A DNA stretch of 49,551 nt, from the NCBI GenBank assembly GCA_019456305.1, contig VRUD01000018.1, positions 1-49,551 of the forward strand, in the 5' to 3' direction. A program made the position numbers and the translations under genes. Positions 1 to 49,551 of the stretch are shown one piece after another. This stretch comes from Cytophagales bacterium (GTDB lineage: Bacteria > Bacteroidota > Bacteroidia > Cytophagales > VRUD01). The first letter of the stretch is position 1, and the number at the start of each line of letters is the position of its first letter. The notes under the pieces are model-generated. The model was not told the origin of the DNA. It did no database searches and saw only the letters and a program-made list of their open reading frames with translations.

Positions 1-146
1 TATAATGTAGATTTTTGTTTTGCGCACATATTCAGTCATTTACATTCGCATAAACAGCAAAATGTATAGATAATGCACATTATTGCACACTTATTTATCG
101 TAATTATAAGATATTCCACAATATTATAAAACAGAACCATTATTTT

Positions 147-1622
147 TTAATTCAATCTCAAATAAGCCAACAACCCATGCAGCCCTCCTTCACGTCCAAA
201 CCCGCTTTCTTTATAGCCGCCAAATGGTGAAGAAGGATCAAACTTGTTGTAGGTGTTTGCCCACACAACGCCAGCCCTCATCTGGCTGGTAGCTTTAAAT
301 ATCTTCGCCCCTTTGTCGGTCCACACACCGGCAGATAAGCCATAGGGGGTATTATTGGCTTTTTCCACCACTTCTTCCACCGTTCTGAAAGTTTGAACGG
401 CCAGTACCGGCCCGAAAATCTCTTCCTGTACAACCCTGTGCGACTGCGATGCATTCAGAAACAAGGTAGGCCTGCACCAGTAACCTTTATTGGGTAAAGA
501 GCAAGATGTTTGATACAACTCAACTCCTTCATCCAACCCAATTTTGAGGTACTTGTTGATCGTGTCTAATTGCATTTTAGAATTAATAGCTCCAATATCG
601 GTATTTTTATCCAACGGATCACCTACTATAAGCGTTTCCATCCTGTCCTTGAGCTTACGGATAACTGTATCAGCGATTGATTCCTGTACAAACAACCTGG
701 AGCCTGCACAGCACACATGTCCCTGGTTGAAGAAAATGCCGTTGATAATGCCTTCTACGGCCTGGTCAATGGCAGCGTCTTCAAAAATGATATTGGCAGC
801 TTTGCCTCCTAATTCCAGCGTAACCTTTTTGTTTGTTCCTGCAATCGCCTTTTGAATGATCTTACCCACTTCAGTGGAGCCCGTAAAGGCAATTTTATCA
901 ATATCGGGATGGTTAACGATGGCAGCGCCTGTTTTGCCTGCTCCTGTAATAATATTTACCACTCCCGGAGGCAGATCAGCTTCCTGGATAAGTTCAGCAA
1001 GCTTTAACGCAGTTAATGGCGTTGTTTCAGCAGGTTTTAACACTACGGTATTACCTGTTGCCAGGGCAGGAGCAATTTTCCATGCTGCCATCAATATTGG
1101 GAAATTCCAGGGAATGATCTGGCCGGCAACCCCGATTGATGCCGGCTTCCTTCCCGGGAAAGCATATTCCAATTTGTCTGCCCAACCGGCATAATAGAAA
1201 AAATGGCTGGCAGCTAACGGAACATCCACATCCCTTGATTCGCGGATCGCCTTCCCGCCATCCATGGATTCTATCACGGCAAACTCCCTTGCTCTTTCCT
1301 GGATCATGCGGGCTATGCGGTAGATGTATTTGCCTCTTTCTTTAGCCGGCATTTTAGACCAACTATTTTCGTAAGCATTCCGGGCAGCTTTAACGGCTTT
1401 ATTGACATCTTCCTCCGTAGCATCCGCCACCTCTGCTATTTTTTCTTCATTAGCCGGGTTGATCGTATCAAAATATTTGCCTCTGGCAGGCTTAACAAAT
1501 TTCCCGTTGATGAAAAGATCATACCTTTTTTTTAGCTTGATATGATCGGTTTGCTCGGGGGCAGGGGCGTAGCTCCAGCCGGTTTTGAAGTTTAGGGTTA
1601 AGTTGTTTTGTTTGTTATTCAT
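147..1622 (-). CDS. NAD(P)-dependent aldehyde dehydrogenase
   Basis: This 491-residue protein is a full-length member of the aldehyde dehydrogenase superfamily, which oxidises aldehydes to carboxylic acids in the cytoplasm. The oxyanion-hole Asn lies in PWNF (N173), the general base in LELGGK (E270) and the nucleophile in GHVCCAGSR; by alignment with human ALDH2 the catalytic cysteine is C304. The C-terminal GFGREGG block typical of the family is present. It is the last visible gene of a minus-strand series and starts 9 bp after the retropepsin-like gene. deoC lies about 600 bp upstream, so acetaldehyde from deoxyribose-phosphate cleavage is a reasonable substrate; that link is inferred from context. 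The family is certain; the substrate is not. Confidence 0.93.
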   Translation of the reverse strand: MNNKQNNLTLNFKTGWSYAPAPEQTDHIKLKKRYDLFINGKFVKPARGKYFDTINPANEEKIAEVADATEEDVNKAVKAARNAYENSWSKMPAKERGKYIYRIARMIQERAREFAVIESMDGGKAIRESRDVDVPLAASHFFYYAGWADKLEYAFPGRKPASIGVAGQIIPWNFPILMAAWKIAPALATGNTVVLKPAETTPLTALKLAELIQEADLPPGVVNIITGAGKTGAAIVNHPDIDKIAFTGSTEVGKIIQKAIAGTNKKVTLELGGKAANIIFEDAAIDQAVEGIINGIFFNQGHVCCAGSRLFVQESIADTVIRKLKDRMETLIVGDPLDKNTDIGAINSKMQLDTINKYLKIGLDEGVELYQTSCSLPNKGYWCRPTLFLNASQSHRVVQEEIFGPVLAVQTFRTVEEVVEKANNTPYGLSAGVWTDKGAKIFKATSQMRAGVVWANTYNKFDPSSPFGGYKESGFGREGGLHGLLAYLRLN

Positions 1623-1631
1623 GATTAATTT

Positions 1632-2018
1632 TTAAAAATTAGCAATTTCAACATCCTGGGGATCTAATCCGACTGTATAGTCTTCATTTTTAAGATCCAG
1701 CTTAATATCCCAGCCTTGCATAAAATCTACCCCAATGATCATTTCGCGGGGCATCTTATCAATGATATAGAAGAGGCCGCTTAGAAGTTTTCCTTTCATT
1801 TCAACTTCAATACCACAATAATTGCTGGCGGAGAAAGCTTCTTTGCCATTTACCCCATTAAAGATAATTGGTTTGTGCAGTTTTAATAAATGTTGAACAA
1901 CCTTATTAACAACATCTCTTCTAATAAGTGACCGGCCAGCACCGCTATCAAACAATGCTATGACATTGATTTTACCTTTATCTGCGTAAACAGGCAGGTT
2001 TTTTTCGATTTTTCCCAT
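1632..2018 (-). CDS. Retropepsin-like aspartic protease domain protein
   Basis: This 128-residue protein has the layout of a single-domain retroviral-type aspartic protease. The active-site loop reads FDSGAGRSLI, a Ser variant of the usual DTGA, near residues 24-33. A C-terminal MIIGVDFMQGW segment matches the hydrophobic-hydrophobic-Gly-x-Asp element that packs behind the active site. There is no signal peptide or membrane segment, so it should be cytoplasmic and, like its family, active only as a homodimer. It begins 8 bp after a tiny upstream ORF and ends 9 bp before the aldehyde dehydrogenase, which suggests co-transcription. Substrate and role are unknown. Proteins of this type also occur beside toxin-antitoxin remnants, and fragments of such genes lie just upstream here. 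Confidence 0.72.
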   Translation of the reverse strand: MGKIEKNLPVYADKGKINVIALFDSGAGRSLIRRDVVNKVVQHLLKLHKPIIFNGVNGKEAFSASNYCGIEVEMKGKLLSGLFYIIDKMPREMIIGVDFMQGWDIKLDLKNEDYTVGLDPQDVEIANF

Positions 2019-2026
2019 GGTATAAA

Positions 2027-2122
2027 TTATTTAGGAAATGAAACGGTAAAGTGGTTATTTTCTTTTTTAATATCTGCAATATATTTTTGTACAAACATTT
2101 TTTTCAATTCTTTGCCTGACAT
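2027..2122 (-). CDS. Small ORF (31 residues), unknown
   Basis: A 31-codon ATG-initiated frame (MSGKELKKMFVQ...) ends 8 bp before the retropepsin-like gene and reads in the same direction. It is Lys-rich with a short amphipathic start and has no recognised domain. Its tight spacing to the next gene is the main reason to consider it real. It could be the N-terminal stub of a decayed gene, as seems to be the case for the HEPN-like fragment just upstream. No Shine-Dalgarno sequence is visible, which is normal in Bacteroidota. Confidence 0.3.
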   Translation of the reverse strand: MSGKELKKMFVQKYIADIKKENNHFTVSFPK

Positions 2123-2154
2123 AATTCAACGTAAAAAGCAACCTAAAAGTTAAA

Positions 2155-2217
2155 TTATTTTCTATTTGAATCTGCTCCTTTTACCCAATACTGAATTTGT
2201 TTATCTACGTTAATCAT
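2155..2217 (-). pseudogene. HEPN-domain N-terminal fragment (20 residues)
   Basis: A 20-codon frame beginning MINVDKQIQYWVKGAD overlaps the last bases of deoC and stops early. The sequence resembles the first helix of HEPN-domain proteins, whose N-termini commonly read like a short charged lead, then YW and a small-residue/acidic stretch. The rest of a HEPN domain (about 100 residues with an RxxxxH motif) is missing; the bases that follow do not continue it in any frame checked. It looks like the stump left by a deletion. The assignment rests on a short match and is tentative. Confidence 0.3.
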
Positions 2218-3205
2218 TCGAAAAATAATCCAATGACTGATAATTTCCCGTTCTCTCTTTCACTATCTGCATCAACACATCATTTGCCAGCCTGCTTGCA
2301 CCGAAACGGAACCAATCTGGTGAGAGCCAGGCACTGCCCAATGTTTCTTTCACCATCACTAAATAATGTAACGCCAGCTTTGCTTTGGAAATACCGCCTG
2401 CAGGTTTCATGCCCACCATCCTACCCGTTTCATAATAAAAATCCCGTATGGCTTCCAGCATGACCAGGGTAACGGGCATTGTTGCTGCAGGGGTGATCTT
2501 GCCGGTGGATGTTTTGATAAAATCTGCACCGGCATGCATGGCGATCTCGCTTGCTTTCCGTACGTTATCCAGGGTAGAAAGTTCGCCGGTTTCCAGGATC
2601 ACCTTTAAATGGGCTTTACCGCATGCTTCCTTTATTACTGCAATTTCGTCAAACACATAATTGTATTCTCCTTTCAAAAATTTACCCCTTGAAATGACCA
2701 TGTCCACTTCATCGGCCCCTTCCTGCACGGCAAATTTTGTATCGGCAATTTTTACCTCCAATGGCGCCTGCCCGCTTGGAAATGCCGTGGCAACTGAGGC
2801 CACTTTGATGGCGCTGCCTTTCAATGCGGCTTTTGCCACCCTGACAAGCGTAGCATAAACACAGATTGCAGCTACTGATGGCAGGTCATCCAAAGCATCA
2901 TGCAAATGCATGGCTTTATAGCACAATTGTTTCACTTTGCCGGGACTATCCATGCCTTCCAGCGTTGTAAGATCAATCATGCTCAGCACCAGCTTCAGCC
3001 CGGCTATCTTGGAATCTTTTTTTATGCTGCGCTTTGAAAACCTTGCCGCGCGTTCTTCTATACCTACCTGGTCTATGCGGGTGGTATTGGATAAAGCCCC
3101 CCTAAATCCCCCCAAAGGGGGGACTTTGCCATCGCTTTTGCCATGGGGTAGTTCAGATACTTTCATATTTTCTGTTGATTTATACGTTAAAATTTCTATG
3201 ATCAA
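2210..3205 (-). CDS. deoC: Deoxyribose-phosphate aldolase
   Basis: This class I aldolase (331 residues as drawn) cleaves 2-deoxyribose-5-phosphate to glyceraldehyde-3-phosphate and acetaldehyde in deoxynucleoside catabolism. The Schiff-base lysine is K231 in ADFIKTSTGK. The partner lysine is K267 in GMKPAGGIS, and the acid/base Asp is D168 in EVDMVISRGK. It is the long form common in Bacteroidota, with about 70 residues before the barrel. The start is uncertain: ATG at 3205 or ATG at 3166 (MKVSELPHG). The leader between either start and the conserved TTRIDQVGIEERAARF region contains a palindromic repeat translated as KVPPLGGFRG, which looks like an insertion. It lies 22 bp after the upstream outer-membrane-type gene. 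The aldehyde dehydrogenase downstream fits as the enzyme that removes acetaldehyde. Confidence 0.95.
   Translation of the reverse strand: MIIEILTYKSTENMKVSELPHGKSDGKVPPLGGFRGALSNTTRIDQVGIEERAARFSKRSIKKDSKIAGLKLVLSMIDLTTLEGMDSPGKVKQLCYKAMHLHDALDDLPSVAAICVYATLVRVAKAALKGSAIKVASVATAFPSGQAPLEVKIADTKFAVQEGADEVDMVISRGKFLKGEYNYVFDEIAVIKEACGKAHLKVILETGELSTLDNVRKASEIAMHAGADFIKTSTGKITPAATMPVTLVMLEAIRDFYYETGRMVGMKPAGGISKAKLALHYLVMVKETLGSAWLSPDWFRFGASRLANDVLMQIVKERTGNYQSLDYFSND
3093..3127. repeat. Palindromic repeat inside the deoC leader
   Basis: A hairpin of six C (3108-3113), AAA and six G (3117-3122) is flanked by AAAGCCCCCCTAAAT and ACTTT. It is translated in frame within deoC as roughly residues 27-38 (KVPPLGGFRGAL). 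The layout resembles a dispersed repeat that, to my knowledge, recurs in many Bacteroidota genomes both between and inside genes. It falls in the non-conserved N-terminal leader, where an insertion would do little harm. Confidence 0.7.
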
Positions 3206-3227
3206 ACTTCCATTCTATTTCTTTGCA

Positions 3228-3902
3228 CTAAAACAACCCCATACATCCATAGCAGCCCAGGCACTTTCCTTTATCAACACCGCTTTTAGTGCTTAGTAAT
3301 TGAAGCATTGGCTTCAAAAATATTTTTATTTTAACAATATAGATTGGTGCATTAAACTCACTTTTAACGATCGTTTCTTTTGTCAGCATCCTTCTATAAC
3401 CTAATCCTCCTCCAATTCCCAGCCAGGTAAAAAATTTGTAATAACCAGTCAATGAAAATGTAACAACTCCTACTGATTTATCGAAAAGAACCTTACCCGT
3501 TTCGACTTTATATGCTTTAATGCCACCTAACCCAAACTGTAAGGGTAAACTTATTTCTCCTCGTTTTTCTTTAAAAATTAAAAATTCCCAGTAGGGGCCT
3601 AAATAGTTAAACTCAATTTCAACAGTATCTTTTTTAGTTTTAAAACTTTTCAGGAAATAAAATCCCAGCCCGGCTCTTATTTTCCCCTCATACTCCAATC
3701 CGAGCTTTATCCCTCCCATTTTTGCTTTTTGATCAGTAATAAATGATTTTCTACCGTCAGTAGCAATGATAAATTTCATTGCGCTGATTGGTTCAGCAGT
3801 ATCCTTCTTAATATTTATGGGTGTACTATATTCTACGTCTTGTGTAAAAGCTGCTTTATATTGAAACACTAAAACCAGTGCTACTGTGATTAATCGTTTC
3901 AT
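3228..3902 (-). CDS. Outer-membrane beta-barrel-type protein, unknown function
   Basis: A 224-residue protein with an N-terminal signal peptide (MKRLITVALVLVFQYKAAFTQ) followed by alternating polar/hydrophobic segments rich in Gly and aromatic residues. Examples are LEYEGKIRAGLGFYF and GIGGGLGYRRMLT, as in small 8-strand outer-membrane barrels. It ends in Phe, typical of barrel C-termini. The last 20 residues are odd: a Cys- and Gly-rich tail (KGKCLGCYGCMGLF) follows the final predicted strand and may come from an inserted repeat. The gene sits 90 bp after the threonine dehydrogenase and 22 bp before deoC. Export and barrel type are inferred from composition; no specific function is recognised. 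Confidence 0.6.
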   Translation of the reverse strand: MKRLITVALVLVFQYKAAFTQDVEYSTPINIKKDTAEPISAMKFIIATDGRKSFITDQKAKMGGIKLGLEYEGKIRAGLGFYFLKSFKTKKDTVEIEFNYLGPYWEFLIFKEKRGEISLPLQFGLGGIKAYKVETGKVLFDKSVGVVTFSLTGYYKFFTWLGIGGGLGYRRMLTKETIVKSEFNAPIYIVKIKIFLKPMLQLLSTKSGVDKGKCLGCYGCMGLF

Positions 3903-3992
3903 GGGCGTAAGTATTGGTAGTTGGCTATTAGATATTGGATAATATCAAAAATAAAAATCAATTATCAAATATACAACATCCAAATTACAAAA

Positions 3993-4940
3993 TTACTTCA
4001 TTTCCAAATTATCAATCATATCCTTTGTCATTTTCACCAAATCATATTCATGCTGCCAGCCCCAGTCATTTCTGGCTGCAGTGTCATCAATGCTCTTAGG
4101 CCAGGAGTCTGCGATCTGCTGTCTGAAGTCTGGTTTATAGGAAATGGTAAAAGCGGGTATATGTTTTTTTATCTCATCTGCAAGTTGTTTGGGTGAGAAA
4201 TTAACGGCAGTTATGTTATAGGCAGAACGGACCTTTACTTTTTCTTTATTTACCCCCATCAAGTCTATAGTTGCTTTAATTGCGTCTGGCATATACATCA
4301 TTGGCAGGAAAGTATCCTCTGAAAGCGGGCATTCAAAGTGCTCGTTATTTGTAGCCTTATGGAAAATATCTACCGCATAATCAGTGGTTCCCCCTCCTGG
4401 CAGTGCTTTATAACCGATCAGACCGGGATAGCGTAAGCTTCTTACATCCACTCCGTATTTTTTAAAATAATATTCACACCATCGCTCTCCTGCCAGCTTG
4501 CTTATACCATAGACAGTAGCAGGTTCCATGATAGTGCTTTGTGGTGTATTATCCTTTGGTGTGTTGGGTCCGAATACGGCAATAGAGCTTGGCCAGTAAA
4601 TTTTTTTCAGCTTTTTCTCCTTTGCGGCATCCAGTACATTGATCAACCCGTCAATATTCAATTTCCAGGCAAATTTTGGCCTGTTTTCCCCGCTTGCTGA
4701 TAAAATAGCTGCAAGATGATATATATGCGTGATCTGATACCGGTCAATGATTGCATTGAGCCGGTCAGCATCCAAAACATCAAGTATTTCAAATATTCCC
4801 GATTCGGTTATCAGCTGCTTTGATTGTATAATATCAGATGCTATTACGTTATCAACGCCATAAACATCTCTGAAACAGATGGTTAGTGCGGTGCCTATCT
4901 GCCCGCAAGCTCCGATGATCAAAATTTTTTCCTGGCTCAC
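3993..4940 (-). CDS. tdh: L-threonine 3-dehydrogenase, SDR/epimerase type
   Basis: This 315-residue NAD-dependent enzyme of the extended short-chain dehydrogenase family carries the Rossmann motif GACGQIG (residues 10-16) at the very N-terminus. The catalytic YxxxK is YGISK (Y145, K149), preceded by a Ser in WPSSIAVFG. The sequence closely resembles the Flavobacterium-type threonine dehydrogenases, which oxidise L-threonine to 2-amino-3-oxobutyrate, and differs from the zinc-dependent E. coli Tdh. The start is GTG; no ATG lies upstream in frame, and GTG gives the N-terminal length usual for the family. The partner lyase (kbl) is not in the window. A nested palindromic repeat begins 16 bp upstream of the start codon. 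Confidence 0.86.
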   Translation of the reverse strand: MSQEKILIIGACGQIGTALTICFRDVYGVDNVIASDIIQSKQLITESGIFEILDVLDADRLNAIIDRYQITHIYHLAAILSASGENRPKFAWKLNIDGLINVLDAAKEKKLKKIYWPSSIAVFGPNTPKDNTPQSTIMEPATVYGISKLAGERWCEYYFKKYGVDVRSLRYPGLIGYKALPGGGTTDYAVDIFHKATNNEHFECPLSEDTFLPMMYMPDAIKATIDLMGVNKEKVKVRSAYNITAVNFSPKQLADEIKKHIPAFTISYKPDFRQQIADSWPKSIDDTAARNDWGWQHEYDLVKMTKDMIDNLEMK

Positions 4941-4956
4941 AAAAGTTGTCTTTTTT

Positions 4957-5067
4957 TGCCACTAAATCTCTAAAGCGCTAAATCCCACTAAAGAAATTGA
5001 CAATTGACAGTAGACAATTGACAATATGCCTGCTGTCAATTGTCAATTGTCTACTGATTTAGTGGCA
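4957..5067. repeat. Nested inverted repeat between tdh and the metalloprotease gene
   Basis: Two inverted repeats are nested. The outer arms TGCCACTAAATC (4957-4968) and GATTTAGTGGCA (5056-5067) are a perfect 12-bp match. The inner arms CAGTAGACAATTGACA (5008-5023) and TGTCAATTGTCTACTG (5041-5056) are a perfect 16-bp match. The outer motif recurs inside the MITE-like element at 14295-14389. A variant of the inner motif is used as coding sequence in the metalloprotease signal peptide at 7646-7680. The hairpin could end transcription of the metalloprotease gene, whose stop codon is only 7 bp away. Confidence 0.75.
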
Positions 5068-5073
5068 TAATTT

Positions 5074-7722
5074 TTACTTCTTTATATCCAACGCTTTTTT
5101 AATTAAAAACAAAATATGTTCACGATGAGCTTTTGTTACCGTATTTGTAAATTCGGCAGCAGATAACGTAACTTTGATCTGATTTAAATGAAAAAGGGCT
5201 AAGGATTGTGATATATTGTCGTATTGAGATTTCTTGCCACTGGTACCCGGGATGATGTTAATTAGGCGTTCAATGTATTCAATCTGCAGATTTTGCCTGA
5301 AAGAATTCACTACAGTGCCCTTGTCATCTCTAAATATGGCTTTTGTAAGATCATACATATATTCAGATAGCTTGTATTTGTTGCCATATAACTCAGAGTC
5401 AGTTATTCTTTTTAGTACATTCGGATGCAAAAGATGGTTTAAGATATCTTTCTGAATATTTAAGATCCTTTCGTGGATCCTGGGGTCTTCATTTTTTCCG
5501 AAATGATTGAACCCCCTCCTTTGTATTTGCAGATAATTATATAAATCAGCGGGGAAATTGAATGCATCTATACCAAATGCATATTTTGACAAAGCATTCA
5601 TAGCTCTTTTTTGCTCTTCATAGCTTACCGGTGTAAAGGGTTTGGAAGCGCCCTGCTGTCCTACCATAGCACGGTCAATATATACACCTCCTATATATCT
5701 TGAGATCACTTTCGCAGCAACATAATATTCGCGTGTCAGGATCAGGTAAGCGCTTCTCAATTCATGATAAGACTGCCCCTCAGTACTGTATTTTTCTTTA
5801 AGGTTTGAGAAAATGTTGTTGACTAATTTTATCCGGTCTATGGCATAGGTAATAGCATCACCAGACATATCCCCGATCATTATTTTTGGATCTATACCGG
5901 AACCAGGGCTGCGCATATCATCAGCATCATTGCCAAATGCCAGCATCGGATCAGTAGAGCGTGACAGGATACTATCTAATCGCTGCTTTTCTGCTTCCGG
6001 GTCATCTAATGCTTCAGAATAACCGTATAGAATCGCCCATTTGTCATAGGGTCCTGGTTTAACATCATAATAAAGCCCCTGTTTCTCTTTATCAAGGGCA
6101 ATATTCACAGGTGAATAATCCATTACAGAACCGGTAAGCCCGATCTCTAATGTTAAATTTCTATCGTTTATTTGTTGGGGTGAATGAAGCTGGCTGGCTT
6201 TCATGTTATGGTTCAGGCCAAAAGTATGGCCCAATTCATGCAAAATCAGGGCATATAATGACTGTTTAACCAATTCTTTATTTTCCATTTCTGACAGATC
6301 ATTCGCCTTCAGTGCACAGATCCCGAATAGCTTTTCCTGATGTAAGAAATCACCAAAAGAGCAGTATGCCAGCCCTCCTTTAACTCCGGGGATAATATCT
6401 TCCCCTTCCTGACCTGTGGTGGAGAGGGGGCCAGGGGGCGAGGTGGACACGCTTTCAAAAAGTTTTTCATACTTGAAACGATTGGTCATATAAATAAATT
6501 CCAGCATAATATCAGCGCCCAGGATCTGCCCTGTTCTCGGGTTGACAAAGCTGGGGCCGTATCCTCCAAAGGGAGGATTGGGTGATGAAGTCCATCTCAG
6601 AACATTATACCTGATATCACCCGCATCCCAGGTTGCATCATCAGGCTGGATCTTTACCTCGATTGCATTTAAAAAGCCTGCTGCTTCAAAAGCTTCGTTC
6701 CATGCAAGGGCAGCTTCCTTAATTATATCTCTGAACTCGTTCGGTGTTGTTTTTTCAATCCACCAAACTATCGGTTCAACCGGTACAGAGAGGTCTGCTT
6801 TTTTACGCTTTTTTTCCAGATGCCACCTGTGGACCAGGTCCCTGTAAGGTGTGGCGCTCACTGAGGTCATATTATCCACCTGACTGGTGAAATATCCCAC
6901 ACGCGGATCATCAAATCTGGGTACAAAGTTGTTTTGAGGCACTTCTAAGAGACTATGCTGGATTTTAACACTCACAAAGCGAGCATCCGTAACAGCTTTA
7001 CGACCGTAATTTACAGGATAAAAATTTTCATAAACGTATTCTACAACGATATCGGTATTCATTGGATAGTTTTTTATCCTGACATATTTGGTTTTTCCCT
7101 TGCTCAGCTTACCTAAATTAAAGCGTGTAGCCGCTTGTTTGTCTTTTGGATTTGGAGAAGGCTTGACCTGCTGCATACTCTCTTTGAGAAAAATATCATC
7201 TGCTTTGATCAGAAACTCTGTTTTGTTCTTGTTTTCTCCAACAATTATTTGATTTGCAAGAATAGCCCTGTTAATATTGGCGTCAGCAGCCCGGCTTAAT
7301 GGATTTTTTTCATCAAAATAATAGCCGGTATTTTCCAAAATAAATTCGATCTTGTTAAAGTACTTTTTTATCCTGAATATTTTTGCTCCCCTGTAAGCCC
7401 CCCTGAAATGCCGTGCATCCAGAATACCTTCCACGGTGTGGCTGAAATAAATATACTCCTTATTTAATTCATCTTTATGAATTAACATATAGAGTATTCC
7501 ATTTGTCGTGTCCTGATACAACGTAAACAGACCTTCATATTTCCTGCATGGCTTTGTTATCGATTTTATCGATTTTATTGTTTCCTTCTTTTTATTTTTG
7601 GCAGCTTCAATGATCTGTTCTTTGATTGATTTCTGGGCAAATGAAACAGTAGACAGCAGACAGTTGACAGTTGACAATAAAACCAATGCTACAATAACAG
7701 ATAAAATTCTTTTATTGACCAT
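5074..7722 (-). CDS. Secreted zinc metalloprotease, metzincin type (DUF5117 family)
   Basis: This 882-residue exported protein belongs to the large Bacteroidota metalloproteases with DUF5117/DUF5118-type regions. The zinc site is a full metzincin motif, HELGHTFGLNH, with ligands H495, H499 and H505 and catalytic E496. The Met-turn region follows at about residue 525 (GSVMDYSPVNIA). Start choice: translation can be extended 32 codons upstream, but ATG at 7722 (MVNKRILSVIVALV) begins a normal signal peptide and lies just downstream of a good promoter. Two in-frame repeat insertions are visible: one forms the signal-peptide core (LLSTVNCLLSTVS), and one adds TSPPGPLSTTGQEGED at about residues 423-441 in a surface region. 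The protein should act in the periplasm or outside the cell; its substrate is unknown. Confidence 0.88.
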   Translation of the reverse strand: MVNKRILSVIVALVLLSTVNCLLSTVSFAQKSIKEQIIEAAKNKKKETIKSIKSITKPCRKYEGLFTLYQDTTNGILYMLIHKDELNKEYIYFSHTVEGILDARHFRGAYRGAKIFRIKKYFNKIEFILENTGYYFDEKNPLSRAADANINRAILANQIIVGENKNKTEFLIKADDIFLKESMQQVKPSPNPKDKQAATRFNLGKLSKGKTKYVRIKNYPMNTDIVVEYVYENFYPVNYGRKAVTDARFVSVKIQHSLLEVPQNNFVPRFDDPRVGYFTSQVDNMTSVSATPYRDLVHRWHLEKKRKKADLSVPVEPIVWWIEKTTPNEFRDIIKEAALAWNEAFEAAGFLNAIEVKIQPDDATWDAGDIRYNVLRWTSSPNPPFGGYGPSFVNPRTGQILGADIMLEFIYMTNRFKYEKLFESVSTSPPGPLSTTGQEGEDIIPGVKGGLAYCSFGDFLHQEKLFGICALKANDLSEMENKELVKQSLYALILHELGHTFGLNHNMKASQLHSPQQINDRNLTLEIGLTGSVMDYSPVNIALDKEKQGLYYDVKPGPYDKWAILYGYSEALDDPEAEKQRLDSILSRSTDPMLAFGNDADDMRSPGSGIDPKIMIGDMSGDAITYAIDRIKLVNNIFSNLKEKYSTEGQSYHELRSAYLILTREYYVAAKVISRYIGGVYIDRAMVGQQGASKPFTPVSYEEQKRAMNALSKYAFGIDAFNFPADLYNYLQIQRRGFNHFGKNEDPRIHERILNIQKDILNHLLHPNVLKRITDSELYGNKYKLSEYMYDLTKAIFRDDKGTVVNSFRQNLQIEYIERLINIIPGTSGKKSQYDNISQSLALFHLNQIKVTLSAAEFTNTVTKAHREHILFLIKKALDIKK
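6399..6452. repeat. In-frame G/C-rich repeat in the metalloprotease gene
   Basis: A G/C-rich segment with GGAGAGGGGGCCAGGGGGCG at its core interrupts an otherwise AT-rich gene. On the coding strand it reads CGCCCCCTGGCCCCCTCTCC and is translated TSPPGPLSTTGQEGED. It separates family-like sequence ending FKYEKLFES from sequence starting IIPGVKGGLAYCSFGD. The abrupt change of base composition and low-complexity translation suggest an inserted dispersed repeat. Confidence 0.6.
7646..7680. repeat. ACAGT/TTGACAG repeat used as signal-peptide core
   Basis: Tandem copies of the motif ACAGTAGACAGCAGACAGTT / GACAGTTGACAATA lie inside the 5' end of the metalloprotease gene. On the minus strand they read TTGTCAACTGTCAACTGTC and are translated as the hydrophobic LLSTVNCLLSTVS. 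The same family of repeats appears outside genes at 5000-5056 and about 21828-21855. Confidence 0.6.
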
Positions 7723-7744
7723 AATAAAAAATTTTGTTAAAGCA

Positions 7745-7777
7745 CAAATATAGTATTTTTTAGTAAAAAAAGAACAA
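7745..7777 (-). promoter_or_regulatory. Bacteroidota-type promoter for the metalloprotease gene
   Basis: On the minus strand, TTG (7777-7775) is followed after 22 bases by TATATTTG (7752-7745), an exact match to the TAnnTTTG -7 box. The spacing is at the long end of the accepted range. It is about 22 bp upstream of the ATG at 7722 and supports that start over the longer frame, which would begin upstream of the promoter. Confidence 0.6.
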
Positions 7778-7903
7778 TGAAATAAAAACCAAAATTTACA
7801 AAAATCTGAAATCCACAACTGTATTGTTAAAATTAATAATTAATCCATTTTTGCAATTATAATGTTTAACATATTTTGAGCAAACATAACAATAATTTAT
7901 GTG

Positions 7904-7939
7904 CCCCGCACATAAATTTTATGTGCGGGGTGTGCGGGG
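7904..7939. repeat. REP-like perfect palindrome
   Basis: CCCCGCACATAAA (7904-7916) and TTTATGTGCGGGG (7918-7930) form a perfect 13-bp inverted repeat around one base. A further copy of the arm end, TGTGCGGGG, follows directly at 7931-7939. It lies 27 bp upstream of a transposase-like coding remnant, the arrangement expected of a REP sequence beside its RAYT (REP-associated tyrosine transposase). Confidence 0.7.
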
Positions 7940-7965
7940 TTATGGTATTCTTTTCATTCTTTTAA

Positions 7966-8139
7966 AAAAATATTCCTGTAGTTATAAACGATGAACACCT
8001 GGTACAAATCCGTACGTACATCAAAAACAATCCCGAAAAATGGAAAGATGATGAACATTACAAATATTCATTAAATCCTAAAATCTTAATTAGATTTGTT
8101 TGGCAAGCCGATGTTTTAGTGTTTTTAAAGAAAATATGA
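7966..8139 (+). pseudogene. REP-associated (IS200-like) transposase, C-terminal remnant
   Basis: A start-less open frame encodes about 57 residues, including VINDEHLVQIRTYIKNNPEKW, which resembles the C-terminal signature of RAYT/IS200-family transposases (a YIxxNPxKW motif). It ends at TGA 8137-8139. The catalytic HUH motif and tyrosine region that should precede it are absent, and a TAA at 7963 closes the frame upstream, so only the tail survives. The downstream part, YSLNPKILIRFVWQADVLVF, has no clear match. It lies between a REP palindrome and a toxin-antitoxin pair. Confidence 0.65.
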
Positions 8140-8214
8140 GATTTTATCAGGTTTTTTAGTAATTGTGTATTATATTGCAGTGTTTTTTTCAAATCACAAG
8201 GCACCTGGTCTCAA

Positions 8215-8226
8215 AAAGCCGGCTTT
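8215..8226. promoter_or_regulatory. Perfect 12-bp palindrome upstream of the toxin-antitoxin pair
   Basis: AAAGCCGGCTTT is a perfect palindrome 43 bp before the antitoxin start codon. A TATCTTTG sequence matching the -7 consensus TAnnTTTG follows at about 8239-8246, without a clear TTG at the right distance upstream. Type II antitoxins usually bind palindromes at their own promoter, so this is a candidate operator. It could equally be part of a dispersed repeat. Confidence 0.35.
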
Positions 8227-8269
8227 GATTAAATTCTTTATCTTTGTCTGATTTTAAAAATATAAAACA

Positions 8270-8476
8270 ATGACAACAGTAGTTTTAAAAATCCCCGATA
8301 AAAAAGAAAACTATTTTTTGAGTTTATTTAAAAAACATCGTTTGAAAACGCGTGTTTTAGAACGGGAAGAAGACGAAGACCTGATAGCGCAGTGGATTGA
8401 CGAAGGAATGAAAAGTGAGGATGTCTCCGAAGAAGAAATTTTTGAAATATTCCGGAAGAATGGAATTAAAGTATAA
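8270..8476 (+). CDS. Probable antitoxin of a type II toxin-antitoxin pair
   Basis: A 68-residue acidic protein begins with a strand of the kind seen in small DNA-binding antitoxins (MTTVVLKIPDKKENYFLSLF). It continues with a very acidic helical C-terminus (EREEDEDLIAQWIDEG and SEEEIFEIFRKNG) suited to wrapping a basic toxin. It overlaps the following RelE-like gene by 17 bases, the usual antitoxin-first arrangement. The exact antitoxin family is not recognised. A 12-bp palindrome upstream may be the operator. Confidence 0.65.
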   Translation: MTTVVLKIPDKKENYFLSLFKKHRLKTRVLEREEDEDLIAQWIDEGMKSEDVSEEEIFEIFRKNGIKV

Positions 8477-8729
8477 AGGTTCTTTTAAAAGGGATTTTGA
8501 AACAAACAACCGGCTCATTATTGAAGCGGTGCACAAAGCGGTTATGAATGTAAAAAATGCTTCATCGGTAACCCAAATTCAAAATCTGAAAAAAATGCGT
8601 AAATACACAACTCATTACAGAATCCGTATAGCAGATGATTATAGAATTGGCGTTATCATCAGAAGCAACACCGTTTGGTTTACCCGTTTCGGACACCGAA
8701 ATATTTTTTATAAAAAACTTTTTCCATAA
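8460..8729 (+). CDS. RelE/ParE-superfamily toxin
   Basis: An 89-residue basic protein of the RelE/ParE fold. The family pattern is visible: an N-terminal strand and helices (MELKYKGSFKRDFE), then LKKMRKYTTHYRIRIADDYRIGVII, where an Arg-x-Arg strand is followed by an aromatic DYRIG turn, then a last strand and terminal segment FTRFGHRNIFYKKLFP. HigB/RelE-type members cut ribosome-bound mRNA and ParE-type members poison gyrase; the sequence alone does not decide which. ATG at 8460 is chosen because it gives the normal N-terminus; a longer frame from 8415 would lie wholly inside the antitoxin gene. The next gene, a T9SS adhesin, starts 22 bp downstream. Confidence 0.75.
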   Translation: MELKYKGSFKRDFETNNRLIIEAVHKAVMNVKNASSVTQIQNLKKMRKYTTHYRIRIADDYRIGVIIRSNTVWFTRFGHRNIFYKKLFP

Positions 8730-8751
8730 AATCATTTAAAACCCTAAAACC

Positions 8752-11700
8752 ATGAAAAAATCAAATCTCTTCCACGCAGCAGTTGCCATTGCAACTTTCT
8801 ACTTTCTAACTTTACAAACTTTCAACTGCTTTGCACAGCCCCCCCCCACCATCTCCTCCTTCACCCCTTCATCGGGTGCAGTAGGCACATTGGTAACCAT
8901 TACAGGCACTAATCTAAGCATCCCCACGGCTTTTACCATTGGCGGAGCTACTGCCATAGAGGTATCCAATATCGGAACCACATTAGTAGGCTTGGTAATG
9001 CCCGGCGCTGTTACAGGCGCTGTATCTGTTACCACAGCAGGAGGCACAGCAATAAGTGTCAGTAATTTTACGGTTACACCAACACCTTACCCTGGCTTAC
9101 AGCAGGGAAATAAATTAGTCGGCACAGGGGCTGTGGGCGCTGCACGACAAGGTTGGTCTGTTTCCATTTCATCCGATGGGAATACGGCTATCGTGGGAGG
9201 ATTAGGTGATAGTAGCTGGGCAGGAGCAGCCTGGGTTTATACCCGCACCGGCGGAGTGTGGACACAGCAGGGAAGTAAATTGGTCGGCACAGGGGCTGCG
9301 GGCGCTGCATTTCAAGGCATCTCTGTTTCCATTTCATCCGATGGGAATACGGCTATCGTGGGAGGATATCAAGATAATTCTGCTGCAGGAGCTGTATGGG
9401 TTTATACCCGCTCCGGCGGAGTGTGGACACAGCAGGGAAGTAAATTGGTAGGCACAGGGGCTGTGGGCGGTGCAGAGCAAGGCGCCTCTGTTTCCATTTC
9501 ATCCGATGGGAATACGGCTATCGTGGGAGGAGATGGTGATAGTAGCTTTGCAGGAGCAGCATGGGTTTATACCCGCTCCGGCGGCGTGTGGACACAGCAG
9601 GGAAGTAAATTGGTCGGCACAGGGGCTGTGAGCTCTAACGTTCAACAAGGCGCCTCTGTTTCCATTTCATCCGATGGGAATACGGCTATCGTGGGAGGAA
9701 TTGGTGATAGTAGCGGTATAGGAGCAGCATGGGTTTATACCCGCACCGGCGGAGTGTGGACCCAGCAGGGAAGTAAATTGGTCGGCACAGGGGCTGTGGG
9801 CGCTGCAAATCAAGGCATCTCTGTTTCCATTTCATCCGATGGGAATACGGCTATTGTGGGAGGACGGTTTGATAATAGCAGTGCAGGAGCAGCATGGGTT
9901 TATACCCGCTCCGGTGGAGTATGGACACAGCAAGGTAGTAAATTGGTCGGCGCAGGTGCTGCGGGCGCTGCATATCAAGGCATCTCTGTTTCCATTTCAT
10001 CCGATGGGAATACGGCTATCGTGGGAGGACATCGTGATAGTACCAATGCAGGAGCAGCGTGGGTTTATACCCGCTCCGGCAGTGTGTGGACACAGCAAGG
10101 AAGTAAATTGGTCGGCACAGGGGCTGTTGGTTCACTCGTTTATCAAGGTTACTCTGTTTCCATTTCATCCGATGGGAATACGGCTATCGTGGGAGGATAT
10201 CGTGATAATACCGATACAGGAGCAGCATGGGTTTATAGCGTCTGTACTGTTACGGGTACTCCTGCATCCGCAGCAATTTGTTCAGGAGACAGCATTTTAA
10301 TCAATGGAACATACAGAAGCGCAGCGGGAACTTATACCGATACGCTCACAGCGGTGAATGGCTGCGACAGCATCATTGCAACCACTTTAATGCTAAATTC
10401 AAACCCTGTTATCATTTCATTTACCGTAACCTCTATTGGCTGTACACCGCTTAATAATACGCTATGTGTTACTACAACCGGTGCCGATACACTCTTTTGG
10501 TATTTTGGGGATATGACTTATGATACAACCTTATCAGATACCTGTCTCACCCATATTTATACCAATGTTACCGCCAGTCCTGTTTTTTACAATCCAACCA
10601 TAATTATAGAGAATGTTTTTGGCTGCAGGGATACAGCTTCAGCAACAGTTACGGTTTTACCACCGGTAACTGCTGCATTTACTGCTTCGCCAGATACGGC
10701 CGGCTGTCATCCTTTTACGGTTGATTTTCAAAATTCCTCAACAGGTGCGGATAATGGCTACTTGTGGGATTTTGGAGACGGAAGTCCGGCAGTTAATGAT
10801 ACAAATCCTACCCATATATTTACCAATACAGCAAGCCTGATTGATAGTATTTATACCGTTAGATTGATCGCTACCGGTTTTCCGATCTGTAAAGATACTG
10901 CTGTACGACAAATATTAGTACATCCAATACCAACAGCAAGCTATACAGTAAGCGATACTGTTGGCTGTGTAGGCGATACTGCCTTTTCTACCAATACAAG
11001 TACCGGAGCGACTTCATACCTGTGGCAGGTAGATGGTATTACTTTAAGTACAGATACAAATGCTTTTATAATAGCGCCTATACCCGGCACTTATGCATTC
11101 AGGTTAATAGCATCAGATGGTGTATGCAGCGATACCTCAGCAGAGACAATTATAACGGTCTATGCTTTACCCACTGCAAGTATTACAGGCACAGATCTAA
11201 GCTGTACCGCAGCTAATGATGGGGCTGCTGACCTGACAGCTTCCGGTGGCGCCCCGCTTTCATACAACTGGTCTAACGGAGATACTACTGAGGATATCAT
11301 GGGTTTGTCTGTTGGTACCTACACGGTGATCGTTACCGATACGAATGGCTGCACAGCAACTGACAGTGTTATGATCTCAATTACCGGTAACTTAATAGTT
11401 GTCATAACAAGCATAATTGATGCTTCATGTATTGAACTATGTGATGGCGTAGCTTCTGCATTTATAACCGCAGGAACAGGAACTTACCAGTGGAATGATC
11501 CTTCAGGGCAAACAAATCCCATAGCTAATAACCTCTGTACAGGTGAATATAACGTAGTTGTAACTGATTCTGCCGGCTGTACTGATACAGCCACTGCAAT
11601 AGTTGGGTCACTCCCTGAATTGACCCTGGCCATCACTCCAACAAATTCGACTTGCGGCAACACAGATGGCAGTGCAACGGTAAATGTGTCCAATGGCGCT

Positions 11701-13377
11701 ATTCCTTATACTTATTCCTGGTCAAGCGGTGATACCCTTCTCTTTGCAGACAGCCTGGCATCAGGTATTTATGTTGTAACCGTTACAGACGACAATGGTT
11801 GCTCAAGCTTTGAGATTGCCATCATCAGCGACAATAACGGGCCAGTTATCACGGTGGTGGCAGCAAATGATATTACCTGTAATGGTGGTTCAGATGGTTC
11901 AATTGCTGTGAGTGTATCAGGCGGAACAGCGCCTTTTACTTACCAGTGGTCAAACGGAAGCACCGGACAGGTTATCACAGGTTTGGTTGCCGGGCCTTAT
12001 GAACTGACGGTTACAGATTCTGCCGGTTGCATTGCCAATAAAAGCGTTACGCTTATCCAACCTGACGCACTGAGCTTATTAATAACCACCACCGATGCCA
12101 TTTGCAGCAATAACGATGGAAGTGCAACGGTGAATGTAAGTGGTGGAAACGGTGGCTATACTTATTCCTGGTCAAGCGGAGATACGCTGCCCGATGCAGA
12201 CAGCCTGGCAGCAGATGTTTATACTGTAACCGTTACAGATGTTAGTGGATGCACAGATTCCGCGAGCGCTGCTGTAAGCAACGCAGGTGGAGCAACGATC
12301 ACCATAGATTCTATCATTGATGGAGGATGTGGCGCTTCTTTAGGTTCAATTTATATCAGCTTAACAGGCGGGTCAGGGATATTTACCTACTTATGGTCAG
12401 ATGGTTCTATCAATGAAGACCTGGTAAATGTATCTTCAGGAACGTATAATGTAACTGTAACCGATACCAACAACTGTATAGCAACAGCAAGCGCTCACAT
12501 ATCAGGAATACCTTCAGTAGAAGCTTCAATTTGTCTTGTCACGGTTGACAGCGCTACGGGCAAGAACCTGATCGTATGGGAGAAAACACAAACACAGGGC
12601 GTTAAATCTTACAACATCTACAAAGAAAGCTCTCAAATTAACAATTATTACTGGATAGGAAACGTACCTGTTGACACCTTAAGCATATTTGTAGATACTT
12701 TGTCAGACCCAACGATCAGATCGTGGAGGTATAAGATGCAGGTGGTAGATTCATGCCTAAATGAATCAGAATTAAGTGCAGACCATAAGACGATGCATCT
12801 AAATATAAATTTAGGAATACCCCCTGCAATAAACCTGATATGGGATCATTATGAAGGAGATTTTTCATTTTCCACATATTATGTTCTTAGATATACAGCA
12901 TTAACAGGCTGGGATACATTGGGCGCGCTGGCAAGCAATCTTACTTCCTTTACTGATCCTTTACCGCCTCCTAATGAAGACCTCTATTACGTTGTTGAAG
13001 TAAAGCACCCTACGGGCTGTGATCCAAATCTGAGTAAGGTGTTAGTTTACAATTCAGCCAGGTCAAATGTATCCAACAGGCTATTGCCTACGGGGATCAC
13101 TGAGGGGGGTACCTCGCTTCGCCCGGTACAGGTTTTTCCCAATCCATATTCGGGTGTGACTCAGATAAGCTATACTTTACCTGAAAAAGCAGATGTGCTC
13201 TTAGAAGTATTTAATGTTTTGGGCAAAAAGATACAGGTATTGGTTAACGGTGAACAAAACAGCGGGAATTACCGGTATAGTTTTAGCGCTAAAGGGTTGG
13301 GTTATTCTTCGGGGGTTTATATCCTGAAATTAAGAGTGGGTGATAGTGTATATACTAAACAGTTGATGGAGTATTAA
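8752..13377 (+). CDS. T9SS-secreted adhesin with seven-bladed propeller and SprB repeats
   Basis: A 1541-residue surface or secreted protein. Order of parts: signal peptide (1-27, ending CFAQ); an IPT/TIG domain (about 28-112; ISSFTPSSGAVGTLVTITG); seven FG-GAP-like repeats of 55 residues (about 117-496), enough for one seven-bladed beta-propeller; a short Cys-containing module (about 498-550; ICSGDSILINGTY); PKD-type domains (about 550-800; LWDFGDGSPAVNDTNPTHIF); about six SprB-type repeats (about 800-1255; each with a Cys, YxWSxGDT and GTYTVTVTD); a fibronectin III-like stretch; and a C-terminal T9SS type A sorting domain (about 1455-1541; VFPNPYSG, then GVYILKLRVGD). A role in adhesion or ligand binding is inferred from this architecture. 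The signal peptide is encoded over an ACTTT-rich repeat. The gene begins 22 bp after the toxin gene. Confidence 0.9.
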   Translation: MKKSNLFHAAVAIATFYFLTLQTFNCFAQPPPTISSFTPSSGAVGTLVTITGTNLSIPTAFTIGGATAIEVSNIGTTLVGLVMPGAVTGAVSVTTAGGTAISVSNFTVTPTPYPGLQQGNKLVGTGAVGAARQGWSVSISSDGNTAIVGGLGDSSWAGAAWVYTRTGGVWTQQGSKLVGTGAAGAAFQGISVSISSDGNTAIVGGYQDNSAAGAVWVYTRSGGVWTQQGSKLVGTGAVGGAEQGASVSISSDGNTAIVGGDGDSSFAGAAWVYTRSGGVWTQQGSKLVGTGAVSSNVQQGASVSISSDGNTAIVGGIGDSSGIGAAWVYTRTGGVWTQQGSKLVGTGAVGAANQGISVSISSDGNTAIVGGRFDNSSAGAAWVYTRSGGVWTQQGSKLVGAGAAGAAYQGISVSISSDGNTAIVGGHRDSTNAGAAWVYTRSGSVWTQQGSKLVGTGAVGSLVYQGYSVSISSDGNTAIVGGYRDNTDTGAAWVYSVCTVTGTPASAAICSGDSILINGTYRSAAGTYTDTLTAVNGCDSIIATTLMLNSNPVIISFTVTSIGCTPLNNTLCVTTTGADTLFWYFGDMTYDTTLSDTCLTHIYTNVTASPVFYNPTIIIENVFGCRDTASATVTVLPPVTAAFTASPDTAGCHPFTVDFQNSSTGADNGYLWDFGDGSPAVNDTNPTHIFTNTASLIDSIYTVRLIATGFPICKDTAVRQILVHPIPTASYTVSDTVGCVGDTAFSTNTSTGATSYLWQVDGITLSTDTNAFIIAPIPGTYAFRLIASDGVCSDTSAETIITVYALPTASITGTDLSCTAANDGAADLTASGGAPLSYNWSNGDTTEDIMGLSVGTYTVIVTDTNGCTATDSVMISITGNLIVVITSIIDASCIELCDGVASAFITAGTGTYQWNDPSGQTNPIANNLCTGEYNVVVTDSAGCTDTATAIVGSLPELTLAITPTNSTCGNTDGSATVNVSNGAIPYTYSWSSGDTLLFADSLASGIYVVTVTDDNGCSSFEIAIISDNNGPVITVVAANDITCNGGSDGSIAVSVSGGTAPFTYQWSNGSTGQVITGLVAGPYELTVTDSAGCIANKSVTLIQPDALSLLITTTDAICSNNDGSATVNVSGGNGGYTYSWSSGDTLPDADSLAADVYTVTVTDVSGCTDSASAAVSNAGGATITIDSIIDGGCGASLGSIYISLTGGSGIFTYLWSDGSINEDLVNVSSGTYNVTVTDTNNCIATASAHISGIPSVEASICLVTVDSATGKNLIVWEKTQTQGVKSYNIYKESSQINNYYWIGNVPVDTLSIFVDTLSDPTIRSWRYKMQVVDSCLNESELSADHKTMHLNINLGIPPAINLIWDHYEGDFSFSTYYVLRYTALTGWDTLGALASNLTSFTDPLPPPNEDLYYVVEVKHPTGCDPNLSKVLVYNSARSNVSNRLLPTGITEGGTSLRPVQVFPNPYSGVTQISYTLPEKADVLLEVFNVLGKKIQVLVNGEQNSGNYRYSFSAKGLGYSSGVYILKLRVGDSVYTKQLMEY
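9101..10239 (+). repeat. Seven tandem 165-bp repeats encoding propeller blades
   Basis: Unit starts, at AGCAGGGAA or its variant AGCAAGG, fall at 9101, 9266, 9431, 9596, 9764, 9929 and 10094. Spacing is 165 bp except one unit of 168 bp with an extra codon. The framework, for example TCCGATGGGAATACGGCTAT, is almost identical in every copy. Differences cluster at two places: just before and after QG in the GAxGAA-QG segment, and in the loop after IVGG. Seven copies of 55 residues match one closed beta-propeller. Confidence 0.9.
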
Positions 13378-13450
13378 GGCGTCCCGGGTAATTAGTATAT
13401 CGTTTCACTAAAATAATACACCAAAAATAATTACTATCCTCAATTATTCA

Positions 13451-13972
13451 TAAAATCCCAATTTCAAAATCCCAAGTTCAAAATAAATCCCAATTTCAAA
13501 ATCCCAAGCTCAAAATAAATCCCAAATGAAAAATCCCAAAAACAAAACCACCAATCACGATTGTCTGCCTCCTGATGACTTATTAATGATAGTGCTTAGA
13601 ATACTTATGATCTCTTCGGATTCCTGAATATCAGCAGCAACTTCATTGGGATTCAGGTAAGTACCACTTATTGTCCGCAGAAAAAACCTGACTTCCTTAG
13701 CCTCCTTCCTGGATATCCCCACTTTGTTTATGAAATCCTTTTTAGTCAAAGTCCCATCGGCTTCTTCAAAATTAGCGCCTACAGAAGTTCCCGAAGCGCC
13801 CAATTGTCCACGTATTCTGGCACATTCAGGATATTTGGGAAGCAATTTACATATTTCGAGCATCCTTTTTCCAAATAGCAATAATCGCTCTCTCAAATCA
13901 TACGGCTTTTTGGGATTTTTCATTTGGGATTTATTTTGGATTTTGAGCTTTGGATTTGGGATTTTATTTGTT
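13451..13972. mobile_element. Inverted-repeat element carrying a four-helix-bundle gene
   Basis: A perfect 31-bp inverted repeat (13512-13542 and 13907-13937; core AAATCCCAAATGAAAAATCC) encloses a single gene. Outside it the similarity continues imperfectly: on the left (13451-13511) as degenerate 14-bp units of AAAATCCCAAGTTC type, on the right to about 13972. The start codon and first codons of the enclosed gene (MKNPKK) are encoded by the right arm itself. No transposase is present. It looks like a small non-autonomous cassette, but its mobility is inferred. Confidence 0.5.
13555..13923 (-). CDS. Four-helix-bundle protein (23S rRNA intervening-sequence protein family)
   Basis: A 122-residue cytoplasmic protein with the signature of the S23/IVP four-helix-bundle family: an N-terminal helix with LRERLLLFGKRMLEICK, the conserved turn RGQLGASGTSVGANFEEA, then DFINKVGISRKEAKEVRFFL and a last helix. 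IVP genes are found in 23S rRNA intervening sequences, and relatives (Avd) serve in diversity-generating retroelements. Here there is no rRNA and no reverse transcriptase nearby. The gene fills an inverted-repeat element, and its first six codons lie in the repeat arm. It points towards the adhesin gene, which ends 178 bp away. Its molecular role is unknown. Confidence 0.85.
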   Translation of the reverse strand: MKNPKKPYDLRERLLLFGKRMLEICKLLPKYPECARIRGQLGASGTSVGANFEEADGTLTKKDFINKVGISRKEAKEVRFFLRTISGTYLNPNEVAADIQESEEIISILSTIINKSSGGRQS

Positions 13973-14036
13973 TCATCTTAAAGTTTAGGAATAATATAGG
14001 TTAAATGTTATCCTTTTTATGAAACGCTACACTAGG

Positions 14037-14068
14037 GAGCGCATAGCGGATCAACGTTCGCTATGCTC
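14037..14068. repeat. Hairpin repeat at the 3' end of the small membrane gene
   Basis: GAGCGCATAGCG (14037-14048) faces CGCTATGCTC (14059-14068). The stop codon and last codons of the adjacent minus-strand gene (IEHSER) fall in it. A related sequence encodes the AKRIEHS stretch in the Nudix gene at 29734-29808. It could also serve as a transcription stop for the membrane gene. Confidence 0.5.
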
Positions 14069-14251
14069 AATGCTCTTATTTTTCATTTCTTTTTTTCTGT
14101 CTATAAAATAATGAATAAACTTAATAATAGACATTATACCAACGATAATAAATATAATTGCACCAATTATTCTTAAAGTTATTTCTATTTGCTCTAAAGA
14201 TATAACTAAAAATAATATTGTCATTAATATAAGTTCACTTGTATCTTTCAT
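14051..14251 (-). CDS. Small membrane protein, unknown
   Basis: A 66-residue protein with two predicted membrane segments (ELILMTILFLVISLEQ and IIGAIIFIIVGIMSIIKFI) and a basic cytoplasmic tail (DRKKEMKNK). No family is recognised. Its last residues (IEHSER) are encoded by a hairpin repeat, so the native C-terminus may have been replaced. It lies alone between the four-helix-bundle element and the MITE-like element, which begins 11 bp upstream of its start codon. Confidence 0.45.
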   Translation of the reverse strand: MKDTSELILMTILFLVISLEQIEITLRIIGAIIFIIVGIMSIIKFIHYFIDRKKEMKNKSIEHSER

Positions 14252-14261
14252 TTTTGAGTTT

Positions 14262-14414
14262 TGAGTCCACTCTAAAAAGTCCGAAAAATAAAAATGCCAC
14301 TAAATCACCAAAGCACTAAATCCCACAAAACCCTGAAAATCAATTAGTTAATTTTTAGTGGGATTTAGTGTTTTTGTGCTTTTGTGGCAAAAAAGACTTT
14401 TTAGAGTGGACTCA
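14262..14414. mobile_element. MITE-like element with two nested inverted repeats
   Basis: Perfect 20-bp terminal inverted repeats, TGAGTCCACTCTAAAAAGTC (14262-14281) and its complement (14395-14414), bound a 153-bp segment with no coding capacity. Inside are imperfect 32-bp arms, 14295-14326 and 14358-14389, beginning TGCCACTAAATC and ending TTTTGTGGCA. The whole segment could fold into one long hairpin. A second copy of one terminal repeat with two changes stands alone at 40596-40615. It lies 32 bp downstream of the recA stop codon and could end recA transcription. Confidence 0.7.
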
Positions 14415-14446
14415 GTTTTAAAAATAAGATTTGTAATTTGAAAGTT

Positions 14447-15550
14447 CTACTGATTCACTTTATCTGGTTCCCCATCAACTTTTTCTTCTACTGTATCTGT
14501 TACTACCGGTTCGGGTTCTTCGGGTATTTTTTCAGTTTCAGTAAGTGTAGGCAGGGATTGTTCTCTTATCTTATTTTCCAATTCTTCCATTAATTCGGGG
14601 TTATCAGGCAGCATTGCTTTAACGCTGTCCCTGCCCTGCCCGATCTTGCTACCTTTAAATGAGAACCATGAGCCGGATTTTTGAAGGATATCCAGTTCAA
14701 CGCCCAGGTCAACCAACTCACCTTCTTTTGAAATGCCTTTTCCATACATAATGTCAAATTCTACCGTTTTGAAAGGAGGAGCAACCTTATTTTTAGCAAC
14801 TTTTACTTTTACACGGTTACCGGTAATTTTATCAGGTCCATCTTTGATTTGGCCTATCTTTCTAATGTCAAGGCGTACAGAAGCATAAAATTTGAGGGCA
14901 TTGCCGCCCGTGGTTGTTTCAGGGTTGCCGAAAAATACGCCTATTTTTTGCCTTAGCTGGTTGATAAAGATACAACTGCAGCCTGTTTTATTAATAGTTC
15001 CGGTTAATTTTCTCAATGCCTGTGACATCAGCCGTGCCTGGAGGCCCATGGTGCTGTCTCCCATCTCACCTTCTATTTCGTTTCTGGGCACCAGGGCAGC
15101 CACTGAGTCAACGACCAGGATATCTATTGCCCCGGAACGGATAAGGTTCTCGGTAATTTCCAGCGCCTGTTCCCCGTTGTCTGGCTGTGATATAAGCAGG
15201 TTTTCAGTATCGATGCCTAAATTTTCGGCATAAAGTTTATCAAAGGCGTGCTCGGCATCTATAAAAGCAGCAATGCCTCCGGTTTTTTGAGCTTCAGCAA
15301 TAGCGTGCATGGCAAGTGTGGTTTTACCTGAAGATTCAGGGCCATAAATCTCTATCACTCTGCCTCTGGGTAATCCGCCTATTCCAAGCGCCATGTCAAG
15401 ACCTATGGAGCCCGTAGAGATAACAGGCATATCCTGTACCTTCTCATCACTAAGCTTCATCACAGTGCCTTTACCGTAAGATTTTTCAAGTTTTTCTATG
15501 GTGAGCTGCAGGGCTTTAAGCTTTTCGGATTTTTCTGAGTTTGTGCTCAT
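14447..15550 (-). CDS. recA: Recombinase RecA
   Basis: This 367-residue protein is the DNA-strand-exchange ATPase of homologous recombination and SOS induction. Walker A is GPESSGKTT at about residues 68-76, Walker B is [12 protein letters not shown], and the DNA-binding L2 region includes [21 protein letters not shown]. The L1 region [22 protein letters not shown] is well conserved. The acidic C-terminal tail ([16 protein letters not shown]) is typical. The start [12 protein letters not shown] at 15550 is chosen over a frame 12 codons longer because it gives the normal RecA N-terminus. A good promoter lies 42 bp upstream at 15592-15621. No LexA box was identified. Confidence 0.98.
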
Positions 15551-15591
15551 GGTTTTAGTTAGTTTTTTAAATATGAAATTATACAACGGGG

Positions 15592-15621
15592 TAAAGTTAC
15601 TTTAATAAAAATAATTAGCAA
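15592..15621 (-). promoter_or_regulatory. Promoter of recA
   Basis: On the minus strand TTG (15621-15619), 19 bases, then TAACTTTA (15599-15592) fit the Bacteroidota consensus TTG-N19-TAnnTTTG with one mismatch in the last base. It is placed correctly for the ATG at 15550 and runs divergent from the promoter of the neighbouring gene, 10 bp away. Confidence 0.6.
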
Positions 15622-15630
15622 AATGTTTTT

Positions 15631-15660
15631 TTGGTTTTAATTTTTAATTTCTTAAATTTA
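15631..15660 (+). promoter_or_regulatory. Promoter of the 15719 gene, divergent from recA
   Basis: TTG (15631-15633), 19 bases, then TAAATTTA (15653-15660) fit TTG-N19-TAnnTTTG except for the last base. It would give an untranslated leader of about 50 bases before the ATG at 15719. Confidence 0.55.
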
Positions 15661-15718
15661 CAGTCAGAATAGGATATCAAGCAGCCCATATCCTTAAAGA
15701 AAGAGTAAGAATAAACGT

Positions 15719-16924
15719 ATGAAAACAATCATAATGAAAAAATTATTATTTCTTACTTTCCTGTCTATCTTTTTAATTAATCCCGTACCAGCCCAATTAG
15801 ACAACAGCGCTTTTTACGATGAAATAACAATTGCATCTAATACTAAAAACAAGCTCTATCTTGGTATCAATAACCTTAATTTTGCAAAGAACAATGAATA
15901 CTTCAATAAAATAGCCGATGGCTATACCTTGTTCGGTTTTCAGCTCAATCCAGCGCTTATTTATTACCCTTCTGACAATGTCCGCATTGATGGGGGCATA
16001 TTTTTGTGGAAAGACTTTGGCAATGACAGGTTTTCTCAAATAGCTCCTACCTTTACAATAACGATTAAGAAAAACGATCTCCGTTTTCTCTTCGGGAATT
16101 TAACCGGGAGCCTCAATCACAGGCTGATAGAACCCATTTATGATTTTGAAAAAATCATGCTTGACAGATTGGAACACGGAGCTCAGCTTATTTTGAAAAA
16201 AAATTGGTTGTACTTCGATGCCTGGATAGATTGGGAAAAAATGATATACCGGGATTCTCCTTTTCAAGAAGAAGTATCAGGAGGGCTATCGACAAATTTT
16301 ATATTATTAAAAAAACAAGATAGTAATACAAATGAAGGGAACCTTTCCCGACCTGCGGTGCGGGACAGGTCGGCTTCGCCTCGCAATAAAAATCTGACAT
16401 TTGAAATACCTTTTCAATTTTTTGCCTATCATAAAGGCGGACAGATTGATACAAATACCACACCGCTATTATCTGTACTTAATACAGCCGTGGGGTTTTC
16501 TATTGATAAGAGATTAGGCTCAAAGGTGTTTTATGATCTTCGCACTGATAATTATTTTGTTTATTATAAGGATTTTTCATTAACAAAAAGGCAAGCATTT
16601 AATGAAGGAACCGGCATTTACCTCAACCTCGCATTAAAAACAAAATTTCTAACGCTGATGGTTAGCTATTGGCAGGGAGAAAGGTATATCGCTGAATATG
16701 GTGGTAAGTTGTATCAATCAGTATCAAGTAAAAAACAGGGGGAGTATGAGGGGGTACGTCAATTGCTTTTTCTCAGGTTCATGCATGATGTAAAAATAAC
16801 AGACAATATATTCCTGGTATTCCGCTTTGAACCTTATTATGATTTTGTTAATGATAAAATAGAATTTTCCCACGGGTTGTATGTGACTTACGGGCAGGAT
16901 ATTTTTTTGAAGAAAATAAAATAG
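15719..16924 (+). CDS. Exported outer-membrane-type protein, unknown function
   Basis: A 401-residue protein with a signal peptide (cleavage near PVPAQ, about residue 26) and many short amphipathic, aromatic-rich segments (NYFVYYKDFSLTKR, FRFEPYYDFVNDKIEFSHG). These suggest an outer-membrane beta-barrel of 14-18 strands. ATG at 15734 (MKKLLFLTF) is an alternative start. About residues 206-225 contain an inserted palindromic repeat read as SRPAVRDRSASPR; sequence before and after it looks like normal family sequence. It is transcribed divergently from recA from its own promoter and ends 13 bp from the convergent coxA stop. No named family is recognised. Confidence 0.6.
   Translation: MKTIIMKKLLFLTFLSIFLINPVPAQLDNSAFYDEITIASNTKNKLYLGINNLNFAKNNEYFNKIADGYTLFGFQLNPALIYYPSDNVRIDGGIFLWKDFGNDRFSQIAPTFTITIKKNDLRFLFGNLTGSLNHRLIEPIYDFEKIMLDRLEHGAQLILKKNWLYFDAWIDWEKMIYRDSPFQEEVSGGLSTNFILLKKQDSNTNEGNLSRPAVRDRSASPRNKNLTFEIPFQFFAYHKGGQIDTNTTPLLSVLNTAVGFSIDKRLGSKVFYDLRTDNYFVYYKDFSLTKRQAFNEGTGIYLNLALKTKFLTLMVSYWQGERYIAEYGGKLYQSVSSKKQGEYEGVRQLLFLRFMHDVKITDNIFLVFRFEPYYDFVNDKIEFSHGLYVTYGQDIFLKKIK
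16339..16390. repeat. In-frame palindromic repeat in the 15719 gene
   Basis: CCGACCTG (16348-16355) and CAGGTCGG (16366-16373) form a perfect 8-bp inverted repeat in a GC-rich island of about 50 bases. It is translated in frame as LSRPAVRDRSASPR within an otherwise AT-rich gene. I recognise this as the CCCGACCTGCGGTGCGGGAC type of dispersed repeat seen in Bacteroidota assemblies. Confidence 0.65.
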
Positions 16925-16937
16925 CAAATAAATTCAA

Positions 16938-18845
16938 TTACGTCCATTCTTCCTCACGTACAATTTTCGCCAGGTCTTTTTCCAAAGCTATCTTCTCATT
17001 TTCTTCAGGCGTGTTGGATTCTTTGGTTTTTGAATAAGGGACATTTTGAGGTATAAAGTCATCCTTTGCCCCGGGCTTGCTGTAATCATAAGGGCCGCGA
17101 TAAACGGTAGGAATTTCACCTGACCAGTTGCCGTGAATTGGCTTGGGATCGGCAGTCCATTCCAGCGTGTTGGAGTTCCAGGGATTTTGTGGCGCTCTGC
17201 GTCCTTTGAAAATACTGTAGAAGAAATTGAACAAGAATATCAATTGAGCGCTCACTGCAACGAAAGCAAACATACTGATCATTGAATTCAGGTCTGCAAA
17301 TTTATCAAAGGCATCAAAGCCGGTAAAGGAATAGTATCTCCTTGGAACCCCTGCCATACCAATATAGTGCATGGGGAAAAACACCAAATAAACAGAAGCA
17401 AAGGTGAGCCAGAAATGCAAATACCCAAGCTTTTCATCCATCATCCTGCCAAACATCTTGGGGAACCAGTGATAAACACCTGCTATTACACCAAATAAAG
17501 AAGACATACCCATCACGATATGAAAGTGAGCAACCACAAAATAGGTGTCGTGCAGTTGAATATCAATGGCAGGACTACCCAGGAAAAGCCCTGTTAAGCC
17601 GCCTGAAATAAATACGGAAACAAGGCCTATAGAAAACAGCAATGCAGGCGTAAAAATGATATTCCCCCTGTACAGAGTGGCGATATAGTTAAATACCTTA
17701 ACGGCAGAAGGAACGGCTATGATGAAAGTGAGGATCATAAAGACTGACCCCAGAAACGGGTTCATACCTGTTATAAACATATGGTGCGCCCATACAATAA
17801 ATGAGAGACCCGCAATGGCCAAAAGCGAACCAACCATTGCCTTGTATCCAAAGATAGGTTTCCTTGAACAGGTAGCAATGATCTCTGATGTGATGCCCAA
17901 TGCCGGCAGCATAACAATATAAACTTCAGGATGGCCCAAAAACCAGAACAGATGCTGAAACAGAATAGCGCTTCCACCAATATTATGGAGCGCTTCTCCT
18001 GCGATATAAATTTCTGACAAGTAAAAGCTGGTCCCAAAACTCCTGTCAAAGATCAATAATAAAGATGCTGAAAACAATACAGGAAATGATAGTAAACCAA
18101 GAATAGCAGTGAGGAAAAATGCCCATATAGTTAAAGGCAATTTAGCGAAAGACAGCCCTGGTGTTCTGAGGTTGATCACCGTAGTGATATAATTGATGCC
18201 TCCCATTAACATAGCCAATATAAACAAGGCCATGCTGACAAGCCATAAGGTCATCCCCAATCCCGAACCTGCAATAGCCTGGGGTAAGGCGCTTAAGGGC
18301 GGATAAACGGTCCATCCCCCAGCCGCAGGGCCAGACTGAACAAAAAATGACCAGAACATAACCAGACTGGAGGCAAAGAAAAACCAGTAGGAGAGCATAT
18401 TGATAAAGGGTGACGCCATATCGCGGGAGCCGCACTGGAGGGGAATGAGGTAATTGCTGAAGGTTCCGCTCAATCCGGCAGTTAGCACAAAAAACACCAT
18501 GATGGTACCATGCATGGTGATCATGGCCAGATAAAATTCCTGGTCGATCTTACCATTTTGAATCCATGCCCCTAATATAGGTTTGAGAAATCCCATTTCC
18601 ATATCGGGATAACCAAGCTGCAGCCTCATCAAAACAGACAGGGCAGCCCCGATCAAAGCCCAGAAGATACCGGTAAACATAAACTGCTTGCCAATGATCT
18701 TATGGTCCTGGCTGAAAACGTACTTAGTGATAAAGGATTCTTTTTTATGATCGTGATCGTGTCCAAGTCCGTTTTCCTCAATATGAGCAAAACCGTCTCC
18801 TTCTTTGGTATCAATTTGCTGGGTTTTTGTGCCTGCTTTTGCCAT
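16938..18845 (-). CDS. coxA: Cytochrome c oxidase subunit I (aa3 type)
   Basis: This 635-residue subunit, with about 12 membrane helices, is the proton-pumping heme-copper core that reduces oxygen to water. CuB ligands are H305 in GHPEVY (with the cross-linked Y309) and H354-H355 in WAHHMF. H440 and H442 in AHFHIVMG bind the a3 and a hemes. E307 in GHPEVY marks an A1-type D-channel. An unusually long His/Asp-rich N-terminal tail (HIEENGLGHDHDHKKES) precedes the first helix. It is the last gene of the act-cox operon, 66 bp after coxB, with a candidate internal promoter at 18870-18902. ActC and ActF are expected partners in an ACIII-oxidase supercomplex, as shown in Flavobacterium johnsoniae. 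Confidence 0.97.
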   Translation of the reverse strand: MAKAGTKTQQIDTKEGDGFAHIEENGLGHDHDHKKESFITKYVFSQDHKIIGKQFMFTGIFWALIGAALSVLMRLQLGYPDMEMGFLKPILGAWIQNGKIDQEFYLAMITMHGTIMVFFVLTAGLSGTFSNYLIPLQCGSRDMASPFINMLSYWFFFASSLVMFWSFFVQSGPAAGGWTVYPPLSALPQAIAGSGLGMTLWLVSMALFILAMLMGGINYITTVINLRTPGLSFAKLPLTIWAFFLTAILGLLSFPVLFSASLLLIFDRSFGTSFYLSEIYIAGEALHNIGGSAILFQHLFWFLGHPEVYIVMLPALGITSEIIATCSRKPIFGYKAMVGSLLAIAGLSFIVWAHHMFITGMNPFLGSVFMILTFIIAVPSAVKVFNYIATLYRGNIIFTPALLFSIGLVSVFISGGLTGLFLGSPAIDIQLHDTYFVVAHFHIVMGMSSLFGVIAGVYHWFPKMFGRMMDEKLGYLHFWLTFASVYLVFFPMHYIGMAGVPRRYYSFTGFDAFDKFADLNSMISMFAFVAVSAQLIFLFNFFYSIFKGRRAPQNPWNSNTLEWTADPKPIHGNWSGEIPTVYRGPYDYSKPGAKDDFIPQNVPYSKTKESNTPEENEKIALEKDLAKIVREEEWT

Positions 18846-18869
18846 GTTTAAAGTTTAGAGATTAAAGTA

Positions 18870-18902
18870 CAAAGTTAAAAATTTTTATATGTAAATATAC
18901 AA
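18870..18902 (-). promoter_or_regulatory. Candidate internal promoter before coxA
   Basis: On the minus strand TTG (18902-18900), 22 bases, then TAACTTTG (18877-18870), an exact TAnnTTTG box. It lies in the 66-bp coxB-coxA gap and overlaps no gene. The spacing is long for the consensus, so activity is uncertain. Confidence 0.4.
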
Positions 18903-18911
18903 ATCTATTAC

Positions 18912-20000
18912 TTATTCTTCTTCATCCTCACTTTCATCTCCTTTTACTTCCTCCTGCGCTAAAGCTTCATCAGGCAGGCTTTCAATACCTAACACAAATT
19001 TCCTTAATTTTTCAGGCACTTTTTCCAGATATTCAGGATGTTTACTTAGCCATGACTTTTGTTCAGAGAGCCACTTATAGTAATCCTCCTCCTCATCTAC
19101 ATAAATCAGATATCGCATAGCAAAATGTCCCTTGCCGCATAATTCAGCACAGGCGAGCTCATATTTAAAATCAGGGTTATTGAGCTTCTTGCGCATTTCT
19201 TCCGTAGTAGTTCTCGGAGTAAAATAGAACCTCGTAGGCATACCTGGCACTGCATCCATTTTTACCCTAAAATGAGGTGCATAGACACTGTGCAATACGT
19301 CCCGCGACCTGATCTTAAACATAACAGGCTTGCCTTTTGGGATATGGATTTCACGGGGACTAAAATCATCCAGGGATGCTTTGTCGGTAAAGTCTACACC
19401 GTTTTCATTGGTTTCATCAATAAGCCTGAAATCATATTTGCCTAATTTACCATCGGGGCCCGGATACCTGACTTTCCAGGCAAATTGCTTGCCCATAATT
19501 TCTACAATTACAGGATCTTCAGGGGGATCCATCATCACATTTATCCAGGTTTTTAATCCGTAGAATGCCATAATAACGATCATAATTGTAGTAGCAACTG
19601 TCCAAAAGATCTCTAATTTATGATGATCAGGAAAGAAATATGCTCTTTTGCCTTCTTTATATTGGTATAAGTAAGGGAAGACGAAAAGTAGAGTATTTAA
19701 GAAAAGCCAGGCAATAACCGTAACTACTGTAGTTACCCAAAACAGATTGTCAGTTACCAGGCCATGTACAGAAGCGGATTCAGGTAAAAACTTTAAACTG
19801 AACTCTCCATAAGTCCCGAATAATAATCCGATGCCTAATACCATGATGACCGGGAATAAAATAGCATTTACCTTATTGAGCTTGTCTACCCGCTTTCTGA
19901 AACTTCCACGTAGAACAGAAAAGAGAGTGTGGGTCCGGTAACCTAACAGTAAGATCACCATGATCAGAATGGCAGCGATGATTAGCAATATTTTGAACAT
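18912..20000 (-). CDS. coxB: Cytochrome c oxidase subunit II (CuA)
   Basis: This 362-residue subunit carries the binuclear CuA centre that takes electrons from cytochrome c or directly from ACIII. CuA ligands are in CAELCGKGHFAM (C284, C288, H292, M295), with the upstream His in LHSVYAPHFRVKMD and a Glu in the CAEL loop. Besides the usual two-helix hairpin (about residues 88-150), two further hydrophobic segments precede it (about 4-20 and 48-65), giving four membrane helices. The C-terminus is an acidic tail (EEVKGDESEDEEE). The gene follows actF by 31 bp. Confidence 0.96.
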   Translation of the reverse strand: MFKILLIIAAILIMVILLLGYRTHTLFSVLRGSFRKRVDKLNKVNAILFPVIMVLGIGLLFGTYGEFSLKFLPESASVHGLVTDNLFWVTTVVTVIAWLFLNTLLFVFPYLYQYKEGKRAYFFPDHHKLEIFWTVATTIMIVIMAFYGLKTWINVMMDPPEDPVIVEIMGKQFAWKVRYPGPDGKLGKYDFRLIDETNENGVDFTDKASLDDFSPREIHIPKGKPVMFKIRSRDVLHSVYAPHFRVKMDAVPGMPTRFYFTPRTTTEEMRKKLNNPDFKYELACAELCGKGHFAMRYLIYVDEEEDYYKWLSEQKSWLSKHPEYLEKVPEKLRKFVLGIESLPDEALAQEEVKGDESEDEEE

Positions 20001-20031
20001 ATCATTTTGAATTTGAAAATATTAAGAAAAT

Positions 20032-21276
20032 TTAAACAGTATGATGCACACTCTCCTCCAACATCGGATGATGCTTCGCTATCAGCGATGCTTTGGAAAG
20101 CGCAAAAAGAACAGTATATAGAAAAATACCGATATAAATCACTGTAACGCCTATTTCCATAAAACCTATACCTCCCTGTTCGTGTACGGTGCCGGGCATC
20201 ACCATCAGGTAAAAATCCAGCCAATGACCGAAAAGAACTAACATACAAACAATTTTCACTATTGCCATATGGCGCTTCGAATCTCTTGTCATCAATGCCA
20301 GGAAGGGAAAGATAAAGTTAATGATCAGGGTGGCAAAAAACCATGGAGCATATTGATCGCTCAACAACCTTTGTACAAAATAAATTGACTCTTCGGGGAT
20401 ATTGGCATAATAGATCAGGAAGAATTGACAAAACCACAGGTAGGTCCAGAAAACGCTGAAAGCAAATACAAATAAAGCCAGGTTATGAATATGGTTCTCA
20501 TTTACGATTGCCAAATAGCCATTTTGTTTGAGATATATTACTATCAATGTAATAAAGCACAACCCTGAAACAAACCAGCTTGAAAACACATACCACCCGA
20601 TCATGGTGCTGAACCAGTGAGCGTCAATGGACATGATCCAATCCCAGGCAGCCATAGAAGAGGTAACGCCAAAAATTACCATAAAAAAAGCGCAGATCAT
20701 TCTTAGCTTATTAAAATGTTCAAGCCCGCCACTAATATCTTCCGTAAGAGAATATTTTCTGATCAACCAGAACAGCCCGAACCATAATACAAAATATCCT
20801 ACCATCCTGGAAGTAAAAAATGGCATATTCAGAAAGCCACTCTTTCCATCGAGTATTTCATCATACCTTGCATCGTTTTTATCATAAAGATATTCGTGTG
20901 TCCAATGAAACAGGTCATGGTTTGCAACAAGAAATATAATTAGCATCAGTACACCTGCAACAGGCAAAAAGTAGCCAAAAGCTTCCGGGACTCGCTTTAT
21001 TGACACCGACCATCCTGCCCATGCTACATATTGCATAGAAAGGAAGAACACACCAATAAGCGCTATACCTGTAAACCAGACATTATTGAGCCAAAGATTC
21101 GCCCATAGTCTTTTTGACCAGTGGAGAACATGATTTAGAGCTTCTCCTCCCTCATGCTCACCGTGACCGCCAACGTTCATTAATACAATTCCGAGTATCA
21201 CCAATAAGATACCGGCACCGATCATTGTCATCAGGCTTTTTTTAGCCTTTTTTGTAAATTCAAATTTTTCTTCCAT
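20032..21276 (-). CDS. actF: Alternative complex III, subunit ActF
   Basis: A 414-residue membrane protein with about ten helices, of the NrfD-like fold, paralogous to ActC. Landmarks are HVLHWSKRLWANLWLNNVWFTG near the N-terminus and GWYVFSSWFVSGLCFITL and FWTYLWFCQFFLIYYANIPEE in the second half, the last being characteristic of ActF. ActF is an integral part of the quinol:cytochrome c oxidoreductase and lies next to the putative proton path and the oxidase. The gene is separated from actE by 575 bp of small ORFs and debris but remains collinear. It is 31 bp before coxB. Confidence 0.93.
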   Translation of the reverse strand: MEEKFEFTKKAKKSLMTMIGAGILLVILGIVLMNVGGHGEHEGGEALNHVLHWSKRLWANLWLNNVWFTGIALIGVFFLSMQYVAWAGWSVSIKRVPEAFGYFLPVAGVLMLIIFLVANHDLFHWTHEYLYDKNDARYDEILDGKSGFLNMPFFTSRMVGYFVLWFGLFWLIRKYSLTEDISGGLEHFNKLRMICAFFMVIFGVTSSMAAWDWIMSIDAHWFSTMIGWYVFSSWFVSGLCFITLIVIYLKQNGYLAIVNENHIHNLALFVFAFSVFWTYLWFCQFFLIYYANIPEESIYFVQRLLSDQYAPWFFATLIINFIFPFLALMTRDSKRHMAIVKIVCMLVLFGHWLDFYLMVMPGTVHEQGGIGFMEIGVTVIYIGIFLYTVLFALSKASLIAKHHPMLEESVHHTV

Positions 21277-21307
21277 GAGATAGTTATAAAAAAATCACTT
21301 TATTGGT

Positions 21308-21486
21308 TTAACTATTATTTAGAAAAGATTTTGAAGAATACCGCCAACGGTGTCCTCCATAAACCCAAAAAACAAGCTCTCTGGATTTTGATTCCCATTC
21401 ATCTATAGTATTAAGGTCACCCCCCTTAGTTTTATCCCATTGATATTCAAAAGCGCCACCAGAATAAAACGATGCGGAACATCTAA
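21308..21486 (-). pseudogene. Aromatic-rich coding remnant without start codon
   Basis: A frame of about 59 codons without an ATG runs directly on from the stop codon of the small basic ORF (21487). It reads with protein-like composition: FEYQWDKTKGGDLNTID, then EWESKSRELVFWVYGGHRWR, ending SFLNNS. The density of Trp, Tyr and acidic/basic alternation is unlike random AT-rich sequence. It may be the C-terminal end of a lost gene, or be expressed by readthrough or a non-ATG start. No family is recognised. Confidence 0.3.
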
Positions 21487-21591
21487 TTATTTATTTCTAT
21501 GCTTTTTTTCCCTTTTTTCTTCCCTTTTTTCTTTTATTGTTTTAGCTGGCTTCTTTTTTATGTTTTTTTTAGCATTTCTTTCTTTTGCCAT
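21487..21591 (-). CDS. Small Lys/Arg-rich protein (34 residues)
   Basis: A 34-codon ATG-initiated frame starts MAKERNAKKNIKKKPAKTIK and continues EKREEKREKKHRNK. About half of its residues are Lys or Arg. I recall similar tiny basic proteins with a PAKTxKEKR core recurring as unannotated ORFs in Bacteroidota; this is from memory and needs a search. Such composition suggests nucleic-acid or ribosome contact. It lies inside the respiratory operon between actE and actF, in the same direction, with an A-rich leader (CAAAATCTAAAATC) before the ATG. Confidence 0.5.
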   Translation of the reverse strand: MAKERNAKKNIKKKPAKTIKEKREEKREKKHRNK

Positions 21592-21700
21592 GATTTTAGA
21601 TTTTGGTTATTATTTTTTTTAAATGGTTGCTAACGTATGTGCAATTCTTAGACTTATATCCCCAATATGGTACGGTAAACGAAGTCTGCAAAGATCAAAT

Positions 21701-21769
21701 TTAATATTTTTTTTTCAATCCATACTTAAAATAATCGTTATCTTGTATTTTTACTGTAATTGTTTTCAT
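21701..21769 (-). pseudogene. Antitoxin-like N-terminal fragment (22 residues)
   Basis: A short frame, MKTITVKIQDNDYFKYGLKKKY, begins like the N-terminal strand of small antitoxins and then stops after a run of nine A. Dropping one A would extend the frame by about 28 codons to near 21621. It may be a frameshifted or truncated gene. The remaining sequence of this gap (21592-21700 and 21770-21851) shows no gene; 21828-21855 holds CTACT/CAACTG-type repeat units. Confidence 0.2.
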
Positions 21770-21851
21770 GATTATTTAAATTGGTTTTTCAAACGTAATT
21801 GATTATTTGTCATAGTTTATTGTTTATTGTCAACTGTCTACTACCTATTGC

Positions 21852-22403
21852 CTACTGCTTCTGCTTCTGCAATGCTTGAACATAATGAACGATCTTCCAC
21901 CTTTCCTGTGGATTAAGCTGCGAAGCATGAGACCCCATCCTGCCCTTTCCCCAGGTGATGGTATGGAAAATATGTCCTTCTGCCAGATTCTTTACCCTGC
22001 CTTTATTGTATGCAGCAACGCCTTTAAAAACAACACCAACAAGCCCATCCCCTTGCCCGGTTTCTCCATGGCAATGAACACAAAATCTTGAATACAATAC
22101 TTTACCTTCCTCCAGTATTTCATCAGTCAGCGAAATTGGATTCTTTAAAGTTCTTGCAGCCAGTTCAAAGCTGTCTTTAGGTATATGATAAGGCATCTGT
22201 CCGCGGGCAATCGTGCCAGGAACAGGTTCCCGCATTCTACTTGCATCAGAGTTGGCTTGAACTTCTGTTTTTTTAAGAGGTTCATAGGGAATTGAGTGAT
22301 ACATATTAGGCGCAAATTCAATACCCGGGTCACCCGGATCCTTTTGGCAGGAGGTCAGTATTACGAAACTGAAAAAAATAATATAGTACAGATATTTGTT
22401 CAT
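21852..22403 (-). CDS. actE: Alternative complex III, monoheme cytochrome c subunit ActE
   Basis: A 183-residue lipoprotein cytochrome. The signal peptide ends in the lipobox LTSC (C19 lipidated). One heme is bound by CVHCH (C108, C111, H112), and M156 in GKGRMGSHASQL is the likely sixth ligand. ActE is one of the periplasmic electron carriers of ACIII, passing electrons from ActA and ActB towards cytochrome c or the oxidase. It follows actD by 30 bp. Confidence 0.95.
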   Translation of the reverse strand: MNKYLYYIIFFSFVILTSCQKDPGDPGIEFAPNMYHSIPYEPLKKTEVQANSDASRMREPVPGTIARGQMPYHIPKDSFELAARTLKNPISLTDEILEEGKVLYSRFCVHCHGETGQGDGLVGVVFKGVAAYNKGRVKNLAEGHIFHTITWGKGRMGSHASQLNPQERWKIVHYVQALQKQKQ

Positions 22404-22433
22404 ATTGAAATTCGTTAATCGTTATATTATATG

Positions 22434-22952
22434 TTACATTTCTTTCTTATTAACTTCAGCCGCACCTGTATCCTTTAAAATTGTAGTGATCTTTTTTGCA
22501 TCCAGATCATTTGCTTCAAGTTCAACTGCCAAAACAAATTTATCATTAACACTTCTGACGTCAAACATTTTTGCTTTCACACCAGGCAAAAGCCAGCTCC
22601 TTAAAAGGAAAGTTGCTACCATTCCCAAAGCACACAACAATACGGTCATTTCAAAAGCAACAGGTATAAAATCAGGCAAAGGGATACCCGATTTACCGCC
22701 AATGATCATAGGCCAGTCAAAGCCCAGCATCCATATTTGCATCAGCAGCGCAAGAGAAGTACCGGTGGCTCCGAACAAAAACGCCACAATATCTATCCTT
22801 GATCTTCTGAGCCCCATCGCTTTATCCAATCCATGCACAGGAAATGGTGTATAAGCTTCATGGAGCTTTACGCCTTTGTTACGGCTTTCTTTTACAGCTT
22901 TGAGGAGAACTTCCTCATCATCGTAGATTCCGACTAGATAATTGTTAGCCAT
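22434..22952 (-). CDS. actD: Alternative complex III, subunit ActD (DUF3341)
   Basis: A 172-residue protein of the DUF3341 family. A soluble N-terminal part (YLVGIYDDEEVLLKAVKESR, then YTPFPVHGLDKAMGLRRSRI) is followed by two membrane helices (about 56-78 and 98-122) and a short C-terminal domain. The PFPVHGLDKAMGL block is characteristic. ActD is a structural membrane subunit of ACIII without cofactors. It lies 31 bp after the hicB-like gene. Confidence 0.95.
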   Translation of the reverse strand: MANNYLVGIYDDEEVLLKAVKESRNKGVKLHEAYTPFPVHGLDKAMGLRRSRIDIVAFLFGATGTSLALLMQIWMLGFDWPMIIGGKSGIPLPDFIPVAFEMTVLLCALGMVATFLLRSWLLPGVKAKMFDVRSVNDKFVLAVELEANDLDAKKITTILKDTGAAEVNKKEM

Positions 22953-22983
22953 TGTTTACAAAGTTGATTATCATTAAAGTAAT

Positions 22984-23175
22984 TCAACAAAATATTCTAC
23001 AAGGTAAAGGCAAATTATGCGCTTTTCTGGTTTCTATGCTTAACTCAATAGCTTCCTTAATATTTTTTAAAGCTTCTTTTTTGGTTTTACCTTGAGATAC
23101 ACAGCCTGGTAATGATGGACACTCAACTACAATATAATTATCTTCACCTTTAGTTAATGTGATAATAAATTTCAT
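22984..23175 (-). CDS. HicB-family antitoxin-like protein (orphan)
   Basis: A 63-residue protein matching the partial RNase H-like fold of HicB antitoxins: strand ITLTKGEDNYIVVECPSLPGC, then the family hallmark SQGKTKKEALKNIKEAIELSIE. The usual C-terminal DNA-binding domain is absent, as in short HicB proteins. No hicA toxin (a basic double-stranded RNA-binding-like ORF of about 60-80 residues) was seen within the surrounding gaps. It is inserted between actC and actD, reading with the operon. It could act as a silent orphan, pair with a distant HicA, or simply be a recent insertion. Confidence 0.75.
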   Translation of the reverse strand: MKFIITLTKGEDNYIVVECPSLPGCVSQGKTKKEALKNIKEAIELSIETRKAHNLPLPCRIFC

Positions 23176-23263
23176 ATCAATTATTTAATTAATGTATATG
23201 AACTGCTACTGCTACTTCTCCCTATTCCCTTATTCCCTCATCTTTAACCAAACCCATTGTCCA

Positions 23264-23331
23264 TCAACATGAATGTTGAGTTACAACCCCCTATTTCCCT
23301 ATTTTCTACAATCCACGACATAAATGTCGTG
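23264..23331. repeat. Two short palindromes in the actC to hicB-like gap
   Basis: TCAACATGAATGTTGA (23264-23279) and CACGACATAAATGTCGTG (23314-23331) are near-perfect palindromes. The second abuts the actC stop codon (23332-23334). Both resemble AACATGAATGTT and GACATAAATGTC units that recur as dispersed repeats in Bacteroidota. As hairpins in the operon mRNA they could limit readthrough or protect the upstream message. Confidence 0.6.
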
Positions 23332-24708
23332 CTACGATTCCTTCCCATTCACCCTATCCGAAGACGATTTCAAAATTGACTTCACCTCCCACATATTTAT
23401 CACCGGTAGTACCTTTGCAAATAATAAGAAACAGAGGAAGAAAAAAGCCAGTGAAAACAGGAAATCGCCCATATCTATGAGCGTTGGGTAGAACATAGCC
23501 CAACCAGATGGAAGATACTCCCTGTGCAACGAAGTTGTAATGATCACAAAACGTTCAAACCACATGCCTATATTGATCACGATTGACAAAATAAATGTAC
23601 CAATTAAGCTTCTTCTTATTTTCTTTATCCAAAAAAGCTGCGGTGACAACACATTACAGGTCATCATGACCGCATAAGCCCACCAGTAAGGACCCGTAGA
23701 CCTGTTTATAAAGGCATATTGCTCGTAAGGCACGCCTGAGTACCAGGCAATAAAGAATTCTGTAATATAGGCGATACCGACAATAGAGCCGGTAAGAATT
23801 ATGATCTTATTCATGGATTCAATGTGTCCCCTGGTTATGTAATTTTCCAGCTTAAATACCTTTCGGGTAATAAGCATTAAGGTCAACACCATAGCAAAGC
23901 CGGAAAACATAGCTCCCGCCACGAAATAGGGCGGGAATATAGTGGTATGCCAGCCCGGCACCAGGGTAGTGGCAAAATCCATACTTACAACTGAATGTAC
24001 TGATAATACAAGCGGGGTAGCAATACCGGCTAAAATCAAGCTTACCTGTTCATATCTTTGCCAGTCTTTTACGGAACCAATCCAGCCAAAGCTCAATATG
24101 CCATAGATGAATTTAGATACTTTATTTTGGACTTTTTCGCGTATCGTGGCCAGATCAGGTATTAAGCCCATATACCAGAAAACTAAAGAAACAATAAAAT
24201 AGGTGCTTATTGCAAACACATCCCACAATAAAGGTGAGTTGAAATTGACCCACAGCGAACCAAATGTGTTGGGTAATGGAAACACCCAATAAAACCCAAC
24301 CCAGGGACGGCCCATGTGTATAATTGGAAATAAACCAGCACACATCACAGCAAAAATCGTCATTGCTTCGGCTGAACGGTTGATGGAATTTCTCCATTTT
24401 TGCCTAAAAAGCAATAATATGGCAGAAATGAGCGTTCCCGCATGCCCGATCCCTATCCACCAAACAAAGTTGGTTATGTCCCATGCCCAGCCTATTGTCT
24501 TGTTCAATCCCCACATACCGATGCCTTCGAATAATGTGAAGTATAAAGAGATCATTCCAAGTGTTAAAAGTCCGAGCACAAATCCTACTGTCAGCATCCA
24601 GGAGATGGTAGGTTTACCAATCACCTGCCTGGTTATGTCATCGGTCACATTGCCCATGGTTTTTTTGCCTGTGACTAAGGGTTCTCTTACGGAAGATACT
24701 ACTTGCAT
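23332..24708 (-). CDS. actC: Alternative complex III, quinol-binding subunit ActC (NrfD-like)
   Basis: A 458-residue membrane protein with about ten helices, of the NrfD/PsrC family. Landmarks are WAWDITNFVWWIGIGHAGTL and HMGRPWVGFYW in the N-terminal half, where the conserved His and Asp residues line the quinol site of ACIII. HSVVSMDFATTLVPGWHTTI and NIGMWFERFVII follow in the second half. It receives electrons from menaquinol and passes them to the iron-sulfur clusters of ActB. It follows actB by 49 bp, and its stop codon abuts a palindromic repeat. Confidence 0.96.
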   Translation of the reverse strand: MQVVSSVREPLVTGKKTMGNVTDDITRQVIGKPTISWMLTVGFVLGLLTLGMISLYFTLFEGIGMWGLNKTIGWAWDITNFVWWIGIGHAGTLISAILLLFRQKWRNSINRSAEAMTIFAVMCAGLFPIIHMGRPWVGFYWVFPLPNTFGSLWVNFNSPLLWDVFAISTYFIVSLVFWYMGLIPDLATIREKVQNKVSKFIYGILSFGWIGSVKDWQRYEQVSLILAGIATPLVLSVHSVVSMDFATTLVPGWHTTIFPPYFVAGAMFSGFAMVLTLMLITRKVFKLENYITRGHIESMNKIIILTGSIVGIAYITEFFIAWYSGVPYEQYAFINRSTGPYWWAYAVMMTCNVLSPQLFWIKKIRRSLIGTFILSIVINIGMWFERFVIITTSLHREYLPSGWAMFYPTLIDMGDFLFSLAFFFLCFLLFAKVLPVINMWEVKSILKSSSDRVNGKES

Positions 24709-24757
24709 GGTCGTTGTTTGTAATTCAGTTACAATTCAGTTGTAAATTACTATTGAA

Positions 24758-27700
24758 TTATTTATTCCTAATCTTCGTCAAATAACTCACATTCGGCTGC
24801 GTATTCAATTCTTCAAGCACATGATAAGCCCTGTCTTTGTTTTCTTCTTCCAATGTTTTAGATATCTTGCTTTTCGGATCGTTCATATCACCAAATACAA
24901 TTGCCTCTGTGGGACATGACCGGGCACATGCTGTTGTAAATTCACCATCAATGGGTCTGCGGTTCTCTTTTTTAGCCTTTAATTTACCTTCCTGAATTCT
25001 TTGCACACACATGGTACATTTCTCCATCACTCCCCTGGAGCGAACTGTAACATCGGGGTTCAAAACCATTTTACCCAGCTCATTGTTCATATTATAATCA
25101 AACTGGTCATTTTCGGGATACTTGAACCAGTTAAAACGCCTTACTTTATAAGGGCAGTTGTTAGCGCAGAATCTTGTACCAATGCACCTGTTATACACCA
25201 TCTGGTTCAATCCTTCCGTACTATGCGTTGTTGCCAGCACCGGGCAAACTGTTTCACAGGGAGCGCGGTTGCAATGCTGACACATCATGGGCTGAAAAGT
25301 AACTTCAGGATCTTCTGAAGGGACGTCCAGGCCATCCAGGTCATCCTTTTCAGCATCGCTGCTATAATATCTGTCGATCCTGATCCAGTGCATCTCTCTT
25401 CGGTTAAGCACTTCCTCTTTGCCCACTACCGGCACATTATTTTCAGCCTGGCAGCCGATCAGGCAGGCGCTGCATCCGATACAGGAATTCATATCTATGA
25501 CCATGCCCCAATGATGGTTGGGGTGTTCATGTTCTTCATGCCCTTTGGGCCATAATGAAACATCTTTTGGATCTTTAGGCCCTTCATGGGTCTGTACTTT
25601 TGGAAAATCACGCCCGGCTTTCGGGTCTTTCAAATATTCTTCAAAGGTAGCTTCCTGGACAATAGCATCCCGATCCATGAAGGTGTGATGGGTCTGTGTC
25701 TGGGCTACATTACCACGATCACCTCTACCAACCCTGGTAATCCGGGTATTCAAATGCAAATCTTTATGGTTTTCATCCTGAGGCTTTTCTGTTTTGGTGA
25801 TCTTTACATTGCTGGTAGAGAAATTAAGAGAACCATCTGTAATTGAGGCAAAAGGATAAGCATTTTTTCCAATACCATTAGCACACTTGCCGGCATTTTT
25901 TCTGCCATAACCAATGGCTATTGCCGCTGTACCAAAAGCCTGCCCTGGCTGAATTAATACCGGAAGTACTACTGAATTATCACCCGCCTCTATCTTAACA
26001 TAATCGTCCTGTGTCAATCCTTGATCTTTAGCATATTTAGCTGAAACTGACAAATAATTGTCCCAGCAGGCTTTGGTGATAGGATCCGGCAGTTCCTGCA
26101 GCCAGGGGTTATTTGCCTGTGAGCCGGTTCCTATCCCAATCTTTTCATATAATACAAGCTCACTTGTTTGTGGATTAGCCTTATATTTTTTATTTATCTT
26201 TGATGCCAGATCATTTAATGCAGTACTAAAGTTTTTTTCACCTTCCATTCCTTCATGGATACTGGTATAATTTACATTCGGAGCTAATTCAAAAACTCCA
26301 TCATGCAAACTTTTATCCCAAAATTTCTGAAAGGAAGTATATTTCGTTTGAAGTGGAAACAGATTGCTTTTCCAGCTTTCTTTCAAATAACTGTAATAAT
26401 CTTTTTGAATATTTGCCCATTTTAAGAGACTTTCCTGTGCTGCTCTTGTTTTAAAAATAGGTGAAATTGTTGGCTGCCCCAGGCTGAAATATCCCTTTTT
26501 CGGTTCTGCATCATTCCATGCTTCAAGGTAATGATGATCGGGACAAATATAATCACACAGGCTTGCTGTCTCATCAACCCTGTCACCAAAAGAAACTTTT
26601 AAGCCAACGTTTTTAAGAGCATCTGCCAGATCACTCCCTGAAGGATGATCGTAAACAGGATTGGCATTGTAAAAAATAACAGCGCTGATATTTCCTTTTC
26701 TTACATTTTCAATGAATGATCCCATAGCAGCATCATCGCCTTGCTTTTGGAATGAAGGAACATCTATCTCAACTGCATTACCATAGTTTATCAACAACTG
26801 GTTGATCTTATTGACCAGGATTTGGACAGAAACATCATTAGAGCCGCAAACAACTAATGATCTGCCTTTATTTAGCCACAAGTCACTAACAGCTTTATCA
26901 ATAAATTTTACATTTTTAACAGGTTCTGTGTTAATCGTTTCCCTTCCGGCTAATTCAGCTAGCTCATTATACAAAGCCGCAACCACCAATCCCTGCTGTG
27001 ATGGTTTGATTGTAGAACGATGATCAGCATTGGCGCCGGTAAGCGATAAAACAGATTCAAACTGGTAATGGCGTGACATACTCTTCCTGCTCTTTCCTAT
27101 CTTCCTGGTCTTTGAATACTGGCGGGCATATTCTACAGGCGAGATCCAGGTTCCCAGAAAGTCTGCTCCAATGCTTACGATAATATTGGCTTTGCTGAAA
27201 TCATAAGAAGGGATTAAGTACTTGTCAAATGTAGCTTTATTCGCATATAATATGGCTGAGGATGAATTGGCGTCATAAGTAATATGTTTGGCGGTAGGAT
27301 ATTTAGCCAGGAAATCATCAACGACCTTTTTGGTGGCAGGACTGATAAGGGTTGAGGAAATGATCCTGATCTGACCGTTATTTTCAGCAATTTTCTCTAA
27401 TTTAGAAATGACCTTTTTATCTGCATCCTCCCAGCTAATGTATTTATCTTTTCCATTTTCGATTTTTCTCGGCCCTTTTAACCGTCCATTATCATATAAA
27501 CTTAAAACTGACGCCTGTGCCCGGGCATTCAACCCACCCATTGTTACGCCTGAAAGCTTGTTTCCTTCAATTTTGATCGGCCTGCCTTCCCTTGTTTTAA
27601 CCAATACACTGCAATAATCGCTGCCATCCATATAGGAAGAGGCATACCAGTTGGCTACTCCCGGGTCAATTTCTTCAGGTTTATTTAAATACGGGATAGC

Positions 27701-27967
27701 TTTTTTGATAGGAGTTTCACAGGCGGCTAAAGATGCTGCGGCTACACTGAAACCAACCATTTTTAAAAAATCACGCCTGTTGGATGATAAAATACCGGAA
27801 CTCCGGAGATTTTCTCCATTAGGATCATTTACCTGCCTGCCCGCAGGCAAAGAGTAGAAGGATGCCGGCAAAGGTTCGGAAAACTCTTTACCGGCATTTT
27901 CCAAAAATTCAGGATCTTTATTGAGTTCTTCAATTCCCTGCCAGTATTTTTTAGTGTTGTTTTTCAT
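24758..27967 (-). CDS. actB: Alternative complex III, iron-sulfur subunit ActB
   Basis: A 1069-residue periplasmic subunit. The N-terminus holds a twin-arginine export motif RRDFLK (R64-R65) and a lipobox-like LAAC (C83). About residues 100-760 resemble molybdopterin oxidoreductases, but this domain in ACIII carries no molybdenum. The C-terminal part has four ferredoxin-type Cys clusters: CIGCSACLIGC from C829, CQHCNRAPCETVCP, CIGTRFCANNCP and CTMCVQRI with CARSCP. A string LPAGRQV at residues 40-46 is encoded by a palindromic repeat inserted before the export signal. That leaves the Tat motif unusually far from the start. The subunit links quinol oxidation in ActC to the hemes of ActA and ActE. 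Confidence 0.97.
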   Translation of the reverse strand: MKNNTKKYWQGIEELNKDPEFLENAGKEFSEPLPASFYSLPAGRQVNDPNGENLRSSGILSSNRRDFLKMVGFSVAAASLAACETPIKKAIPYLNKPEEIDPGVANWYASSYMDGSDYCSVLVKTREGRPIKIEGNKLSGVTMGGLNARAQASVLSLYDNGRLKGPRKIENGKDKYISWEDADKKVISKLEKIAENNGQIRIISSTLISPATKKVVDDFLAKYPTAKHITYDANSSSAILYANKATFDKYLIPSYDFSKANIIVSIGADFLGTWISPVEYARQYSKTRKIGKSRKSMSRHYQFESVLSLTGANADHRSTIKPSQQGLVVAALYNELAELAGRETINTEPVKNVKFIDKAVSDLWLNKGRSLVVCGSNDVSVQILVNKINQLLINYGNAVEIDVPSFQKQGDDAAMGSFIENVRKGNISAVIFYNANPVYDHPSGSDLADALKNVGLKVSFGDRVDETASLCDYICPDHHYLEAWNDAEPKKGYFSLGQPTISPIFKTRAAQESLLKWANIQKDYYSYLKESWKSNLFPLQTKYTSFQKFWDKSLHDGVFELAPNVNYTSIHEGMEGEKNFSTALNDLASKINKKYKANPQTSELVLYEKIGIGTGSQANNPWLQELPDPITKACWDNYLSVSAKYAKDQGLTQDDYVKIEAGDNSVVLPVLIQPGQAFGTAAIAIGYGRKNAGKCANGIGKNAYPFASITDGSLNFSTSNVKITKTEKPQDENHKDLHLNTRITRVGRGDRGNVAQTQTHHTFMDRDAIVQEATFEEYLKDPKAGRDFPKVQTHEGPKDPKDVSLWPKGHEEHEHPNHHWGMVIDMNSCIGCSACLIGCQAENNVPVVGKEEVLNRREMHWIRIDRYYSSDAEKDDLDGLDVPSEDPEVTFQPMMCQHCNRAPCETVCPVLATTHSTEGLNQMVYNRCIGTRFCANNCPYKVRRFNWFKYPENDQFDYNMNNELGKMVLNPDVTVRSRGVMEKCTMCVQRIQEGKLKAKKENRRPIDGEFTTACARSCPTEAIVFGDMNDPKSKISKTLEEENKDRAYHVLEELNTQPNVSYLTKIRNK
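27834..27849. repeat. Palindromic repeat inside the actB leader
   Basis: TGCCTGC (27834-27840) and GCAGGCA (27843-27849) form a perfect 7-bp inverted repeat around CC. It is translated in frame as LPAGRQV, a peptide I have seen repeatedly in Bacteroidota proteins carrying this repeat. It sits in the variable leader before the Tat motif. Confidence 0.65.
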
Positions 27968-28039
27968 TATATTAGTTCGTTTAAAAATTTTCCTTTAAAT
28001 AACCACCTTTACGATTTTATAATCTGTGTAATCTGCCTG

Positions 28040-28068
28040 CCCCGTTAAATCTCTTTTATTTAATGGGG
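28040..28068 (-). other. Intercistronic hairpin between actA and actB
   Basis: CCCCGTTAAAT (28040-28050) pairs with ATTTAATGGGG (28058-28068), with one G-T wobble. It lies a few bases after the actA stop codon and about 70 bp before the actB start. There is no T-run, so it is more likely an RNA-stability element or partial attenuator than a full terminator. Confidence 0.4.
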
Positions 28069-28071
28069 TGT

Positions 28072-29382
28072 TCAATAATGACACTTCACACAATTGATCC
28101 CTCCAATATCGGCAACGACCATAGGCTTTTTTGTTCCTTTTTGCTGATGAATTTCAAGCAATTTATCATAATAAGCATTACCTTCTGCATTTACTGCTGT
28201 GCGTCTGTGACAATTAATACACCATCCCATAGTTAAGCGGGCATGCACCCTTATAACATCCATTTCTTCAACCGGACCATGGCAGGTCTGGCATTCAACA
28301 CCTCCGACTTCTACGTGTTGCGAATGATTAAAATATGCCAGGTCCGGGAGATTATGAACGCGCACCCATTCTATTGGTTTATTATTTTCTATAGCTGCAT
28401 AGATCTTCTTTATTTCCGGAGATTCTGTTTTTATGGCGCTATGGCAATTCATGCAGATATTTGGCGATGGTATATTTGCATTTTTACTTTTACGAACGCC
28501 TGTATGACAATAATTACAATCAATCTTATATTGTCCGGCATGCAGCTTATGGGAAAATGCGATAGGCTGCTGAGGTTCATATCCCTGTGTAACACCTATG
28601 CTATACAAGCCCATAATACCGGAATAGGCAACTACACAAATAAAAATAAATGCGATAATACCGATGAAAGCTTTGCTCCGCAGCACCGCAAGCAGGTCAA
28701 ATTTTTGCTCAACGAGATATGCTTCAGTTTCGGTTAATTGTTCCTTTTTCTGGGTAAGTACATTTTTCAGAATAGAAATGATCAGAAAAAGAACAATTAC
28801 TAAGATCAGGAGAACTACCAGTAAGACACCTAATACAACTGAAAAATATTTATCAGAATCCCCGGTTTTTTCAGATCCGCCAATAACTTTTCCATCACCC
28901 GTCTCTTCCTTAGCTGTAACTTCTACAAAATGCTCGCTTTGATATATAATATAGGATACAACGGATTTGATCTCATCATCTGTAAAATCATGGGTGGGCA
29001 TTTCGGTTTTGTTGTGTTTATTGAAAAGATCCACCGCATATTTATCACCGCTTTTTATTACCTTCTGGGAATTTTTGACAAATTTCAGTATCCATTCAAG
29101 AGGCCTTCTTTTGTGCACATCTTTCAGACCCGGGCCAATGACATCATCATTGCTCACTTCATGACATTGCGTGCAATTATCACTGAAGAGAATTTTACCC
29201 TGGGATATGATCGCTTCATCGGTAGAAACGCCAAAACCAATCGCAGCGCTTTCAGTAGAAGAAGGAGTAGTGGCAGGAGCAACGGCAGCAGTATCCGTGT
29301 TTTCATCAGAGCTGGCAAGAGCTTTAAAGCTCATTGAACTGATGAAGAAAATAATTGCGAATGAAATGAATATATGTTTCAT
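28072..29382 (-). CDS. actA: Alternative complex III, multiheme cytochrome c subunit ActA
   Basis: A 436-residue multiheme cytochrome. Start ATG 29382 (MKHIFISF) gives a signal peptide; a frame six codons longer exists. Six CxxCH motifs are visible: CTQCH (C70) in an N-terminal monoheme domain, then a membrane helix at about 180-205 and another near 240-260, then CNYCH, CMNCH, CQTCH, CINCH and CVKCH at the end. The last five form the classical pentaheme ActA domain. The extra N-terminal domain has its own likely Met ligand in EMPTHDFTDDEI. ActA is the first gene of the operon, and a strong promoter lies 44 bp upstream. Confidence 0.95.
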   Translation of the reverse strand: MKHIFISFAIIFFISSMSFKALASSDENTDTAAVAPATTPSSTESAAIGFGVSTDEAIISQGKILFSDNCTQCHEVSNDDVIGPGLKDVHKRRPLEWILKFVKNSQKVIKSGDKYAVDLFNKHNKTEMPTHDFTDDEIKSVVSYIIYQSEHFVEVTAKEETGDGKVIGGSEKTGDSDKYFSVVLGVLLVVLLILVIVLFLIISILKNVLTQKKEQLTETEAYLVEQKFDLLAVLRSKAFIGIIAFIFICVVAYSGIMGLYSIGVTQGYEPQQPIAFSHKLHAGQYKIDCNYCHTGVRKSKNANIPSPNICMNCHSAIKTESPEIKKIYAAIENNKPIEWVRVHNLPDLAYFNHSQHVEVGGVECQTCHGPVEEMDVIRVHARLTMGWCINCHRRTAVNAEGNAYYDKLLEIHQQKGTKKPMVVADIGGINCVKCHY

Positions 29383-29425
29383 ATCACTGTAGGTGTACAT
29401 GATTGTATCAAAATCATTTTCGGCA

Positions 29426-29455
29426 CAAATCTAACATTGGAAATGATATAAACAA
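29426..29455 (-). promoter_or_regulatory. Promoter of the act-cox operon
   Basis: On the minus strand TTG (29455-29453), exactly 19 bases, then TAGATTTG (29433-29426): a perfect match to TTG-N19-TAnnTTTG. It is the best promoter in the window and is placed for transcription of actA and the genes that follow. Confidence 0.75.
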
Positions 29456-29565
29456 ATGATTTTTAAAATTTTTTTTCATTGTTGAAAAAAATACGTTTTT
29501 TTAAGAAAAAATGTTAGGAAAATATATATTTGTATCTTCCAAATCCTTATTAGTAAATAGATAAA

Positions 29566-30279
29566 TTGAACACTTTTATAAAAAACCTAACACGCTCCTT
29601 TAAAAATTCCCTGCCAGGTGAAGTTGCCCAGTACAAGATGGCGCCTTATGGACGTTTATTAAAAGAAGAGGCATTAAAGCTCAATGCAAATCCCAGGCTT
29701 AGTGCTGTACTGATATTACTTTATCCTGTTAAAGGAGCAAAGCGCATAGAGCATAGCCCCGCCAGTTGGAGGGGTAAAGAGCATCACTCAAAGGGCTCTG
29801 CGTTCAGCATATATACAGTTTTGATTTTACGAACATCTGATCATGGAGTCCACAGCGGACAGGTAAGCTTTCCGGGAGGGAAAAAAGAAGAAAGTGACAG
29901 ATCGTTGGAGGATACAGCATTAAGGGAAGCAGAGGAGGAGATTGGCATCAAGAAAAATGATGTAAAAGTAATAGGTCCCTTGTCAGAGCTTTATATACCT
30001 ACCAGCGGGTTTTTAGTACAACCTTTTGTTGGATACTTAAATAAAAAACCCTTATTTCATCCCGACAAGAATGAAGTGCAAAAATTGATTGAAGTGCCGC
30101 TTGATCTTATTATGGATGATGGTATTGTAAAAGTAACCACCATTCTAAAATCAAAAACCCGAAATCAAAAATCCGAAATTCGAATACCTTATTTTGACAT
30201 ACATGGAGAAGTAGTCTGGGGAGCTACGGCTATGATGTTGAGTGAATTGAAAGAGATTTTAGTGGGTATAGGGATATAA
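29566..30279 (+). CDS. Nudix hydrolase (CoA pyrophosphatase-like)
   Basis: A 237-residue Nudix protein. The Nudix helix reads REAEEEIGI (R120-I128), preceded by HSGQVSFPGGKKEESD, the pattern of CoA/ADP-ribose-type pyrophosphatases (NudL family). The start is TTG at 29566: a TAA lies four codons upstream, no ATG fits, and homologous sequence (FIKNLTRSFKNSLPGEVAQYK) begins well before the first internal ATG. A TATATTTG box lies at 29525-29532. Two in-frame repeats interrupt the domain: about residues 57-81 (AKRIEHSPASWRGKEHHSKG), between two strands that are normally adjacent, and KSKTRNQKSEIR near residue 198. Both should form surface loops; activity is probable because all catalytic residues are intact. 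Confidence 0.85.
   Translation: MNTFIKNLTRSFKNSLPGEVAQYKMAPYGRLLKEEALKLNANPRLSAVLILLYPVKGAKRIEHSPASWRGKEHHSKGSAFSIYTVLILRTSDHGVHSGQVSFPGGKKEESDRSLEDTALREAEEEIGIKKNDVKVIGPLSELYIPTSGFLVQPFVGYLNKKPLFHPDKNEVQKLIEVPLDLIMDDGIVKVTTILKSKTRNQKSEIRIPYFDIHGEVVWGATAMMLSELKEILVGIGI
29734..29808. repeat. In-frame palindromic insertion in the Nudix gene
   Basis: Outer arms AGCGCATAGAGC (29741-29752) and GGCTCTGCG (29794-29802) pair imperfectly. Inner arms CCCCGCC and GGAGGGG flank AGTT (29757-29774). The 75 bases are translated without a stop (AKRIEHSPASWRGKEHHSKG). They separate ILLYPV from YTVLIL, which are contiguous in ordinary members of the family. Confidence 0.6.
30147..30183. repeat. AAATC-rich in-frame repeat in the Nudix gene
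   Basis: Tandem units AAATCAAAAACCCG and AAATCAAAAATCCG with a partial third copy are translated LKSKTRNQKSEIR, just before PYFDIHGEVVWG. The units resemble the AAAATCCCAA-type repeats around the four-helix-bundle gene at 13451-13972. Confidence 0.5.
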
Positions 30280-30300
30280 AGGATATAAATAAAAAAAACA

Positions 30301-30348
30301 AAAGCCCTTCAAAATTAGACGCTTATAGCATACATATTGAAAGGCTTT
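30301..30348. terminator. Bidirectional terminator between convergent genes
   Basis: AAAGCCCTTCAA (30301-30312) faces TTGAAAGGCTTT (30337-30348), with one mismatch and a 24-base loop. An A-run (30290-30303) precedes it, which becomes a T-run on the minus strand transcript. It lies between the stop codons of the Nudix gene (plus) and the PKD/T9SS gene (minus). Confidence 0.55.
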
Positions 30349-30360
30349 CATAAGATTAAC

Positions 30361-32421
30361 TTATTTTAAAATTATCAATTTATCAGTTTTAACGATCACA
30401 TCGTTAATAATGATCTTATAAAAGTATAAACCATTTTTCAATGAACCCTCGCTTATATTAATGGTATTGCCATTTACAAGAGGGTAAGTGAATAATTTTC
30501 TACCCATTATATCAAAAATTATCAATTCTCCTTCCTGCCCTTCCTGAAATTCATAATCTAATTGCATATTGCCGGTATTAGGATTGGGGTATAATTTAAT
30601 TTTATATGATAACCATATTTCATTAATACCCAACACATCCACTGCAACCAAACGCGTAGTTGTATCACTGCCGCATGGATTGGTTACGGTTAAAGTTACC
30701 CAGTAAGCGCCGGCAGAAGCGTAAGTATAGGTTGTATCTTTTGCAGTAGAAGTACCTATTCCGTCTCCGAAATCCCATAGCCAGTTGGCTGCACCTGTTG
30801 AAGAATCTGAAAAATTAACCGTCATTAAAGAATCTGTGTAGCCGAATAATGCAACAGGATTGGGGCAGACTACTGTTACAGGATCACATATGGTATCCGA
30901 ACCACATAGATTGGTAACAGTTAAGCAAACATTGTAAATCCCTGAACTGTCATAAGTATGTATGGGATTTTGCAGCGTACTGGTATCTCCATCTCCAAAA
31001 TCCCATAGCCAGTTGGCTGCACCTGTTGAAGAATCTGAAAAATTTACTGTTAATAATAAATCTGTATAACCAAACATTGAAACAGGATTGGGGCATATTA
31101 CAGATACAGTATCACAAATGGTGTCTGAACCGCAACTATTTATGGCAATCAGGCATACGTAATAAGTTGTTGCACTATCATAGGTGTGTACAGGATTTTG
31201 TTGAGAACTGGTATCACCATCTCCAAAATCCCAGATAAATGAGTTGGCTCCGGCTGAGGTGTTAAAAAAGGTCACTGTTAGCGGGAAACTGTCTGAAATA
31301 GTATCAGCGATAAAACCGGCAATTGGTTTTGGGAATACAGTAACATAATGCGTGGTAGAATCTTGATTGCCGGAAGAATCTGTTACAATTAAAGTTACCG
31401 CATAGACTGTATCTGGAATTGCAGATAGGTTGGTAAATGTATGTACAGGATTCTCAACCGTAGAGGTATCACCATCCCCGAAATTCCATAAATAACTGAC
31501 TACTCCGCAAGAAATGTTACTGAAATAAACCGTATAAGGATGGCATCCAACAACATCATAGGTATAATCATTTTCATAAAACGCAGCGGAACCCTCTTTT
31601 GCAGTAATTACTCTAAAACCTTCCCAATTTTCACAAAATGGAGTTAAATAGTGTAATATAGTAACCCAATAAATACCTGCACTATCATAAGTGTGCCAGA
31701 TAGTATCACCTGGATACCATAGAGGGCCTGTGATCACAGCATTACAAATATTTAAACTATCAGGCCAGGCAGAAGAAGTATCTACAACAAAAGTATCGCT
31801 TATACAGGCATAAGGATCTCCAAATGTTAATGTGAAATTGGTAAGTGTATCAAATGTAAAAGGTACTTGCCATGAATCCATACCTGTAGTATCACAATAG
31901 AAAAAAACATCAGGTTCAACAAATATATTTTGTTTTGGGTGTGACTGAATACAGAAACCTGCTGTATCTACACCCTGTTTACATGCTGAAATTTGATATG
32001 GGCCAACTCCTTTCGTATTAAGACATATATCTGCTCCACCTGGTATCCATGTATATGAAGGTTGTGTACATTCCACATAAATTTCCATTCCCGGGGGACA
32101 AAAAGGATACTTACACTTGAGCGTCACCCATTCAGCGCCAGGATCCATCGTAACAAAAAATTGAAAACAATCTAGATTTCCGGGTACACCGCAGCACTGG
32201 CAATTTCTTATTATTGTATCAGGGGCGCACCACAAACTATCAGGATTTCCTGTAAAGTCAACATTGAGAGTAGGTACATCCATATGGCAGAAATTGGGAG
32301 GATAATTGGGATCAGGATTTGTAATATCACAACCACCGCTTGCGCCATAAGCGTGATAATTGCATATAATTAAGAATAATACTAAATATGAAGGAATAAT
32401 GCTATTCTTTAAATTTTTCAT
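30361..32421 (-). CDS. T9SS-secreted PKD-domain protein
   Basis: A 686-residue exported protein. Signal peptide (1-26, ending AYGAS); a Cys-rich N-terminal region (about 28-265) without a recognised family but with several CxxC pairs (CQCCGVPG) and aromatic strands; four PKD domains (about 285-590), each with the WxFGDGxTS motif (YLWNFGDGDTS, FIWDFGDGDTS, WLWDFGDGDTS, WLWDFGDGIGTS); and a C-terminal T9SS type A sorting domain (about 605-686; LYPNPNTGNM, GLYFYKIIIND). Two of the PKD repeats are close to identical. It is the last gene of a three-gene operon of T9SS cargo, 12 bp after the gene before it. The ligand is unknown. Confidence 0.85.
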   Translation of the reverse strand: MKNLKNSIIPSYLVLFLIICNYHAYGASGGCDITNPDPNYPPNFCHMDVPTLNVDFTGNPDSLWCAPDTIIRNCQCCGVPGNLDCFQFFVTMDPGAEWVTLKCKYPFCPPGMEIYVECTQPSYTWIPGGADICLNTKGVGPYQISACKQGVDTAGFCIQSHPKQNIFVEPDVFFYCDTTGMDSWQVPFTFDTLTNFTLTFGDPYACISDTFVVDTSSAWPDSLNICNAVITGPLWYPGDTIWHTYDSAGIYWVTILHYLTPFCENWEGFRVITAKEGSAAFYENDYTYDVVGCHPYTVYFSNISCGVVSYLWNFGDGDTSTVENPVHTFTNLSAIPDTVYAVTLIVTDSSGNQDSTTHYVTVFPKPIAGFIADTISDSFPLTVTFFNTSAGANSFIWDFGDGDTSSQQNPVHTYDSATTYYVCLIAINSCGSDTICDTVSVICPNPVSMFGYTDLLLTVNFSDSSTGAANWLWDFGDGDTSTLQNPIHTYDSSGIYNVCLTVTNLCGSDTICDPVTVVCPNPVALFGYTDSLMTVNFSDSSTGAANWLWDFGDGIGTSTAKDTTYTYASAGAYWVTLTVTNPCGSDTTTRLVAVDVLGINEIWLSYKIKLYPNPNTGNMQLDYEFQEGQEGELIIFDIMGRKLFTYPLVNGNTINISEGSLKNGLYFYKIIINDVIVKTDKLIILK

Positions 32422-32433
32422 GCTTTCAATTTA

Positions 32434-34161
32434 TTATTTAACGATTACAATTTTCTCCCTTGCAACTATCACCCCGTCTGCTGCCAACTGCATAAAGTAC
32501 ACTCCTGTTTCTATATCATTTATACGAATGGTCAATGAATTTTGTTTTTGATTGGCCGGATAATCTTTAACTTTTCTGCCTATGAAATTGTATAAAGATA
32601 TAAAACATTTCTTTGTATTTGCAGGTAGATCATAAAGAATAGTAATTGATTGATTTGCCGGATTTGGATAGATTTTCATTAGTACACCGTAACTTGTTTG
32701 TGATAAAGTACCGGTAAGTATTACAGTAATCGTATCTGTTACAGTATCTTTCTCGACTTCCTCACATCCTTTGGCAATTAAAGTTACAACATATTTACCT
32801 GTATCAGGGTAAATATGAGTAGGATTGACTGCTGTACTGCTATCACCATCACCAAAATACCACAAGTATTCTGTTGCATACTGGCTTAGATTTGTAAAAG
32901 TAAAACCAGCTATAATAGTATCAAGGTTATAAGTAAAACCAGCCTGAGCAGAAGGAGTGATCGTATCATACCCCATACAATCTGTCTTCACTAACCACAC
33001 ATCATTCTTTGTGACAGTCTTATTATTGATCACCATACCACACATCACAAAACCACCATCGTATGTGAGATCCATGCCGTAAAAGTAATGATCGGTGCTG
33101 TCGCTGGTGTAGTAATCATACGTTCTTGACCATAAGCTGTCTCCGCTGGGGCTTATTTTCATTATAAATCCTACCGGCTTGTTCCTTGTACCACTGTAAT
33201 CAAGCGTGTTTCCACAAGCAATATAACTTCCATCAGGTAATATTTTTACTTTTGTAAATTCATCATATTCCGGTCCTTTTCCAAAAGTGCGTTCCCATTC
33301 AATATTACCGGTACTGTCAGTTTTTACGATGTACGCTTCATAATTATCCGTACTTACCTCCGAAGCGCCTACTAATACATAACCTCCGTCATTAGTTGTT
33401 ACTACCGAATTTCCATAATCACGCATACTGTCACCAAAAGTTTTTTGCCATTGAAAATTACCGGCACTGTCTGTTTTGATCAAATACAGATCATAGGGGC
33501 CTAAACCAAAGCTAAAAGTTGTACCCCCTAAAATATATCCCCTGTCACTGGTAAAATCTATTGATCTTATTAAATCATAATCAACACCTCCATAAATTTG
33601 TTCCCATTGCATTATTCCTGAACTATCGGTTTTTACTAAATAGACATCAGAATCAGTGCTGTTTCCACTACTATCTATATTATATCTCCAACCTACAAAA
33701 ATGAATCCTTGATCTTGATTTTGTTTGATATCATAACATCCTTCACTATTAGTAAAAAGCCCGTATTTTTGTTCCCAAATCTTATTGCCGTAATTGTCTA
33801 ATTTTATTAAAAAAGCATCTGATTTCATTTGGCTAATATCAGCTGTTACTCCCCCTACAAGAATATTCTCATCATCTACCTGTAATCCATTATATATAAT
33901 ATCCCCCCCTCCTATTCCTAAATCATATACTATTGACCATAAAGTATCACCAATAGAATTAACTTTTAAAATATACATTTCAAGAGCATTTGAAGTAGTA
34001 CCAACAACAATATAACTACTATCTGTTGTTTGGATAACCGAATTGGCTCTGGATGGAGAATTATTGGTATTATATTTTTGATTAAAAACTATTTGTGAGC
34101 AGCAAAGTTGAGATACTATGCAACTAATAAGTAAGAAACTATATGGAAGATAATTTTTCAT
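32434..34161 (-). CDS. T9SS-secreted repeat protein with PKD domain
   Basis: A 575-residue exported protein. Signal peptide (1-22, ending CCSQ); about seven repeats of 50-55 residues (about 35-400) built on the pattern GGY-hydrophobic-VGxT...VYLVKTDSxGNIxWxxTFGG, a propeller-type repeat frequent in Bacteroidota; one PKD domain (about 415-490; YLWYFGDGDSST); and a T9SS type A sorting domain (about 498-575; IYPNPANQSI, GVYFMQLAADG). It starts 32 bp after the stop of the subtilase gene, so the three T9SS genes probably share a transcript. The repeats are diverged at DNA level, in contrast to the adhesin at 8752. Confidence 0.85.
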   Translation of the reverse strand: MKNYLPYSFLLISCIVSQLCCSQIVFNQKYNTNNSPSRANSVIQTTDSSYIVVGTTSNALEMYILKVNSIGDTLWSIVYDLGIGGGDIIYNGLQVDDENILVGGVTADISQMKSDAFLIKLDNYGNKIWEQKYGLFTNSEGCYDIKQNQDQGFIFVGWRYNIDSSGNSTDSDVYLVKTDSSGIMQWEQIYGGVDYDLIRSIDFTSDRGYILGGTTFSFGLGPYDLYLIKTDSAGNFQWQKTFGDSMRDYGNSVVTTNDGGYVLVGASEVSTDNYEAYIVKTDSTGNIEWERTFGKGPEYDEFTKVKILPDGSYIACGNTLDYSGTRNKPVGFIMKISPSGDSLWSRTYDYYTSDSTDHYFYGMDLTYDGGFVMCGMVINNKTVTKNDVWLVKTDCMGYDTITPSAQAGFTYNLDTIIAGFTFTNLSQYATEYLWYFGDGDSSTAVNPTHIYPDTGKYVVTLIAKGCEEVEKDTVTDTITVILTGTLSQTSYGVLMKIYPNPANQSITILYDLPANTKKCFISLYNFIGRKVKDYPANQKQNSLTIRINDIETGVYFMQLAADGVIVAREKIVIVK

Positions 34162-34193
34162 AAAAATAAATTGTTATTAATTTTTAATCAGAA

Positions 34194-37100
34194 TTACTTT
34201 ACAATAGTTATCTTCCCATTTCTTATAATTTCATTGTTTATTGTATATTTATAAATGTATAAACCACTTTTAAGTAATTTAGTATTTAGCGCTGTTTGAT
34301 TTGTTCCCTGGTTGAGTTTAATTTTTTGCACAATCCTACCAAAAATATCATATATCAGCACTTCTGCATTTTCTTCGCTATTCATTTGCATGGTGATTAT
34401 CCAGGCAATCTCATTGGCAGGGTTTGGGATTATTTGAATTAACTTATCTTCTGTCTGTGTTTCTAATTCTTCGCGGATACTTTCATTATCCCCATCTTTA
34501 TGCAATCTGGCAATATTGTTGTTACCTTTCTTAATAAGGTGATAAAATTGCCCGCCTTCCACTTTTGCAAGTATCAGTTCAGCATCTGCAGATACTTTCA
34601 CTTTCGCCTTGCATACTTCCCTTACCCTTTGTATTTGTATGGTATCCAATTCAGTAATGGTTTTGCCTGTTGAATCTTTTGTAAGTATGGATTTACCCTG
34701 CTCACCTGCTTCAATAAAAGTGAACGTCAGTTTAGAAAAGTTTTGATTTTCTTTCCAATTATGGGCATGACTGGTACTATCCAGAAAGATTGAATCTTTA
34801 TTGGTGATCCACATCACAGTATCGAGCATTAACCTTGCATTTATAAAATCCTTATCAGCATAGTATAGCCGGGCAAGTGTTTTTTTTGATTCTGCAAGGG
34901 GTGATCCATGCAGGTATGTTTTCAGTTCAGGTACCCTGGCACATTTTGGCAGCTCCCTGATCAGTTCATTCTCCAGTAAAATGGCTTCACCTTCATGCCA
35001 GGTAATTTGTTTTTTCAATTCTTCTTCCTTAGGATATAGAGGCGCATTGTATTGAGCATTTTCAATATCCTGCATAACAGTGACAGGCAATGGAGGAATT
35101 TTGTTTCTAAGCTCATTCATAATATCTTCATTTAGCGGAGCATTGGGTATCAATACATCTTTGAGCATACCCGGTGGCAACGGGGGCCTTCTGGTAATAA
35201 CTGTTTTGATCACTTCATCTGAAAGTGGTAATGAATTTAGCAGCCTGTTTCTTAAATTAATTGCTGAAACAGCGGGTGTTTGGTCAATATATTGTAACAA
35301 TGCCTTTTTATCCCCGCCATCTCTTAATTGTATCAGGTCAAGCAATCTCTTTCGGTAGTCTTCCAAAGCAGCCAGGTGTTTAGCGATAAGGTCTTTAATG
35401 TCCGTTACCCATTGGTCAAAACCGCTTCCACATCCTCCCGGGTTTACTTTTCCCTGTGTAGGATCGTCACATGAGGTAATTGTTTTATCCTGGCAATTGG
35501 TTACCAGGAAGAATGATTTCCAGGCAGGTGTGCTGCAATCAGGAACAGTTGTTGGAAAATTATCCTTATCTAATGGATTCGCATAATAAGCAAACCCTAC
35601 ATTAGTAAAGATATCCCTTTCAGTACTTGGCGGGCATGAGTACATCCATTGATTACCGGCAGCTTGAGAGGGATCGGTAACACAATTTGCACCGCCTTGC
35701 TGTTTTAAAGAACCATCAAATACATACCATGCTGTGTGTCCATGAGGCCCACCATTAATTCCGAACTTATTGCATCTTATCTTGAGGTTCTGGTTATCTC
35801 CCTGGGTATGCACTGCAAAATCGGTTTTTTCAAAATCATTATCAAAAAAACGTCCGCCTTGTGCACCTGAGTTTTCAATGGCTATTCCATGCGAACCGGC
35901 AGTTAAAGGGCTGCTGCTTGAAACAGTAACACCGCTAAAAGTGTTGCCATCAACAATAAATCCGCTGGAGCTCACCAAAAAGACACCATAGGTATGATCG
36001 CCCAGCGCATCGGCATTGGGGATATTGGTAAAGGTGTTATTTGTGATTTCATCGGAAGTACCCCCCTGTATATAAATACTTCGTTGTACGTTATTAAAAG
36101 TGCTGCCGTCAATTATTACCTGTCTTGAAATAGAGTTAAAAAGATCTGATTTTATGGCATAGGTTAAACCATCAAAGGTGTTGCCGGTTGAACTTGATAC
36201 CATATTAAAGCCAGCGCTTTCTCCTTTTATAGCAATTCCTCTTTCATCAGGTAGATATGCAGTAGCGTCAACAGTAAAGGTATTATCGGTAAATGTGATT
36301 CCATAGGTATCGATAAGATGAACAAAAACAATCTTTTCTGTAGCAAAAGGATTATACTCATAAGGTGAAGCAGCATCATATTGAAAATTACAATTATTAA
36401 AGTAACTTACCCGCTCAAAGTCAGGGTAATTATTCATTTTTACTGCTAATCTATTATTGATAAAATCAGAATTATTTATTCTAACAATACCGCCGGATGA
36501 AGGACGAAATTTAGCATTAATAAGCGGTCTGATCCCGCAAAGAATCCCAATTTGAGCATTTTCAATGGAAGATTGATTCATTTCCAATACTCCTTGATCG
36601 GCATCATTTTGTGGAAGTGTTTCATCACCTCTAACTTCTATGCCATCCCATATACCTCCACCGCATCCGGTTAAGGTATCATAATTTGATATTAATTTAC
36701 CTCCGGGTTTGATCACTATTCTTGCCCTGTCATAATCATTGCCCAGTTCATTGATCACATCATAAGAAAATTCAAAATCAGCCCATCCCATATGTAATAC
36801 GCCACCACTATCTATAATTACTTCACCCAAAACTTTGAATGAGCCGAATTGCCAGTATACAATAGTGTCAATAACCGGATTTACAAAATCAAAGACAGGT
36901 AGTGAAACCAAAACAGTATCATAATCTACACATTCTGTAGTAGTATCAGTTACGGTCAATAAATATGCTGTAGTACTATCAGGTGATGCAATGGGTTGAG
37001 CGATCGTTGAATCATTTAAACCAGCAGCCGGTGACCAGGCAAATAAAAATGTGCTATCAAATGGCTGTGTACCAATAGTAATGCTATCTCCTCGGCAAAT

Positions 37101-40100
37101 AGTAATATCAGGGCCGGCACCAGCAACAGGATTTCCTACTGTTATCAATATACTGGCAAAATTTATGCAGCTTTTAGCAGTATCTGTCACAGTTAAGATA
37201 TATGAGGTAGTTATAGATGGAAATGCTGTAGGATTTGGTATTGTGGCATTATCTAATCCTGTCACCGGTGACCAACTATATAATAAGGTAGTATCAACTA
37301 CTTGGGGACCAATAATAATGCTATCGCCACAAAGTATATTCGTATCAGGTCCGGCATCAGCTATTGGTAATGGATTTACTGTTATTATTACCGTATCAGA
37401 ATCTATGCAGCCCGTAGCGGTGTCGGTTACTGTTAATACATATTGTGTGGTAAAAACCGGGAAAGCAATGGGGTTTGCTAAGGTTGTATCATTTAAGCCT
37501 GAAGATGGAGACCATGCATATAATGATGTGGTATCTGCAGTCTGGGCGCTGAAAGTAACACTATCTCCACAAAAAATAGTTGTATCTGTGCCTGCATGTG
37601 CTATTGGCTGTGGTGCAAGCTTGACTGTATCAGTAGCAGTAATGATGCAGCCATTTGAATCAGTGACTGTTACGGAATACACACCTGCTGATAAACTATC
37701 AGCAATAGAATCTGTTTGTGCTAATGGGTCATCCCATAAGAAAGTATATGGTAGTGTCCCTCCTATTACTGTTGCTGTTGCTGTTCCGTTAGCAGATCCG
37801 ATGCAAACTTCATCAGTAGTAAAAATAGAGATTGTTAAAGTAGTATCGTCATTAAAAACTGTATCTTTTGCAAAAGTAATGCAAAAATTAGTATCAACTA
37901 CAACTACTTGATAAATTCCGGCAGCTAAGCCAGTTGCTGTTGCTGAGAATTGAGGAGGCGTTGTAAACCATTTATAAAAAAAATACGGAGGCGTACCTCC
38001 TGTAGCAATAACAGTGGCTGTTCCATTGCTTACACCGTTACATAAAGCATTGGTTGTGGTAGTTGATAAGATCACGGGTGTCGGCTCATTGATTGTTACA
38101 ATGGCACTGTCATAGCAACCATTGTCATCTATCACATAACCAACATAGGTTCCGGCAGTCAGCCCTGTTGCTGGATTTGTTGCAGCTATTAGTTGTGTGA
38201 ATGGAAAATCCCACCATTGATAGGAATAGGGTGGAGTACCTCCTGTGCCTGCTATAGTAGCTGTACCATCACTACCTCCATTACATGAAACATCTGTTGC
38301 TGATGATGATGTTACAATCAACACGGGTGGATCAATTAGTGTAGCACTGTCAGTTGCGGTACAGCCATTTGCATCGGTTACAATAACAGTATAGGACCCG
38401 GCTCCTAACGGGAATACTGTTTGTGAAGTTTCACCGGTACTCCATAAAAAAGTATATTCAGGATTGCCCCCGGTAACAGCTATTTGGGCAAAGCCATCAA
38501 TACTGCCGTTACAAAAGGGATCTTGTGCAAACATTGTAATTGTGATAGCAGGTGGTTCATTTATTGTTACACTGTCAGTTACCATAATACCGTTTGTATC
38601 TGTTACAGTAATGCTATAATTACCAGCTGCCAAACCAGTTGCCGTATCATTTGTTTGACCATTACTCCATAAATAGGTATAAGGTGGGGTTCCGCCACAT
38701 GCTATTACTGTAGCAGTACCGTTGCTGTCTCCAATACATAAAACATGTGTTGGAGATATTTTCACTCTTACCTGAGATAGATCAAAAACACCTCCTGAAA
38801 TGATCATGGAGAATGCTTGCGGGTTTACTCCCTGTAAAGTCGCTTTATGTGTAACCTTAACAATATATGTTCCAGACGTAGGTGTACTCAAATATACTTG
38901 TTCTACATTATCCCGGAAATTATCTTGTGTTGTATCTGCCGGGATTGAAGAATTTGTTGGATCTAAGGTCCAAGGGTAAAAAATCTGTCCGTCAGATTGA
39001 CGGATGATACGCAGGTCAAGGTCGTTAACCAGCATAAGATCAGGAGGGTTGAGTGTATCTGCAACCGGAGTTCCTGCAGGATCATTCCACACGATAGTAG
39101 CTTTTATAAATTGTTGTGAGGTGTCATAATCAAAAGTGAATGTAAAAGTATCATTATTATTTAATATCAATTCCTGTATATTTTTGAAGCAATTAGAAGA
39201 GTCCAGTGTGATCAAATTAGCAGCTTTTTCTGTATTTAATAAGCCCCAGCCATGCTGATAATCAGGACCATTTGCTGAACCGGCTTCATCAGCCGTATGA
39301 ATGACCAATGCTTTTAGCGTTGCGGATTTCATAAATGAGCCGGCATAAGTATTGGAATAGTGTTGCTGGAGAAGGGCTAATGAACCGGTAACGCTGGCTG
39401 AAGCCATTGAAGTACCTGTTTTATCTTGGTAAGCAGTTGCGTAAGGGAAAAAATATGAAGAGGAATATAGAGCCGTAGCATTAGCAACTAAATCCGGTTT
39501 AATCCTGCCATCATCAGTAGGCCCCCAACTACTTTTAGTATACATAACAACATCAGAAGGGCTAGAATAACCACTAATAATATCATCAATACCACCAACC
39601 GTTAAAACATTTTTAGCAATACCAGGACCATCTGGAATACAATCATAGCCATCTGATCCTCCATTATTTTCCTGAGTTGCTGTTTGAGTACCACTACAAA
39701 TATATGTATTTCCTATACCAGGACCATCACCTCTGTAATTTCCTGCTGCCTGAACAATAAGATAATATGGAGCATTAAAAGCAAGTTCATCCCAATTACG
39801 AGTTTCCTGAGAGTAAAAACCAAATTTATAATCTTCGTTGGGATCAACAACAGGATCGCCAAACCATTTCCACGTACAACCATCAATATTTGCTACCCAT
39901 CCATTAATATTTCCATAAGAATGATTGGATAGTAAGTATCCTGAAATTGCAAAATCTGTCATTTCACTTAAATCCGAATACCAATCATAGGTGTGCAATA
40001 TAGCTCCTGAAGCCATGCCTCGGGCAAGTGGATCAACTCCTTTAGCTATCATTGTACCTGCCACGTGGGTAGCATGTTGCCTCCAGTTGAGTGGTACACT

Positions 40101-40574
40101 ACCCCAAGGGTCTTTTGCAATCACATTTCCGATTAATTCTTGATGGTTAGCATACGGAATTGCAGCATCCCATTCTCCAATTATTACTCCAGATCCATCC
40201 AAATTTAAACCAGCATTTCCTCCTGTCCAAACTTCGTTTGTTGAAACGGTTTGAGCGGCATTTACATTAAAAGTTACATAATAAATTGGCCTACCATCCC
40301 TTATTCTCATAATTTCAAAAGCACCTCCATCTGGCAGTGTGTCTCTTACAGGAGCACCATTATCTATTGCCCATTGCTCAGCTTCGGCTTTTTGTTGCGT
40401 AGCTAAACTATCCCAAAATATAGCTAATGGATTAAGAACCGTTACATTTGTTGCTGTCAGAATTTGTTGTCTTTGGGATTGTGTTTGACTAAAAACAGTA
40501 GATGAAAATAATACGCCAAAACTAATTAAGATAGCTCTGACGCAAGAGATTTTAATGTTGTGTATAAGTTTCAT
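34194..40574 (-). CDS. Large T9SS-secreted subtilisin-like serine protease (S8)
   Basis: A 2126-residue cell-surface or secreted protease. ATG 40574 (MKLIHNIKISC) is chosen over a frame 10 codons longer because it gives a compact signal peptide ending VFSQ. The S8 triad is D136 (GEWDAA), H167 (QHATHVAGT) and S389 (GTSMASASV), with the oxyanion-hole Asn in VQAAGN. A jelly-roll P-type region (about 455-640) follows, then about seven SprB-type repeats (about 645-1060), four Ig-like repeats with GxDTTIxCGDS (about 1050-1350), a right-handed beta-helix-like region (about 1370-1690), a helical segment (about 1770-1950) and a T9SS type A sorting domain (last 80 residues). It leads a three-gene T9SS operon. 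Half of a MITE-type repeat lies 22 bp upstream of the start. Confidence 0.92.
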   Translation of the reverse strand: MKLIHNIKISCVRAILISFGVLFSSTVFSQTQSQRQQILTATNVTVLNPLAIFWDSLATQQKAEAEQWAIDNGAPVRDTLPDGGAFEIMRIRDGRPIYYVTFNVNAAQTVSTNEVWTGGNAGLNLDGSGVIIGEWDAAIPYANHQELIGNVIAKDPWGSVPLNWRQHATHVAGTMIAKGVDPLARGMASGAILHTYDWYSDLSEMTDFAISGYLLSNHSYGNINGWVANIDGCTWKWFGDPVVDPNEDYKFGFYSQETRNWDELAFNAPYYLIVQAAGNYRGDGPGIGNTYICSGTQTATQENNGGSDGYDCIPDGPGIAKNVLTVGGIDDIISGYSSPSDVVMYTKSSWGPTDDGRIKPDLVANATALYSSSYFFPYATAYQDKTGTSMASASVTGSLALLQQHYSNTYAGSFMKSATLKALVIHTADEAGSANGPDYQHGWGLLNTEKAANLITLDSSNCFKNIQELILNNNDTFTFTFDYDTSQQFIKATIVWNDPAGTPVADTLNPPDLMLVNDLDLRIIRQSDGQIFYPWTLDPTNSSIPADTTQDNFRDNVEQVYLSTPTSGTYIVKVTHKATLQGVNPQAFSMIISGGVFDLSQVRVKISPTHVLCIGDSNGTATVIACGGTPPYTYLWSNGQTNDTATGLAAGNYSITVTDTNGIMVTDSVTINEPPAITITMFAQDPFCNGSIDGFAQIAVTGGNPEYTFLWSTGETSQTVFPLGAGSYTVIVTDANGCTATDSATLIDPPVLIVTSSSATDVSCNGGSDGTATIAGTGGTPPYSYQWWDFPFTQLIAATNPATGLTAGTYVGYVIDDNGCYDSAIVTINEPTPVILSTTTTNALCNGVSNGTATVIATGGTPPYFFYKWFTTPPQFSATATGLAAGIYQVVVVDTNFCITFAKDTVFNDDTTLTISIFTTDEVCIGSANGTATATVIGGTLPYTFLWDDPLAQTDSIADSLSAGVYSVTVTDSNGCIITATDTVKLAPQPIAHAGTDTTIFCGDSVTFSAQTADTTSLYAWSPSSGLNDTTLANPIAFPVFTTQYVLTVTDTATGCIDSDTVIITVNPLPIADAGPDTNILCGDSIIIGPQVVDTTLLYSWSPVTGLDNATIPNPTAFPSITTSYILTVTDTAKSCINFASILITVGNPVAGAGPDITICRGDSITIGTQPFDSTFLFAWSPAAGLNDSTIAQPIASPDSTTAYLLTVTDTTTECVDYDTVLVSLPVFDFVNPVIDTIVYWQFGSFKVLGEVIIDSGGVLHMGWADFEFSYDVINELGNDYDRARIVIKPGGKLISNYDTLTGCGGGIWDGIEVRGDETLPQNDADQGVLEMNQSSIENAQIGILCGIRPLINAKFRPSSGGIVRINNSDFINNRLAVKMNNYPDFERVSYFNNCNFQYDAASPYEYNPFATEKIVFVHLIDTYGITFTDNTFTVDATAYLPDERGIAIKGESAGFNMVSSSTGNTFDGLTYAIKSDLFNSISRQVIIDGSTFNNVQRSIYIQGGTSDEITNNTFTNIPNADALGDHTYGVFLVSSSGFIVDGNTFSGVTVSSSSPLTAGSHGIAIENSGAQGGRFFDNDFEKTDFAVHTQGDNQNLKIRCNKFGINGGPHGHTAWYVFDGSLKQQGGANCVTDPSQAAGNQWMYSCPPSTERDIFTNVGFAYYANPLDKDNFPTTVPDCSTPAWKSFFLVTNCQDKTITSCDDPTQGKVNPGGCGSGFDQWVTDIKDLIAKHLAALEDYRKRLLDLIQLRDGGDKKALLQYIDQTPAVSAINLRNRLLNSLPLSDEVIKTVITRRPPLPPGMLKDVLIPNAPLNEDIMNELRNKIPPLPVTVMQDIENAQYNAPLYPKEEELKKQITWHEGEAILLENELIRELPKCARVPELKTYLHGSPLAESKKTLARLYYADKDFINARLMLDTVMWITNKDSIFLDSTSHAHNWKENQNFSKLTFTFIEAGEQGKSILTKDSTGKTITELDTIQIQRVREVCKAKVKVSADAELILAKVEGGQFYHLIKKGNNNIARLHKDGDNESIREELETQTEDKLIQIIPNPANEIAWIITMQMNSEENAEVLIYDIFGRIVQKIKLNQGTNQTALNTKLLKSGLYIYKYTINNEIIRNGKITIVK

Positions 40575-40595
40575 GTCTTTTATATGTTTAAGTGT

Positions 40596-40615
40596 TGAGT
40601 CCACTCCGAAAAGTC
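40596..40615. repeat. Solo copy of the MITE terminal repeat
   Basis: TGAGTCCACTCCGAAAAGTC matches the terminal repeat of the 14262-14414 element at 18 of 20 positions. No partner arm was found within several hundred bases on either side. It lies just upstream of the subtilase start codon, so it may now be part of its promoter or leader. Confidence 0.65.
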
Positions 40616-40764
40616 ACTCAAAAGTTTAATGGTACAAACACCACGTATAAGGTTGTTGGCAAACATTTAACATGACAGCTAATTTATTTTTATTCCGAAT
40701 TGTGAGAGTTATTACCTTGACTGTTTATATTTTGCGAAATTTTAGATAACATTACAAATCTGCA

Positions 40765-40914
40765 ATGAAGATTATATTTTTAGGAGTAGGTGAAGCATTT
40801 GATGAGACGCTTCCCAACAATTCACATTTGATATTGTCTGATACCAACCTTTTATTGGATTGCGTGAAAATTAAGATCATTGTTCCGAAGCCATTGGAGG
40901 AATATTTATTGTAG
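40765..40914 (+). pseudogene. Beta-lactamase-fold hydrolase gene with large internal deletion
   Basis: A 49-codon frame starts MKIIFLGVGEAFDETLPNNS and continues HLILSDTNLLLDC, matching the first two strands of RNase Z-like metallo-beta-lactamase-fold proteins (cf. the FLGxGxA...NxS...LLLDCG pattern). It then jumps to KIIVPKPLEEYLL and a stop, which reads like the C-terminal end of such a protein. The HxHxDH metal-binding core, about 200 residues, is missing. Flanking bases 40616-40764 hold no other gene. Confidence 0.5.
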
Positions 40915-40954
40915 TGTTCATGTGTTCATGTTTACTCTCAGGAACACATGAACA
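40915..40954. repeat. Perfect 13-bp inverted repeat before the M28 peptidase gene
   Basis: TGTTCATGTGTTC (40915-40927) and GAACACATGAACA (40942-40954) flank a 14-base loop, starting at the stop codon of the decayed hydrolase gene and ending 16 bp before the peptidase start. Without a T-run it is probably a dispersed repeat or an mRNA hairpin; it could also hold an operator. Confidence 0.6.
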
Positions 40955-40970
40955 CGATTAATTTTCCTTA

Positions 40971-41939
40971 ATGAAAAAAATATTTATTATATTATCAATC
41001 ATTACCTTATTTTTGCTCCTGACTATTTATCTTTTAACCAATCCGCTCATGAGTTCATCAAATAACAATAAACCGAAAATACCTGTAAACAAAGATCGCC
41101 TTTATGCTGATGTAAAAGCGCTTACTTCCATTGATCCGCCAAGAAATTTCAACTATATTTCTTCACTTAACCAAAGCGCTGATTATATCTTTTCTGAATT
41201 TAAAAAGCTGGGATCTGATGTAGAAGTACAAAATTATACTGTTGAAGATTCTGAATATAAAAACATCATCTGTTCGTTTGGCCCGCAAGATGCGCCACGG
41301 ATCATTATTGGTGCACACTATGACGTTTGCGGTGACCAGCCCGGTGCAGATGATAATGCCAGTGGCGTTGCCGGCTTGTTAGAAACGGGCAGGATGATAA
41401 ATGAATTAAAACCTCAATTAAAATATCGCATAGACCTTGTTGCATATAGTCTTGAAGAGCCTCCTTTTTTTCGTACAAAGTATATGGGAAGCGCTGTTCA
41501 TGCCAGGTCTCTGGCTAAAGCCGGTGTTAAAGTAAAAGCCATGATCAGCCTGGAGATGATAGGGTTTTACAGAGATGAACCGGGGTCACAGCATTTCCCG
41601 GTATTTTTTCTTAAATGGTTTTATTCTGACAAAGCAAATTTTATTGCTGTGGTAGGCAAACTATGGCAGAGAAAAATAGTGAAGCAGATCAAAAAAAGCA
41701 TGATTTTAGGTTCAAATATAGATGTGTATTCCATTAATGCTCCGGTTTTGCTTCCGGGTATTGACTTTTCAGACCACTTAAATTACTGGAACCATGGCTA
41801 CCAGGCAGTCATGATCACCAATACATCGTTTTTCAGAAATCCCAACTACCATGAAGTAACAGACAAGATTGAAACTTTAAATTTTGATAAAATGGCAGAA
41901 GTGGTGAAGGGGGTTTATTGGACGGTTGTTCAATTTTAG
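40971..41939 (+). CDS. M28-family zinc aminopeptidase
   Basis: A 322-residue membrane-anchored or exported metallopeptidase. One hydrophobic segment (residues 4-24) leads into the catalytic domain. All co-catalytic zinc ligands are recognisable: H116 in GAHYDVCG, bridging D127 in GADDNASG, catalytic E162 and ligand E163 in SLEEPP, an acidic residue in SLEMIGFY, and the last His in NYHEVTDK. M28 enzymes release N-terminal residues from peptides, which suits a neighbourhood of secreted endoproteases. It is followed by the CAP-domain gene after 21 bp. Confidence 0.92.
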   Translation: MKKIFIILSIITLFLLLTIYLLTNPLMSSSNNNKPKIPVNKDRLYADVKALTSIDPPRNFNYISSLNQSADYIFSEFKKLGSDVEVQNYTVEDSEYKNIICSFGPQDAPRIIIGAHYDVCGDQPGADDNASGVAGLLETGRMINELKPQLKYRIDLVAYSLEEPPFFRTKYMGSAVHARSLAKAGVKVKAMISLEMIGFYRDEPGSQHFPVFFLKWFYSDKANFIAVVGKLWQRKIVKQIKKSMILGSNIDVYSINAPVLLPGIDFSDHLNYWNHGYQAVMITNTSFFRNPNYHEVTDKIETLNFDKMAEVVKGVYWTVVQF

Positions 41940-41960
41940 ATTTATTAAATTATCACTTGA

Positions 41961-42596
41961 TTGATCATGATACATTATACTTTTAAAAGCCGGGTGAACC
42001 CTCAAGCTATTTTCATCGTTCTTTGTTTACTTTTGTACGTGAGGGTTTCATTTTGTCAACATAAAAAAGATGAATTGTTAAAAGCTGTTCAAATTAACTT
42101 TGAACAATTAAATAAAGTAAGAAAATTTCCACAAATATATGCCTTTAAATATTTTATACCGGCATTATTATGGAAGCTGCCTAAAAGATCCTTAACCTGG
42201 GATACTACTTTAGCCAGGTTGGCACAGATGAAAGCAGAAGATATGGCTGCAAAAAACTATTTTGATCATATTGATAAAAATGGCAAAGGCATGAATACGG
42301 TTCTGTGGCAGGCAGGTTATCCTTTGCCTGAATATGACAAGAAGGGGTTTATTTATGAAAAAGACCCCAAAGCCAATAATGTAGAATCAATTTCAGCATA
42401 TAGTGAATCTCCGGACAAATTCATAAAAGACCTGATCAAAGATAAAGGTGAATGGTCAAAAGGACATAGAAAGCACTTGTTAGGAATAGGAAGATTTGAT
42501 CGCCAGCATACCCATGCCGGCATCGGAATAGCCTGGAACCCCCAATCAGAATATGGGTACTATTGCTCTGTGTTGATAGTGCACAAATTGCAGTAG
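41961..42596 (+). CDS. Exported CAP-domain (SCP/PR1-like) protein
   Basis: A 211-residue protein with a signal peptide (about residues 15-33, VLCLLLYVRVSFCQ) and a CAP domain. The family markers are NFEQLNKVRKFPQIY, LARLAQMKAEDMAAKNYFDHID and GHRKHLLGIGRF, with the cavity His residues (FDHID and H in GHRKH) present. An alternative start is ATG 41967. CAP domains occur in secreted proteins of varied function in bacteria; enzymatic activity is not established. It probably shares a transcript with the M28 peptidase. Confidence 0.88.
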   Translation: MIMIHYTFKSRVNPQAIFIVLCLLLYVRVSFCQHKKDELLKAVQINFEQLNKVRKFPQIYAFKYFIPALLWKLPKRSLTWDTTLARLAQMKAEDMAAKNYFDHIDKNGKGMNTVLWQAGYPLPEYDKKGFIYEKDPKANNVESISAYSESPDKFIKDLIKDKGEWSKGHRKHLLGIGRFDRQHTHAGIGIAWNPQSEYGYYCSVLIVHKLQ

Positions 42597-42637
42597 TACC
42601 TAATTTCATAAATACTCTTTATTATGAAACTTAGTAG

Positions 42638-42688
42638 TAGGTTTACTAACCCTCAGATGGCATAGGTTTTGGAGGGTTAGTAAACCTA
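42638..42688. terminator. Perfect 17-bp hairpin after the CAP gene
   Basis: TAGGTTTACTAACCCTC (42638-42654) and GAGGGTTAGTAAACCTA (42672-42688) are exact complements around a 17-base loop, 42 bp after the stop codon. It is the likely 3' end of the peptidase-CAP transcript, though it lacks a clean T-run and resembles dispersed repeats of the phylum. Confidence 0.5.
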
Positions 42689-42819
42689 ATTTCCGATATC
42701 CAATACTCAAAAAAAATCTGCTGTGTATTTTAAAAATTACGCTTAATTAAATGTGTGATTAATTTTATAGGTATATGCGTTTAGGTCGCACAAGATTTAT
42801 ACTTTTGAATATGTATGAG

Positions 42820-42956
42820 TGACTAACCACGCCATTTATGGCGTGGACATTAAAGAATAAAACTGACAGGGCTTTAGCCCAATTATGCTAAAAACGGGCT
42901 AAAGCCCAGGGTTTGTATAGTTTGATTATCTCCGCCATAAATGGCGGAGTTAGTCA
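42820..42956. repeat. Composite of three palindromes inside a larger inverted repeat
   Basis: Outer arms TGACTAAC (42820-42827) and GTTAGTCA (42949-42956) enclose three hairpins: CCACGCCATTTATGGCGTGG (42827-42846), GGGCTTTAGCCC with GGGCTAAAGCCC (42869-42880 and 42896-42907) and CTCCGCCATAAATGGCGGAG (42930-42949). The first and third share the CGCCATxxATGGCG core. No coding sequence is present. The rest of the 540-bp gap (42689-42819 and 42957-43092) holds nothing recognised. Confidence 0.7.
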
Positions 42957-43092
42957 GCCATAAATAGACACAATCTTCAATTTGTTTATAAAAAGGATGG
43001 TAGAGAATGAGTAAAAGCCAACAAACTCTTTCAATTTTATTATCATTATCAAATTTTCTCCCAAAATTTACCCATTAAATAAAAACTATCCC

Positions 43093-43100
43093 TACATTTG
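43093..43100 (+). promoter_or_regulatory. Candidate -7 box before the last subtilase gene
   Basis: TACATTTG matches TAnnTTTG exactly, 38 bp before the ATG at 43139. No TTG lies at 17-23 bases upstream, so only half of the consensus is supported. Confidence 0.3.
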
Positions 43101-43138
43101 AAACTTTTAACTTTGGAAATTTTCGACTTTTTGTAATC

Positions 43139-46100
43139 ATGAAAAATTATTGCTCAAAACCCGGTTACCAGCGCCAGTATTTGCGTGCTCAAAAAACAGG
43201 ATCCCGGATATGGTCTGTCCCGACAAAGCCGGGAGGTCTTTGTAAAATTGCCCTTTTATGCTGCTTGTTTTTATTGCCTAATTACTCAAATGCCCAGGTG
43301 AAACAATCCTCAGGCAAATATGAGCTGTTATTAAAATCGGCTTCTGTGATGCCAGAGGAAAACCTCCGGGATTTTATTAATGAGCCTGATATTAAAGCAG
43401 GGGAAAAGTTTGAAGGGCGGTATTTCAAATTCATTCAATTTTATGAAATACCAAACCGGGATGATCGTGAAGAAATAGAAAGTATGGGGATCCAATTATT
43501 AAATTATATACCACATAATACTTATGCTGCATCCATTCCTGAAAATTTTGATCCCGGATCGTTACAAGAGCTCAATGTAAGAAGTGTGATCAGTATTGAA
43601 GCGGACTATAAAATAGATAACCGGCTGAAAACGCTGCCCTACCCAGACTGGGCGTTATATGGTGATAATAGCATAGATATAGTTGTTCAATATTATAAAA
43701 ACATAGATCCCACCAAAGCAAAAAAATTATTAATTGAACGTGGTATCAAGATTATAAGCGCCTATGATTATTTGTATCTTGTCACGATCAGGGTAAATAT
43801 TTCAGAGATTGAAAGCATAGCCTCCCTGCCTTTTATCTCATGGGTTGAACCCATTGCATCTCCTTCGGTTCCTGATGATACAAAAGGAAGAACCCTTCAC
43901 AGGGCAAATGTATTAGACTCTGATCATGCTTTGGGAAGACATTATGACGGAACAGGGGTTAGTTGTGCGCTTGGCGATGATGGCCCCATTGGCCCTCATA
44001 TTGACTACCAGGGCAGGGTAGATCAATCAAATACTACAGCCAATACCGGCAATCATGGCGATATGACTTCCGGGATTATGATGGGTGCAGGCAATATAGA
44101 CCCAACTATCAAGGGGATGGCTGCTGGCGCTTTTTTATACGTGTATGATATCTCCGGCTACAACCATATTCTTGATGCTCCAAGTAACCTCACAAATTTT
44201 GGGGTAGTGATTACCTCTACATCCTACAGCCAGGGTTGTAATGCTGGCTATACAACAAATGCCAGTTCGGGTGACCAGATGATCAGGCAAAATCCTTCGT
44301 TAATCCATGTTTTCTCAGGTGGTAATAGCGGCAACAGTGATTGCGGGTATGGAGCAGGTACGGGTTGGGGGAATATTACGGGTGGTTATAAGCAGGGTAA
44401 GAATGTGATCGCCTGTGGAAATCTTAATGATAAGGATGCTCTTGTAAGCAGCAGCAGCAGGGGCCCTGCTGATGATGGCAGAATTAAGCCCGATATTTGT
44501 GCCAATGGTGTTGGCCAACTATCAACCGATGATCCCAATACTTACCAGGTTGGAGGAGGCACTTCTGCGGCAGCGCCCGGAATTGCAGGTGTTCTGGCTC
44601 AATTATACCAGGCTTACCGTGAGCTCAATTCCGGTGCAGATCCTGAATCACCGTTACTAAAAGCCTGTTTATTAAATACGGCTGAAGACCTCGGAAATCC
44701 TGGCCCTGACTTTTCATTCGGCTGGGGAAGGGTTAATGCATTCAGGGCTGTGAAAACACTGGAAGATAACCGGTACCTGGATTCTGCAATAAGCCAGGGA
44801 GGCGCCAATACCCATAATTTAACCGTCCCGGCAGGCGCCAAGCAATTGAGAGTAATGCTTTACTGGCTGGATTATGAAGGAGCGCCTGCCGCTGCGAAAG
44901 CATTGGTCAATGACCTGAATATGCAGGTCACCGACCCTTCCGCTGTGGTTTATGATCCCTGGGTATTGGATCCCACTCCTAATCCTGTTAACTTAAATTT
45001 AAATGCTGTCAGAGCAGTGGATGATCTGAATAACATGGAACAGGTGACCATTGACAACCCGCCAGCAGGTAGCTATACTATTACGGTAAATGGATTCCAG
45101 GTGCCGCAAGGCCCTCAAAAGTATTATATCGTTTATGAATTTCCTGATGATGATGTTACGCTTACTTATCCAATTGGTGGTGAAGGTTTTGTACCGGGAG
45201 AGACAGAATTATTACGCTGGGATGCTTATGGATCTATCCTGACTTTTTTGTTAGAATACTCCATTAACAATGGCGCCAGTTGGATTACTATAGGTTCAGT
45301 CAGTGCAGCACAAAGATATTATGACTGGACAGTGCCTGGTGTCCTTACCGGAGAGGCATTGGTCAGGGTTACCAGGGGGGCTTTCAGTGATGTGAGCGAT
45401 ACTACTTTTTCAATCATTGGTGTGCCTCAAAACCTGGCAATAGACTGGGCATGCCCTGATACTATACAACTAAACTGGGACACTGTAACCGGTGCCACAG
45501 GTTATGAAATAAGCATGCTGGGCAGTATGTATATGGATTCGATCGGCACCACGAGCGCTGACTCCATTGTGGTTTACGGTATCAACCCGCTTTTAGAATA
45601 TTGGTTTAGTGTAAAAGCCTTAGCTCCAGCCAATGCCAGAGGAAGACGAGCCATTGCCATACAAAAAAATCCGGGAACCTTCAACTGTGCCATACCCATT
45701 GACGCAGCCCTCACTGAGATCATCAATCCAACAGGTGGAACATTACAGGGTTGCCAGGATTACTCATCTGTGACCGTCTCAATTCGGTTGAACAATTACG
45801 GCATTGATACTATTTCAACTATTCCATTGCACTACCAGGTCAATGGCGGGCCGGTGGTAAATGATACTTTTCCGGATACCCTTGCACCGGGCAGTTCTGC
45901 AGTACATAATTTCTTATCTGCCGAAAATTTTTCAGTACCAGGTAATTATAATATATCTGCGTGGGCAGATTATCCTTCAGATGGAAATGCTTATAATGAT
46001 ACGAGCAAGACGATGATTGAGGTAGTTACGGGTACGCTCGTTGGCCTTCCCTGGTCTGAAGATTTTGAAACCTTTGCTCTTTGTGCAACTACGGCTGATT

Positions 46101-49100
46101 GTGAAATTACTACCTGTAACCTTGTTAATGGATGGATCAATGATGTAAACCTGGTTTTTGATGATATTGAGTGGAGAACTGACGATGGAGGTACGTTTTC
46201 AAGTAATACCGGGCCTACTATTGACCACGCACCCGGCACTTCTACCGGTAACTATCTCTACCTGGAAGCTTCAGGAAGCTGTAATACCAGATCAGCACAT
46301 CTGATCACACCCTGTATTGACCTGACCGCTGCAACCCTGCCGGAGCTCAGCTTTTGGTATCACATGTATGGCGCTGATATGGGGGAATTGCATGTTGATA
46401 TCCTGCAGGGAGGTACGTGGAGCAATGATATTATGATCCCGGTTTCAGGTGACCAGGGAGATAGCTGGAAAGAGGCAAAGGTGAACCTTGTGCCTTACAC
46501 AGGGCAGATCATTAATATTCGTTTTCGTGGAATCACCGGATCAGGTTACCAAAGCGATATGGCAATTGATGATATTTCCATAATAGAATCAACGCTTGCT
46601 CCGGTTGCTGATTTTGTTGCTGATAAAACTTTTATTTGCAGTGGGGAAACAGTGATATTCAGCGACCTGAGTGTGAATGTACCGAACGCCTGGTCATGGG
46701 TTATTTCGCCTGGTACTATAAACTTTGTAAACGGAACCTCGGCAAATTCACAAAATCCCCAGGTGGAATTTGTAACCACTGGAGCTTATGATGTAACGCT
46801 TATAGTTATCAATACTTTCGGAAATGATACACTCACCAGGTCTTCATATATAAAAGCAGGTATAGGGCCATCTTCTGCATTTGTGGAAGATTTTGAATCT
46901 TTTGAACCTTGCGCTACCTCATTCAGTTGTAGCCAAAATATTATATGTGACCTCTCAAAGGGTTGGGTCAATGAAGAAAACCTGGTAATTGATGATCTGG
47001 ATTGGAGGGTTGATGAAGGGGGAACAGCTTCAAGTAATACAGGTCCATCTACTGATCACGCACCCGGCACTATTTCCGGAAACTATATTTATGTAGAAGC
47101 CTCTGGCACCGCAGGTTGTAATGAGAATAAAACAGCACTTCTGGTAACACCATGCATAGACCTGAGTGGTTCAGTTCAACCACAACTCAGCTTTTGGTAC
47201 CATATGTATGGCGCCAGTATGGGGGAATTGCACCTGGATATCCTGGATTCAGGTATATGGACCAACGATATTATGATACCTCTTATCGGTAACAAGGGAA
47301 ATAGCTGGCAGCAGGCATTGGTTGATCTTACCGTTTACACCGGGCAGATGACCAACCTGCGTTTCCGGGGGATTACCGGTTTGGGTATAACCAGCGACAT
47401 GGCCATTGATGATATTGTAATATTTGAAGGACAAGCGCCACCGATCCCTAATTTTATTGCCGATAATACCAATACCTGTATTGGCAAGACGGTTACCTTC
47501 ACTGACGTGAGTTTGAATGCACCTAATTCCTGGTCATGGAGCTTCTCGCCCGGCACTGTGAACTTTGTAAACGCAACAACTGCCAATTCACAAAATCCAC
47601 AGGTGCAGTTCACCGCTTCAGGTTTTTATGATGTTACGCTTACAACTTCCAATGCATACGGTAGTAACCCTGTTACCAAAACCTCTTATATCATAGTAGA
47701 TATAGGGGCAACGATCCCGTTTGCGGAGGGCTTTGAAAGCGGCATCTTCCCGCCTGTTGAATGGAATATTGTTGATCCGGGTGGATCGAGAACCTGGGAT
47801 GTGAGAACCAATGTTACAGGCAGTGATGGCGCTTTTACTACAACAGCATATATCAACAACTTCTCTTACAACAATACCGGTGCAGAAGATGAGCTGATCA
47901 TTGAACCTGTAGATCTGACAGGTATGTCTTCTGCAATGATGACTTTTGATATAGCTTATGCAGCCTATAGTTCTACATTATTTGATGGCCTGCGCATTGA
48001 TATATCCACAGATTGCGGGGTTACATATACCCCAACAGGTTATAATAAGTTTGGCCCTGCTCTTGAAACGGCACCGCCTACCACCAGTAGTTGGTTTCCT
48101 TCTGGTCCGAGCGAGTGGCGCAATGATACGGTTGATCTTTCTGCTTATATTAATACTATTGTAAGAATCAAATTCGTTAACATCAACGGCTATGGCAATA
48201 ACCTTTTTATTGATAATGTAAATTTAGATCTTCCATCACTCTTTGTATCCATCTCATCACCAGCCGGTGCCACCTGTAACGGTGGTTGTGACGGATGGGC
48301 AGTTGCAACTGTTACAGGAGATTTTCCACCTTATACATATCTATGGAATGATAGTTTAGCACAAACCAACGATACGGCAACAGGTCTTTGTCCAGGCGTG
48401 TATTCAGTAATGGTAGTTGATTCGATATCAGATACTGTGTCAGCAACGGTTACTATTTCAGAACCTGCTGCTCTTTCCGGAATTATTTCAACTACCCTGG
48501 AATCATGTGCTGGTTGTAATGATGGCACAATTTCAGTGGTTGCCAGCGGTGAATCCGGTAATTACACTTACTTATGGGATGATCCGGCTAATCAAACTAC
48601 AGCCACGGCTGATAGCCTCACAGCGGGTGTTTACAGTGTAACTGTTACAGACACTGTTTGTGGTACCAGTATTGTTCTCACAGATACCATAGAAGTTGCC
48701 CCACTCTCTTTATCAATCTCAACATCAGCCGATGCTACCTGTAACGGTGGGTGCGATGGATGGGCAGTTGCAAGTGTTACAGGAGGTTTTCCACCATATA
48801 CATACCTATGGGATGATAGTACAGCACAAACTAATGATACGGCAACGGGTCTTTGTGCTGGCGTTTATTCAGTAGAGGTAATGGATACTACATCAGATAC
48901 TTTATCAGCAATGGTCATTATTGCAGAACCTGCCGCTCTTTCCGGAATTATTTCAACTACCCTGGAATCATGTGCCGGTTGTAATGATGGCACAATTTCC
49001 GTGGTCGCCAGCGGTGAATCCGGTAATTACACTTACTTATGGGATGACCCGGCTAATCAATCAACAGCTACTGCCGACAGCCTCACGGCCGGTGTTTACA

Positions 49101-49551
49101 GTGTAACTATTACAGACACTGTTTGTGGTACCAGTATTGTTCTCACAGATACCATAGAAGTTGCTCCACTCTCTGTATCCATCTCATCATCAGCCGGTGC
49201 TACCTGTAACGGTGGTTGTGACGGATGGGCAGTTGTAACTGTTTCAGGAGGTTTTCCACCTTATACATATTTATGGAATGATAGTTTAGTGCTAACCAAC
49301 GATACGGCAACAGATCTTTGTGCTGGCGTTAATTTAGTAGCAGTAATAGATACTACATCAGATACTTTATCAGCAACGGTTACTATTGCACAACCTGCTG
49401 CTCTTTCCGGAATTATTTCAACTACCCTGGAATCATGTGCCGGTTGTAATGATGGTTCGATCTCTGTAACGGTAAGCGGTGAATCCGGTAATTACACTTA
49501 CTTATGGGATGACCCGGCTAATCAATCAACAGCTACTGCCGACAGCCTCAC
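43139..49551 (+). CDS. Large secreted subtilisin-like protease, partial at the window end
   Basis: The frame is open from ATG 43139 to the window end (2137 residues, 3' end missing). It has a long basic leader, then a signal-peptide core (ALLCCLFLLPNYSNAQ, to about residue 53), a propeptide (about 55-250) and an S8 catalytic domain with D280 (LGDDGPIG), H306 (NHGDMTSG) and S476 (GGTSAAAPG). After that come a P-like beta domain (to about 690), a fibronectin III-like domain (about 762-830), two tandem MAM-plus-PKD units (about 962-1522; SFWYHMYGADMGELHVDIL), a third lectin-like domain (to about 1700) and SprB-type repeats from 1702. A T9SS sorting domain is expected beyond the window. The leader contains a palindromic repeat (SRIWSVPTKPGG). 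Confidence 0.9.
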   Translation, partial: MKNYCSKPGYQRQYLRAQKTGSRIWSVPTKPGGLCKIALLCCLFLLPNYSNAQVKQSSGKYELLLKSASVMPEENLRDFINEPDIKAGEKFEGRYFKFIQFYEIPNRDDREEIESMGIQLLNYIPHNTYAASIPENFDPGSLQELNVRSVISIEADYKIDNRLKTLPYPDWALYGDNSIDIVVQYYKNIDPTKAKKLLIERGIKIISAYDYLYLVTIRVNISEIESIASLPFISWVEPIASPSVPDDTKGRTLHRANVLDSDHALGRHYDGTGVSCALGDDGPIGPHIDYQGRVDQSNTTANTGNHGDMTSGIMMGAGNIDPTIKGMAAGAFLYVYDISGYNHILDAPSNLTNFGVVITSTSYSQGCNAGYTTNASSGDQMIRQNPSLIHVFSGGNSGNSDCGYGAGTGWGNITGGYKQGKNVIACGNLNDKDALVSSSSRGPADDGRIKPDICANGVGQLSTDDPNTYQVGGGTSAAAPGIAGVLAQLYQAYRELNSGADPESPLLKACLLNTAEDLGNPGPDFSFGWGRVNAFRAVKTLEDNRYLDSAISQGGANTHNLTVPAGAKQLRVMLYWLDYEGAPAAAKALVNDLNMQVTDPSAVVYDPWVLDPTPNPVNLNLNAVRAVDDLNNMEQVTIDNPPAGSYTITVNGFQVPQGPQKYYIVYEFPDDDVTLTYPIGGEGFVPGETELLRWDAYGSILTFLLEYSINNGASWITIGSVSAAQRYYDWTVPGVLTGEALVRVTRGAFSDVSDTTFSIIGVPQNLAIDWACPDTIQLNWDTVTGATGYEISMLGSMYMDSIGTTSADSIVVYGINPLLEYWFSVKALAPANARGRRAIAIQKNPGTFNCAIPIDAALTEIINPTGGTLQGCQDYSSVTVSIRLNNYGIDTISTIPLHYQVNGGPVVNDTFPDTLAPGSSAVHNFLSAENFSVPGNYNISAWADYPSDGNAYNDTSKTMIEVVTGTLVGLPWSEDFETFALCATTADCEITTCNLVNGWINDVNLVFDDIEWRTDDGGTFSSNTGPTIDHAPGTSTGNYLYLEASGSCNTRSAHLITPCIDLTAATLPELSFWYHMYGADMGELHVDILQGGTWSNDIMIPVSGDQGDSWKEAKVNLVPYTGQIINIRFRGITGSGYQSDMAIDDISIIESTLAPVADFVADKTFICSGETVIFSDLSVNVPNAWSWVISPGTINFVNGTSANSQNPQVEFVTTGAYDVTLIVINTFGNDTLTRSSYIKAGIGPSSAFVEDFESFEPCATSFSCSQNIICDLSKGWVNEENLVIDDLDWRVDEGGTASSNTGPSTDHAPGTISGNYIYVEASGTAGCNENKTALLVTPCIDLSGSVQPQLSFWYHMYGASMGELHLDILDSGIWTNDIMIPLIGNKGNSWQQALVDLTVYTGQMTNLRFRGITGLGITSDMAIDDIVIFEGQAPPIPNFIADNTNTCIGKTVTFTDVSLNAPNSWSWSFSPGTVNFVNATTANSQNPQVQFTASGFYDVTLTTSNAYGSNPVTKTSYIIVDIGATIPFAEGFESGIFPPVEWNIVDPGGSRTWDVRTNVTGSDGAFTTTAYINNFSYNNTGAEDELIIEPVDLTGMSSAMMTFDIAYAAYSSTLFDGLRIDISTDCGVTYTPTGYNKFGPALETAPPTTSSWFPSGPSEWRNDTVDLSAYINTIVRIKFVNINGYGNNLFIDNVNLDLPSLFVSISSPAGATCNGGCDGWAVATVTGDFPPYTYLWNDSLAQTNDTATGLCPGVYSVMVVDSISDTVSATVTISEPAALSGIISTTLESCAGCNDGTISVVASGESGNYTYLWDDPANQTTATADSLTAGVYSVTVTDTVCGTSIVLTDTIEVAPLSLSISTSADATCNGGCDGWAVASVTGGFPPYTYLWDDSTAQTNDTATGLCAGVYSVEVMDTTSDTLSAMVIIAEPAALSGIISTTLESCAGCNDGTISVVASGESGNYTYLWDDPANQSTATADSLTAGVYSVTITDTVCGTSIVLTDTIEVAPLSVSISSSAGATCNGGCDGWAVVTVSGGFPPYTYLWNDSLVLTNDTATDLCAGVNLVAVIDTTSDTLSATVTIAQPAALSGIISTTLESCAGCNDGSISVTVSGESGNYTYLWDDPANQSTATADSL
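43201..43240. repeat. Palindromic repeat in the leader of the last subtilase
   Basis: ATCCCGGAT (43201-43209) is a palindrome, and TCCCG (43218-43222) faces CGGGA (43230-43234). The G/C-rich block is translated SRIWSVPTKPGGL and lengthens the region before the hydrophobic signal core to about 37 residues, roughly three times normal. Confidence 0.5.
46022..47700 (+). repeat. Tandem duplication of an 840-bp MAM-plus-PKD unit
   Basis: Two copies of a unit start near 46022 and 46862. Shared blocks include SSNTGPxxDHAPGT, LSFWYHMYGAxMGELHxDIL, TNDIMIP-like, IxNIRFRGIT and NSQNPQV, in the same order and spacing. The copies differ at many positions, so the duplication is not recent. Confidence 0.75.
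48239..49551 (+). repeat. 465-bp tandem repeats of paired SprB modules, cut by the window end
   Basis: The codon for Ile in SIS recurs at 48251, 48716 and 49181, exactly 465 bp apart (155 codons). Each unit contains two SprB-type modules: one starting ATCNGGCDGWAV and one starting ESCAGCNDGTIS. Long stretches, for example GAATCCGGTAATTACACTTA, are identical between copies. The third copy is still running at the last base. Confidence 0.9.

Follow-up and report, generated by a model that had tools for sequence, protein, structure and literature searches.

Short repeats that are tolerated in frame inside protein genes are best known from Rickettsia, with reports in other phyla. The Rickettsia palindromic elements (RPE) were reportedly described by Ogata in 2000 and 2002. 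For R. conorii, the relevant section of a review puts "nearly half" of 44 RPE in ORFs (PMC10969869). A second group is the GTAG/CGTC REPs, which in the sections of PMC3733652 cited here lie singly or in pairs inside ORFs, adding inserts of 20–30 aa and up to 82 aa. According to the same sections, uvrA has two inserts in O. terrae and in Thioalkalivibrio. They describe most REPs as intergenic, and place CGTC repeats in Bacteroidetes, with no intragenic case named there.

We analysed one stretch of 49,551 nucleotides (the window) from an uncultured Cytophagales bacterium, together with the rest of its draft genome (159 contigs; completeness 98.39%, contamination 0.23%). It is highly likely that unrelated families of short repeats have spread in this genome and that the intragenic survivors, being in frame, are translated as tolerated, flexible segments rich in Pro and Gly.

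The earlier note had placed eight short repeat segments within open frames of the window, and all eight were found there. Four lie on the minus strand. A deoC-type REP element occupies part of the N-terminal coding sequence of deoC, in frame (3090..3145, limits approximate). The note had given it 35 bp; a segment is present in frame at 3093–3127, but the element extends beyond it with an AAAGCGATGGC arm that is common to other copies. A Met-zincin protease gene contains both a GC-rich hairpin repeat (6399..6452), assigned to the DUF5117/DUF4953 linker by domain search and alignment, and a 7-nt tandem array of the CAGTTGA type (7646..7680), which alignment places in the hydrophobic run of the signal peptide. 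In the N-terminal region of ActB, a 16-bp palindrome (27834..27849) with the peptide LPAGRQ forms part of about 11 extra aa. On the plus strand, a GC-rich hairpin repeat is in frame in the 15719 gene (16339..16390). A Nudix hydrolase gene carries an GCGCATAGAGCATAGCCCCGCC... hairpin repeat in frame (nud1, 29734..29808) and a 14-nt tandem of AAATCAAAAACCCG that is weak as an insertion (30147..30183). The last segment, a hairpin repeat with an TCCCGACAAAGCCGGGA core (43201..43240), is in the leader of a 2205-aa ORF (43079–49693); it may be leader only, as the start codon of this ORF is uncertain. Most of the segments had been described as palindromic and more GC-rich than their hosts, which is right for the six that are GC-rich and hairpin-forming (GC content 0.75 at 27834, 0.70 at 6399, 0.62 at 16339, and 0.57 at deoC, 29734 and 43201). 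It does not hold for those at 7646 (0.40) and 30147 (0.30), AT-rich arrays that are neither GC-rich nor palindromic.

Homologues lack several of the encoded peptides. The Nudix peptide at 29734 (about 23–25 aa) is missing from 29/29 aligned homologues, three of which have about 9 residues of other sequence at this position. The insert of the 15719 gene (about 21–24 aa) is missing from 24/24, and the 11 or so aa of ActB from 29/29 (80 loci fetched). Counted by eye, deoC has a net 15 aa more than its homologue in G010, the sole one close enough at the N-terminus, and the 6399 region a net 5 to 13 aa more than seven homologues, in a variable linker. A purely extragenic deoC element was rejected; the homologous N-terminus aligns on both its sides. 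The excess at 30147 is just 3–4 aa or so. Judged by these alignments, five of the eight segments (deoC, ActB, Nudix 29734, 15719 and, less cleanly, 6399) are extra peptide that homologues do not share. Single-sequence structure prediction of the Nudix protein gave an unusable model (mean pLDDT 31.5).

Most of the sequence types recur in the genome. A deoC-type pattern has 74 matches genome-wide versus 7 for the reversed pattern. A deoC-type 18-mer occurs 65 times; its reversed control has 18 matches because the reversed letters are also part of the repeat. Whole-genome pattern searches gave 5 matches for the 15719 motif versus 0 for the control, and 18 versus 9 for the 6399 motif, weak by count, with a hairpin shared by the copies inspected. 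The other types were counted in 701 kb of the genome: 20 sites for the nud1 core (reversed 0, shuffle 1), 18 for the nud1 hairpin (controls 0, 0), 21 for the 7-mer type (shuffle 0; the pattern is identical when reversed), 4 for the 43201 core (controls 0, 0) and 3 for the 30147 unit (reversed 1). In these counts, reversal says nothing for the deoC core or for one 7-mer, since each is unchanged when read backwards. The ActB palindrome has only its own site in the 701 kb, with 19 sites for a half motif (controls 0, 0); recurrence is weak for this palindrome and for the 30147 unit. Within the window, an exact-copy search returned no second copy of any segment. BLAST of the eight against part of the genome returned further copies (E ≤ 0.01) for deoC, nud1 and the 7-mer only. 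Thus the earlier interpretation is supported in the main, with neither single occurrence nor shared peptides speaking against it: five segments add peptide and most types recur, while two are not palindromes and one is possibly leader only. The note's wider idea, a general route to new peptide segments in this lineage, is at most a possibility.

The deoC-type 18-mer is nearly confined to this genome. It was found once in total among 389 further genomes of the order and not at all in 394 further ones of the phylum, and these scans yielded no second carrier suitable for comparison. A relative from the same order (G045) has 1 dispersed 16-mer versus 616 here. The carrier is not a Rickettsia: among the best 80 of 577 ActB relatives, nearly all are Cytophagales-type Bacteroidota.

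De novo repeat detection in the 701 kb gave 423 islands, 108 of them within a continuous coding frame. For 93 of these the sequence is also present in another frame or outside genes; the 15 found in the same frame only may reflect paralogy or low complexity and were set aside. By extrapolation from 38 islands in 379,186 bp, we estimate about 300–425 in-frame repeat segments genome-wide, the low end being reached by subtracting 7 low-complexity and 4 paralogy-like islands counted by hand. In-frame repeats of several types thus occur together, as the note had proposed for the window, and do so well beyond it.

Insertions of the main family, and GC-rich ones in general, nearly always keep the reading frame in genes. 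The deoC-type family has 49 sites in the sampled 701 kb (one more, C5:17999, falls outside the sample). Stop-free ORFs of at least 80 aa contain 38, and 11 are outside any such ORF. Coding scores reach at least 0.01 per base on both sides at 30 of the 38 and fall below this on a side at 8; one of the 38, C21:7474, in an 85-aa ORF with a negative coding score, is surely spurious. We then used a test that is independent of ORF choice and excludes "edge" sites near the ends of sampled stretches (6/49 for this family). Of 23 sites with coding flanks on the same strand, 22 are in the same frame and open, 1 is shifted and none has a stop. Neutral insertion predicts about 2/9 open (p ~8e-14). The shifted case is a copy of a short, mostly intergenic subtype. 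Among 3000 random positions under the same test and setting, 1517 are open and 98 shifted or stopped; another setting gives 1698/3000, which we set against the 22 open deoC-type sites. Depending on the flank setting, 22 or 24 deoC-type sites are open. The family is therefore in coding frame about as often as random positions. GC-rich islands behave alike: given coding flanks on the same strand, 73/78 are open and 5 shifted or stopped. Across all island kinds with such flanks, 34 have a shift or stop, 26 of them AT-rich. AT-rich islands have no clear frame-keeping because their open cases number only 21 versus 26 shifted or stopped.

Several of the hosts are housekeeping genes. Compared with solved homologues, UvrA has four extra stretches of about 44–47 aa each, and AroB is longer by about 92 residues, most of which are 7-mer array. 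The excess is about 31 aa in PrmC, about 36–38 aa in AtpG, 9 and 30 aa in two stretches of PheT, and 10 aa in PcrA. AlaS has stretches of about 31 and 38 aa and a third insert outside the aligned ranges. Pfam searches add MutL, XseA, HolA, Asn synthase and transketolase as hosts; when Asn synthase and XseA were aligned to solved structures, the insert was not cleanly bracketed in either. Pro and Gly make up 20% and 22% of the 473 residues in the paired deoC-type inserts, versus 3% and 7% in their hosts.

These hosts raise the question of whether the inserted peptides are non-neutral, kept for a changed activity such as altered DNA repair leading to a mutator state. UvrA with its four inserts, PcrA, MutL, XseA and the DNA polymerase III delta subunit would suit such a role, and the cited part of PMC3733652 reports the same host class in other phyla and speculates about a mutator state. 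Many hosts have no part in repair, however (AroB, AtpG, PrmC, AlaS, transketolase and two-component propellers). Frame usage is skewed 26 versus 9 to one of the two open frames (p 0.006; two mixed, one unassigned), as function could demand, but the skew also fits plain selection against harm. We regard this explanation as unlikely. It is far less probable still that the segments are removed by RNA excision or ribosomal bypassing, leaving normal proteins. Mid-gene hairpins in essential genes might suggest this, yet removal would relax the frame constraint; we reject it because the frame is kept (22/23 deoC-type and 73/78 GC-rich). A similarly slim chance attaches to mis-assembly, pseudogenes or wrong starts that put intergenic repeats in false leaders, and an assembly artefact was rejected. 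In its favour are a draft assembly of 159 contigs, a deoC-type copy with which one contig begins (C56:1) and uncertain start codons for the leaders at 43201 and 7646. Against it, the inserts interrupt genes whose two halves both align with homologues; the frame is kept and either side has coding signal, in many genes of a nearly complete, scarcely contaminated genome.

How might tolerated insertions of this kind arise? Several unrelated families would have spread: hairpins resembling REPs or MITEs, part of them arranged as inverted pairs of some 110–130 bp, together with tandem arrays of 7- and 14-nt units. The deoC-type inverted pairs have a core-to-core span of 91 or 103 bp, with 95 and 139 bp once each. 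Copies that shift the frame or add a stop codon would be lost with the cell, and therefore the intragenic survivors would keep the frame and be read in a stop-free frame. These would be translated in loops, linkers, leaders and signal peptides, where the host protein probably tolerates them without their having a function. The hairpin repeats may be moved by HUH (Y1) transposases. The genome has 7 Y1_Tnp candidates, none of the seven flanked by a deoC-type repeat; another repeat family, palA, lies near two Y1 genes, a weak link. For the tandem arrays, growth by replication slippage is more likely.

Some palB sites are perfect inverted repeats within coding sequence, with a common repeated centre. 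A bolder proposal, which we hold to be rather doubtful, is that several independent processes generate repeats and place them in essential genes at about the same rate as elsewhere, remodelling the proteome through the 300–425 segments, with palB also making coding palindromes by duplicating the flank in inverted form around a fixed hairpin tip. To our knowledge, this palB-like mode is not among the known kinds of insertion.

The setting here is another phylum and a normal-sized genome, with several families at once in alaS, pheT, atpG, uvrA, mutL and aroB. Such a genome maps, by natural experiment, where conserved proteins tolerate insertions, and lets one ask whether repeats give rise to new protein segments or are simply a load that the cell tolerates.

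Comparison with known systems extends in several directions. As in the REPIN/RAYT systems, so far as the cited parts of PMC3116915 and PMC2817692 describe them, hairpins form inverted pairs at fixed spacing and Y1 transposase genes are present, but here no deoC-type flank was found at any of the seven. Enterobacterial intragenic repeat units, in the cited part of PMC2759123, are likewise small mobile sequences with open frames fused into annotated genes, although these are other elements in another phylum. Mitochondrial coding palindromes of Nematomorpha, as given in part of PMC6649704, are perfect inverted repeats in coding sequence like those of palB; they are longer, up to 284 bp, whereas ours are bacterial and have a common repeated centre. 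The GTAG/CGTC REPs share with our repeats the single or paired position inside ORFs and the uvrA, UvrD-type helicase and tRNA synthetase hosts, in the sections of PMC3733652 cited above. Theirs are mostly intergenic, unlike our main family, and the deoC-type ends are CAGC/GCTG in the copies inspected, neither GTAG nor CGTC. The 15719 insert reads ATTGCGAGG, preceded by TTTT, and a second copy has TGTCATTGCGAGG beside it. RPE are likewise close. According to the cited accounts they too are short palindromic repeats, in frame in unrelated genes and also extragenic, with several families per genome. This likeness, tolerated in-frame insertion into unrelated proteins, had been suggested for the window and holds beyond it, for several families at once. 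The differences are a Bacteroidota host, a main family with 38/49 sites in ORFs versus the "nearly half" of 44 reported in the review, the participation of non-palindromic tandem arrays, and up to four inserts per protein. Intragenic REPs are already known from Rickettsia and Opitutus, and the present genome is best read as a new and extreme variant of them.

As the earlier note supposed, most of the repeat segments of the window recur elsewhere in the draft genome (4.25 Mb in 159 contigs, 98.39% completeness, 0.23% contamination; the window spans contig 18 from base 1 to base 49,551). The deoC-type, 15719, nud1, 7-mer and 43201-core patterns exceed their controls, and recurrence is weaker for 6399, 30147 and ActB. 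The main family, deoC-type, gives 74 matches genome-wide versus 7 for a reversed control. Many copies are inverted pairs with a core-to-core span of 91 or 103 bp. Its exact 18-mer occurs 65 times in this genome and once in genome G238, and in none of the other 388 of 390 genomes of the order or the other 394 of 395 genomes of the phylum. The reversed 18-mer itself matches 18 times here, because its letters belong to the same repeat. The 15719 motif has 5 genome-wide matches (control, 0), one of them an exact copy at a site that is not coding on both sides, and the 6399 motif has 18 (control, 9), the copies inspected having a common hairpin. The remaining repeat counts, like the frame counts below, come from 701 kb of this genome, much of it chosen for deoC-type sites. 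Here the nud1 core lies at 20 sites and its hairpin at 18, the 7-mer type at 21, the 43201 core at 4, and the 30147 unit at 3 (reversed, 1). The ActB palindrome is found only at its own site, its half motif at 19. One Markov shuffle of the 701 kb gave 0 or 1 sites for each pattern.

Six of the eight segments are hairpin-like, palindromic and GC-rich, as had been described; the other two are tandem arrays of 7 nt (7646-7680) and 14 nt (30147-30183). Compared with homologues, the Nudix 29734, 15719, ActB and deoC segments are extra peptide; the 30147 array is only ~3–4 residues over homologues. None of the 29 aligned proteins has the Nudix 29734 peptide, three of them carrying ~9 residues of other sequence at that position, and the 15719 peptide is missing in all 24 aligned homologues. 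In ActB, ~11 residues have no counterpart in 29 of 29 aligned homologues (80 loci fetched, 29 aligned). The best 80 ActB relatives kept from named records are 52–58% identical and nearly all Cytophagales-type Bacteroidota by title, probably the placement of this genome too; the first listed (58%), CALPQG020000009.1, is titled Bifidobacterium breve, a title that looks wrong for a Bacteroidota-type protein. The deoC segment (3093-3127) lies within the coding N-terminus, where the window reads MKVSELPHGKSDGKVPPLGGFRGALSNTTRIDQVG and the G010 homologue MSKVIEIPDFRHTPTVDKVG, a net gain of 15 residues; other matching genomes are uninformative on this insert, as their alignments start near residue 76 or beyond it. 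The linker joining DUF5117 to DUF4953 holds the 6399 segment, and this region is net 5 to 13 residues longer than in 7 homologues. The 7646 array is part of the hydrophobic run of a signal peptide; 43201 belongs to a leader of uncertain start. Large window ORFs also hold long tandem or spaced repeats (8982-10237, 46104-47610 and 48225-49551; units of 165, ~840 and 465 nt); these look like ordinary repeat proteins with no relation to the inserts.

Reading frame was assessed with a coding model whose training set was 175 long ORFs; of 1183 test stretches of 120 nt drawn from those ORFs themselves, it assigned 1159 to the correct frame. Stop-free ORFs of 80 aa or longer contain 38 of the 49 deoC-type sites; 30 of these have a coding score in both flanks, 1 is clearly spurious and 7 others are weak on one side. 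Some of the weak-scoring hosts are known by homology (PheT, Asn synthase, M1 peptidase). When the flanks of all 49 were classed without regard to ORFs, 22 were in the same frame and open, 1 was shifted and none had a stop; 1 had opposite-strand coding, 19 were not both coding and 6 were edges. The open share, 22/43, equals that of random positions under the same setting (1517/3000; p = 1.0). Three AT-rich dispersed families (window 14261-14415, 40595-40615, 4957-4978, 14295-14389) were open at 0 of 45 non-edge sites in the 701 kb, and at none under a second flank setting. They are a useful internal control. The deoC-type sequence has two of three frames without stop in each orientation. Of these two open frames, the one that encodes SPPKSP or GGFRGA is the only one in use at 26 sites, and its counterpart at 9 (p = 0.006); two sites are mixed and one is unassigned.

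A scan without choice of family, for 16-mers with no fewer than three distant occurrences, yielded 423 islands in the 701 kb. Of these, 108 are in continuous coding frame, 24 are shifted and 10 contain a stop; 20 lie between opposite genes, 238 do not have two coding flanks and 23 are edges. GC-rich islands were mostly open (73, versus 3 shifted and 2 stopped) and AT-rich ones were not (21, versus 19 and 7), which means that the frame result depends on the GC-rich kinds. Sequence also present in another frame or outside genes occurs in 93 of the 108. Since 38 of these lie in 379,186 bp not selected for repeats, extrapolation by proportion gives 300–425 in-frame repeat segments in the genome, the range depending on exclusions. 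The 58 relatives searched share the order of this genome and belong to other families within it. Same-order relative G045 has 1 dispersed 16-mer versus 616 here at near-equal lengths, with GC 0.56 versus 0.37; Markov shuffles of either had no such 16-mers.

The hosts include conserved enzymes with solved homologues. Against these, UvrA (L285:3223-6663, -) has four extra stretches of ~44–47 aa each, from several repeat kinds; one directly precedes FFIFDEPTTGLH, which we take to be the second Walker B. PrmC has ~31 extra aa, AtpG ~36–38, PheT 9 and 30, PcrA (L049:11454-13880, -) 10, and AlaS ~31 and ~38, with a deoC-type insert at 552-598 beyond the aligned ranges. AroB (L048:8481-9830, -) has ~92 extra aa, mostly a 7-nt tandem array in frame, between the conserved motifs GHALE and HGEAI. 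Further hosts gave Pfam matches in 17 of 20. Inserts of deoC type fall within a metallo-beta-lactamase-fold domain, an OB-fold of the ExoVII large subunit (XseA; L267:2296-3726, -) and an Asn synthase domain. In MutL (L259:2668-4668, -) the insert separates the two domains, and in a transketolase it is at the beginning of the C domain; in a ComEC-type protein and in DNA polymerase III delta (L266:2597-3601, +) it is outside the matched domain. Pro and Gly make up 20% and 22% of paired deoC-type inserts, versus 3% and 7% of the hosts. The keeping of frame across the inserts indicates that the host genes are under selection through them, and the inserts are therefore most likely translated. Removal at the RNA level, or bypassing, would need no frame, yet frame is kept.

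Two other palindromic families differ in their arms. The palB core, GAGACGCCCAAATTGGGCGTCTC, has 106 matches on both strands with at most 1 mismatch, many sites being counted on both. It is often central in larger palindromes whose arms differ by site (C3:74445, C1:52223, C1:66543, C2:52841, C7:30197 and others, contig:position, some in L343-L371). Inverted arms scoring at least 12 flank 21 of 39 distinct palB sites, versus 23 of 20,000 random centres, and 1 of 34 palA sites. No 12-mer is common to any two of the 21 arm pairs. Some arms are other repeats of the genome, nested (C7:30197, C4:55162); one arm searched genome-wide was present only at its own site. Eight of the 21 palindromes are within open coding frames. 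Either palB may enter the tips of pre-existing palindromes, or its insertion may copy the flank in inverted form.

As to the origin of the copies, which we infer, growth by slippage is the more likely for the 7- and 14-nt arrays. The genome has 7 Y1 (HUH) transposase genes, and deoC-type ends were found flanking none of them. Upstream of two lie palA palindromes, at ~75 and 150–190 bp (C42:26165, L292; C61:7768, L296). This is suggestive: palA, alone among the families, possibly forms a REP-RAYT pair with a Y1 gene.

Among the titles that literature searches with limited terms and library brought up, no report of intragenic repeats like these in Bacteroidota was found. In the part available to us, PMC3733652 describes REPs inside genes of several phyla, a large number of them in genes for replication or repair; uvrA has two such inserts in O. 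terrae and in Thioalkalivibrio. It also mentions CGTC repeats in Bacteroidetes. Going by this part and by that of PMC10969869, which summarizes Rickettsia palindromic elements, we place the present inserts outside both named families. The intragenic REPs, so described, are their closest published work, and the repair and replication hosts of those REPs are echoed here by UvrA, PcrA, MutL, XseA and DNA polymerase III delta.

What the first reader, a model, noticed from the sequence alone, without database searches (positions are those of the whole stretch)
13451..13972. Four-helix-bundle gene whose start codon lies in a perfect inverted repeat
A 31-bp perfect inverted repeat encloses exactly one gene of the IVP/Avd four-helix-bundle family, with further diverged AAAATCCCAA-type units outside. 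The first six codons of the gene are part of one arm. The arrangement suggests a compact cassette that moves or spreads as gene plus arms, with the arm supplying the start of translation. IVP-family genes are otherwise known from rRNA intervening sequences and, as Avd, from diversity-generating retroelements.
Basis: partly seen in the sequence, partly recalled or inferred. Interest (0 to 1): 0.65.

Follow-up and report, generated by a model that had tools for sequence, protein, structure and literature searches.

The report
Hairpin-ended four-helix-bundle gene cassette
A tiny gene of unknown function sits between two mirror-image arms of short repeats, and the same gene-plus-arms layout recurs all over this bacterial phylum, slipped between genes of working operons, which suggests that the known 'intervening sequences' of ribosomal RNA belong to a much larger, overlooked family of small mobile elements.

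Summary
Confirmed, and larger than reported. Window 13511-13542/13907-13938 is a 32-bp perfect inverted repeat around an intact IVP (PF05635/TIGR02436) four-helix-bundle gene. The genome holds at least 15 copies of this element; the window copy is the only one found with an intact gene, and complete relatives are internally deleted (MITE-like).

The arms are not specific to this copy. IVP genes generally sit between inverted arms of ~7-nt tandem units (often AGA/AGT+NNNN). The unit sequence differs between elements but matches between the two arms of one element (76 order-level and 78 GTDB loci, p<1e-35; 0 of 297 control genes reach the same score). IVP genes are mostly co-directional, inside operons (fadJ|fadI, sdhA|sdhB, carA|carB). 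In Flavobacterium the fadJ|fadI gap occurs empty (10-12 nt), as gene-less relic hairpins, or filled at the same point by two IVP lineages. The Coxiella 23S rRNA intervening sequence is published with the same heptamers.

Best reading: an rRNA-IVS-type mobile hairpin cassette, here captured by an IS5-like MITE. Anatomy and repeated insertion are shown; the chemistry of movement is inferred.

The parts
13392..13395 (.). left target duplication TTAG (right copy CTAG, one mismatch)
   Evidence: Aligned ends of family copies; C10 CTAG/CTAG, C52 TTAG/TTAG and C55 CTAA/CTAA are exact
13396..13407 (+). left terminal inverted repeat TATATCGTTTCA
   Evidence: Conserved at the ends of at least 15 copies in the genome
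13408..13452 (.). left subterminal region, conserved among copies (ACTAAAATAATA...ATTACTATCCTCAATTATTCATAA)
   Evidence: Shared with C10, C52, C55, C138, C5, C48 and C116
13453..13548 (+). arm downstream of the gene: three 32-nt units built of AAATCCC-type heptamers
   Evidence: Direct repeat family D1, TRF
13511..13542 (+). perfect 32-bp inverted repeat, downstream copy
13555..13923 (-). IVP / S23 / four-helix-bundle gene, 122 aa
   Evidence: PF05635 46.6 bits, TIGR02436 61.7 bits; AlphaFold pLDDT 92.8, closest fold 2rld then 2gsc, then Avd 4dwl
13907..13938 (-). perfect 32-bp inverted repeat, upstream copy; contains the start codon and 5 2/3 codons in all
13939..13970 (-). further diverged AAATCC units of the upstream arm
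   Evidence: I1, I2
13971..14019 (.). right subterminal region (TTTCATCTTAAAGTTTAGGAATAATATAGGTTAAATGTTATCCTTTT)
   Evidence: Shared with C10, C46, C52, C55, C62, C67, C68, C69 and C138
14020..14031 (-). right terminal inverted repeat TGAAACGCTACA
14032..14035 (.). right target duplication CTAG

Best explanation
The unit is an IVP cassette: a four-helix-bundle gene in the loop of a long hairpin whose arms are inverted arrays of ~7-nt units. It is the same kind of element as the IVP-coding intervening sequences of 23S rRNA, but intergenic. In general such cassettes enter the gap between stop and start codons of genes in an operon, are read through from the host promoter, fold into a stem, persist under selection for the IVP protein, decay to gene-less hairpins, and re-enter (a homing-like cycle). 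Here one cassette sits inside an IS5-like TIR element that amplified it by ordinary DNA transposition; most copies then lost the gene by internal deletion. Shown: anatomy, arm matching, co-direction, empty, relic and twice-filled sites, purifying selection, TIR copies. Inferred: that the IVP ring binds the heptamer arrays or stem, that RNase III trims the transcript, and that movement is protein-assisted and probably RNA-level.
For: Arms match within an element and differ between elements: order set median score 35.5 vs 18, p=6e-37; GTDB set 34 vs 18, p=2e-36; control ORFs never reach 35. Period 7 dominates: 41/78 and 34/80 loci, against 0-2 for periods 5, 6 and 9-13; random stretches of IVP-rich relatives have none in 160 kb. 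Heptamer consensus contains AG in 66% vs CT in 13% on the sense strand. Co-directional with both neighbours 111 vs 10 opposed; ordinary genes 45% vs 13%. Flavobacterium fadJ|fadI: empty, relic and filled states, with two lineages ~43% identical. Chryseobacterium purC|purF: dN/dS 0.056 among intact ORFs, 9 of 34 broken, many gene-less relics. Two copies with the same arms at two sites in the own genome, homology ending at the arm edge. TIR family with exact YTAR duplications. Coxiella 23S IVS has tandem GACAGAT heptamers before S23p and RNase III excision (PMC4990558).
Against: No enzyme of movement is known in the cassette. Sequence relatedness of heptamer and protein is weak (rho 0.08), so cognate binding is not shown. 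Orientation bias and operon position could come from selection for expression alone. No clean target duplication at operon sites. The window arms (AAATCCC) do not fit the AGA/AGT theme, and the own genome has many heptamer arrays without an IVP gene. About half of IVP loci have no arms above the control range.
Confidence: 0.62

Rival explanations
1. Host-serving operon module: hairpin and IVP protein tune expression or mRNA processing between partner genes, kept because the host benefits.
For: dN/dS 0.056; the same partner-gene gaps (fadJ|fadI, sdhA|sdhB, mutA|mutB, carA|carB, and atpF|atpH in the own genome) in many families, co-directional.
Against: Patchy within genera; empty, broken and relic sites common; same gap filled by unrelated IVP lineages; the window copy sits in a multi-copy TIR element.
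Confidence: 0.2
2. Plain MITE with a passenger: the arms are subterminal repeats of an IS5-like non-autonomous transposon and the IVP gene is accidental cargo.
For: TIRs, YTAR duplications and at least 15 copies, mostly gene-less.
Against: IVP genes without these TIRs have the same arm architecture across the phylum and in cyanobacterial plasmids. It explains how this copy spread, not why IVP genes have arms.
Confidence: 0.1
3. IVP genes merely insert into pre-existing slippage-made heptamer hairpins.
For: The own genome has many heptamer arrays without IVP; nested hairpins seen (window 4942-5066, C54).
Against: Random stretches of IVP-rich relatives have no heptamer arrays; empty fadJ|fadI sites have no hairpin; C125 and C54 carry the same arms at two sites.
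Confidence: 0.08

Closest known systems
IVP-coding intervening sequences (IVS) of 23S rRNA, e.g. Coxiella burnetii helix 45 (PMC4990558)
   Same: IVP/S23p ORF in the loop of a stem made by terminal inverted repeats (28 bp); tandem heptamers (GACAGAT = AGATGAC) just upstream of the ORF, copy number varying between strains; ORF decays while the stem stays.
   Different: Lies in an rRNA helix and is excised by RNase III (shown); here intergenic, in operons or inside a TIR element, excision untested, arm sequence differs per element.
Avd of diversity-generating retroelements (4dwl, 8ub7)
   Same: Same fold (TM about 0.6-0.7); Avd is the nucleic-acid-binding partner of a reverse transcriptase.
   Different: No RT, template or variable repeat next to the gene; sequence identity about 16%.
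REP/RAYT (TnpA-REP) systems
   Same: Small gene flanked by hairpin repeats, many gene-less repeats in the genome; the own genome has 7 Y1_Tnp genes, several with REP-like flanks.
   Different: IVP has no HUH domain; arms are long inverted heptamer arrays rather than short palindromes.
IS5-family MITEs
   Same: Short TIRs, 4-bp YTAR duplication, internal deletions, at least 15 copies.
   Different: Carries an IVP cassette; no transposase with these ends was found in the assembly.
Heptamer repeats: cyanobacterial STRR (from memory), TAACTGA repeats (PMC4679880), LSSR (Mrazek 2007, as cited there)
   Same: Intergenic tandem 7-mers, also in Bacteroidetes and cyanobacteria, with relatives lacking them.
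   Different: Described without link to IVP genes or to inverted pairing; that link is the new observation.

Membership tests
IVP / S23 four-helix-bundle protein (PF05635, TIGR02436) | curated HMM cut-off | tested here: met
   46.6 vs 33.8 bits; 61.7 vs 24 bits
IVP / S23 four-helix-bundle protein (PF05635, TIGR02436) | four-helix bundle like 2rld/2gsc | tested here: met
   AlphaFold pLDDT 92.8; 2rld TM 0.73-0.88
IVP / S23 four-helix-bundle protein (PF05635, TIGR02436) | homopentamer | not testable with these tools
   2rld and 2gsc have five chains; X. campestris pentamer reported (PMC4990558)
23S rRNA intervening sequence | located in an rRNA gene | tested here: not met
   Window element lies between recA and a large secreted-protein gene; no fetched IVP locus matched a set of conserved 16S/23S motifs
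23S rRNA intervening sequence | terminal inverted repeats forming a stem around an IVP ORF | tested here: met
   32-bp perfect repeat; RNA fold z = -5.35
23S rRNA intervening sequence | RNase III excision | not testable with these tools
   No RNA data
Diversity-generating retroelement (Avd) | adjacent reverse transcriptase with template/variable repeats | tested here: not met
   RTs of the genome are on contigs C17, C21 and C90, none on C18
IS5-family MITE (outer shell) | TIRs and YTAR 4-bp duplication | tested here: met
   C10, C52 and C55 exact
IS5-family MITE (outer shell) | cognate transposase with the same ends | tested here: inconclusive
   All TIR matches are MITE-like, contig ends or chance; the assembly is in 159 contigs; transposase families were not searched
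RAYT/REP | Y1 HUH transposase | tested here: not met
   IVP matches only IVP families

The most novel reading that the evidence does not exclude
IVP genes are the cores of a distinct class of mobile element with no recognised nuclease, recombinase or polymerase of its own: a pentameric four-helix-bundle protein recognises 7-nt-spaced arrays at both hairpin ends and directs (probably RNA-level, RT-in-trans) insertion between stop and start codons of transcribed operons. The IVSs of rRNA and many unexplained heptamer repeat arrays would be its products.
Probability: 0.33. Interest if true: 0.88.

Novelty: new variant of a known kind. Interest (0 to 1): 0.72.

Why it matters
The IVP family is called functionally uncharacterized, and the origin and mobility of rRNA intervening sequences are described as unclear in the papers read. 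The window element led to a phylum-wide pattern (PF05635 in 235 of 296 sampled genomes): IVP genes come with inverted heptamer arms, sit co-directionally inside operons, and the same gaps occur empty, filled and as relics. This ties together rRNA IVSs, orphan 'four helix bundle' genes (including ones found between cas genes) and heptamer repeat arrays, and gives ready systems (Flavobacterium fadJ|fadI, Chryseobacterium purC|purF) for direct tests.

Tried and rejected
A full-family alignment was too diverse to scan with; a narrower one worked. Cognate recognition of heptamer by protein: only weakly supported (rho 0.08). Clean empty sites at the Chryseobacterium purC|purF site: nearly all 'empty' sites examined carry relic hairpins or remnants, so not proof of insertion; the Flavobacterium fadJ|fadI site gave true empty sites. 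RAYT/REP as driver: Y1_Tnp genes have their own REP-like flanks. DGR: no RT next to the gene. IVP cassettes inside rRNA among fetched loci: none by motif search. First exact-periodicity thresholds were too strict and were relaxed. Some minus-strand loci of the first table were read in the wrong orientation and were corrected.

Full report
OBSERVATION. Between them lies one ORF, 13555-13923 (-), 122 aa, an IVP family member by Pfam and NCBIfam cut-offs and by fold: AlphaFold pLDDT 92.8, four helices; best structural matches are 2rld and 2gsc, then Avd of the Bordetella phage DGR. The start codon and 17 nt of coding sequence in all lie in the arm. Around the perfect core each arm carries further AAATCCC-type units. 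Folded as RNA, the TIR-to-TIR sequence reaches -178.6 kcal/mol, z = -5.35 on 20 shuffles.

TRUE ENDS. Outside the arms are terminal inverted repeats TATANCGTTTCA. A search of the own genome (4.25 Mb, 159 contigs) found 23 such ends. Six elements have both ends (C5, C10, C18 = window, C52, C55, C138), C71 is an older diverged one, and nine more single ends lie mostly at contig ends. Duplications of 4 bp are exact in C10 (CTAG), C52 (TTAG) and C55 (CTAA); the window has TTAG/CTAG. YTAR is the target I recall for the IS5 family (own knowledge). The complete relatives are 331-416 bp and show different internal deletions of the same IVP gene; the window copy is the only one found with an intact gene. 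No full-length transposase-bearing partner was seen, but transposase families were not searched.

OTHER IVP GENES IN THE GENOME. There are 15 PF05635 matches. Reading their flanks showed that most sit between inverted arms, but each with its own repeat unit: TAGCTGT, GTCGGCA, ACGAATG, GACAATA, ACTGGTC, GGATGCAT, CGAAATT, GCGCATG and so on. Two of them (C125, C54) are near-identical over 167 nt in two different intergenic sites, and the homology ends at the edge of the arm, so gene and arms moved together there.

GENERALITY. I scored the complementarity of upstream and downstream flanks of each IVP gene and compared it with flanks of other elements. For 76 loci of the order: median 35.5 vs 18, Mann-Whitney p = 6e-37, 38 above the 99th percentile of mismatched pairs. 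For 78 scorable loci of 80 fetched from GTDB genomes: 34 vs 18, p = 2e-36. Of 297 ordinary ORFs none reached 35 (maximum 31). About half of IVP loci are not above this range. The arms are tandem arrays of period 7 (41 of 78 and 34 of 80 loci; period 8 in 7 and 9; periods 5, 6, 9-13 in 0-2). Random 20-kb stretches from IVP-rich relatives had none in 160 kb, while 16 of 28 IVP loci in the same four genomes did. The own genome is an exception, with many heptamer arrays also without IVP. In the sense orientation the heptamer consensus contains AG in 66% and CT in 13% of arrays: typical units are AGATATG, AGTATTG, AGTTACG, AGAAGTT. The window's AAATCCC does not fit this theme. All eight plasmid IVP genes examined (cyanobacteria, plus Riemerella) show inverted arms too, two of them with scores near the upper control range; two sit between cas genes. 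A phylum sample gave PF05635 matches in 235 of 296 genomes.

WHERE THEY SIT. With neighbours called by ORF tiling, 111 of 148 IVP genes are co-directional with both neighbours and 10 are opposed to both; the baseline is 45% and 13%. Median gaps are 71 and 54 nt, so they lie inside operons. The same gaps recur across families: fadJ|fadI (21 loci), sdhA|sdhB (11-12), fadA|acyl-CoA dehydrogenase (8), purC|purF (4), mutA|mutB (3), carA|carB (2) (gene names are my reading of the translations). On the IVP tree these site groups are clustered but not single clades: fad needs 11 changes, at least 4 forced by well-supported branches; the mut group 3, all forced (few columns, so rough).

EMPTY, RELIC, FILLED. 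At Chryseobacterium purC|purF, 30 of the fetched loci are filled and 20 further stretches carry gene-less relics or remnants with the gene deleted. Among 34 filled copies 25 ORFs are intact with median dN/dS 0.056 and 9 are broken. At Flavobacterium fadJ|fadI, ten genomes have only 10-12 nt between the anchors (GAAACTAAGAA-ATG), several have relic hairpins, and ten are filled starting at the stop codon, where the first heptamer often supplies TAG (GAAATTAGTATTAAG...). The fillers are two IVP lineages about 43% identical to each other and 71-96% within, with different heptamers. Simple common ancestry of one insertion does not explain this; repeated insertion at one point does. No clear duplication of target sequence is visible there. 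Closely related proteins at different sites share heptamers more often (12% vs under 1%), but overall the heptamer turns over quickly.

KNOWN RELATIVES. The Coxiella 23S IVS (PMC4990558) has an IVP ORF preceded by tandem GACAGAT heptamers (which reads AGATGAC, the same theme), a 28-bp terminal stem cut by RNase III, and an ORF under decay. Its authors list mobility only as a hypothesis and do not generalise the heptamers. MacGregor 2015 (PMC4679880) describes heptamer arrays in Beggiatoaceae, cyanobacteria and Bacteroidetes, with relatives lacking them and no evident mechanism of transfer; IVP is not mentioned. I found no paper linking IVP genes, inverted heptamer arms and operon gaps, but only open-licence papers could be searched.

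MECHANISM. I commit to the view that IVP cassettes are IVS-type mobile hairpins with a homing-like cycle: entry into a stop/start gap of a transcribed operon, expression by read-through, selection on the protein while active, then decay to a hairpin and loss or re-entry. Slippage within arrays and template switching between inverted arms can explain why both arms of one element stay alike yet differ between elements (inference). The protein's role, probably binding the arm arrays or stem as a ring like Avd, is inferred from fold kinship, from the 7-nt spacing and from selection. The route of insertion is open: co-direction, operon and rRNA location and Avd kinship lean to RNA, but selection for expression explains the first two as well. 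In the window, a cassette of this kind rides inside an IS5-like MITE, which accounts for its copy number here.

Noticed in passing
window 4942-5066: Nested hairpins: AATTGACA heptamer hairpin with a short loop inside a GCCACTAAATC...GATTTAGTGGC hairpin, no gene.
   Followed up: no
window 14262-14414: MITE-like element with perfect 20-bp TIRs (TGAGTCCACTCTAAAAAGTC) and inner arms CACTAAATCACCAAAGCACTAAATCCC, next to recA.
   Followed up: no
window 30148-30179, 7644-7679; L022, L024, L026, L029: Heptamer arrays that appear to lie inside or at the edge of coding sequences.
   Followed up: partly
L121 (C5 copy of the window family): A CCCCGCACATAAAT...ATTTATGTGCGGGG hairpin is inserted in one arm; a similar ATATGTGCGGGG abuts the C55 copy.
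   Followed up: no
L284 (Picosynechococcus plasmid), L278 (Pseudanabaena plasmid): IVP cassettes between cas10 and cmr3 and between cas6 and cas4; CRISPR-linked 'IVP' reports may be such insertions rather than CRISPR functions.
   Followed up: partly
L380 (fadJ|fadI, Flavobacterium): Two relic heptamer hairpins in tandem, separated by a duplicated 5' end of fadI.
   Followed up: no
L162-L165: Y1_Tnp (RAYT-like) genes of the own genome with REP-like flanks, an independent hairpin system.
   Followed up: partly
window 9099-10237 and 48237-49551: Large in-frame tandem repeats (period 165 and 465) in big secreted-protein-like genes.
   Followed up: no
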